This document shows positions 1-64,000 of a stretch of 64,000 nt of DNA, piece after piece. Every line of letters starts with the position of its first letter. The stretch's first letter is position 1. Location: contig NC_092583.1 of the NCBI RefSeq assembly GCF_037975245.1, positions 9,319,764 to 9,383,763 of the forward strand, given 5' to 3'. The notes beneath the pieces were generated by a model. It worked only from the letters and a program-made list of their open reading frames with translations, did no database searches and had not been told where the DNA came from. The translations under genes were made by a program, and so were the position numbers. Origin of the DNA: Apostichopus japonicus (taxonomy: Eukaryota > Echinodermata > Holothuroidea > Aspidochirotida > Stichopodidae).

Positions 1-4378
<4,378 letters not shown>

Positions 4379-4737
4379 ATATTCAGTTTCATTACATAAA
4401 AGGTTTTTGAAATCAACTGTTGTTTGATATGACTCTTTGACATATATTCCTTTTGTCAGAGACATAAAGGCATTCTGATATATCTGAATTAAACAACCAT
4501 GTTGCATGCTATCCTCTTTTCTTTCTTCCTTTTTGTTTTGCTCAATTAGTGTAATTTAGCTTTAACCAATTAACAAAGAAACTCACAAAAATCATGATAA
4601 TTTTGTTTGAATTATATTGATCAGCTAGGTTAAAATTGCAATTATACAAACTAAATGTTCAAACGTAATGCACAAGAACGACCCAGAAGATAAGAGTAAG
4701 GGGAGGGGGTAGGGGTGGTCAGGGTGAGGTTAAAGCC

Positions 4738-4818
4738 AATAAATGAAAGCGAAACTAGTATCGTAGTGTTGATTTCTCCACAAATTGTTGCAAAAGTCTA
4801 GTGCATATTATCAATAAA
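4738..4818 (+). promoter_or_regulatory. Candidate polyadenylation signals of the CUB gene
   Basis: AATAAA occurs at 4738-4743 and again at 4813-4818, about 360 and 435 bases after the stop codon. These are the first such hexamers I see downstream. Use of either one is inferred. Confidence 0.4.
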
Positions 4819-4895
4819 TATTGTTCATAACAATATATCATTTTTGATATACAAGGGATTTTCTTTCTGTTTACTGATTTTTGATCGCTCTAGAT

Positions 4896-5262
4896 CAGGG
4901 GTGGGCAACCTACCGCCCGCGGGCCAAATGCGGCCCACCAGTGATTGTTTGCAGCCCGTGATATGTCTCAACGGAAAGAAAAAAATCAATCTATTTTACA
5001 TCATCACAAAAATCGAACTAACTGCTTAGAATTTATCTGCACTAATGGTACTGTCAGGTAGTCCTATTATCACCATTAATTATCAACTGTACTGCATTGA
5101 CATTATGTTTTTTTGAATACGGATTAAGTACACACACCTTATGCTTGAAAGTCCTCGGAATCAAAGGTTTGAAATCAACAGCAGGTCGTTGGGTAGGTGC
5201 GGCCCAGTCAATTTATCACTCCTTATATCTGGCCCATTCATTCAAAAGGTTGCCCACCCCTG
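4896..5262. mobile_element. Non-autonomous hAT-like element (367 bp)
   Basis: Inverted ends of 16 bp (CAGGGGTGGGCAACCT and its complement) match the CAGGGGT class of hAT termini. The flanking octamers CTCTAGAT and CACTATAG agree at only 5 of 8 positions, so the target duplication has decayed or was imperfect. The ends give a spurious short reading frame. 5263-5931 beyond it holds only a poly-C run near 5439-5449 and no recognisable gene. Confidence 0.75.
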
Positions 5263-5931
5263 CACTATAGATGGAAATCTGTATGGAACACTTTAAAGCA
5301 CAAGCTTGTGTGTACACATAATGACAAGTCTAATTTATAGGCTAAATATACCTCAGTATACACTATTTGAAGTCTAAAAGTTTTATTTTTGTAGTATGCC
5401 TCCAATCCCCCAAGTATAGGATGGTAGGGAATAGTGCCCCCCCCCCCCACCCCCTCTCCTTCAAAAGAAAATCTGGAAACTGCTATGAGTGTCTCATAGT
5501 TTTAGTAGTATGCTAATACCGTTCATCAGTGTGCAAATATGTTAATTCGTCGTGCTTTGCAACGTGTGCATACACTTAGATGAAGCAGGACGATTCGGGT
5601 TGAATTCGGAGATATCACAATGTAAAGCAAACCAATTATTATAAACACATACACATTTTTTTAAGTTTTATATTATTAATTTTCTCAATTGTTTTCAAAT
5701 TTAATTTCTGATGCATATCATTATTTAAAGGCATCATATTAATGCTCACAGTTAAGATCTGTACATAAACTTACCGAAATTGGTGATTTTTTCCCCTGGC
5801 TTTTGGAATGACATGACTGCATAAAAATTTAAAATATTGTTTAGCCTGCTAGGATCGAAACGTCAGGCCAACTTACATTTAAACATTCTCCGACACAGGC
5901 TCTCTAGTGGACAAGCAGTTTGCTAACAGTT

Positions 5932-6192
5932 TTATTTTATTTTGAAAAATATTTTTAGCAAAAGTCTTATTGTGTTTTCTCCATAAATGAGCTGACCATA
6001 TGATATTGTAGTACAATTCTCATGATTCCAAGCGATCCTTTCCACGATATTAACCGTCGGAGCTGTAATAGAAACATATGTATTTATCTTCATTATCGGA
6101 TGATCCTGTTGCTGATCTGATCCTCTCTCCGAGACCGCAATCTTGACATCTTTACCGATGTGAGAAATGAGGGTCTGCAGCTGATTGTTCAC
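5932..6192 (-). pseudogene. Paralogous fragment of the kinase gene's C-terminal tail
   Basis: An 86-codon minus-strand reading frame contains LQTLISHIG followed by KIAVSE and INTYVSITAP. The kinase gene at 10193-10828 ends in a related LMLLTTYIG, and the noncoding sequence after its stop encodes KIAVSE and TNTCVTTSAR in order. The fragment has an upstream in-frame stop, no clear acceptor, and abuts a (TA)n tract, so it is most likely a partial gene copy. The domain is not recognised. Confidence 0.45.
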
Positions 6193-6204
6193 ATTTTACT
6201 CACA

Positions 6205-10029
<3,825 letters not shown>

Positions 10030-10165
10030 TGATCGTTGTTACAGAGACATTGGTAATGATCCGCGCTGATGTCGTTACACATGTATTTGTCGTAATCATA
10101 AGATGCTCTTTGTTGTCAATCTCCGAGACGGCAATCTTGGCAATCTCGGCGTACATACCACCCTC
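10030..10165 (-). pseudogene. Former or alternative C-terminal coding segment of the kinase gene
   Basis: Just downstream of the kinase stop (10193), the minus strand encodes AEIAKIAVSE and TNTCVTTSAR, the same order as in the fragment at 5932-6192, where it runs directly on from LISHIG. In the kinase gene about 50 A/T-rich bases with a stop codon separate the two. This suggests a small insertion that shortened the protein, or an unrecognised splice. Confidence 0.4.
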
Positions 10166-10192
10166 TTTTTTATGACGTAATGTTTTTTTTTA

Positions 10193-10828
10193 TCATAAGA
10201 TACCTATGTATGTCGTCAGTAACATCAGGACATTGTCCATTGTTGATCTTTGAACAAAGTTCCTATTCACGCACATTTCGCCAGTATATTTCAAATATGG
10301 AATCTGGTTTCCTGCCATTTGCATGAACATCATACCGAGTGAATATATCTCTGAATATTCAGTGTATGGCATTGTCCCTGAGATGACCGCCGTGTCAATA
10401 TGGTAGCACCTTTTAAGAACTTCTGCTTGTCTCTTTGGTCTGAAATGTTCATATTTTGGCTTATCAGCCATATTTACTGCCTTTCCAAAATCGATAATTT
10501 TGATTTGAGGATCTTTCTGGTTTTGAAATCCAGGCATCAACATGATATTGTCAGGTTTGAGATCACAGTGAAGGACACCTCTGGAGTGAACATCAATGAG
10601 GGCTTTAACGATGCTCAGAGCAATACGGACAATTGCAGCAGTGGAAAGGATCTTCTTCTTGAGAGCGGCTTGGAGAGTCCATGTCTTCAAAGTGTTTTGT
10701 TCACCGATAAATTCTTGAACGACAGAAGGAACCCCGGTGTTCCCCTCTGCTGGTACAATACCGAACAGTTCCGGGACGCACTTTAAACCGCGTAGTTTAG
10801 TTAACATCTGAATCTCCAACTTTGCATT
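10193..10828 (-). CDS. Kinase gene exon 4: catalytic loop to stop
   Basis: Starts after a long T-rich acceptor and runs to TGA at 10193-10195. Contains the helix-C segment EIQMLTKL, HCDLKPDN, IIDFGKAV, GTMPYTEYSE and IYSLGMMF. The stop falls soon after the position of the kinase subdomain X helix. Confidence 0.88.
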   Translation of the reverse strand, partial: NAKLEIQMLTKLRGLKCVPELFGIVPAEGNTGVPSVVQEFIGEQNTLKTWTLQAALKKKILSTAAIVRIALSIVKALIDVHSRGVLHCDLKPDNIMLMPGFQNQKDPQIKIIDFGKAVNMADKPKYEHFRPKRQAEVLKRCYHIDTAVISGTMPYTEYSEIYSLGMMFMQMAGNQIPYLKYTGEMCVNRNFVQRSTMDNVLMLLTTYIGIL

Positions 10829-13704
10829 CTAAAAAAAAAGCAAAAGAAAAATTAGAAAATGATTTCATTTTGAGCAATATTTGCATTAAAGAAGCAAATA
10901 TACTATGACACTATGACGTTTACTCACTAATTCTATGTTTGACTCGACTGCATAGCTATCTTTGCAGCAAAATCTTAAAAGAACATTTGTGCAACCCTTG
11001 GGTTCTCTTCAACCAACACAGTTTATAAGCGAATAAGTATAATGTTAATATCTGCTTTGACATTGCGATACAGAATATGGAGAGGGCTCGGTGAAGCGTG
11101 TGGGGGAGGGGGATTTTAGAGAGGGGGCTTTAAGGGAGGGGGATTTAAGGGAGGGGGGTTTAGGGGAGGGAGGTGGTTGGTCTTAAAGTCAACGGAAAAT
11201 AATCACTTACTCTACCGTACGTGTTTTAGGAAAACGTAGGTGGTAGCAAAGAGAACACACCTAATTGCGCTACATTTGAGGGCGATGGGTTTGGGTGGTT
11301 AACAAAACAGGCAGGGATTGGTTGGAGAGGGAAGGGTAGGCGGGGTATGCATAACGTCTTTCCCACTCATGTCCCCCTTCGCCATCATATCTATACGGTA
11401 TGACTGCAGTCGATTATAGGTGTTTTTATTTAAATAGCGTATCTGTTTTATTAATTCAGTTGATACCGATTTGCTGACGACCAAATAAATTACATGTTAA
11501 CTTGTTGATACAATAATAAATATATGAAGTCGATGTTGATACATTATGTATCAATATTATTTGATACATTATTATATCAAATAAAAAAATATATCATGAA
11601 TTTTTAATATAATTTAATTGGTTTGCTAACCTTGAATATTTTCGCATTTCTAAGATGATTTTGAAAGGTTTTGACCGCGCACAGCCTTCCAGTTTTCATG
11701 TTTTTCATTAGTGTTACTACTCCATACGCTCCTCTGCCAAGGGTAATCGGTTTGTTGACCGTTGGATGTAAAACATGCTGAAAATCACTCTGCAATAACA
11801 ACTCACATTCTGGAGACGTTGCAGCCTTAGCATTTTCTTTGTCTTCCTAAATGGAAATGAAAATTAAAAAAATTGATAGCTAAATGTGCCTTACATTGAA
11901 CGTTTATTATTACCGTTTTACAAGTACGCGTAAACGTGGAATTAATTGAGTGTGAGTCTTAACTAAACATATATTAAATTCATTGTCGATTTCGAATAAT
12001 CCTTTCTCGCTGTCGAATTATAATCAATGGGAAATTATCATTTATTCCACACATTAAACCACCCTTCAATCACTCCTCCTCTGCCCACATTACCCCTCCT
12101 AAACCCCTCCTCCTCTTATTCGACATGAATTTACGGAAACAGTATCTTAGGCCTGGTCTATACAGAACATTCCCAGCTGGTACCATTTTGTAGGTTTGAA
12201 ACATTGATCTTTATGTTTTTTTATTGAAAATAAAGTCGATCTTTCATGTTTTCCAATCCGTATTAATCACTAATATTTCATCATAATCCACAATCGATCA
12301 TACGAAAACAGTTTACAGTAGCCCAGTATGTATTCTGCATTTGTTTTAGTTTCCTATCTCCAAGTGTCTGGCGACAATTTCACTGGGAATTTATATACTT
12401 GTTATCTACAGCTGTGGATAAACATTGCTCTTCTCTTCTCTAATGTGACAACACATGTCAAAATACTACTTAACTGAATGAAACCAAATCTTTGGTCTCA
12501 CCTTACAACAACTTTCTTTTCCTGAGTCTGTTTAGGCTTGAACATCATTGGTTCAGATAGTGCTTTAACTGGCTTAGTCGTTGCTTTGACTATTTCAGCC
12601 GTGCCTTTGACCGGTTCAGCCGTTCCTTTGACAGGTTCAGCCGTTGCTTTGACTGGTTCGGCCGTTGTTTTCTTTGGTTCAGTCAGATCGATACCATTTA
12701 GCTGGCATCTAAGTTTGGTCATCTCTTGTAGCTTGGTGAGATGACGGCGTCCTTTATTATTTACGAGGGTGTTAGTGGGCTGGATAAGGGTGACCTCTGG
12801 GGAGGTCTGAAGCTTTCTTAATGGGCTGGAAGATTTCTTGACCTTCCGTTGAACCTTTGGTGTTGCGTTAAGAGGCGACTTGGCCTTGATAATACCGCAC
12901 TTTGTTTGAAAGCTTTGCGGTGCCAAGGGTGAAGATCTTTTCCCTTGTTGATCGGTCACGTGACCGATTCTCTGTTGCGAGTTGTTTCTCGATCCATGAG
13001 ATGAAGTTTGGGCAGTAGATGATGGTCTTGGTTCATACGGTTCACAAACTTCGTAAGTATTAGATCGAAGATGGCTACAACAGTTCAAGGTCGAAACGAC
13101 CTTCTTCCAAACCGAACGTCTGCAAAGAAATTACGAAACAAGAGTTAACAATTTTACGTCGGATTTTTCTCTTTCTTAAATTGTAATTTTTCTCACTTCC
13201 CTAACGAATGGTTAATTAAGATGACTCTTAAAATTACAATGCAAGATGGGGTGACAGGGGGAGGGGCTTTAATTTCGCTTTGTGGCTGTCTCTATTATAT
13301 TGATTCAAACATACTTTAACTCAAGGACCTAAACAAGAATACACAAACACGTTGCTAAATGTTCCCCCTTTAATAATGAAATTAACGAGTAATTAGTCGC
13401 AATTTTCTAGTTAATGACGAAGTAAGTACCACCCTGATTCTTATATATGTAAATCAGTACTTTGTTTTGGAACATCTGTTGTGACATAAAAGTATGAACA
13501 TCCATTTATGACAGACCACATTAAGTATTGCACACACGGAGCCCCTTAAGGCAACTGCAAATGTATATACAGACCTACATTTAAATACATTTAGGTTGTT
13601 TGTCGCCCCTATTCATAGTCAAAGCTTTATTGAACTTACCTAAGGAGAGCCGGTTGGGTTTGCTGGTGTTGAAATTCGTTCATATGTCTGGATAACATTG
13701 TCAT
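10193..13704 (-). CDS. Protein kinase-like protein, non-RD (HCD) type, 509 aa
   Basis: Four exons join in phase: 13707-13640 (candidate ATG at 13704, a second ATG at 13698), 13119-12507, 11846-11631, 10828-10193. Residues 1-260 are basic, low-complexity and probably disordered, with a 7-residue repeat of the TAEPVKA type at about residues 180-215. The kinase domain starts near residue 255: glycine loop GRGAYGVV (263-270), AVK lysine about 285, candidate helix-C Glu near 303, catalytic loop HCDLKPDN (385-392), DFG (411-413). The usual HRD Arg is Cys, which marks it as non-RD. The APE motif is not obvious, and the C-lobe stops about 50 residues short of a typical kinase. Catalytic Lys, Asp and DFG remain, so activity is possible. 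The family is not identified. Confidence 0.85.
11086..11180 (+). repeat. G-rich imperfect repeat with G-quadruplex potential
   Basis: Several GGGAGGGGG-type blocks separated by ATTTTAGA or TTTAA spacers, about 17-20 bases apart, on the plus strand (template for the kinase transcript). Located in the kinase intron between exons 3 and 4. Confidence 0.7.
11631..11846 (-). CDS. Kinase gene exon 3: N-lobe with glycine loop
   Basis: 216 bases, phase 0 at both ends. Carries the glycine-rich loop GRGAYGVV and the AVKTF lysine strand. Donor GTTAGC, acceptor CATTTAG. Confidence 0.85.
12507..13119 (-). CDS. Kinase gene exon 2: basic low-complexity region with heptapeptide repeats
   Basis: Acceptor TTTCTTTGCAG, donor GTAAGG. 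The encoded 204 residues are rich in Ser, Pro, Lys and Gln. Near the end come tandem 7-residue repeats around EPVK (A/G) T, five or six copies with 21-bp periodicity at about 12550-12670. The donor was chosen because only it keeps phase 0 with exon 3; the alternative GTGAGA three bases on breaks the frame. Confidence 0.8.
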
Positions 13705-13707
13705 CAA
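13640..13707 (-). CDS. Kinase gene, first coding exon
   Basis: 68 bases between acceptor TTTACTATTCAG and donor GTAAGT. It encodes MTMLSRHMNEFQHQQ and ends in phase 2, completing an Arg codon with the next exon. Because an acceptor precedes it, a further 5' (probably noncoding) exon should exist upstream. Confidence 0.7.
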
Positions 13708-14003
13708 CTGAATAGTAAAGAAAAATGTCATAGTGTTATACGTAAATATCATAGTTTTATAGTTTATTTTTAGTTTGAAAACGTCTCACTTTTTCAAAAA
13801 TGTAAACAAAGTAAACAAGACAGGCACTTTGCAAGAATGAGTGGACTATGCAAGGGCTATAGTCTATGCTAGGATAACCTATATCCGGCATGGAAGTTAT
13901 TCTCAACAAGGTCACACATTGGCCTATAGTGTCAGCGTAAATTTGTAAATTGTAAAGTATAACATTTTTGTTAGCCTCATAGATAATTGAAATATTACAG
14001 TCC

Positions 14004-14236
14004 ACGAGACCGAAGGTCCGAGAGACCGAAGGTCCGCGAAAATAAAAAAAGGTCCGCGAGACCGAAATGAAAAAAAGGTCCGCAAGACCGAAATTACAAA
14101 AAGGTCCGCGAGACCGAAATGAAAAAAATGTCCGCGAGACCGAAATTAAAAAAAGTCCGGGAGACCGAAATTTAAAAGAGGTCCGCGAGACCGAAATTGA
14201 AAAAGGGTCCGCGAGACCGAAGTTCCGAGAGACAGA
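14004..14236 (-). repeat. Minisatellite, left arm (inverted orientation)
   Basis: About ten or eleven degenerate copies of a 26-28-bp unit, read here as GGTCCGCGAGACCGAAAT plus a poly-A run. This is the reverse complement of the array at 14263-14835. The left arm is more diverged, with changes such as CGGGAG and CGCAAG, and starts with two shortened units. Confidence 0.9.
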
Positions 14237-14262
14237 AGTTGGTCGTGGTAGTAATAGTAAAG

Positions 14263-14835
14263 GCTCGCGGACCTTTTTTCAATTTCGGTCTCGCGGAACT
14301 TTTTTCAATTTCGGTCTCGCGGACCTTTTTTCAATTTCGGTCTCGCGGACTTATTTTCAATTTCGGTCTCGCGGACTTTTTTTCAATTTCGGTCTCGCGG
14401 ACCTTTTTGTAATTTCGGTCTCGCGGACCTTTTTTCAATTTCGGTCTCGCGGACCTTTTTTTAACTTCGGTCGCGCGGACCTTTTTTCAATTTCGGTCTC
14501 GCGGACCTTTTTTCAATTTCGGTCTCGCGGACCTTTTTTCAATTTCGGTCTCGCGGACCTTTTTGTAATTTCGGTCTTGCGGACCTTTTTTCAATTTCGG
14601 TCTCGCGGACCTTTTTTCAATTTCGGTCTCGCGGACCTTTTTGTAATTTCGGTCTCGCGGACCTATTTTCAACTTCGGTCTCGCGGACCTTTTTTTAACT
14701 TCGGTCTCGCGGACCTTTTTTCAATTTCGGTCTCGCGGACCTTTTTTCAATTTCGGTCTTGCGGACCTTTTTTCAATTTCGGTCTCGCGGACCTTTTTTC
14801 AATTTCGGTCTCGCGGACCTTCGGTCTCGCGGAAT
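14263..14835 (+). repeat. 26-bp minisatellite, right arm
   Basis: About 23 tandem copies of a 26-bp unit (CTCGCGGACC, T-run, CAATTTCGGT). Unit variants include ACCTTTTTGTAAT and TTAACTTCGG. Because the unit lacks stop codons in most frames and is not a multiple of three, it gives a 270-codon pseudo-reading frame cycling through three phases (a 26-residue repeat). Together with the left arm it forms a large inverted repeat around a spacer of about 26 bases. Confidence 0.93.
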
Positions 14836-17800
14836 TCCCCCAATTGAAAGGTATGGGTTATTTACTTTTTTATTTATGACAAACCGGGAGAACCAAACAA
14901 ATAGACTCAAAACGCTACATACATACAAAATTGAAATAGCGCGATAAAACAAGGCTGAACAAAAGATGATTTGTTAACAAAATATTTTTAATGCATTCTA
15001 ATATTAAGTTTATTGTTCTTGAAATATGTTTCTTTTTGTAATGTGTATCAACCATCCAATGACCACACATTGTTATAAATCCGAGAGACCTCCCTCCACC
15101 CCACTCCCCAAACCCCCAACCCCAACCCCACTCCTCCACAGTTTTCACACTGCTGAATCAAACCATCCGATATGTTAGCATCGGCCATTAATTCTTAGAA
15201 TTAATATGGTGGAAATATTTAGTTTTAAACAATGAAGTATTGGAAAATCGTACGCATAATGAAACCCCTATTACACACCATATAAAGGTGTACATTTACG
15301 GTAAATAAGCTAAGTTTTCAATATTTTCTGGTGGTAAATGGTGAACAAAATGATCTAAAGAAACTTTATACTCACCAGAAATATAAATTTGAGGCAGTGG
15401 GTTCCAGTTTCTGGATATAAATCGCTGTATTCGCTAGGTAAAGCAAGTACTATGTGTTCGTGATGCTAGGCAAATTGAACTTAAGGGTAAGTTGCCACGG
15501 TATTCAATACTCGTAGTTTTCGTCTGTGTGACGTCATGAAAACCCTGCGTGGCGACCACGTTGTCTTGTGCGCGGTGGAGCGCACTACGCATCGTAGTGC
15601 TCAACACAATATACTTGTAATGCGTTGACATGGTCATTGATACGCATTGATATAGCGTCTTCGGAACTTCTGGAAAGTTCTGTACAGTGCAGTGTCAGAT
15701 ATATATATACAGCGCGTGAAACATCTATGGGTGTAGTTATAATGTTAGCTGAGTACGGGTATGCACTATATGCTTACGGATCATGTTACAGCAACGCGAA
15801 TAAGGATATTTCGTAAAGCGTCGATTGCGCTCAATTCCTAACTACTATACTTTCCACCAACAAGATGTTGCAGCTTCACGCTAGTGTATGCACACGCAAT
15901 ATTGATCTTGCAGCGCCCATGTATGATGAGGGAAGCTATGATACGCATGCGAATGATATGATTTTGCTATTGGCTTCGTTAAACTGCTTTGGATAAACTA
16001 ACGAAACTATGTCTCTTTGGTAGTTCACATAAAGAGCCGTACAGTATGGTAAAGAGGAAATCAGATACAATTCAGATAACTATTCCCAATTAATGAAAGT
16101 GAACTATAGTGTCACTTATCACATGTTTTTTTTTTTTTTATATGTGTTTTATATGTTTCTAAGATGTACCTTATAAAGTTATATGTTATGCACAGCCCCC
16201 CCCCCCCACAAAAAAATAAAATAAAATAAAACAAAATTCAGTCAGGTATCTTTCGGCGACTTGATTGTCAAGTTGCGATTTAACTCAGCGCATGATTCAA
16301 CTCGTCATACAAATGAAAGTTAACTCGCGCGCTGGGACACACAGCCATCACTGCAGCAACTGTACCATTTTGTGCATCGAAGTCGTAAAATGCTTCACAA
16401 TATCTACTGTTTGTTAACTATTCTTAAAAAAAAAGATTAAAACTGAAAAAAAAATCCATTGTTGCGAACAATCTTACACATTTAGTAATTTAATGCAAAT
16501 GAAATCGTGATAACTTGACAAAAATATCAAATAGTTGAAGTTTTGTCCTCAGTACAGATCAAGACTTGTGGTACTCGATTCTGTACTCGTTCTTGAGTAC
16601 ATTTTTTTTTCACACTCGTACTCTTACTCCTACTCGTGGGTTTGTATACTGGTAATCACATTTAGCAAATTTCAAATTATGTACTCATACTCGGAAACTT
16701 TAACTCTCGTACTCGACTTTTAAATTGTTCGTACTATGTCCCAAACACTTTATAAAGTTTACTCTATAGTGTAACTAAAGTTAGTTTATTTTGTCAAGAT
16801 TCCATGAAATCTTTCTGCGCTGAAATCCATAGAGTAAAACAATCTCTTCAGCATATCTGATGGTTTTCAGTAACGATGGACAAGGACAGTGTACAGAAGA
16901 GGCTACAGTACTTATATAAATCAAAGAATAACACAAGTGATTAATTACATGCACGAAATCATTATAGCGCCAAAGCTATTCACCAGTTTCAATGGAATCA
17001 AAGATCACAGTGATATTTTGGTGTGATATTGCTTTGTTGTTCTTATTTCCTGCTGAGTGTATTTTTTGTTTCATTATGTAATATAACTGGGTGTTTTATT
17101 TACAAATGTACTGTTTGTTCAGTTGGTCAAGGTTATGAACTTGGTAGATTTTCTGTGTTAGCATATATATTTTCCTTTAAGGACCACAGTGGTTGCAGGA
17201 CTTACAGAGACTGTAGAAGTATTCTATCCTCCTGCCTTTAAATTTAATTCTTTTTATTCAAAGTTGACTATTAATTTAAATAGTTCAAGTATTTCTGGCT
17301 ATCTGCATCATAACATCACCTTGCTTGAAAAATGTTGTAAGTTTTATGAGATGAACATGTTTTATCACCACGGGAAATATAGACAGGCATATTTCCCTTT
17401 ATAGATCATATTGACAGAAGGACTTAGTTGTGGGGATATCATATCCTACTGCTTTAAGTGATTTCTTTAATGTAACGTTTACTTATTAATAGTTATAGCA
17501 CATGTGGCTGTCTGCATGAATCAGAACTATGTTTTAAGGAGATGCTGTTCTATAAGATTGCTCCACAACCTGTGTGCTATCCATTGTATATACCTATCTG
17601 TTTATACATCAGTAACACTCCTACAATGACCAATTGTTCCGAGATCTTCAAAGAGATTCAAAACCTATGTGTATTACCACCTTGGAGGAAATTTTGCTTT
17701 ATATAGATATATACATACATACATACATGTGGGGGCAGGAGTTTGTACGAGAGGGAGGGGTAACAGACCCATGTGCCCAGGCTTGGCTATATACCACCAC

Positions 17801-17975
17801 AGATCTCAAGAAGTGATTTTGTAAAGCTACTGAACGATATTGTTAGGGGTGTATCGTAGGCCAACTTTCTTTAAGGAAGTGACAGCTGCCCCCTTCCCCC
17901 TCCCCCGTCTCCCTTCCCGCAAACAGGTAAAGGCCGTACGGTTCACATAAAAAATAATCACAAAGAAACAAATGC
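14836..17975. other. Gene-poor interval between the kinase gene and the propeller/death-fold gene
   Basis: No coding exon recognised. It holds a C-rich tract with CCCCAAACCCCCAACCCC blocks at 15087-15140, T and C/A homopolymers near 16128-16215, and a loose TACTCG-type short repeat at about 16545-16727. 17000-17400 is A/T-rich with open but featureless frames. Confidence 0.5.
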
Positions 17976-17986
17976 GGAGATCAACT

Positions 17987-19679
17987 TTATTCTCTGTATA
18001 CAACTTTATACATGCTCAATATACATGTTCTGGCTGTGTTCAACTTTGTCACAAACAAGTCCACGATATCAACAACTCAAGGATGAACATGTAAAAAATA
18101 TTAATATTTATTCTTAAAAATACTTTTAAATCACCAAAGCACACAAAACATCGCGTCGAAAGGAAAGCGGAGATTGTCGTTGACAGGTTGAGTTCCCGCT
18201 TGCCGGGTCACGTAAAGAGCACCAGTACTAGATGAATAGAAGAGATACTTGATACATGCTTAGGAGTTAATGTTTGCCAGCCTGTCTATAGGAGTGCAAA
18301 GAAAAATGTTTCCACGAAGGTATATACGTCAGCAAGTGTTTGTGGGTTTTTTTTTCAAAAGGGTCAAGAACGAATAGGTATGCTAAAGAAAAACCTATAA
18401 TCAACGTCTTCATGAGAACCATTTGATCTCTGTACTTAAATGAGTATTGAGAGGTCTGTTGTAATGTATTTTGAATCTGTTGCCTCAACTTTTTCCAGAG
18501 ATACATTTGGTATTGGCATAGTCCCCCTCCCATCACCCTTAAACTTAGAGGTAATACCAACTCTATTGGAATAATCAATGATTACTGGGTTTGTATCTGT
18601 ATTGTCAATAAAATAAAGTGAATATGTACATTTCTTTGAAAGCCAGATATTTCATCAGCTTTACATACATGATAAAGATACTATGATGAAAAACAGAAAC
18701 ACGTTCAGCTCAATTACCATGATGATATTCATTCTGTTCATGCCAGATGCATTCACAACTCACTAGGATCAAATTTAAAAAAAATCACATCTTTCAACAA
18801 AGATAGGCTATTCAGATGTGGTTTGACCAAAGGAAGCAGTAAATATCTTAGAATAGTTTGAGCCACCAGAATATACCTTTCAGAAGTAGCGAATCTTGAT
18901 GGGAATTACTGAACATCATCTTTAAGTAACAGATTGATGTACAAACTGACACATCAGTCAAAGTGTGAAATGTTATTCAATATCATCAAATGACAGAGAA
19001 ATCTGTATATAAGATGTCTAGAAGATTGAAAATTTTTGAACTTCTTAAGACACCATGTTTTACAAAAAATTAGACCTCAACTTATCTTCATCAAACAAAA
19101 CTGTTAAATATCCTAAAAAACAATGCACCTTTCATAATGAAAACTCTTTCAAAGTTACTATTTTTTCTGATATAGAACATTCTACATTTTGCCATCTGCT
19201 GAACTTACATGACCTTTGAGTGCCACCAAAACAATCACAACCTTGTACTCATAATAGGGAAGCAATACATTTGTAGTACAGGTGTGTTAACATTAATACT
19301 GTCGTTGAGATATTATGTTAACCAAGTAGGGCGACGTACACACGCAAATACAAATGCCGACGTGACTGCATATGTTACTGTCATTGTTGGCCTATTATAG
19401 GCAAGTATACCAATATGGACGTAGTCACATAGAGTATATATATACATTTATACATATTATACAGAGAGAAGAATATTTCATGTAACTCCTACAGGTGTAA
19501 TTACACTTATAGTCCTGTTTTTATAAGCTCTGACTGTAAATAACAGTTTGCACAAAATGCCTCACAGACTTCTGCATCCCCTCTCAAGTGAATAAATTCC
19601 TGGGTACAGCTCCACTTGTGATATGGTGTTCGTATTCATCATTATTTGTTTATAATAAACCGCAATATGATTTCAGTCA
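17987..19679 (-). promoter_or_regulatory. Probable 3' UTR and polyadenylation signal of the propeller/death-fold gene
   Basis: The minus-strand stop codon lies at 19682-19680. AATAAA in the right orientation occurs at 17992-17987 within an A/T-rich context, giving a 3' UTR of about 1.7 kb. No coding signal is seen in between. The exact end is inferred. Confidence 0.4.
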
Positions 19680-20570
19680 TTATTCTAGGCACATTGTTGC
19701 TTGAACTACAGGATTTTTACTTCTGAATTCTCTGACGAGTTTTGCACATTGTTCATTCCCTTGTTCTGTTAGGGCATTTTCCAATTTTGTGATGTTTGTG
19801 GGAGATATCAGTGATTTTTGGGTCAGCTTCTCTAACAAAAAGGTTCCTGGTTTGTTGTGCTTCTTGATATCAGAGATTCCTTCTTCTGGAATATGGAAAA
19901 TAGTTGCCAGCAGGGTAGATTGGTCTACATCAAGAATTCCTGATACGTTCTGCTTTAGCTGATCAAAAGATTTGATGATGGCTGTGAGGTTGAAAGAAAA
20001 TGAAATTGTTAATATTGTATATAAATATTACTCTACATACAATAAATTCAGAAGAACCTGTTTCATGCAAACAATATTCAGAATTGTGAGACAACAGTGA
20101 TGTGTTTCCTACACACACTGACAAAATAAACCTTAAAGGCTCAGAGTTTTCAATGAAACCAAAATTTGAAATATGATTAACTCCAGAATATATATTTTGA
20201 AAGGGTGGCTGTATTTCATTTAGTTTTATTTTTCACTGCAGTGATACTTTATTACAGAATATATACCCAGTCTTTAAGTGTGTTGCTTTGGTGTCAAAAC
20301 TGTGGTTTTTTTCATATCAAATATTGCAAATAGCTGATAGTTGGTCCACCAGTTGACATGGCAACTGCAGCCCAGGACTCCTCTATGCAAAGTAGGATTA
20401 GGTTTACACATTTCATATGTAAAGATTGCAAACAAACATCAACACTATACATATGGTCTACAATTAATTAACAAACCTTTAAATGTTAATAATGTTTTTA
20501 ATTACTCACATTCAGGTAGGGCGAGCTGGAATGGAGATGTGATTTGGTCATTATGTAGTAATTTGTCAAT
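19680..20570 (-). CDS. Last two exons: 61-bp linker and fourth, C-terminal DED-like domain
   Basis: Exon 20570-20510 (61 bp, [20 protein letters not shown]) and exon 19981-19680. The latter encodes [42 protein letters not shown] and [11 protein letters not shown], ending MCLE then TAA. It has no internal ATG near its start and is easily missed as a separate frame. A death-fold at the extreme C-terminus is the usual place in UNC5 and PIDD. Confidence 0.78.
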
Positions 20571-23500
20571 CTGTGAAGACGAAATGAAAAGGAAAGCTTG
20601 ATGATTCTGCTAGAAAATTAGTTTGTGAATATCTCACCTGTATCAATTAACAGTGTGTATCAAAACGTGATTTAAGTGATAATGTTAAGATATGCTAAAA
20701 AGTACTAACTGTTTAGGATATTTTATATGTATTACATTTGTAATATGAAGAGAGATTGTCACAAGGCTTTATTTTTTGTAAAATTGTAACATTATATTTC
20801 AAATCGTATAATGGAAATTAGTTCATTAATTTAGGCAAACGAAGAAGAGATTTCAATAGAAATAGAAACATGACCTGAACTAGAGAATTAAAAAACAAAA
20901 CAAGTATAATACAAGGTAAGCATAAAATGAGTCTCATTAGATAAGATAAATCCAAAGTGAAACGTTAAGTTCCTTGTATTCATTCAACCAAATATCAAGT
21001 TACCTGTAACTGAATATTAAGCTGGAAAAGATTCTTCTCAGACATTCCATATCTTGCTTCTATTTCCAGATTAACAGTATCGTTGATCCCTTTATTCTGA
21101 AGATGGAATTCTACCTTGTGTCTGTTCTTTAACCATAGGGATTCCATAGCAACATCCTTTAAAAGAGAAATTAAGAGATGATTACTTATTCATCTATAAA
21201 CCTTTTGAGAGTCTTGAACATGATGGTCAACTTGTAAGGGCAATGGGCTTGCAATTGAGAGAATGCAGGTCCCAGTACTGGTCGATTGGAGTGCTACGAT
21301 ATTGCCTTGGGCAGGAAAATAACTTCAAGTGTCCGTTTTCATCCAGGTGAATACAATCACCCGATACTCATAGCTAGTACAGTAACTACTATTCATGTTC
21401 CACAACCGTGCATCAGTAACTACTGCACTGTGTTCGCAACACGGTAAAACATGTGTTACAGTTGGCACAGTAATTACTGGTAAGCTGTTACACGTTGAAC
21501 TACGAGTCCGACATTTGAAAATTTGCAGTAATTTAAGAAGAAAAAACATAAATGTTTATTTTTTTAAATTTTTTAAAACTTATAATTTTAAAAATTAAAT
21601 TTGAATTTTTGATATTTGCAGTAAGAACAAACTTGCAGTAATTACTGTGCCACCTGTAACACATGTTACCGTGCTACGAATACAACGCAGTAGTTACTGA
21701 TGCACGGTTGTGAAACATGAACAGTAGTTACTGTACTAGCTATGAGTATTGGCTGATAGATTGGAAAATGCAACGTTATTTGTAAATATAGCTGTGTCCT
21801 TGAATTTGACTATACCCATGTCCCCCAGTGGACAATACATGGTAAACTGAAGTACTATATGACCAACTAATGGAATTATGCATATTGAAATATATGAGCA
21901 TTGTAAAGTAATTTGACAAGGCTTTGGTATTCAGGAAAGACTATAAACTATCAACTTCATATTCTATTCAGCTCTTATAAGCTTGAACAGAATGATTATT
22001 TGTATAAGCAAAACAAATAAGACACCATAACAGTTACTCACATTACAAAGTACTTGTATAATCAATACATGGACATTCAATGAGGATGGAATGAAGGACT
22101 AGTCCAGAATGAAATCAACTGTGTAGACAACTGCAGCTGGGACCATCTCCCCCCTTTTCATTCATTGAAAATCATATGAATGACAGGAGACAAGTTTAAA
22201 ACTATATGTTTATTTGTATCAAAACATATGCTAACATCATATACTGTACGTGTCACGCAACAGATGCATATAACTATTCTTCCAGCAATGCAAATTACTA
22301 CCTGTGGAACAGGAAGTAGCTTCTTTCTTTACATGTTGCACACAAATAAATAAGTACATTTAACAAATATTACTAACCACTATTCTAGGATGTGGGTGAC
22401 ACTGTGATGTGCTGGAGTTAGTGCTAACATGTAAAGTTGAAGTCATAGATTCGAGTAGAAATGACACAGGATCATGAATTATGGTTCCCTTCTGCTGGTA
22501 GATTTCTTCATGGATAAGACTCTATTAATATAAAAAAGGAAACAATTGAATAGTACATTATTATTTATGTAATATTAACATAAATTCACACACTGCTTAG
22601 GTGTCCTATGTATGACATTTAACCAATAACTGCTCCTCGATATGACCCTCTCTGGGGTGGCCATTCTTCGATAAATAAGGGAGCTGTTATAAGTATTTAG
22701 TATGATGGAGTGTCTGATAGGATGCATTATCAAAGACTATTAATAGCCTGACAGCCTATGTTTTGAAATATAAATATTCGCTGTCTAGTCTTGGAAACCT
22801 CGTCAAGGTGTGTATACAAACTTGTTGTCAGTCAGTTGTCAATGACCACCAATAATATATTATTGAACATTCAGTTTTGTTATAGGACATCTGATCAATG
22901 TGTTTTTGATCACTGTAAAGTTCTAATTTTTAACAATTAGTGACCACAGACAGCCTTAACCAGCTTATCTCACTTGACCCTTACCTTAACTATATCATTA
23001 CAGTTATGAATGATATAAGAAAGGTTTGAGCCTATAGGGCATCAAGCTAGAACTTTATCATTTTCATCGCTAGTAGCTATGGTTAACCAACAACTCACTG
23101 GGTTAAAAATGTATAAACCCTGTACACTTCTGTGTATGACCCATGTGTCATTCAGAAAGGCAGACAGCTGGAATGCATGAGATAATTAACAATACCACTT
23201 AAGCTGATAAAATCTGCTACTTACTTCATGTTCCAGTGTATCATCATTATGAAACCAAAGATGTATTGTCAATTGATCACCCGAATCAGAAACTCTGTTA
23301 ACGATCGGTAAAATAGAAACACACTTCCTCATCTTAGGTATGAAATGGATATGAAGACCAATGAGAGAGGGTTGCTGAGCTTTAAACTGCAAGATGCTGG
23401 CTATTCATAGAGCAGCTGAAGTGTTTCCTATCTAAGCTCCATTTGACGGATTTATCTGAAGAAAAATTAAAAAACAGTTTGCTAGTGAGTGTTTATAAGA

Positions 23501-26500
23501 TGATGAAAGGTAGAACACCAATCCTAAACTATACCATAGATGACTTTAAAGGGACAGTCCGGTGGTAGAAAATGCAGCACTGCATATATAGTGCATCAAA
23601 ATAGCACAGTATCATGTTTTTAACTATAAGTATGGATGCAAAGTCACTAGATAAAACCCTGAAGTTTAACTTAGCTCGATGGGTATTATTTCCCTTTGTA
23701 AATGTTGCTAATTTTTCCCTAAAATGTGCAACATTTAAAATATTTGCTCTCAAGGTACAACTAAAAGGTTCCTTGATATGGAAATGATTTGTCTGAACCT
23801 TAGCTCCTTCTTAAGATATTGACTTTTACATTACACAGAACCAGAAAGCTTAATGATTATTGTTTCAGATGTCTATTGTGTTTGTTCTACTTAAATGGTT
23901 TCAGATGTCTATTGTGACTTTCCTTCTTGCTATACTTTAGCAGTTATGAAGGTTTTGAAAGTTATTAGACTTTGATACATATTGACCTCGATTGACCTTT
24001 TAAGCAGCGCAAAATACTTTAAAATTTTTTTACATGCCCCAGTGAATCCGAATAGTACATATCAAGTTCAAAAAACCTTTGTTGAATCATTGTGCTTACA
24101 AATGTTTCAGACTTTGACCTCAACAGAAAGGCATGGATTTGTATTCATTTAATATGGCACCACACTTCCAGTGTTAAATAACACCATAATGCACTTTTTG
24201 GCATATCTTGTCAAGAGATGGTACACAATAGCTCATATACATACTTCTGTTAATAAGACAAACGTTATTGACTATGCATAATGCTCAATGGAGTAGAAAA
24301 AAACACAACAAAACACAGAATAATGAAACAGACCTGTTTGTAAGACACCAGAGCACACGTCAATACCCATCTGGTTAGTTGTAGTGAAAGCACAGTGTGG
24401 AATAATCAAGGTGACAGGCTTGTGTAACGTAAGGCTTTCTGGACCAAATTTCACAAAGGGGGTCAACCTCAGACTCTTGTTTGAGAAAGGTCCTTTAATG
24501 GCAGGTTCAGTAGAAACCCACAGACTAACAATCCTTCCAGTGTGTAGTGCCCCAGCTGGTACACGCAGGCTAACACCTGCGATAAACATCTCTCCTCCAC
24601 GCTGATCAAAGTATTGTTCTTTATAAAGATTTGACCCTGGGAACAAAGGAAGTCTCTCTGTAGAAGAAAAGCAATATATTTCATGTGAAAGGAAAGTATT
24701 TTGCCACTATCATTAAACATCTGTTGATTACATATTCTGTTTCAATTCACATTATGAAAATAGCCTCTCTTACCCAACGCTGCTTCTATTGAATATTTGT
24801 CTAAAATAATGAAGAATCAAAACCATACTTGACTGTGGAAGAGTGAACATTAGACATGTTTGATGCGATTCATGGAAATAGATAAAGAAGATAATTTTTC
24901 ATTAACGGTAACAAGAATTAGGTTTATTTACCGCATCTAGAGTATATTTCTATTTTTCAGCTATTTTGTACGTAATATTCCTACAAAAATAAATAACAAA
25001 ATCCTTTTCCTTCCATGAACACTGAAACAGCCATGGGCATGAAATGTTGTCCTAGAATGTCATATAAGACTGAGGTTAAGTATATCAGGAAGACATAAAT
25101 AAGAAATACCCATGTAGCTGAATATATGGGTACTTTACCATGCTCTTCCTTAGCAAGCAGTAATATCCGTCTTCCCAAGTCCAGTTTTCCATGAGACAAT
25201 TTCAAGGCTCCTTGGACATCCAGTCTCTTGTATCCCTCTTCTATCAAAATTTTGAAATTTACTGACAATTGTGCTTCCCTTTTTGACATGACTACCTGTT
25301 TCTCTGGAAATTTCACCTGAAAAAATAATGTTGAAATATTAAAAAATGTTTATAAAATTCACATTTTTCATCATTAAAAAACTAATTACTGCTGTTGATT
25401 TGGTTAATACATTTCTGCACAGACTTCCTTAATTTGATCTATACAAACGTAACTTCATGTAAGCAGAAACTGTTACAATAAGTGAAAGGAAACATTTCAG
25501 ACAGACTTGCATGAGAGAAAAAAAGATACTTTTTATATCAGAAAGTACAGTCTGTAATAAGCCTTCTAACCTGCTAAGATCTTGATTTTATGCAAGAGTG
25601 ACATTTTGTTTTGCTTTCACGCCTTAAGTATTATGTCTTAACAAGTTTTTACTAAGCACATACTATTTTCTTATCATCTTTCACTCCTTCCTTTTCCTTT
25701 CCATTCTTCTTCTGTGACGTATCAATGTACTTCAGCACCTTTGTTGCCACCTTATTAAAGTGAATTGCTTTCAATCCTTTATACAGTCCAATCATTCTAT
25801 CTGGCATGATGAGCTCTCTTTCATCCAATATTTTCATCAGTATCTCTCCAGATTTTGCTGCTTCCTGAATTTTTTCTTTTTCTGCTGGTGTGAGCCCAAA
25901 GAACATGCCTAGCTGTTCACAATGTTGTTTATCCAGAAGCTCTGCAATCTCTCCTCTCAACTCTTCATATTTGTCTAAGTCTGAAGTGAGGACAACAACA
26001 TTCACATTACATTCAAATGAGAGAAAAGACTAGATTCGCATGTATAACTAAGAGTGCATGCCGTACTTGTGTGCCAGGTTTGAACAATAAATTTGTTAAT
26101 TATACTGTCCAAACCTTCCGTGCAACTTTTCAACTTTTAGCCCTCGTCTTGTACATAAATTCTAGTCTTGTTTACAGTTTCACCTTCAAAAGTGGCTTTG
26201 AGCTACAAAGTAGTTTTTGATTAAATGTTTACCAATAACCTTAATTGTTAAAAGTGACACTCAGGTGAGTCTACTTGTAAAACCAAATGGTATTACATTT
26301 TCACGTCTACTTAGACACTCACATGGGTCCATGTTCTGTTTGTTTGCTTACTTTTTCATCTCCACTAACACACGCTTGCCTGGTGCATGTCTAGGATAAT
26401 GAGCATTCATTTTAGTTTTTGTGCCAACTTCACTTTAGATGCAGGTCAGGGAGGACTTTTAAAACTACCTAAATCCAACCATTCGTTAAAATTCCACTTA

Positions 26501-29500
26501 AACACTTACCTAGATGTAGTTCTCTGAAAAGAATTTTCTGACTTTCGGGAGATAAGAGAATGTTTTTCACCTGAAGAAAAACACAAAATATATGACCGAT
26601 AAAAACGTTTAATGTATGAATTTTTACATACAATATTGCAGACTATCTATCACACCCCTGTGGATGATACGGTTTAAAGTAGAAACGTAATGTAGAAAAA
26701 TAGGGCTGAAACAGACATTGAACAACACATAATAAATGTGTGAAATTCCAAGGAAACGGATTATGTTTATGACAACCTATATCTATCACTTATGGAGTAT
26801 TTAATTGGTACCTAAGATACCCACAAAACAAAGTTTCCAGTAACTGTTGACCAGTGCATAGCATAAAACACTTGTGATATGTACTTTGTTTTCAGCATTT
26901 CACTGCATTTTGAGTTAAATATTGTTTACAAAGCAACACCAAAGACTCGGAAAACGGTATCAAAATAAGAAACCGAGGTACACCAGCGAGCGACTGAAAA
27001 AGATAATAATTGAATAACAGACTATTATAATTCAATTAAATTCAATTGTCGTCGACCATCAAGTTTACAAAGAAAATGATTCATGAGAGAACATGCCAAA
27101 GAATACTAGAATTCAGTCACAGCAATACATTATTCAGTGAGCCTTCAAAACAGTTGAAAGACTTCCAACAGACAGGACATTACTAAGCAAAGAAATGATC
27201 AGAAGAGAGAAGACGCTACTTAATATTACATAATGAAGAAACATATGAGAACCAAAACAGCTGGAAGACAATCAGCAGACACAACTCACATTTGCTTTCA
27301 GGATAAGGGCTGTCTGGTTCTTCTCATGTTGTGAAACTTTTAACTTCACATCAACCATAACAGTATGTCCATTGTTCTTTCTTTTAAGTCTGAACTGATG
27401 AGATACTCTACTGGCAGCGCAGAGGTGATCAATGTCTACATGCTAATGGATAAAAGATATTGGAGATTAATTATACTGAGGATGAGAATGCTTGATATGT
27501 ATTCAAAGAAACAATGCCACAAACATATAAAAGAATTATGGAAAAACTGGTCAGGAACCCCCAAGACATTTGGCCATGTAAAAAAATCCTTAGATTTCAT
27601 GGGCAGGTAATGAAGATTACACTCTATATTTTAATAAAGAATTCCATAACAACAGTCAGCTTTATTATGTCCAATGGGATAGAAACCCTTCAGAAATATA
27701 GTCGAGCCATGGATGTTCATGTGATTGTAGATGTATACCAGCTATGTCAATCCTTCTGTTTTCGATGAGTGTTCAAAGAATTACTAGGAGGGCATGTAAT
27801 TGTCTCACTCATTCCTGCTCACAGGACAGCCACCATATTAACATCCCACTCCAGCAAATGAGAGTTTGCCATATAATCTCAGCAATACTTTAAATACAAA
27901 GTGAGGTGAATTAAAGACATCCCAATTGATCATCACCATTGTGCAGTGAGTGAAGCTTTTTAGGAAACCATTTGAAACAGTATAGGACCGAACTTCACAA
28001 TTCATGAACCGATAATACCAACCCTCCAACCCAAAATTCTGCTCAACAACACTGCCCACAAGAAGTTCTGCATAGATTCTGGTCCCTGTTGGATTTTTTT
28101 TATAACCAGAAAGTAGTAGTTGTAGGGCCAAAATTCTAACCACTACAACATTTTGATCCACTTTATGTAACCAATCCTTAACTACAAGTCTTACATATAA
28201 TGTTAGGAGACAAATTTGAATAGCATTGGTGATTACAAACCTTCGTTGATTCTTCCTTAATCAGATGGTAACTATCACCGGGCGATGACATCATCAGATC
28301 AATGTAAGAAGCAGAATCTCTGCCGTCCTTCAATGTCCGGGTAACTTGAAATGTTGTATAGTTTCCTAGACTCAGTTTGGACTGGTAGTCCTTTAACAAC
28401 AACTAAAACATAAGAACATGGACAAGTTAATTAAAAAACAAACAGAGTCAATTATGCAATTCGTTGTGAGGCTTCACTATTCTTCATCAATACTGCTATA
28501 GCAAGTAACAGCAGCTTCTGTTCCCTTAAATGAATAAAATTACCAATTAATGTTGCTTGTTTCTATCTGATCCTCTTCCTTGTTGCAAATTAAACGCAAA
28601 TGTTTGCATTTCAAATGTAACATTGTTTTCCTTTTTTATGTGCTATTATGAATCAATAAATATGTCACACAAATGCACCCTTATCCAATCACTTCATAAT
28701 TTGCCAATACAACATGATAAAATTCATCTTACAAATCATGAAAGAAAGCAAGATTCCCAGTATCCGACTTATAGATCACAGTACAAAGCAGAATTCACCT
28801 CAAATTGCTACAGATATCACCATAGTAACAGGAAATTATCCCCACCTTGTAATCTTCATCACTGTCCTTACAGAAACAAACAGTTATTAAGACATCATCT
28901 TTGGTATCAAGTATCCCATCGATAAATGGAACAATACGGAATATATGCTTCTGTTCCGTTTCTTGGATGACTAAATTAACAAAGACGTAGCTCAGGATGT
29001 TAATATCAAGACTGATCTTCTCCGGGTCTAGCTTCGAATCAACAGACTTCTCTTCAGTCCAAGTGATTTCACCTATGATAAGTAATATTATACAAAATAT
29101 ATTACTTGGTAATCCTAAATACAGTAAATATCAAGCGATTATTAAGTAAGATATATTTTACCATACTGATTCTGAGTACTTAACTGATTTTACTTCTCTT
29201 GGTAAATTCATCAAATGCATTTAAAGTGCTCTTTGTTCACCATTTTTACCTTCTTGTAAAGTTTCTTCATCTTTCAGACCAGTGAAGATGATAACATCAT
29301 GTCGATCTGGCTCAGGGATAATAGCCGAGTGAGGAATAATCAGCTGGGCTGGCTTGTTGAGGGCCAGTCCTTCTGGCTCTAGTTTTATCAGGGGTGTCAT
29401 TCTGCCTCTACGAGCACTACCCGGGAGGTGTATGTCAGGAACATAGATCACTTTAACAGAAATTACATCTTCACATGATAAAGCGTCTTCAGGAATAGTC

Positions 29501-31111
29501 AGATGTACCCCCATGATGCTAATAGTTCCACCTTCACACTTTATCCTGTGTTCAATGTATGAGTGATTCTGCCTCATTTCAAGTATTTTGGAATGTTTTC
29601 TTTGTTTTGGTAGTTCTTCTCTCTCTGATCTCTCCATCACACATTCTTTACTACGGTCATGATATTCCTCTCTTTCTTCAGAACCTTGTGCTGGTGTCGA
29701 TTTGTCATCAGGGACAAATGTGTCATTTTCAGCTAAAAATAATATAATGGAAACACTGGTAACTGAAGCCTTGACATACAAAAAAAATTGCCATACTGGG
29801 CCTCGTGAATAAAACCTTCTTCAACAATACAATAGCCTTGCTACTGATTTATGAAAGAGGTATTATTGAAGGAATCATAATAAAAAAATTGTAATAGATA
29901 TGTTACACAAGCTTTACGTTGTTAGAGAATTTGACGAGTGGCAGCAGACAACATGAGTATCAAAAGAATCCAGCATGGTGTCTGAGGGTCACCAGATGGC
30001 TTAAATGGATCCTTGGCTAATCCTTGGGACCTAAACTAGGGATAATCTTTGTATTTTCAATCTTATTTACAATAAAGATATGAACCAAATGGCAACAAAT
30101 AATTGGTCCAAAGATCTACTTGATTCCTTTAACCTGACTTACACCGTGATAGTTAATACAGTAGTTTAAATCAACACATTGCCTGAAAGCTGAATATTAA
30201 CTCGTGACTAACACACATTTCTAGAGTTTTACTGTACTTTACTATTTTTGTTTATGTATTCTGATTGCATCCTTACATTTGTTCTTACCTGGCCAGTCAA
30301 GCAGTTGTGGTGATTGGTTTTCTTCAAACTGAAAGAGGTCAATTTTAGCCTGATATGGAGCTAATATGTATTTATTTGTTTGGTTTCGCTGAATATAAAC
30401 CAAACCCTTTTGTAGGTTAGTGACATCGTACATGTTGATGATGTTTCGTGTTTGCAGGAATTTAATTAGAGTGATTCCTGGTGTCTCATACTGAGAAACC
30501 CGGCGTAGCATATCAATTTCTGCTGGTGGTAGAACAAATAGAGTTGCTAATTTCAGAGTGCTGTCTAGAGTGAGATTGTCAGCAACATCGACCAATAATC
30601 TGCCGTAATCAGCTGAAACGTAAATAAAATGAAAAAAATAAAATGTAGTTAAAGATCACACTCAGCACAACAAACCAATTCATGAAACCGATTAATAAAT
30701 AATGGATAAGATTACATTTTCCTATTTATCATTTGATTATTAGATTGCTTTATATCGCATTAATATATTTACAACAAAATACATTTCTTTACCACAATGC
30801 AAAAATGCATAGTGGTTTTGATGATGTAGCATGAGCAGTTCTCTTCATGAATTTGAAATAATGTATAGTGAGGGTGTACAACAAACTTGATCTGAGTAAT
30901 ACAGTGAAAAGCAGTATGATGTGACAACAAAAAATTCACAATGACACAGGCTGTCCTGAAATGATCATTGACCTCAAAAATGTGGCTTCTTTTACTTAAT
31001 GAGATAGATATATATATATGAATATATATATATATGAATATATATATATATATGAATATATATATATATATATAGGCTTTTATTTTTTTAAATATTTCAC
31101 AAGAAATACAT

Positions 31112-31159
<48 letters not shown>

Positions 31160-34100
31160 TATATACATATATACAAACATATATACATATATACAAACAT
31201 ATATATATATATTGACTAATTGCAGTAAACATTTATAAGTGCATCACTCTGCTAAAATTCTGGGTTTGCTAAGTTTTTTCAGGACTGTGGCAGTTATCTG
31301 ATGATGACATTAGTTGTAGAAGGGATACATTTATACAATAAATATGATAGAAGTTATAAGTCTTACCATTGAGCACATACCATGACCCTCCGTGGTTGTT
31401 ATGTTTATTTTGAAACATCCCATAATTGACATATTAAAGTGGTCTAGTCTTCCCTAATATGTCTATTGTCTACAAAAATTGTTTCAGATATACAACAGAT
31501 ACCTGGATGTGTTATTTTGCTTGTGTTAGATAGTGATCACGTGACTACCTAAGAAGAAGTGCAAAATTTAAAGTTTCATAGCAGTTTGATGATTAAACCC
31601 AAGTGAACATGGACACATACCTACACTTATTGTTTCCATCTTCATAAACGCTCATCAATACACAGTAGAGTAATGAGAAACGGACAGTAAGTAGTAAATT
31701 AGTACCAGTGTATTGCTTCAATGATCTCAGGTAAGAAAGAAGATCCACCAAAACCAGGAATAGATTAACAAGGTAGACTACACATCTTGTACAATCATTT
31801 CCGTACCAAGTCCACATTTGGCATATTATGTCACAAATTAATTGATCTCCGGACTATCCTTTTAAAAAATATTTAAACTTTTTTCTGTGATACCCCTTAA
31901 TTTATTTACACCTGTTTACAATACACACTTATTTAGACATGACTTTCAATATCTCAACATAATTGACAGTATAACAATGCATTTACACTAATTAAATCGA
32001 CTCAAAGCTCACTCCCACCCCCCCCCCCCCCGTCCCTCTTCCTATATCTCCCCTGAAAGCTTTGAAGGTCTGCAGGTAGGACTAGTTAAGAGCAAAAAGA
32101 CATATTTAGGAAACATTGTACTGCCTCCTTGATATTCACATCGAGCAACAGTAATTATTTTTTCATTGTGGTCCTACCTGCCAAACTTGATTTCTGTGAT
32201 ACGTCTGAAGTTACATTTTCTTCAAGTAGGGTTTCTTCCCCCGTAACAGATGCATATGAAGCCTGCAAATAAATACATAGAAAAGATATCTTATTTCATG
32301 AACTGAAACTTTAAACAAGAGGGAAACGCCTCCCAGCGGTTACTTGCCTTGACCTCCACCCACAATAAAACGGTTCTTGTACTCACAATAAAGAAGACAC
32401 ATGCCAGATATGAGCTATGTCATGTAACACATTTTGTTATATCATGTTTATGAGGTTTGTTATAAGGCTTTAAAGAATATGACCTTTAATGACCCCCAAT
32501 GACCTTTGACCTCCACCACAAGCAATAAGGTTCTTGTATTCATTTAAGGAAGCCACCAAATAGAACCACCAAAGTTTCCTATTTTGAAGATATTTTACCC
32601 CTGGTGACCTTAAATGAACTCTTGACGTACACCAACTTTTGAAGAAAAACATTTCAGCTACGTAAGGCTATCATACCATGCATATGAACTCCTTTGATGT
32701 TCAAGTTCTGGAGATATTTTGAGATTTTCACATTTTACATCTGCTGACCCAAAATGACATATTAATCTCCACCAAAACCAATAGGGTTATTTTTACTAAT
32801 TGTGTGGAAGCCACATGCCAAATATAACAACTGCAGAGGTTACCGATCTTGAGATATTGTGTTTGCAAGCTAGGGCGTCACATGTACACAGCACACCCTT
32901 GCACACCCACGCACACGCACAAGCCAACTTGACTGCGTTTAGGTTAATTGCATGCCTATGGCAAGTAACCAAAAAGAACCTGTTTTCCTATCTATCAACT
33001 GTCAAGTTACACCAGTTATGCCTTCAGCTGATATAACCAACTGATTTTAGCATAGATAATACACCCGGGAATCTATCTCTAACAATCCTTATAAAACCGT
33101 AACAATGCCGTAGTAATCCTTACTGGACCCGTTACAGCCCGTCCTGAATACGCATCATCGCCTTGGGCTATGGATCGTTCCGAACCGTCACCCAATCTGG
33201 GAAAGTATGAAAGGGGCATTACCAATTCTTGCTGATTCAAGGCTTCGGTAGTCTGTTTCAAGACCTCTTGTAAGGCCATGGATTCTTTGGCATATTCCAG
33301 TTGAGACTTCACAAGTTCATCTTTGGTAGCTCTCAGACTTGATTTAGCCTCTTCTAGCTCCTGTAATGTAAACAACACAGTGAGTGATAGAAGAAGGATG
33401 CACCTCCCAGTAATTACTTGCCACATATTAAAATTAATACTAGCAGTGAAGCATTGTAGCTCATGTATGAATGGAACATATTCCCCACGTTGACAAATTT
33501 CCTCACATTTATTTTCAGGCAGGCTGAACTGATAATATTTTGATCTTTACTTGAGGATGTGACTACTGCACGTTTCTCAGAGAAATGACGTGTTCAAAGT
33601 AAATTAATGCAGAGAACAGTGACCTAACTTCCAAAAGAAACTTACAGGAATGGTGGCCGAACAACTGTCTTTGAAAAATGAATGAAGGCCTATCACATTG
33701 AAGGACATACGTTCAATTATATCAATGTTTTTGATTAATTTTATGTTTTGATGGTCAATGAGTCCCATAATATGAGTTAATCTACTACATATTGTGCAAT
33801 AGCACATACATAGTTTTGCTAGTTAACTTAAACAATTGGGACAATGTGGTATAACTTCAGTTTAGTAGAGAACTTCCAAATAAGCAAAACATTTCACCAT
33901 ACATTGCATCCCTCTGAAAGATCTGTCACTGCTATAACTTGCTTAACCCCCAATGACATTTGACCTCTATTAATATGTAAATACTAAAATTTACATCATA
34001 TGAACCAAATATCACGCTTGCACAAAAATCATTGAGACAAAGAGCTGTTAATATGTTTATCATTAGACCTCCTCTGTTGAACATCATAAACATTCCCTAA

Positions 34101-37100
34101 TTTCTGAAAGTACATGTTGTATTTGTAAATGGTAAACTACAAATTCACTGTTACACCACTAGATCAAACAGAATGGTCATCTTGTTGATAGTAAATAAGT
34201 TTCTCATGACCCAAATTAGGTAACTTGGTCATCAGATATCTATAATCACATGATATGTGAAGTCTAACCCCTTTCTTTTGCTGAAGTAATTCTTCCTTCT
34301 CATCCTTCAATGTCTTCAGTTTGTTCTCAGCTGTAGTCAATGTATGCCTGAAGTCTTTGTCTGTTGCCTTCAATGCATCTTTGAATTGTTGTTTTTCCTC
34401 CTCTGTTGCCTTTAGTATTTCTAGCAGCTGTTGCCTCTCTTCCTCTGTTGCCTTCAACGTATCTTTCAATTGTTGTCTTTCCTCCTCTGCTGTCTTTAGT
34501 CTTTCAGACAGTTGTCTCTCCTCCCCGGTTGCCTTCAATGTATCTACCAATTGCAGTCTTTCCTCCTCTGTTTTCTTGAGTCTCCCAGTCAGCTGTTGTC
34601 TTTCCTCCTCTGTTGTCTTTAGTGTTCCTTTCAACTGTTGTCTTTCTCCCTCTGTTGCCTTTATTGTATCTTTCAATTGTTGTCTTTCAGCTGTTGCTTC
34701 AGCTAGTTTGTGATAGAGTTCCTGCCTTTCGTATTCTAATGCCTTTAGTTGATCCTTTAGTCCTTTTTTGGTAAACTTTGAATCTGAAACAAACATATAA
34801 GATGCAAACATATTTAAAGATTGTCTTCAACCCAAGAGATTTGGTTATGTAAATATACACAGTTCAATGTATTTGAATTATTTATGCTTCCAGGAAAATA
34901 TTGTGACAAACTTCCACGAAATGTAGTGAGCTCAAACTTTTAGTCCAACTTTAGCATGTTTTTTGAGGTGACACTGCAAATCTTTCACTTTCATTGGTTT
35001 TGATTTTGATCCTGCTTCTGAGCAAAGTCAAACCCCTTCAATGAACCTCCAATCTATCAAAGATATTAAATTAATAATTATCAATTTCAAAAGGAAAGGA
35101 AATTCCCAAATTTTACCAATCTTGTCTGAACATATCCCAAATCAAACTTTTGAGTATATCCCATTATAAGTTACAGACATATTCAATGATTTGACTGTAA
35201 TGTAAGACCGTGACATTGAATGAAACATGTAGTGTTGAAAAAATTACACTTGTTCTGTTATACACATACCTTGAGCATGTTGGTAGACAGTCAATACTGT
35301 CATCAATTTACTAAGTCCTTTGTCAGAGCATGCTGTCATTAAATAGTTTATGTCATAAGAAGAAACCTTCCCTGCCTCTCTGAGATGGTGGACAAGGGAT
35401 GAAAAAGGTGTATAACTCCCAATAATGTAATTTGATTCCTTGGCGGGAACTTTAAGGTAGGCAAGTAGCTTCTGACAGTCATCTTTCTCAATCAATGACT
35501 CTGAGCGCATCAGGAGGTTAGCAAAAGTAAATATGTCACTCTACAACAAAATGGGGAAAAAAATCAAATAAATATACTGGTGGTAGCAGGCCATAAAACA
35601 AAATAGAAGTAGAATTTTGAAATTTGAGAACATGTTGAGGACCAGGTGGCTGATATGAGCAAGAGTTGGTTTTTCATGCAGAACTCACAGAATCATCCTA
35701 ACTGTACTTATTAAGAATTTTAACAAAACCAAACAAACCCTTGATCTCTAATAACTTCGCACACAAAGGTTTCAAAGGAATCAACTTGTCATCGACAATT
35801 TAGATCGGGATATGGCCACGAAATTTCAAATAATCAACTTGAAAGAAACTGATACAGGTCACTGGAGGTCAACCAAAGGTCACCAAAATGCAGGTTGACT
35901 ATTGGATTACAATAGCATAACTCGCAACCTTGACAGAAATTTAAGTCTCAAGTTATTGCAAAAATACTAGTTTTTGACCCCTAATTGACCTTTGGTGACC
36001 TTGGATCATATGACTGTTATGATTGGAAACGATTCTTTACCCTATTAACAATCAACTATGTCGGACCCTGTCAGTGGGAGTTTCACATTGCACAAAAAAA
36101 AACATTTTGACCCCTAATTGACCTTTTGTGACCTTGGATCACATAACGGTTACTTTGGAAAACGTGCCCCTACTTCATTCACAACCTGTCCCAACTCCCA
36201 ATATATCAGCCATGTCAGACTTCGTGACTAGAAGTTGTTGCAAAAATTAGCATTAGTTGGCAGTTTTTTGCACATAAGCAACCTTGAATGACCTTGGATT
36301 ATAACCAATTTGTTTTATCAAAAATGTTCCCCTTGATGATGTGAAATCTGTCCTAAAATTGTATGTGCTCCAATGTACACACACACGATGTTATTGCTAA
36401 TAAGGTATCAAAACCAACCTTTGGCCCCTCTTAACTTGAGAACCTGGTGTCTGATTGAAGCGTGAGTTGGTTTTCTCTATAGAGCACAAAGAGCTCTATC
36501 ATGTATCAAAATATTGACGAACTTTTTGTTGTTTTGCCCTGTATCTCCTAAAATGAGCATATTTTTCAAGATTTGACCTTTGACCTTTTGACCTCACGGT
36601 CAGAGGTATTTTGACATGCTGATCCAAAGAACAACATGACAAGTCTGTACGACCATCCTAACTGTACTTATTATAAAATAAGAGCCCAAGGGCACTGTGG
36701 TTCCTTGCGTAGGAGTACTGTATATGACAATAAACATAATATTATCGATCATAGCAAGATTGGGCTCAAATAGTCCAAGTAATTGTGGTCCTTCATGTAC
36801 CCATAAAGTAACCAACACTATATCCAACACTTTTGTGATCACAAATTGTGATCGGAATTTTGATCGGAAGGCACTTTTGAGATCTGAATATGGCGCCGAA
36901 AATGTAAGAAATATAAGATCACCTACAAGCGGGTCAAGAGATAAGATAACATTGGTGACCTCAGATCACATGACCGTTAAGTTTGAAAATGTTCCACCAC
37001 CCCATTCACAACTTGTCCCAAAATATCAATCGTGTCAGACCTTGGCACTGGGAGTTATTGCATTAAATGTCTGAAAATTAACTTCGACCTTGTATTACTT

Positions 37101-40100
37101 CACACACAAAGGTCACCCGGGTGTCAACTCATTGACATTTTTGATCAGTGAGACGTGAATATAGCATCAAAACTATAAAAATTCATACATTTTTTCTTTG
37201 CCCATTTTCTCCCCCAAAATACTAGGTTTTTAACATTAATTGACCTGTTGGTGACCTTTGATCACATGTCCGTTAAGTTTGAAAATATTCCCCTATACCA
37301 TTTGCAACTTGTCCCAAAATATCAACCGTGTCACACTTTGGCACTGGGAGTTATTGCACTAAATGTCTGGAAATTAATTTTGACTTCATATAACTTCACA
37401 CACACAAAGGTCACCTGGGGTCAACCCATTGACATTTTTGATCGGAAGGTACCTTTGATATCCAAATCTAATGTGACCTTTCACCTTTTGACCTTGGTTT
37501 CAGATGTAGTTCGATCTTATGATTCTAAAAATGAACACAAGTCTGCACAGCCATCCTAACTCCGACCGAAAACTTTGACCCCATAATAACTTCAAACACA
37601 AAGGTCTCACAGGGTCAACCTATTGACATTTATGATCAGAAGGTACCTTTGACATCTGAACATAGCATCGAAACTTTAAAAATCCCCAAAACACTCAAAG
37701 GTCACCAGAGGTCAAATTGAGGTCAAGGGTCACCCAGATGCGGGTCGACAATTGGATTACATTGAAGCAACTCCCAACCCTAACGGACAATTCGTTCTCA
37801 AGTTATCGCAAAAACACTTGTTTTTTAACATTAATTGACCTTCATGGTGACCTTGGATCACATGAATGTTCAGTTTCAAAATGTTCCCCTAACCAGTTCA
37901 CAACTTGTCCCAAAATATCAACCTTGTCGCACATTGGCACTGGGAGTTATTGCAGTTTCAATATTTTGGGTTTTGGGCCTCTAACTGACCTTTGGTGACC
38001 TTCAAAGGCACCACAAACAATAGGGCACACCTTCTCACTATGGCGGATCTATATACCAAGTTTGAGTTAAGTCCAACTTTCCGTTGTTGAGTTACAGTGT
38101 ACCCATGCAAGTTTCACAGACGCACACACAGACACACGCACACACACACGCCAACCTGACTACATAAGATAGGTTCCTTTTGCTAAAGCAAGGAACCAAA
38201 AACCTTGACCTCTGCTAACTTCGCACACAAAGGTCGCACAGGGGTCAACCAGTGGACAATTTTGATCGGAAAGTACCTTTGAGATCTGATTATGGCCACA
38301 AAAATTCAAATAACCAAAGAAACTACTACAAGTCACCGGAGGTTAACCTGAGGTCAAAGGTCACCTAGATGGGGGTCCACTACTGGATTACAATAGCGTA
38401 ACTCCCAACCTTGACGGACATTTTGTTCTCAAGTTATTGCAAAAATACTAGTTTTTGACCCCTAATTGACCTTTGATCACATGACCGTTATGTTTGGAAA
38501 CAATCCCTTACCCCATTCACAACTACTCCCAAAATGTCAACCATGTCGGACCCTGTCAATGGGAGTTATTGTTTTTTTTTTTTTTTTGGTTTTGGGCCTC
38601 TAACTGACCTTTGGTGACCTTCGAAGGCACCACAAACAATAGGGCACACTTTCTCACTATGGCGGATCTATATACTAAGTTTGAGGTTATTCCAACTTTC
38701 CCTTGTTGAGTTACAGTGTATCCAAGCAAGTGTCACAGACATACACACAGAAATACATACACACACACCAACCTGACTACATAGGTTCCTTTGCTAAAGC
38801 AAGGAACCAAAAAGCTGACAGTTGGATGGATCGATTTTTAAGACTGTACAGGTACATGCTTCAATGCATGAAGCTGTTTCAGTCAGATTGTTGTGGATTT
38901 ATTTATGATGCCACCAACTTAAATTTTATTTAATTAGTGGGCTAAACATTATTCTCCAAATGTAACCAATAAACGCTACATTGTGACCCATGTTTGCATG
39001 ATAATGTAATCAGGACTTGGAACTACTTAAATTGTCTTCTACTCTAGGCAATGTAGGTGGTCAGTAACATTAAAACACACACAAAAAACCACTTCCTACC
39101 CCCATTCTTACCTCTAACATTTTCCTTAATTATTACACACTGTTGTTTTACATAAGTTAAAATATTAATAATTACAGTATGTCAATCATTGATGCAGTGT
39201 TTATTTTATGCAGTACTTACAGAAGATTCTTTTATTTAATCCTTCAATCTTGCAATAGACATGTACTGAATGAGTACACAACTAACTATACTGTAGGCTG
39301 GAAAGTGAATAATCAAAGTCAAAATGCACTGTGCCAGACTTTTTTTCAAGATTAATGTATGCACTAAATGTTATGTGCAGCTACAGCACTATGAGCTATA
39401 CACAGCTTAATGACAAAGAATGCAAGCATGTGAAACATTTAATTATTGAACAATATGCGCAATTATCAACTCTAATGCTAAATGAAGTTTCCTGTTAGTA
39501 TAATTTACTAGTATATATATGGGTGTGGCCTGATGACATGTATAAAAAGGCCTTCATCAGGCAGCACATTGTTCTTACACTGGTTGACATGTGGTACCAC
39601 ATGTCAACCAGTGTAAGAACAATGTGCTGCCTGTTGAAGGCCTTTTTTACACGTGTAAATGCTTTCTCATGCATTGGATAGCAATGATCATGTTTTATCC
39701 ATGTGCATAGCAATTACATACATTACTGTGTGCTTGGTGACAGCTAATAAATGGGAGTCTTCACTACAGTTAATTAATGTACTGCGTTTTTAGAAGATTG
39801 AGTAGGATATTGTGTATCGTCACTTACACAAAGTGATGTCTATAATCGTTGCTGTCACAAGATTGACAGGAGTACAATGCAATAATACACTACTTTCTTA
39901 GTTTTAAAAAGTAGAAATCGACATAATTTCAAAACAGTTAATTATATACCTCTTTATTCGTACTTACTCCCATGTGACCTACATTATGAGTGCAGTACAG
40001 CTAAATTACCTACTTATTGTACCTAGTATTGTCAGGAATTAATCCTAAAACCTGTTTACTTGTTACTTATAAGACTACATAACACCGAACATTCTTCATA

Positions 40101-42637
40101 ATGGAAATCATAGGCCATCCGTGAAATGAACCACTTGAATAGAACGTACAAAAAGACTGTCAACTGACTCGATGCAATCCCTAAAGAAAAGCCTGTAATT
40201 AGCTACAACAATTAGCTAAAGAAAAATGATTACCATGGCTGTGTGAATGTTGCAGTCTTTACTGTGTTGACAATGTGAAAATAGCACCACAAGGCCAAGG
40301 TCACATTTTCCCCTTCTATTTCTTCATTTTTGACTAATTTGCACCTAAATAAATTGCACTACATCCCAAAATAGAGGCAAGATTGGTCGCTAGCTCGATA
40401 AACTACTATTGTTTTTCTAGTGTCCTGTTTATACTATACCACTTTGTTCTTTGTTTTTATGTATAGACGAAATAAATGAAATGAAAATGAAATGAAATAT
40501 CATTTTATCAAGACTTAAATACTGTCATCAAATCAAGGTATGATCACTGTAGTATTTGCTATACATGTGCACTAGTGTCACTATGGCCTAAATTAGGATA
40601 AAATGTTGCCCTTATTTTGTCTTGAACTTTACCTCTTTTCAAGGAAAATTGCACCTGGTGTGTTCTTAACAATAGTTTGCATTGTTTTGTGCATTTTTGT
40701 TTTATTTAAGTGGACTTTGACTGTCAAAATTCATGATAAAGGAACTACACTGATTTGTCTGAGCTGTATGCCATGCAACATTCATCTCACATCACTTTTG
40801 ATAGAATTTTTAGCCTAGGTTTTCATTATATAGATATCATTGCCCAAAAAATAGCACTTATTGCGTTATTAATAATATTTAGCATTCACTAAATATAAAA
40901 TTTTGTAAAAAAATTAGCAGCTTGTAAGCTCAGAAAATAAGTAAAAATAATTTCCAAATTTTGGGTGTTGCTCTAATATTGCAAAGTGCAACAAGCACTG
41001 AATGGCCTAAATAACAGTTTGTACTTTTTCCACGTTGTACGTTTTCCACCATTTTGATTTCCCTCTGAACAAACAAGTAACAATTGTGTTCTAAATAAAA
41101 TTCCGCATTCACCTATACCAAATTTGTAAAAATTAGCAGCTTGTAAGCTCAGGAAATAAGAAAAACTATTTTCCAAATTTTGTGTGTTGCTCATTTATTG
41201 CAAAGGGCAACAAGCATCCAATGGCCTAAATTTCTTTATAAAATTTTGCACACACTTTTCCACCATTTTGATCTCCCTCTTAATAAACAAGTAACAGTTG
41301 TGTTCTTAATAAAATTCCACATTCACTTATACCAAACTTGTACAAATTAGCAGCTTGTAAGCTCAGAAAATAAGAAAAACTATTTTCCAAATTGTGTGTG
41401 TTGCTCAATTATTGCAAAGGGCAACAAGCATCCAATGGCCTAAATTTCTTTATAAAATTTTGCACTCACTTTTCCACCATTTTGATCTCCCTCTTAACAA
41501 ACAAGTAATACTTTTGTTCTTAATAAAATCCCGCATTCACCAGTAACAATTTTGTCTATATTTGAAGTAATGAAGACTGCGAAAATAAGGAAAACCAATT
41601 TTACTTGTACATTGACAGTACAAAACACTTCCATGACAACCTTACCAGAATCAGCAAAGCCAAAAAAAAAATGTCCTTATTTTTCTTTAAATTTTGCAAA
41701 GCAGATCTCAAAACATAAAAGAGTGTCTTCTCCTCACTTGTTCGCATAGAATGATACCCAATTTGTTGAGCTTCAATCAAAGGATTGCTTTAATAAAAGT
41801 GATAAATAGTCCTAATTTTTACCATAGGCCTATATATCCTGTATTAGTACTTACTGTGTGATATTCATATATTTCTCCAGTTCTCTCGGTAACCACAAAC
41901 AATCTGTTTATGTTATTATTGATCCTGATTCTCCATGAATCATCAGGAACATTAAAAGAAGCCAAGATATGACCCCCAGAGATGGAAGAATGACCCCCAG
42001 ATAGAGAGTAAACAACAACTTGTCTACTCCCATCACCTCCTCTCCATAATTTAAATATTAATCCTTTCTCTTCACTGACTGTTATACTCAGTGCATATCT
42101 GTACCGTGTGTTTGTATATTCCTGTTCTATTTCTCCCTCACTATTATACATTAAAGCTCTCCCATCGACTGTACAGATAAACAGTTTATTATTACTAACT
42201 GTTATATCATATGGCCAGTTAACTCCTTGTAATCCCTTTAAGGTGATTGTCTTCTTTTTTCTCAATTTTCTCGCATCTAAGACAATCACCTCATTGGATA
42301 TTACTAAACCGACATAGACTAACCCATCTCTGGTTGTCATACACCTGGCTTGACCGTTAAACTTCCCTTGCTTGATCAGACCGCCATTACTACTATCGTA
42401 CAATGCTATCTTATTCCTACAACACGTTAAAAACAGACGATCATCCAGTAAACAAACAAACCGCAATTCTGAACCAAACTCGGTAAATTCCTCAGAATAA
42501 TACGGCTCTGACGTCAGTAATGACGATCTTTCTTGAGAATCAGGATTTAATTTTAACATAAACAGATCAATAAAGCTGCATGTTGTCTTGAGATTATTTC
42601 CAGCCACAGCCAAACGGCCTGTATCTAGCACGTCCAT
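19680..42637 (-). CDS. Beta-propeller / DED / coiled-coil / tandem ZU5-UPA-DED scaffold protein, 1602 aa
   Basis: Nineteen coding exons with GT/AG ends and fully consistent phases: 42637-41855, 35540-35270, 34783-34269, 33360-33223, 32262-32178, 30612-30289, 29732-29250, 29072-28846, 28402-28241, 27394-27290, 26570-26510, 25980-25664, 25316-25139, 24657-24334, 23400-23225, 22521-22378, 21156-21004, 20570-20510, 19981-19680. They total 4809 bases, exactly 1603 codons. Domains: propeller 1-261, DED-like 265-350, coiled coil 353-565, DED-like 600-690, ZU5 770-862, UPA-like 867-1031, DED-like 1053-1135, UBA-like 1175-1212, ZU5 1217-1322, UPA-like 1325-1482, DED-like 1503-1590. ZU5-UPA-death-fold tails occur in UNC5, PIDD and ankyrins and act in apoptotic or immune signalling. 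No signal peptide or membrane helix is seen, so it is probably cytosolic. Function is inferred from domains only. Confidence 0.85.
21004..23400 (-). CDS. Three exons of the second UPA-like region
   Basis: Exons 23400-23225, 22521-22378 and 21156-21004 encode about 158 residues with beta-strand pattern ([46 protein letters not shown]). They mirror the first UPA-like region exon by exon and phase by phase. The first acceptor (ATGAATAG) is weak, but only it keeps the frame. I see no HFS- or HFPW-type autoprocessing motif like that of PIDD. Confidence 0.65.
21367..21746. mobile_element. Fold-back MITE with inverted repeats over 110 bp
   Basis: The left arm from 21367 (CTCATAGCTAGTACAGTAAC) and the right arm ending at 21746 are inverted copies at roughly 90% identity over at least 110 bases, around an A/T-rich centre. 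TA dinucleotides flank both ends (21365-21366, 21747-21748), as for Tc1/mariner-derived MITEs. It lies in an intron of the death-fold gene and has no coding capacity. Confidence 0.85.
24334..24657 (-). CDS. Exon with second ZU5 domain
   Basis: [40 protein letters not shown] and IIPHCAF give a textbook ZU5 core including the PHCA motif. Acceptor TTCTTCTACAG, donor GTCTGT. This is the better-conserved of the two ZU5 copies. Confidence 0.9.
25139..25316 (-). CDS. Exon with UBA-like helical domain
   Basis: 60 residues. The segment [18 protein letters not shown] and [13 protein letters not shown] fits a three-helix UBA pattern (EGY in loop 1, AL then a Gly-rich turn, IL at the end), similar in layout to the CBL UBA. 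If correct it suggests ubiquitin binding. It sits between the two ZU5-UPA-DED cassettes and has no counterpart after the second. Confidence 0.6.
25664..25980 (-). CDS. Exon with third DED-like domain
   Basis: About 105 residues: [49 protein letters not shown], then a Lys-rich tail. Six-helix death-fold pattern. Acceptor CACTTCAG, donor GTATGT. Confidence 0.72.
26510..26570 (-). CDS. 61-bp linker exon before third DED-like domain
   Basis: Encodes [20 protein letters not shown], phase 0 in and phase 1 out. The duplicate exon at 20570-20510 has exactly the same length and phases, so these are matched copies. It supplies the first helix of the following death-fold. Confidence 0.75.
27290..29072 (-). 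CDS. Three exons of the first UPA-like region
   Basis: Exons 29072-28846, 28402-28241 and 27394-27290 encode about 165 residues of alternating beta-strand character ([17 protein letters not shown], then [13 protein letters not shown], then VMVDVKLKV) between ZU5 and the death-fold. That is where UPA sits in UNC5, PIDD and ankyrins. Sequence similarity to known UPA is weak by eye, so the call rests on position, strand pattern and the parallel second copy. Confidence 0.65.
29250..29732 (-). CDS. Exon with first ZU5 domain
   Basis: About 65 charged linker residues are followed by a ZU5 beta-sandwich: [38 protein letters not shown] and IIPHSAI. These match the ZU5 core (GG, V-x-x-P-x-GA, L-x-P-x-V-x-x-GP, KP, PHCA). 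The exon is longer than its duplicate because of the linker. Confidence 0.85.
30289..30612 (-). CDS. Exon with second DED-like domain
   Basis: 108 residues: [48 protein letters not shown], then a basic and aromatic tail. The L-x-K-FLQ-x-R-x-I-I pattern is close to the death-effector helix 4-5 signature. Acceptor ACGTTTCAG, donor GTAAGA. Confidence 0.75.
31008..31215. repeat. (TA)n compound microsatellite
   Basis: TA-repeat blocks with GAATATA, ACATATA and CAAACATA interruptions at 31008-31074 and 31115-31212, in the intron between the linker exon and second DED exon. The open frames across it are artefacts. Confidence 0.93.
32178..32262 (-). CDS. Short acidic linker exon
   Basis: 85 bases between acceptor TTTATTTGCAG and donor GTAGGA. 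Encodes [17 protein letters not shown] and on to SSLA, a Ser/Glu-rich linker between coiled coil and second DED-like domain. Phases 0 and 1 match its neighbours. Confidence 0.7.
32400..33060. repeat. Dispersed repeat copy rich in TGACCT/TGACC words
   Basis: The intron between exons 4 and 5 holds TGACCTTTAATGACCCCCAA-type sequence, then GCACACCCACGCACACGCAC and CAAGCCAACTTGACTGC, ending in GTAACCAAAAAG. This is the same ending as the repeats at 37.98-38.82 kb (CCAACCTGACTACATA, GGAACCAAAAA), so it is a diverged member of that family. Confidence 0.6.
33223..33360 (-). CDS. Coiled-coil continuation exon
   Basis: 46 residues starting [16 protein letters not shown] and ending ALNQQEL, phase 0 at both ends (acceptor TTTACATTACAG, donor GTAATG). 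If the donor is not used, translation runs on for 47 more codons to a stop near 33079, which would give a truncated form without ZU5 domains. That extension has no recognisable domain. Confidence 0.75.
34269..34783 (-). CDS. Coiled-coil exon built from 14-residue repeats
   Basis: 171 residues, nearly all predicted coiled coil. Eight tandem 14-residue units (two heptads, 42 bp each) of the type [14 protein letters not shown] occur; one unit is a residue short, which would shift the heptad register. Highly charged. Likely an oligomerisation rod between the propeller/DED head and the ZU5 tail. An open antisense frame at 34321-34713 is a by-product of the repeats. Confidence 0.88.
35270..35540 (-). 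CDS. Exon with first DED-like domain
   Basis: About 90 residues, helical, beginning [11 protein letters not shown], with [29 protein letters not shown] and LTVYQ. The spacing fits the six-helix death-effector fold. It splices phase 0 to the propeller exon over a 6.3-kb intron filled with repeats, and phase 1 to the coiled coil. DED is preferred over DD or CARD; fold-level certainty is moderate. Confidence 0.72.
35640..38815. repeat. Cluster of about 0.6-kb dispersed repeats with AGGTCA/TGACCT motifs
   Basis: The large first intron contains at least five diverged copies of a unit with the landmarks ACTTCGCACACAAAGGT, ATTGACCTTTGGTGACC, TTCACAACTTGTCCCAAAAT and GGGAGTTATTGCA. Two right ends (37980-38210 and 38596-38815) are nearly identical and finish in CA-rich sequence plus AAGCAAGGAACCAAAAA. 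No coding capacity recognised. AGGTCA half-sites recur as direct repeats with spacings of 1, 4 and 5. Confidence 0.8.
39544..39647. repeat. Zero-spacer palindrome
   Basis: 39558-39633 is a perfect 76-bp palindrome centred on GGTACC (axis between 39595 and 39596). After one mismatch the arms pair for another 13 bases on each side. It is in an intron of the death-fold gene. Confidence 0.9.
40380..40500 (+). mobile_element. Possible LINE 3' tail fragment
   Basis: Ends in AAATGAAATGAAAATGAAATG, similar to the ATGAA-type tail of the LINE ending at 51085, preceded by T-rich sequence TTGTTCTTTGTTTTTATG. It is too short to classify securely. Confidence 0.4.
40896..41560. repeat. Tandem repeat, about 215-bp unit, three copies
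   Basis: The marker TTAGCAGCTTGTAAGCTCAG occurs at about 40915, 41134 and 41347. Each unit continues with TTCCAAATTTT, GTGTTGCTC, GGCAACAAGCA, AATGGCCTAAAT, CCACCATTTTGAT and AATAAAATTCC. A partial fourth unit ends near 41560. Confidence 0.88.
41855..42637 (-). CDS. Exon with N-terminal beta-propeller
   Basis: One exon encodes about 260 residues of four-stranded repeats of the form [24 protein letters not shown], the pattern of an NHL/WD40-like propeller with roughly six blades. The start ATG at 42637 is the first ATG in the inferred mRNA and has G at -3 and +4. The exon probably begins at 42692 after a CACACACAG acceptor. Donor GTAAGT follows Tyr-His-Thr, phase 0. Confidence 0.82.
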
Positions 42638-43600
42638 CACCGACACAATGTAGCTATCTTGCACAGTGAATCGTGGTATCGTTGTATGCTCTCTGTGTGT
42701 GTGTAAGGCAAAAAGTGAAAAGTTAGGTCAGGGTTGGACGGATGTATCCGTGGTAACGAAGGATTTAGAGTTGATTTTTAGATCGAAGGAATGTCGATGA
42801 ACAGCTCTCAGCCTGCGAAGTAGCTATATAGCCTAGGTCTTACAAACGGCACTAAATTCATTAAAAGCTGTTGATTTATGCATGGAACTACAAAGTCGTG
42901 ACCCACAATAGCACTAAATGTCTAGAGCAAATTAATCGACATGGTAATCTCGAAGATATAAGAAATGAGACGTTCAAGGCCTAATATAATAATAAGGATA
43001 CTACAACTTATGCTGTATTGGCCCCAAATATGCTAGATATTCAAATATGGTCACCTTTGGCCAAAATTCTTAAACTGATTTTATTACAACCTTCAAGGAC
43101 ATTTTCCTCACTGGGACATTCAGTCATCTTGTGTGTTCCTTAAAAATGTCTGAAAACAATTTGGATAATAGAGGCCTGCAGGAAAATATTTGTCGAAAAC
43201 TTCTAGCAATTATAGCGTTTCCCATTACGAACCCTCTCCCGCATAAAACGTGAAGAAATACATTTCCGCATGAATGTTAATATGGAGAGCGGAGTTAAAA
43301 GTGCTGGAAATTAGAAAATCGACCGAATAAAATACTTGCCTATTAAAGTATCCTATGAATAGTAAAATATTTGAAATTAATTACTGTGTGTTTATGAAAT
43401 ATTCCTTTCACAAAAGACGACGAAAGCGTGAGAAAATGTTTGAAATTGCGAGAAAATGTACGATGGTCAAAAGTGGAGATTTTCTTTAAAGAAATTTATA
43501 TTTTTTATCCAAAACAGGTATGTTGTACAATTTACCTATACTTCCCTACACTGGAGTGCTGTTTATAAAAATCAATAAATGTTTTACTTTACTTACAAGG

Positions 43601-43931
43601 ACAGACGTCTGTGTTGGACAGGTGCAGGTGAGGTACAGCTAATATTCTTCGAAAGGTCTTGAATGTAAACTTGTTCTTGATATAAATCGTTTTGTTTTTT
43701 TATGTTGAGTCGCTGACACGTCAACAAAGCGAAAAATGATAACACAGATTTCAAACAGAATGCCCGTTTAGATCACTTAAAATGCAACGAAATGCTATGA
43801 CTTTGATCAGAGAAGGAAACAAATTCTCAACTAAATATTAGGTAGTAAATGCTGAATTGTGGAGCACGAAAGAGAGTTGAATGATGAATAGTTAAATAGG
43901 AGGACAGACTTGATCTGAACTAGTATATATA
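43601..43931 (-). promoter_or_regulatory. TATA box and candidate noncoding first exon of the propeller/death-fold gene
   Basis: On the minus strand TATATA (43931-43926) precedes about 300 bases that contain no ATG at all and end at a strong donor (CTT then GTAAGT, donor at 43600). The acceptor at about 42693 then gives a 5' UTR whose first ATG is the propeller start. Absence of ATG over 300 bases is unusual by chance. Transcription start is expected near 43900. No RNA evidence is available here. Confidence 0.5.
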
Positions 43932-43949
43932 GCAAATGAATAAAATAAT

Positions 43950-45890
43950 AAATTACGCCCACTAACCCTTGACCTTTTAGATATAACCCATATCGCGTGA
44001 TGTTTGAGTCAATATTGAACTTAAAGCAGTCCGGTGAGATTTTCATGTTGGCTTAACTGATCCAATTTGAGTGTAATTTGAATGTTATTACGTACTCAAT
44101 AAAAACATCGAATTTCCAAAACTGAAATGAGAGAAGAGAGGAGGGAGGGGGGGGGGGTTCGTAAAGTCAATACAGGTGATCTGCCTGTCTACAGACCACA
44201 GACCCTACAGTCTACAGACCATCGAGATAATCACATAACCTGAGATACCCTCTCCCTCTCCCTCAATCTAACTTACATTGAGTAAGTGGGCCACTATTAT
44301 GTGTCTCTCTAACCAGTCCAACATATAAGTCTGGAAATGGCGAATACAGTTATAGCGTCTTTCATAAATTGCAGCCAATTTGTGTGGAAAACGGTCATGT
44401 AGTCTTCTCTAATACTAGCGGAATATTGAAAACTCTATGATTTGCCCGTTATTATTCAAAATAGAAACCTGGCAAAATAACTCAGTATATTGGACTATTG
44501 GGATAGGTGGGGGAGGGATTGTGGTTGGGGGATCCAGATGGGAGTAAATAGGGTGGATGAAAATATGTTCAAATTCGGTTCATCGTGTATGTCAGTGCAC
44601 ATGGATGTGAAGGATGCTGAACTTCCTGTATGAGCTACGTTCTTAAATGGGTCAGCCTTAATGTCCATTCCCATTGGAACACAATTCCGGCCTCTAAATA
44701 AAATTAACATGGTAAGCCCTGTTCAGGGTATACCGGTTTGTGGAGAAACCTTAAATATATTTATAGGCCTATATATAGTCTACTGCTTTAACATTTAACC
44801 TCAAAAGTTCCTAGACAATACTGAAATTATCTAGCACCTTTGACTAACCAACTATACTAAAGGTAGTTTCGTTTTAGCTCGAGCTCGTTGTTAAATCAAA
44901 CAATTCAAGTCAAACAGTCTGTCAAACAGTCTATGTACGTCACCAAGAATTCGATTTTGTATTCAAATGAAACTGTTTTTGTGTTAAAAGATCGTTATTG
45001 TTCCCACTTAAAGTAAATATTTGAGTAGTTGGGTAATGCTGATGATACTAAGCCTATAGGGGTTCAATGTTATTACATTCACACTGCTGTTCCAATGCAG
45101 CATGTTTAACAGAATACCATATACACATGGCACCGTTTATGGAAAGTTCACAACGAAGTCTCCTTATTCTGTATCTATAGCAAGGCCCGTTTCACGCTGC
45201 GCGTGTACAAATGAACGCATAGCGATAAATGTTAACAGTGACGTAGATTTCTTTTTGACATTGGGGGGGGGGCGGGCTGGGCGGGGGTTGGTGGTGGGGT
45301 TATCCACAGATTTTGAGATGAATGTGATCGCCAAACGATCGCCGGGGAAGAGTTTTGAAGGGAGGGGTGTCCTCCTCCCACCCGCCCCGGCCCCCTTCAG
45401 AAACTTGAGACAATCGAGATACTGATAATGAAAAATAGTGCAACTTGGAAATGATTTTTTGCACTTTTGACTCATATATACACACAACATGTTCATATTT
45501 GAGATATGAAAATGAAATAGCCAACTTAGTAACAATTCAACACAAAATTTAGCCTCTTCAGTCAATGTTTCAATGAGAGACCAAAGGTGTCTGTTATGGC
45601 CATCTAATTGGAGTGGAGCTTCTTAAGCAATGAAGCTAGGCTTCCGTTAATAGCCTACCAAATAATGTTTCCCCAAAGACATCGACGTATGACGTATGAT
45701 GTCTTTTTCAGTTCGAGAATAACGAATCAAAGTAGAGAATTTTAGGTTTTGTTTTGAAGAAGTATATGCTACTCAAGGAGATTTAGTTTCTTTGCGTGTG
45801 TAGACTAACTTGTTCGCCTCCACATTTTTTTTCAAATTCGGGTCTGGATTTTTTCCTGCTTCGCCAACCTGTGAATTTGAGATTGCTATG
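43950..45890. other. Gene-poor stretch with homopolymer and G/C-rich tracts
   Basis: Upstream flank of the propeller/death-fold gene. It has a G run near 44149-44157, CTACAGACC short repeats near 44190-44220 and a G-rich then C-rich pair at 45264-45400. Reading frames across 45100-45565 on both strands overlap the G/C-rich tract and have no recognisable domain. Confidence 0.5.
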
Positions 45891-45993
45891 AAAAGTGTAT
45901 GTTCAGCTGGCAATCAGAAGGATGAAATGGCTTCATCTATAGTAAAGTCCCTACTGGAAAGATCCATGACACCCAATTAAAGAGGCTGTCAAA

Positions 45994-46589
45994 ATGTCTC
46001 TAGAGAAACTCTCAAACCTTATGGATCTTCATGAAGGACGAATTCATAATCTGGAAGTTCAGCTTGACAATAATGCCCAGGAACTATCAACATTGACGAC
46101 CCATAATGAAAAGCTGGGAAGTGGGATAGCTCAACTTCAAGATGAATTTAATGTCTTGGAGCAGTACTCAAGGCGAAACTGCATAAGGGTTTTTGGTCTC
46201 TCAGAAAGTGCAGGAGAAAACACAAACGAGCTCGTGCGGAAACTTGCCCATGACAGGTTGGGGTCGAAGTTTAAGATTCAGATATCGACAGAAGTCACAG
46301 GATAGGAAAACCCAATAGCAATGGAAATCGGGCCATAATTATGAAACTCACCAACTACTCAATTAAATTACGCCTTCTCAAGGTCAGAAGAAAATTGAAA
46401 TCGTCTGGTATCAGTCTGCAGGAGGATCTAACTGCCCGAAATCCTGCGCTCCTAAAAAAGACGGCAGAACACCCTAAGATAACATCTGCCTGGTCCATCG
46501 ATGGGAGAATATACGGACTCATTAAATCAACCAACGGCTCAGATACAAAACGAAGAATCTCTGGTCACTCTGATCTCAATAAACTGTAA
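45994..46589 (+). pseudogene. LINE ORF1 (coiled-coil, RNA-binding), frameshifted
   Basis: Starts at ATG 45994 with a coiled coil (HNLEVQLDNNAQELSTL), then LEQYSRRNCIRVFGLSE, the typical entry to the RRM-like core of LINE ORF1 proteins. A frameshift near 46285 moves to another frame, where SIKLRLLKVRRKLKSSG, ISLQEDLTARNPALLKK and SAWSIDGRIYG continue the C-terminal domain. It is non-functional as it stands. Confidence 0.8.
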
Positions 46590-46744
46590 GTTATAGCCAA
46601 TGCTTGTGTGACAGATACATTTCAAAACTTAAAAAAGAGGACTGAGGCTGGAACTGAAACTGATACACATTTTTTCTATATTTAGATATTCTTTTCTTTT
46701 TTTTTCTTTAATTCTGCAAAATACTTTGATTAGCATTTGAATTT

Positions 46745-49700
46745 ATGTCTTATATCTGTATCAATTGTAACGAATGTACTTCCAATACTTCAAACTTTAC
46801 TTCTTGCTTGAACTGCAATCAAAAATTTCATATAAATTGTTTAAGGTATACTAATGGTTTCAACTGGATTTGTAACCATTGTTTAAATGCTTCTTTACCA
46901 TTCTATGACTGTACTGATATTTCCCTCTCACATGATATTTATAGTAAAGCTTCTTTTCCACTGGATGGTGATGAAATTGCATGTACTAATCCTTTAGATA
47001 CTGATTCTAAAGAACCTATTCAACAAAATTCGGTATCCTGTAATTATTATACCATTCAAACTTTTAATGATTTACAATCCACTGAAAACTTTTCTCTGTT
47101 TCATTTAAACAGTCGTAGCCTTAACAAAAACTTGAGTAATATTTGTGACTTCTTGTCTGTTCTAAAAAATGATTTTTCAGTTATTGGATTTAGTGAAACC
47201 TGGTTAAATGATCATAATATATTCCCACTCATATGTCTTAATAATTACAACCTTCTAGAAAAACACAGTGAAAATAGAGGGGGTGGTGTTTGCATGTTTG
47301 TTTAAACTGAGCTTACATATCATAAACGTGAAGCTCTCTCCTTATTTAACATCTTTACAGAAAGTCTCTTTATTGAATTAAAAGTTAATGGCTTCAAAAG
47401 TAATATTGTAATTGGCATTGTTTATAGACCCCCAAGTACTTCTATTGCATCCTTTAATGAAAATCTTAATTTCATTATAAGCAAAATCAGTGGTGGAAAT
47501 AAAAGAATGTTTTATAATGGGAGATTTCAACATTAACATTTTAAAAGAATCTTCCTCTGACTTTTTAACTACCATTTATTCACATGGTTTTTATCCTTTG
47601 ATTACAAAACCCACAAGAGTGAGTCATGCATCATCTACTCTAATTGATAATATAATCACCAATGTATCTCAGAGCAATGCTTTCTTACAGGTGTTTTGAT
47701 AACAGATTTGACTTACCATTTTCCAGTCTTCTGCAAGAGTCTAGTAAATGATGATAGTAATAAAAAAGGTCTCAAAACCAGAAATTATTCTCAGATAAAT
47801 ATTCATCGTTTTGTATCTAAAGTTGCTAATATAGATTGGAGTATAGTTTATAATGAATATGATGTAAATAATACCTATGATGTATTTTGTGATAATTTGT
47901 CGATTCTGTACAAGGGCGGCGGAACCGGGGGGGGCACAGGGGGCACGTGCCCCCCCACTTTTCCTCAGGTTAAAAATGTGCCCTTTTTCTACCAAAAAAT
48001 TTCTAAATAAAAAAAGAGTTAACAAAGCGAAACCCACGTCGAATGAAATATTTCAGGAATTTTTAAATGTTACTACCACAGGCGTAGGAGCCCAATTTGA
48101 ATTGGGGAGGCTGTAACGACTTGCCCGAAAAATATTACCAAAATTTTTCGCGCGCTACGCGCGCGTTCAACATGGCAACGTGCATATCATATAGGCATGC
48201 GTTGGTTATTACATCGCATGCCAATAACATACAATCATTTGCCGTGTTATAACCCTTCCAAATTGGTTACAATTATTGGCAAAGTCGTTACAATAATAAT
48301 GATCATAATAATATCAGTTTAACCATTGAAAAACACATAGAAAATTATTTTTCTTTCAGTATTTTCACATATTTCATTTGCTTTCATGCATGTATCGATC
48401 GCTTACGTGTGCAGGGACTTGGACTTTATAATGATTTCACCTCATTTTGTCTTTTTCCTTGTTTCCCAATTTGCACATTAGATATTGCAGTGCTAATATG
48501 CATTGTTTCCTTGAGAGGGGGGGTGGTGGCGTTGATGGAGTGATGTGTATACGCAAATAAGATAATACAATAAGAGTTATAAAGGGTACTAAATATCAGG
48601 CTGCATCAGTCCAATCGAATTTCTGCTAAGTGCCCTTCAACGTTGGTGCCCCCCCCCCCAGATTGGAAGTGCTTCCGCCGCCCTTGATTCTGTATGATGA
48701 ATGTTTTCCCCTTGTGCAAAAGAAAAATTGTAAGCGTAAAAGACATCCATGGATTTCAAATGGTATCCTTACATCTATTAAAACGAAAAATAAACTTTTG
48801 AAGATTTCTTTGAAACAGCCCTCAGATGTTAACAAATCAAATTATCGTTCTTACAGAAACAAATTAAATCATGTTGTTCGTATTGCCAAGAAGAAACACT
48901 CTTAAGGAATTGCAGCATGACAACAAGGGTACATGGTCTGTTATAAATAACTTGTTGAACAAAGGGGGAAACAAGTCGAGCATATCTGACTGTTTTATTG
49001 ATGGTGATAATATTGTACATGATCCTATAGCTATAGCCAATGCATTTAATGATTATTTTGAAAATATAGGACCATCACTTGCTAAAAATATCCATTCTCA
49101 TTCTAGTGCAAATGAATATCTTGGTGCTGCAAACAAGTGCTCTATGTTCTTTTTCCCAGTTACACCAGATGAAATTATAAAGATAAGTTCACATTGTCTT
49201 AAAGTTAACAAAGCTGCTGGCTTTCACAATCTGAAACCATCCATTATTAAGAATGTTATACATTCAGTTGCTTCTCCTTTAACGCATATTTTCAAGATTT
49301 CGTTATCAACGGGCGTCTTTCCTAACAAAATGAAACTTGCTAAAATCATACCAGTCTATAAGAAAGGTGAAGTTAAAAAAGTAATTACCGTCCAATATAT
49401 GTGTGACCTTGCCTATCTAAATTGCTAGAACGTATTGTTTATAACAGGTTATTATCTTTGTTAATAAGCACAATATTCTATTTGATGGCCAGTATGGTTT
49501 ACGGTCAGGGATATCAACTGAAATGGCCCTAGCTGATGCGGTTGATAAAATATATGATGCCTTGGAGAAAAAAAACTCATAACAATTGGTATCTTTTTGG
49601 ACTTGTCAAAAGCCTTTGACACTATTAATCATGATATCCTCAACTCTAAGCTGCATCATTATGGAATAAGGGGAACAAGTTTGTCATGGTTCCGTAGTTA

Positions 49701-50662
49701 CATCTATGACAGGAAACAATTTAGTATTTTTAACCGTGTAAGCTCAACACATTTAGGTATTAAGTGTGGAGTACCACAAGGTTCAATCCTTGGCCCTTTA
49801 TTATTTATTTTGTATATGAATGATATTAGTAAGGTTTCTACTAATTCTTCCCTTGTTTTATTTGCTGATGATACAAACATTTTTTTCTCTGATAAAGATC
49901 CGAAAAGGTTACAAGATAATATATGCGAGGAACTTAATAAATTTAATCATTGGTTCAATGCAAATAAAATATCCTTAAATATTGACAAGACGAATTACAT
50001 GACTTTTGGTAAACCTAAAGATGATTTCAATGTTCGCATTTGCCTAAACAATAAACCTATCATTAGTACTGATAAAATACGTTTTTTGGGAGTCTCATAG
50101 ACTCCAAATTATCCTGGTGTGATCACATTAATGCTGTTTCTTCATCTCTTGCAAAGTGTGCTGGAATCTTATCTAAGCTCAAACACTTCTTGCCTAGAAA
50201 TATTTTACGTTCTATCTACTTGAGTTTATTTTTACCACATCTTTCTTATTGTTTGGTTATTTGGTCAGGCACAAGTAATTCTAATCTAAAGAAATTGATA
50301 TTGTCACAAAAGAAAGCTATCCAACACGTAGCTGGATCTGGTCCATATGACCACACTAGTCCCCTCTTTGCATCGCTTAATTTAATAAAATTACCAGACC
50401 TCATTAACCATAGTATTGTCTCGTGTATTTTTAGATGTAGTAACAGTAATTTGCCTAATAAATTTAAAACCTTTTTTACACAAAACAGTCAGATTCACAA
50501 ATACAATACCCGACAACGCAATGACTTTCACGCTTGTCCTTGCTATACTAACAATGCCCAAAAGAGCTTAAGAAATCGATCAGTTAATATTTGGAATTCT
50601 TTGCATTTAAACGATAGAACTTTCTACTTACCCTGTCTAGCTTTAAAAAAAAAAACATCTTA
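46745..50662 (+). pseudogene. LINE ORF2: PHD-like finger, endonuclease and reverse transcriptase, CR1/L2-like, broken
   Basis: An N-terminal Cys/His-rich PHD-like finger (ICINCNECTS through ICNHC) precedes an AP-type endonuclease (FSLFHLNSRSLNKNL, GFSETWLND, GIVYRPPS, MGDFNINIL). The reverse transcriptase has DLSKAFDTINHDIL, GVPQGSILGPLLFILYMND and FADDTNIFFS. A distal domain with LYLSLFLPHLSYCLVIW-like spacing follows. Breaks seen: TAA at 47303, frameshifts near 47488, 47696 and 49380-49600, a stop at 50098, and a hAT-like insertion at 47911-48686. PHD plus this endonuclease order fits CR1-type LINEs. Confidence 0.85.
47911..48686. mobile_element. Non-autonomous hAT-like element inserted in the LINE (776 bp)
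   Basis: Perfect 14-bp inverted ends (CAAGGGCGGCGGAA) are flanked by an exact 8-bp duplication ATTCTGTA at 47903-47910 and 48687-48694. It interrupts ORF2 between endonuclease and reverse transcriptase, and the LINE frame resumes at once on the right. No transposase is seen. Confidence 0.92.
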
Positions 50663-51835
50663 AGAAGAACTTTCTCAGTAAATACTAAATGCATCAGAAT
50701 TGTATTAAGGTGGGGTGTGGGTAAGGATGGTGGGGAGGGGGTGCAGAGTGTGGGATAAGGGAGAGGAGTGATGGTTAGCAATGCGGAGGGTTGGGTGGGA
50801 AGAAAAATTGTTTGGGACGGCAGGGGAGGGGACGTTGTATTTGTGGGTGGGGTTTATATGTTTATATATTAATTATATATCATTATTTGTATCGGGGAGT
50901 GTTGTACCCTGTTAAGCTCTCCAGAGCTTTTGTACAACACTTCCTTTCACAATATTATTCATTCTAATTTTTCCTTATATTTATATGATTGTAAATTTTC
51001 TGTACCAATGCTATTCTCTTGTTATATGTTATATAAATATGTAAATAATGTTGTGAAGAAACAAATAAAATGAAATGAAATCACCAGTCAGCCATGTAGA
51101 TGATGGATCGGGCTGCGATTTTTTTCCCCTGCGCGGTAAAGCCCAAGATTTACATACCTCACTCCCATTGGCTGGGGTCCGTGTGCATAAGCCTAATTAC
51201 AATATCAACTAGCAGCAGCTGCACAGAATCGCTCATCACATACTACTTTTCACAAGGCCACTTTGCTTACACTCAGAATAGTCTAACAGCAGGATGTACG
51301 CGTTTTATGTGGCGGTTTTATATTCCACGAGTGTAGAGGGTCTTTGGTTCTGCATCGCACAGCTTTGTTGCTGTAAATTTAGAGAAGTTTAATCAAACCG
51401 AACAGTTTGAAGATGATACAATGTATCACCATATAATATAAACGTTAGACAATTTCTGCATTCAATAACTATAATCCAGAGTGGCAGTGGTACTACTAAC
51501 ATGACTAAATACTAGGCCTATATCTTTCGTAATATATTATCTGAAAACCGTGCCAAACGGTCATAATTAACCGTCTCAGAAGATCATAATTTTGAAAGTC
51601 AAATCAATGTCTGTGCTCAAAAAGAAGAGTCTATCAGTTTAAAATTTAAAAGCATCTCAAGTTAATAGTCAACCAGAAATGCTAGCTATCCAATGTTTTT
51701 ATGCAGTTTTGAAGCAAGCAAACGCATGGTACTAAACTGCGTACGTTACATTGCAGTACATTGTTGTCTTCTTAAGACAGTTGCCAGTTCATGTACATAC
51801 GCACACGCATATGGCGAGCCATCAGTCTCAAATCG

Positions 51836-52505
51836 TGGGGAATCGACTTATACCGATTTAAATCGACACATACCAATGTCCTTCGACTTATACCAGTTTC
51901 CAGCAGCTCAAATTAAATTCTGCCGATTTAAATCGACATATACCAGTTAAATTTGACATATAATCGATTTAAATCGACAAATACCAGCGTAATTCGACAT
52001 ATCATCGATTTAAATCGATATATACCAATTTAAATCGATGATCAGTAAAATAAATTGGTATATGTCAATTTAAATCGACATAGACCAGTTTAAATCGATA
52101 ATATGTCGAATTAAATCGGTATATGTCAATTTAAATCGACATGTACCAATTTAATTCGACCTATACCAGTCTAAATCGGCATATACCGATTTAAATCGAC
52201 ATATACCAATTGAAATCGATGATATGTCAAATTAACTGGTATATGTCAAATTAAATCGGCATCTACCAGTTTAAATCGATGGTATTTCGAATATATCGGT
52301 ATATGTCAATTTAAATCGACATATTCCAATTTTGTTGGACTTATACCAGTCTAAATCGACATATACCGATTTAAATCGACATCTACCAGTTTAAATCGAT
52401 GATATGTCAAATTAAATCGGTAGAAGTCAATTTCATTGGACTTACCAGTTTCTAGCAACTCAAATTGACATATACCTATTTAAATCGGCATGTCATCGAT
52501 TTAGC
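51836..52505. repeat. Array of ~20-24-bp units with ATTTAAAT palindrome (left arm)
   Basis: About 30 degenerate units of the type ACATATACCGATTTAAATCG in both orientations. Many contain the 14-bp palindrome TCGATTTAAATCGA. It is matched in inverse orientation by 58180-58595. Confidence 0.9.
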
Positions 52506-52649
52506 TCATTAACATATTCCAAATGTGAAAATCTCCAAAGCTAATAACTCCGCCACGGAAAGTCAGAATGTATTTGTACTTAATATTCATGTGTTGGTTG
52601 ATAGTGGGTACATGGTAATATATGTTCAAGTTGATATTATGCAATAGGG

Positions 52650-53940
52650 TAGTGTTCAACCGATTTTATGATAATCGGTTATCACCGATTACCGATTAGT
52701 TCATGTGACAATCGGGCCGAGTACCGATTATTTCATCATTTTGTGCAACTGGCCTAATATATGATTAAGTATTATGCATGATAACTTCTAGGCCGATACA
52801 ATTAAATATGTAAATGGGTGACTTAACGTTTAACACTAAAGCAAATAAAGAACACTGTAAGAAAAAGTTGTAAGAAATAGATGTGGTGCTATATGTTTAT
52901 AACGATGAGTCGCAATATTGCAATACCACCACAACACAGTAAATGGAGTGCTGTACAGACTACATAAGGGGGAAAACAGTAGCCATTGGCTACGAAATGC
53001 AAAAACAAAGAAGTTATGGCAGTAGCGTAACTCCTATGGGATCGGGCCATGCTGAGCCCGGGGCCCTCACCAAAAGGCGGCCCCGCTATACTGATGCACA
53101 GAAAGAGGGTGCCTCTTTTGATAGGGAGGGCCCGTTTACTGGGAAAGAAAAACTCATGCAAGACTGAACAAGACAATATAAATATTTTCACGTGATACGT
53201 AATACGGACATCATGATCATGGGCTCATTTGAGTATTAATGTATGTATCGAGCTAGTTGTGTTATTTATTATCATAATTGAAACAAAGTATATAATTTAA
53301 AACTCGATTCAAGCCAATGTTGTACATGGTACAACATCGGAACAAATGATTTTTTGAAAACTTCTAAAACGATAACCCAACACCCCACAGACTTGAAACT
53401 GCGTACATTTGAAAGAAAGAAGGCGGGGCTTTCATATAAATATAATAATAAATTAGGCCTTAGATTATGTTTGATTACTGGTTTTGTAGTCTCCGTTATA
53501 CTCCCTAAAATAGGATGCTACTATACAACTTTATGATACTGTACTTGTTGCGCCTACGCCCGGCATTAGCTGTACACAATAACACACACGTGGTGTTGAG
53601 GGCCATATTCACCCCAACCAACAGTTCTCTAGATATGTTAATTGCATACAGACCCATGATGCATTACTGAATTATTGAAAGTCAAAATCCTAAGACATGA
53701 GATCTCAAAATAACCTACGTGTAAATGCAACTTGAAACGCCCGGGAAGTGTTTTTTTCCCGACGATCTAGGAGCATGTTTTGGCCCAAAAAGATGTGTGT
53801 TAACTGCACCTCAATGATCTATTGACCACCCCCCCCCATGTGAACATTTCTACCGACGCCCTAGCTTGGCCCTAATAGGGGGCCTCCAGACTCATCGTTA
53901 CGCCCGATGCCGTTTATCTAACCGATTATCTGTCGAACAC
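52650..53940. mobile_element. hAT-like insertion with GTGTTC termini (about 1.29 kb)
   Basis: Ends TAGTGTTCAACCGAT and (complement) GTGTTCGACAGAT. The flanks CAATAGGG and CAATCAGG form an imperfect 8-bp duplication. An uninterrupted relative of the flanking sequence at about 54165-54260 (GATAGCGGGTACAT through GGCAGGGCTT) serves as an empty site and supports the boundaries. Subterminal ATAATCGG/CCGATTA words repeat inside the left end. Confidence 0.7.
53020..53910. mobile_element. Possible nested element with CAGTAGCGTAAC-type end
   Basis: The left end CAGTAGCGTAACTCC and the right end, read in complement, GCATCGGGCGTAACGATG share GCGTAAC and resemble hAT termini. The target duplication is unclear. 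The interior near 53745-53790 (CCCGACGATCTAGGAGCAT) resembles 2215-2245 in the hAT element at 1975. Confidence 0.4.
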
Positions 53941-54842
53941 CAATCAGGGGGCGGGGCTTAACTTGATTTTCACTAAAATAGCCTGACATGTAAACACGGT
54001 TACTGAACAACGGCAAGTTGGATTGAAGTCATACTTGGTACATAGATGCGCCATGGTGAGTAGAAGAGCCCTATTGATTGTGGTGCTCATAGCAAGAGTA
54101 TTAATGAGGTCACAGGGTCAAATGTAAACATTTTCAGAATTGAATTATACTTTGTGCGAAGGTGTTGTTAGATAGCGGGTACATGATAATGTATATTCAA
54201 TGTGATATTATGCGCATTTATTAGGAGGCAGGGCTTGAGTTGATTTTTGCTAAAGAAAGCTTGTAAACATGGTAAGTTAACATATATACCAGGTAGGCCC
54301 ACAGTCAGCGAAAGAACCTTGCTGATCAATTTAATCAACAACTTGCTTGGGATTATAATCTCAATTGGCAAGGAATCACAATAAGCTTATAGTTGCTTTC
54401 TGGTTATAATTCCATTCTTTTCGTTTCAGTTTTGATGTTGCAGTTCTTCTTTCGTTTTGGGTGTTTTTTTTTCGTTCGGCATATCATTCAAAGACTTTGT
54501 CAGGTCAACAGGCAATATGTTTATTGGTAGGATACCATAGTTCTGAAAGACTGTGGAAGCTCCACGACTTTTAGCGCTTTTTAAAGAAGCCAAAGTACTT
54601 AAAATTCATGCTTAACCAGCACCATTTCATAAGTGTTCAAATATTTCACAATAACCATTAACATATCAAACCATTTTAGTTTGAATTTCACTCCTTAGCT
54701 ATCGAGGCTCAAACGTTTACTGGGTGTCTGGTTGCAGAGGGACCTTCCTCCAATTGGAAAAGTTACCATTGTTAAAACACTCGGTCTTTCAAAGTTGGTT
54801 TATCTCTTTCAAATTCTTCCAAATCCCCCACATGACTTTATT

Positions 54843-55214
54843 CAAGGGCGTAGGAACCGGGGGCTGGGGGCGCCAGCCCCCCAGTGAAAAATGTGGGGGG
54901 GCGGAAGTATCATTCCGCCCCCCCCCCCCCCGCTTCGCAAGTCAGAAAACCCCTTTTTCATTTCCAAATGAGAAAACAAAATCTCATTTGGAGCACCAAA
55001 TTGCATCTAAGGCCTGGTGAAAATACAAAATTAAGTTTACAAAATGGAGTGGGTGTTGAAGTGTGCTATATTGCACCAAATTGCATCTGAGGCTACCTGG
55101 AAATGCAAAAAATTCCAAACGGGAGGGGGACACCCCCTCCCCTTAGACCCCTCCCCCGGCCGGCCATCAGTCTTCAGCCCCCCCCCCCTCCACTCAAAAG
55201 TACCTTCCTACGCC
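54843..55214. mobile_element. Short GGCGTAGGAA-ended element with 13-bp duplication
   Basis: Flanked by identical 13-bp ACATGACTTTATT at 54830-54842 and 55215-55227. The left end CAAGGGCGTAGGAACC and the complement of the right end GGCGTAGGAAGG form an inverted repeat lacking four bases on the right. Interior is C/G-homopolymer-rich. The end resembles the hAT-like element in the LINE (CAAGGGCGGCGG), but a 13-bp duplication is not hAT-like. Confidence 0.7.
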
Positions 55215-56224
55215 ACATGACTTTATTAATGAACTAGATGCCATCATTTGGAGTCGAAATCCCGAAAAAAATTTGCCTTTCCTCTATGGTTGGTACTATA
55301 AGTTCAGGTGGACTAAAAGTCACACATACTAATTTGTGTATTCATAGTCATAAGTGTATACCTGATCAGATATAACGACAGAAGTTATAACTTCTGGAAA
55401 CTGTTTTTTCGATTTTCATTTGAACAAGTAGGGCAAATCCAATTTGTTTAACTGTATGTATAAAATAGACGATATTAATATTAATGTCTGCCATGCGTGG
55501 TGATTGCCGTCTTTTATTACGCCTTATTCCAATTATGGTGAACAGATAGTTTGGAACAATTCGTTCATTAAATTTGACTAAAAGATGGTATTTTACAACT
55601 CAATGTTCCAAAACGGGATTAGACAGGTGAAGCATATGTTTGACAATGACAATCGTCCATTTTTCTGTGAATCACCCATATAATTTCTCAATTTTTCACC
55701 TCAAGTACTTCATCTTCAGTAAAAACATTACAAACACGGAAATGAGATGTCGAGATTTTTATGGAAAAATTGTTATTAAACTTGAGAAAGAACTCAAGCA
55801 AAGAGGCAAAGCTTTGATTTCTTACGAGCAGTTCAAAGACTCATTGAGTAATTGCATTAATTACGATACATCGTTTTTGTATATATGTACATATCATTAC
55901 TTGTAAAAGGTCTTTGACCTTATTGTATTCAAATATATTCGGATTGGCTCAAGAATGTTACCAATAAAGATACCAAGCCTTTTAAAAAAAAGATATGGGC
56001 TCACTAAACCCTGAACAAAATAGTGCCAATATGAAGGCACTGTATATATACATAGGCAAAACGTTTCCAATATAAATGAACTAGACATGGTATTTAAAGA
56101 AATGTATATGAAAACAAAAACTCAAGAACCAAATAACTCTATAATTTGATACTTTGACAGTAAAAAATGAGCACAAATACTTACAAAAGTAAGGTTCAAT
56201 TAACAATATTGAAGCCACATTAGT

Positions 56225-57020
56225 TGATACGAGAAGACGAAATTGGTAGTATTAACCAAAAGTTTACATACAATCTTAATGGTGTGGAGTTACAGGAGGT
56301 CTCTGTTGTAAGAGACCTAGGTATCTACATTGACTCATCCCTTCAACCTTCTAAACATTGTCTTGGAGCTGCTTAAAGAGGTAAAAGGGTTTTAGGTATG
56401 ATCAAGAGGAACTTCAGTTTTCTGAAAGAGGACATAGTAGTTAGGCTTTATAAGCAGTTGGTTAGGCCTCATCTGGAGTATGCTGTGCAGGCTTGGAACC
56501 CTTATTTTGCTAAGGATACGGAAGTACTTGAAAAGGTCAAGAGGAGGGCCACTAGGAAGATTAGTTCCTTAAAGAATATTCCTTATTATAGGCGGTTACA
56601 ACTCTTGAATCTCACCGTGCCCACACTGGAGCTTAGGAGGTTACGTGGGGACTTGATTCAGGTTTTCAAGATTGTGTATGGTTTTGACAATTTATCCTTT
56701 ACCGATTTTTTTTCATGTTTCCTAACAGTAGTTGTACCAGAGGTCATTAAACTCCAGAAGTCACATAGTAGGATTAATATTCGGCATAATTTTTTTTTTC
56801 TAATAGGGTTGTGAATGAGTGGAATGGTTTGCCTGAGGAAGTTGTACTTGCAAGTAGTGTCAATGGGTTTAAGAATGCTTTGGACAAGCACTTTAAGCAT
56901 TGTAATCGGGTCTGAGTGTTTGTGTCTTCAGTTTTTTTTCCCTCTCTCTATAGGGTCCTTGATGGGGACTTAAGTGCCCCTCCTGATCCTTTTTTTCTAC
57001 TAAACTAAACTAAACTAAAT
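56225..57020 (+). mobile_element. 5'-truncated CR1/L2-like LINE
   Basis: Encodes the end of reverse transcriptase and the C-terminal region: VRDLGIYIDSSLQPS, LGMIKRNFSFLKED, LYKQLVRPHLEYAVQAWNPY, KVKRRATRKISSL and LELRRLRGDLIQVFKIVYG, then VVNEWNGLPEEVV in another frame. A stop at about 56374 and a poly-T frameshift near 56795 break it. It ends in ACTAA repeats (57000-57018), a typical short-repeat tail. It is a different subfamily from the LINE at 46-51 kb. Confidence 0.85.
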
Positions 57021-58160
57021 TTGACATAAAACATGGCTGATAAATCAATATCAGTAGAAAACGTGAGATGCCAATTAAGAAAAATCCTGAAATCTGTTAA
57101 AGCTGCTTTCAATTTGTAGATCGCAGGTAGACCACATACCAAACAAAGGCTTTTGTTACTACCTTTGCAACACCGTGTTATGAATTAAGCTGAAAACGAA
57201 ACTAACCCGATCCTCCGCGAAGAGCATACAATGGTTCTTATTATCGCCTGATGAATATCTATTGTTATGATGGGGAGTGTAACCCGTTCTTCCATGAAGA
57301 GCATACAATGGTTCTTGTTAACGCTTGATGAATGTTAATTGTTATGATGGGGAGTGTTATTGCAATATTTTTTAGTCATTTGAACTTGCTTGGTATTTCT
57401 TGTATGACCGTCGATGCATTCCTGGAATATTTTACAAGGTTCAACACGAAACAGACTCAATAATCAATAACGTAAAGGCATGCATGATAAACAATTTAAG
57501 GTGAAGCAAATGGTTTGCATATTTGTCTCATTGCTGCGACAATTAGGGCTTACAATGTTATTGTTAATCGAAGTACGGTCGATTCTGTTAGTCGGTAAAA
57601 TGCATCAAAGAGACACCGGTTTTATTTCGACTTTCTAGAAAGCAACGTCACCGTTTTCTATTTATAACTGTTTCATGGGTGATTTTTACATGTTGGGTGG
57701 CTTGGCTAAATCTTATATTTATGTATAGGATAAATTTGTGCACAAATTACATTTTCATATGTTTAAGACTGTTAACAAACTCTGAAAAAATAAATCACAA
57801 TAACCTATGTGACTGTTAGTATATATAGACTAGTTTTCTAAGTTACGTAGGCTGGATAACTACAGTATTATTTTGTTTTTTTACGATGCAATTGTGACTG
57901 TAATGGTATGTCAATATGACTGACAAACTTTACCAGCAGAAATACATAGCCTGTGGCTAATCACAAAAAAGTTGGAAATAATCGCAATATTTTTACTGAC
58001 ACACTAGCGCTGTTTCAATTTCCAATTGTTGCGTCAAAGTCTAATGAACAGTGTTCCAATTACAAAAAGGTGGGAGCAGGATTACCATAACTTACCCTTA
58101 TTCGCCCGCCTTGTCAGTTGACTACACGTGATTTTAACCCCACATGTCAATCATCACCGA
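57021..58160. other. No gene; includes a 77-bp tandem duplication
   Basis: 57204-57280 and 57281-57357 are two head-to-tail copies (AACCCG, GAAGAGCATACAATGGTTCTT, TTGTTATGATGGGGAGTGT). The rest is A/T-rich with no recognisable coding or RNA feature. Confidence 0.7.
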
Positions 58161-58179
58161 AATCGAGATTTTGAATATG

Positions 58180-58595
58180 TTAATGAGCTAAATCGATGAT
58201 ATATCGATTTAAATAGGTATATGTTAATTTGAGTTGCTATAGAAAATGGTATAAGTCCAAGGAAATTGACTTCCACCGATTTCATTCGACATATCATCGA
58301 TTTAAACCGGTAGATGTCGATTTAAATTGACATATACCGAATAATTTGACGGCATATCATCGATTTAAATTGGTATATGTCGATTTCAATTGGTATATGT
58401 CGATTTAAACTGGTATAAGTCGAATTAAATTGGTATATGTCGGTTTAAATTGACATATACCGATTTAATTCGACATATCATCGATTTAAACTGGTATATG
58501 TCGATTTAAATTGACATATACCGATTTATTTTACTTATCATCGATTTAAATTGGTATATGTCGACTTAAATCGGTAGAATTCAATTTAAGCTGTT
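58180..58595. repeat. Array of ~20-24-bp units with ATTTAAAT palindrome (right arm)
   Basis: About 18 units (GGTATATGTCGATTTAAATTG and variants). The flanks on both sides are the reverse complement of those of the array at 51836-52505, so the two arrays belong to one inverted-repeat structure. Confidence 0.9.
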
Positions 58596-58989
58596 GAGAC
58601 TGATGGCCCGCCATACACGCATACATAGCGTTAGCAAGAACTTCTCAATTCAGCATCAATAGTGCAAGACCCAGCCAATGAGAAGCGTGGTATGCAAATG
58701 ATGGCCTTTACCGCTCTGGGAAAAAATCGCGAGCGGGCTAGTAACCCCAATAATAACATGCGCACTCCAATAATAACATGCACACAATGTAACCATGGCA
58801 AAAGGGTGAACATGTGTCCTGATATTTTCGAGGATGTGAGTTAGGATTTTAGGTTCTAAAATTGGGTAAGTGTGGAGAACTACTTCTATGACATAACAAA
58901 TGTAATATCTAAATCGTGCCCAAATCCTAGGGGGGAAAAAAGTTTGAAAAATGTCTTGTATATTTGAGAATCATCTGGTCCAACTTGGG

Positions 58990-62872
<3,883 letters not shown>

Positions 62873-62890
62873 CCTCTGGACATACAATCA

Positions 62891-63701
62891 GCGTCCATAG
62901 CCTAGTGGTTAGGGTGTCTGCATATAAAGCGGGAGGCCCGGGTTGCGAATTTTCTTTTCCAAACAGGTAATTACGGAGTTTTCCGCCAATCAGATTGCTC
63001 GTGACGTCACCATCAATAATGGCATCGCTTCGAAGTTCCAAGACATGCACTGAGTTACACACTGGCACTTAATTAAGTCTAGTTACGGGGTTTCCCATCA
63101 AACGCCCTAATTTTACTTTTATTGCTTGAATCACATGTTGACCTTACTTATGATACATACGCTACATAATTGGGTTCGTGTTTACGTTATTCAAGATTTG
63201 TGAGCCGTTCTACTGCAATCGGAATTCGTTTCGTGGAATGGGTAGGCCTACACTAAAATCAACTTCACGAGTCTTGAATGAATATACGCAAACAGTTTAG
63301 TGTTCAGTATGATATTTTTCCGTCACTGCACTGTGTACACAGTTATAATACATATAGGCCACCAGCGCATGTGTGATGTACCCTGTACGAACATTTCACT
63401 GTGCGTTGTTATCGTTAATGCCTTCACAGAAAACTTCGATCAAAGCAGATGATCATACCATACTTGTGTGCTCAATATGTCTAAACCAATTCCAAACACA
63501 TCTACAACGAAAAGCTTCGGGTAATTTTGAACGGGCATATCTTCGTTGCAACGAATGGATGCAGGCACTTTGGTTACCTGGAAGTGAAGGTTTCTATCGT
63601 GATGACGTAACTTTTCCGACCAATCATGAGCGCCTATTTACACGCAATTGCAAACCTGTTTGGAAAAAAAATCGCGCCCGGGTTCGAATCCCGGTGGACG
63701 C
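62891..63701 (+). mobile_element. tRNA-derived SINE head split by an insertion
   Basis: 62891-62944 plus 63685-63701 rejoin into a 71-base tRNA-like sequence: acceptor GCGTCCA with TGGACGC (7 of 7 pairs), box A TAGCCTAGTGGTTAGG, and a T arm CCGGG with CCCGG around TTCGAAT. The anticodon arm is degraded, so it is a SINE head rather than a working tRNA gene. The insertion at 62945-63675 separates the two halves. Confidence 0.8.
62945..63675. mobile_element. Non-autonomous terminal-inverted-repeat element, 731 bp, 9-bp target duplication
   Basis: Ends GCGAATTTTCTTTTCC and (complement) GCGATTTTTTTTCC, both followed by AAACAGGT, are inverted copies over about 22 bases. Exact 9-bp duplication GCCCGGGTT at 62936-62944 and 63676-63684. 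A 9-bp duplication fits MULE-like elements; if one base is shared with the ends it would be 8 bp (hAT). The 129-codon frame at 63373-63762 runs across the right end and is not a gene. Confidence 0.85.
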
Positions 63702-64000
63702 TGGTGGAAGCTTAAGATGCTCTTACAACCTCAGATTTTCATTGCGTAAAATATCGCTTTGATTTGGGCAGTGTAATGGAGTAATCGTAAACCTTGAAAA
63801 CATGATTTCTCATGTAAGAAATCATGGATACTTTTCATACATGGTATATGAATTTGCCATATTGAGTACAAGAATCCTGTTGCTTGTGAGGTCAAATCTC
63901 ATTTGAGGTCACCAGAGGTCACACTCTGATAATCCTTTTACATGATATCTATCGATGGGAATCGTGGATGTATCACATTGAGTATAGACCGTCCTATCGT
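63702..64000. repeat. Window end; fragment of the AGGTCA-rich dispersed repeat
   Basis: 63880-63930 carries GAGGTCACCAGAGGTCAC, two AGGTCA half-sites spaced by four at 63906-63921, as in the repeats at 35.6-38.8 kb. No coding feature seen. Confidence 0.45.

Follow-up and report, generated by a model that had tools for sequence, protein, structure and literature searches.

A tandemly expanded sea cucumber gene family with a hypervariable putative propeller and duplicated DED-ZU5-UPA-like units

The gene in the window

We analysed a 64,000-nucleotide stretch of Apostichopus japonicus DNA (the window). It contains a copy of a gene with 19 coding exons on the minus strand, running from 42692 to 19680 with GT-AG borders. 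The exon phases and nearby AG/GT borders were repeated in seven relatives from the same genome, in which 16 to 19 of the 19 exons were modelled (A, 17; B, 17; C, 16; D, 17; E, 19; F, 19; C11, 16); some of the exons not modelled fall outside the stretches read. The close copies A-C, E and F were insufficient by themselves to define exons because their introns are also alike, and the more divergent D and C11 were added. The shared splice borders persist in relatives down to 41% propeller identity, and copies E and F read through all 19 exons (1658 and 1665 residues without the 5' exon). Nineteen exons with agreeing splice sites had been proposed by an earlier sequence-only reading, and this part of its model holds. 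The features are as follows.

43597..44770, minus strand: region upstream of the propeller exon and shared with copy E (71% by blastn over 1321 columns), comprising the promoter and a probable first exon that ends in a donor near 43597
41855..42692, minus strand: propeller exon, probable six-bladed beta-propeller (weak profile matches, six blade anchors, bands)
35270..35540, minus strand: death-fold 1, DED-like
34269..34783, minus strand: coiled coil, first exon, with a variable number of repeats, each about 14 residues long (from the sequence)
33223..33360, minus strand: coiled coil, second exon (67-96% identity in the five relatives where it was found)
32178..32262, minus strand: linker exon (modelled in 7 of 7 relatives, 50-82% identity)
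30289..30612, minus strand: death-fold 2, DED-like
29250..29732, minus strand: ZU5 domain 1 (Pfam ZU5, 2.1e-7)
28846..29072, minus strand: UPA-like 1, exon a, with Leu-Ser at the FIIND/PIDD cleavage position (alignment with an UNC5-like protein of the same genome)
28241..28402, minus strand: UPA-like 1, exon b (conserved exon)
27290..27442, minus strand: UPA-like 1, exon c (conserved exon)
26510..26570, minus strand: 61-base exon closing unit 1 (equal in length to the exon closing unit 2)
25664..25980, minus strand: death-fold 3, DED by Pfam matches
25139..25316, minus strand: UBA-like exon
24334..24657, minus strand: ZU5 domain 2 (Pfam ZU5, 4.3e-13)
23225..23455, minus strand: UPA-like 2, exon a (exon 15), with a 1-base insertion relative to seven relatives (DNA alignment, frame end)
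22378..22521, minus strand: UPA-like 2, exon b (conserved exon)
21004..21156, minus strand: UPA-like 2, exon c (conserved exon)
20510..20570, minus strand: 61-base exon closing unit 2 (conserved exon)
19680..19981, minus strand: death-fold 4, DED-like, and the stop codon of the family frame

The window copy departs from its relatives in exon 15. With the acceptor common to the seven relatives, exon 15 (23455-23225) has one extra T that is absent from all seven, and the frame ends after 1382 residues, counted from the beginning of the propeller exon. Contrary to the earlier claim, the phases do not all agree. The frame stays open if a different acceptor, at 23400, is used, at the cost of about 18 residues encoded by the relatives. 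This variant comes to 1621 codons from the ATG at 42643, and the exact sum of 1603 codons given earlier was not reproduced. Three acceptors further upstream of 23400 also fit by length, but all lie beyond a stop, because the open frame begins at 23404.

Reading from the stop at 42728 to the point where conservation of the propeller exon begins, we found no ATG. Thus, an upstream exon is needed unless translation begins at the internal ATG at 42643. We think that start unlikely: the conserved TTIPRFTV strand would be lost, and the Met is conserved in only 18 of 23 copies. The frame of the conserved block at 43597..44770 likewise has no ATG in it. The copy in the window is possibly damaged or truncated.

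The domain reading made from the letters alone was largely borne out: a predicted propeller, four DED-type folds, a coiled coil and two ZU5 domains were recovered, and UPA was not seen by Pfam. In profile searches exon by exon, both ZU5 domains were above the cut-off and the death folds matched DED below it. The Pfam beta-propeller match of the propeller exon was weak (0.004; 17 bits compared to a cut-off of 133), as were the PDB profile matches to WD40 proteins (best 0.016). Six blade motifs were recognised in the sequence, and we infer that this exon encodes a six-bladed beta-propeller.

None of the four death folds reached the curated Pfam cut-off for DED, and DED-like is the safe label for them. 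Death-fold 3 was the firmest: all 6 copies searched matched Pfam DED (best 3.9e-4; the window copy had 21 bits compared to a cut-off of 35.9). Pfam DED was matched by death-fold 1 in 3 of 6 copies (best 0.004; CARD was also matched at 0.069 in one copy) and by death-fold 4 in 2 of 6 (best 0.0022). Death-fold 2 was the weakest in direct search (0.14 in 1 of 7 copies), and a PDB profile search with it gave only a chance match. Profiles of death-folds 2 and 4 matched that of death-fold 3 (92% probability and 91%, respectively).

In A, B, E and F the first coiled-coil exon was modelled at lengths from 144 to 179 residues; no intact version was found in copies D and C11. The UBA-like exon had a profile match to the CBL UBA domain (E 0.0032). 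Up to E 5 this search listed 12 rows, of which 6 were CBL or CBL-B and the others unrelated; Pfam scans of 7 copies gave no match. The sequence-only reading had missed this exon, as well as the internal duplication and the gene family described below.

Duplicated ZU5-UPA-like units and their cleavage position

In the body of the protein, a DED-ZU5-UPA-like unit is duplicated in tandem (unit similarity, E 5.9e-20), with the UBA-like exon between the two copies. ZU5 domains 1 and 2 scored 31.6 and 49.8 bits compared to a Pfam cut-off of 21, and the match was found in 4 of 4 and 3 of 3 spliced sequences. The nearest solved ZU5 structures were those of UNC5B and ZO-1. Pfam UPA (PF17217) was not matched in the spliced sequences, and SH3BP4 UPA was matched at 0.25 in one of four. 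The profile match to the UNC5-like protein spans the ZU5 region only, and the UPA stretch can be aligned by position; the label UPA-like comes from position and alignment, not from Pfam.

The order ZU5, UPA-like, death fold is that of PIDD and FIIND proteins. It is conceivable that the protein is a sensor of this kind, which cuts itself after each ZU5 and frees a C-terminal DED fragment once the sensor is destroyed. All 6 rows of unit 1 had Ser at the cleavage position, and single-unit relatives had NFSW in 3 of the 4 loci read, including the NACHT-type gene of L029/L030. In contrast, the Phe was replaced by Leu in unit 1, unit 2 had Pro-Cys or Ser-Cys in 5 of 5 rows, and no HF/S or SF/S site was found at the right place in the window family. 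A change of the Phe in CARD8, F296H, is described as severely defective in the available part of one report (PMC3210808). We regard self-cleavage of the window family as unlikely.

The family, its NACHT-bearing relatives and propeller variation

The window gene belongs to a large family that has expanded in tandem. We found 56 related propeller loci across five chromosomes, a subset of 130 genome match rows. The 74 rows omitted were matches on C12, C7 and C6, second pieces of split exons, and C11:7437719. The landmarks were complete and in the same order in 42 of the 56 loci, and in those 42 all were on one strand. Landmark rows kept were 52 of 54 for DED1, 52 of 61 for ZU5a (some of these 61 genome matches are to ZU5 domain 2), 48 of 63 for ZU5b (15 of the 63 are to other ZU5s) and 55 of 74 for the last DED, and some rows kept are fragments or hold stops, such that a counted locus is not necessarily an intact gene. 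Rows omitted were second pieces, cross-matches and weak fragments. An internal stop was listed in 7 of the 56 propeller rows and none in the other 49.

A sister group lies in tandem arrays on C12. Its propellers are homologous to that of the window copy, mostly with 39-49% identity, and the order propeller-NACHT-ZU5-UPA was found at at least 30 of 52 loci; these counts are lower bounds, since scoring covered 106 of 488 NACHT candidates and 150 of 204 ZU5 candidates, and one row (C12:22958888) was left out of the order count. The gene read there had the order propeller-DED-DED-NACHT-ZU5-UPA, with DED-like exons and an exon at the UPA position. When a C12 copy was put through the exon modelling, only four exons were modelled and the second DED-ZU5-UPA unit matched poorly, and it was thus recognised as a gene of another type. 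Since the sister genes carry a NACHT ATPase, the relatives of the window family are NLRs. The window family differs from them in having a coiled coil instead of NACHT and a duplicated DED-ZU5-UPA unit, whereas the C12 gene read had a single ZU5 and NFSW. Pfam scans found no NACHT in window-family exons, and none was listed on C23 among the 106 of 488 candidates scored genome-wide.

Apaf-1 consists of a CARD, an NB-ARC and WD40 propellers. The earlier comparison to Apaf-1 without its NB-ARC was apt in spirit, in that the sister group carries NACHT. The likeness does not extend to the window family in detail: no NB-ARC was listed, the death folds are DED-like rather than CARD, and there is one putative propeller, at the N terminus.

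We compared variation within the propeller among copies. Of the 32 hypervariable residues, 27 fell within two bands in each blade, corresponding to its D-A and B-C loops, although the bands cover only 78 of the 279 positions placed relative to blade anchors. None of 20,000 shifts of the pattern reached the observed value (p 5e-5). The A-B turn, on the other side of the blade, was conserved, with a mean entropy of 0.19 compared to 1.15 and 1.29 in the bands. Blade 2 hardly shows the pattern (0.57 compared to 0.37 in the held-out comparison). If the fold is as predicted, the two variable loop bands of each blade should lie on one face of the propeller.

In set 1, pN/pS was 1.35 in the bands (95% range, 1.06-1.72) and 0.56 elsewhere in the propeller. 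Set 1 was 20 copies picked among those without stops, and thus says nothing on decay. In set 2, with 19 disjoint copies, the values were 1.55 (1.19-2.02) and 0.62, and with held-out blades they were 1.51 and 0.62. These values come from simple counting that does not model recombination, within bands delimited after set 1 had been seen. Synonymous change in the bands was not below that elsewhere. In the body, pN/pS was 0.37 for ZU5b, 0.39 for DED4 and 0.62 for DED1 (ZU5b and DED1 were each taken from 19 of the 20 set 1 loci); ZU5b and the last DED are conserved. Filters removed one of 20 set 2 copies (L121, out of frame) and two of 20 last-DED copies (L095 and L096). A site test gave positive selection at 8 of 321 sites (p below 0.1, uncorrected) and purifying selection at 21. 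The selection tests used propellers from outside C12. The window-family propeller thus has a trait of NLRs, a putative sensor with a diversified surface.

These patterns could also arise by relaxed constraint and gene conversion between recent copies, with expansion by drift and many copies decaying. The stops in 7 propeller rows, the out-of-frame L121, the frameshift in the window copy and the excess of purifying over positive sites fit with such an account. But pN/pS in the bands exceeded 1 in both disjoint sets, and neither 95% range includes 1; synonymous change was no lower there; the turns on the opposite side of the blades were conserved; and most propeller rows list no internal stop. 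We consider relaxed constraint quite improbable.

A predicted receptor repertoire

We found no description of the window-family architecture in the open-licence papers searched. Several known systems share parts of it. UNC5, a membrane receptor, and the UNC5-like L001 of the same genome share the order ZU5-UPA-death fold, but have a Death domain and a single unit. PIDD1 has a single UPA, and differs from the window family in its LRRs in place of a propeller, its Death domain and its HF/S sites. It shares sensor repeats, more than one ZU5 domain, UPA and a death fold, as far as the accessible portion of PMC3210808 describes it. NLRP1 and CARD8, whose FIIND is ZU5-UPA, are cytosolic immune sensors with ZU5-UPA followed by a death fold (available parts of PMC3210808 and PMC11760013), but have a CARD rather than a DED, no propeller, a single unit and an SF/S cleavage motif.

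Lineage-specific expansions of DED-TRADD-N-WD40 genes, with FIIND and UPA-ZU5 fusions, are reported for amphioxus and other marine invertebrates in the available part of PMC8195603. Like the window family, these combine DED and a variable beta-propeller in expanded families; in amphioxus the propeller is C-terminal rather than N-terminal, and that part of the report does not describe a doubled ZU5 unit. General Pfam scans listed no TRADD-N in the window family. In the fungal HNWD genes (het-d, het-e and het-r), diversifying selection acts on the interaction surface of the propeller, at four positions per repeat (PMC4986451, available part). These are STAND proteins with highly alike, shuffling repeats, whereas the blades of the window family differ and no NTPase was found.

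Based on these results we infer, with a probability of roughly 0.7, that the family encodes germline-diversified intracellular recognition receptors, similar to NLRs but without NACHT. Family size, one-sided hypervariability, pN/pS above 1 and NACHT-bearing relatives give indirect support for an immune role, which the sequence-only reading had guessed. Its proposal of a signalling hub understates what is present: the gene is one of dozens of parallel copies, which fit a receptor repertoire better than a single scaffold.

It is possible that the variable face is used in allorecognition, telling individuals apart, with death-fold signalling ending incompatible contacts. Sea cucumbers are solitary and not known for colony fusion, which argues against this, although our measurements do not separate it from pathogen sensing. 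The closest functional parallel is fungal HNWD, with diversification on one face of a propeller and control of self and non-self (PMC2873952 and PMC4986451, available parts). We judge allorecognition very improbable. That the exon model fuses two neighbouring genes, one propeller-DED-coiled coil and the other DED-ZU5-UPA, is scarcely credible: the model comes from genomic sequence and an in-frame start for the C-terminal part is possible, but in E and F the splice phases run through every exon, ordered landmarks on one strand are kept at 42 of 56 loci, and the NACHT-type relatives likewise span propeller to ZU5; the single gene proposed earlier probably stands.

If the family does encode a receptor repertoire, a mechanism can be proposed. 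Before activation, the ZU5-UPA units would hold the DEDs closed, as ZU5 does in FIIND proteins; autoinhibition is mediated by the ZU5 of CARD8 and of rat NLRP1 in the available text of PMC11760013. The variable loops would form one face that binds varied non-self or altered-self proteins, and binding, together with coiled-coil clustering, would detach the ZU5-UPA units from the DEDs next to them. The freed DEDs could then assemble with DED adaptors or caspases, and so set off cell death or NF-kB signalling, with a possible link to ubiquitin through the UBA-like exon. The NACHT-free form would rely on its duplicated ZU5-UPA clamps and coiled coil, and the sister group on its ATPase.

More tentatively, and at somewhat less than even odds, the genome may have about a hundred germline loci with a selected, hypervariable propeller face in two versions, one with the NACHT ATPase and one with a duplicated DED-ZU5-UPA clamp and a coiled coil. 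If true, this would be an animal intracellular repertoire built on beta-propellers, not on leucine-rich repeats or immunoglobulin domains, and the window family would be an ATP-free offshoot of the NLR design. In echinoderms, innate receptor families based on LRRs and scavenger domains are known to be very large. If our reading holds, the propeller would be a second recognition fold diversified likewise in an animal. Selection at about 12 loops would then outline its binding face and give ligand searches a concrete target. Clades with and without NACHT would share sensor and output and differ in the switch, making the contribution of the NLR ATPase testable.

Gene structure and domains

The window is C23:9319764-9383763, and we found that its gene has 19 coding exons on the minus strand, from 42692 to 19680. 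The GT-AG borders of the nineteen exons, proposed in the sequence-only reading, hold in the window copy, and its relatives can be modelled with the same phases; the total of 1603 codons proposed with them was not reproduced. In seven relatives from the same genome (A-F, and one on contig C11), exons were modelled where the phases were as in the window copy and AG/GT borders lay close to the aligned ends. This gave 17 exons in A, B and D, 16 in C and C11, and all 19 in E and F, where they join through. Some unmodelled exons lie beyond the fetched stretches; others, the variable coiled-coil exon (D and C11) and exon CC2 (B and D), gave no model.

In order, the exons encode a predicted propeller, DED-like 1, a two-exon coiled coil, a linker, DED-like 2 and the first ZU5, then come three exons in UPA position and one of 61 bases. 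DED-like 3, a UBA-like exon and a second ZU5 are next, again with three UPA-position exons and a 61-base exon, and DED-like 4 is last. Homology between the two ZU5-to-DED units extends over most of both (E = 5.9e-20, 361 columns), and the body of the gene is therefore the product of an internal duplication.

Other features in and near the gene, and an UNC5-like gene used for comparison, are:

10193-10828, minus strand: protein kinase frame of 211 residues (Pfam Pkinase, 1.6e-20), downstream of the window gene
13757-14879: repeated unit, open on both strands, with recurring FGLADLFSISVSRTF-like motifs
30769-31215: a long stretch of TA-rich simple repeat within the intron ahead of death-fold 2, a source of spurious frames
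37845-38837: block in the first large intron, with several matches in introns of A, C and F among the matches listed
45970-50663, plus strand: reverse transcriptase frame (Pfam RVT_1, 2.6e-26 at 49558-50100), directly upstream of the window gene
L001:742-2874 (contig C15, near 2416967): UNC5-like protein, an open frame of 711 residues with ZU5, UPA and Death above the Pfam cut-offs

The frames around 45970-50663 look like a non-LTR retrotransposon, and the intronic block is probably a dispersed repeat. The UNC5-like frame also contains a hydrophobic stretch.

The ZU5 assignment is firm. DED-like 3 deserves its label, as Pfam DED matched it in all six copies, with scores below the family's cut-off; profile comparison with DED-like 3 (92% and 91%) extends the label to DED-like 2 and 4. 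DED-like 1 was matched by Pfam DED in three of six copies and has weak kinship to DED-like 3 (18%). The UPA label is given by position and alignment: Pfam UPA had no match in the family's UPA-position exons, and it recognised the UPA of the UNC5-like gene (5.1e-14). The UBA-like exon matched the CBL UBA domain (E = 0.0032) and none of the Pfam models.

Exon 15 of the window copy has one T more than all seven aligned relatives. With the shared exon 15 acceptor, the frame stops after 1382 residues, counted from the beginning of the propeller exon, and most of the second UPA-like part as well as the last DED lie beyond this stop. The extra T reflects either a real truncation or an assembly error, or it is bypassed through an alternative acceptor at 23400. 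At the 5' end, the candidate first exon is a stretch that is conserved in copy E and runs up to a donor near 43597; no ATG was found in its frame.

A large family and its NACHT-bearing relatives

A genome search with the propeller exon gave 130 matches with E no higher than 1e-5. On C11, C15, C16, C19 and C23, 42 of 56 loci have DED-like 1, the two ZU5s and the final DED following in order on the same strand; this is a count of landmark matches, partly in fragments, and need not mean 42 intact genes. Six of the remaining 14 loci lacked only the second ZU5 match, one lacked a same-strand DED-like 1, two had the first one or two landmarks only, and five had none. No internal stop was listed in 49 of the 56 propeller rows.

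An array of NLR genes on contig C12 is a sister group of the window gene. One of its members (L029:1059 to L030:9689; C12:29335058-29353689) has a propeller, two DED-like exons, a frame of 735 residues with NACHT (1.7e-18), ZU5 (3.4e-15) and a UPA-position exon; Pfam matched neither DED-like stretch nor the UPA-position exon. Propeller, NACHT, ZU5 and UPA occurred in order at at least 30 of 52 C12 propeller loci. Four others lacked only a ZU5 match and twelve only a NACHT match; the NACHT match was last in one, NACHT stood alone in two, and three had none. These counts are minima because NACHT was scored in 106 of 488 candidates.

Many NACHT matches were also seen on C7, C16 and genome-wide, in open frames mostly of 510-570 residues (106 scored of 488 candidates); they are seemingly of other types. 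Four propeller loci without double-unit landmarks (C11:7515025, C11:11069058, C15:25273925 and C19:5215246) have single ZU5 and UPA-type matches downstream, and C19:5215246 has a NACHT match as well. It is possible that these are NACHT-type genes outside C12.

Variation on one predicted side of the propeller

We compared the propeller exon in 23 copies (window, E, F and 20 picked for absence of stops). Over the whole exon pN/pS was 0.87; elsewhere in the gene it was 0.37 in ZU5b, the second ZU5 (22 copies), 0.39 in the last DED (19) and 0.62 in DED-like 1 (20). The six blades were aligned on the second strand, with anchors chosen by eye. Of the 32 residues with at least five states, 27 fell inside a pair of bands present in each blade, one 15 to 9 residues ahead of the anchor and the other 5 to 10 past it. 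The bands make up 78 of the 279 positions, and the pattern was as strong in none of 20,000 shifts (p = 5e-5); it is weakest in blade 2. By alignment, the bands coincide with the predicted D-A and B-C loops, and in a propeller these loops share one side. The A-B turn belongs to the opposite side and is conserved, with a mean entropy of 0.19 versus 1.15 and 1.29.

In these 23 copies pN/pS was 1.35 in the bands (95% range over codons 1.06-1.72) versus 0.56 outside, counted without a recombination model. The band limits had been fixed after viewing this set, and therefore we tested 19 further copies, which gave 1.55 (1.19-2.02) versus 0.62. With offsets learnt on other blades and other copies, the values were 1.51 and 0.62. 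Per-site variability in the two sets was correlated (0.85). A simple per-site count gave a contrary result: 8 of 321 sites were positive and 21 negative at p<0.1, uncorrected.

Precedents and a possible mechanism

Single ingredients of this family have precedents. PMC8195603 describes expanded DED families with variable propellers in amphioxus, like the window family in both respects, and related adaptors fused with ZU5/FIIND in marine invertebrates. Fungal HNWD genes show selection on the propeller surface (PMC4986451), as the bands suggest here. Expanded genes named NLR CARD-containing were reported from A. japonicus in an earlier genome paper, as cited in PMC13228809. The combination of a doubled DED-ZU5-UPA unit, a UBA-like exon, an N-terminal propeller of six blades with probable selection on one side and NACHT-bearing sisters was not found in the open-licence literature searched.

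PIDD self-cleaves after its ZU5; in contrast, the cleavage position deviates in both units of the window family. Unit 1 has Leu-Ser there in all six rows, and all five rows of unit 2 have either Pro-Cys or Ser-Cys. The UNC5-like gene has HFT instead, and of the four single-unit ZU5 loci examined three have NFSW, among them the C12 gene in its UPA-position exon. Because of these differences, PIDD-like self-cleavage seems doubtful.

ZU5-mediated autoinhibition is described for CARD8 and rat NLRP1 (PMC11760013), and an interface between ZU5 and death domain for UNC5B (PMC3210808). In the window family, the variable propeller loops may bind ligands and the coiled coil may cluster the receptors. 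Before binding or clustering, the ZU5-UPA units would keep the adjoining DEDs closed; once released, the DEDs would give a death or NF-kB signal.
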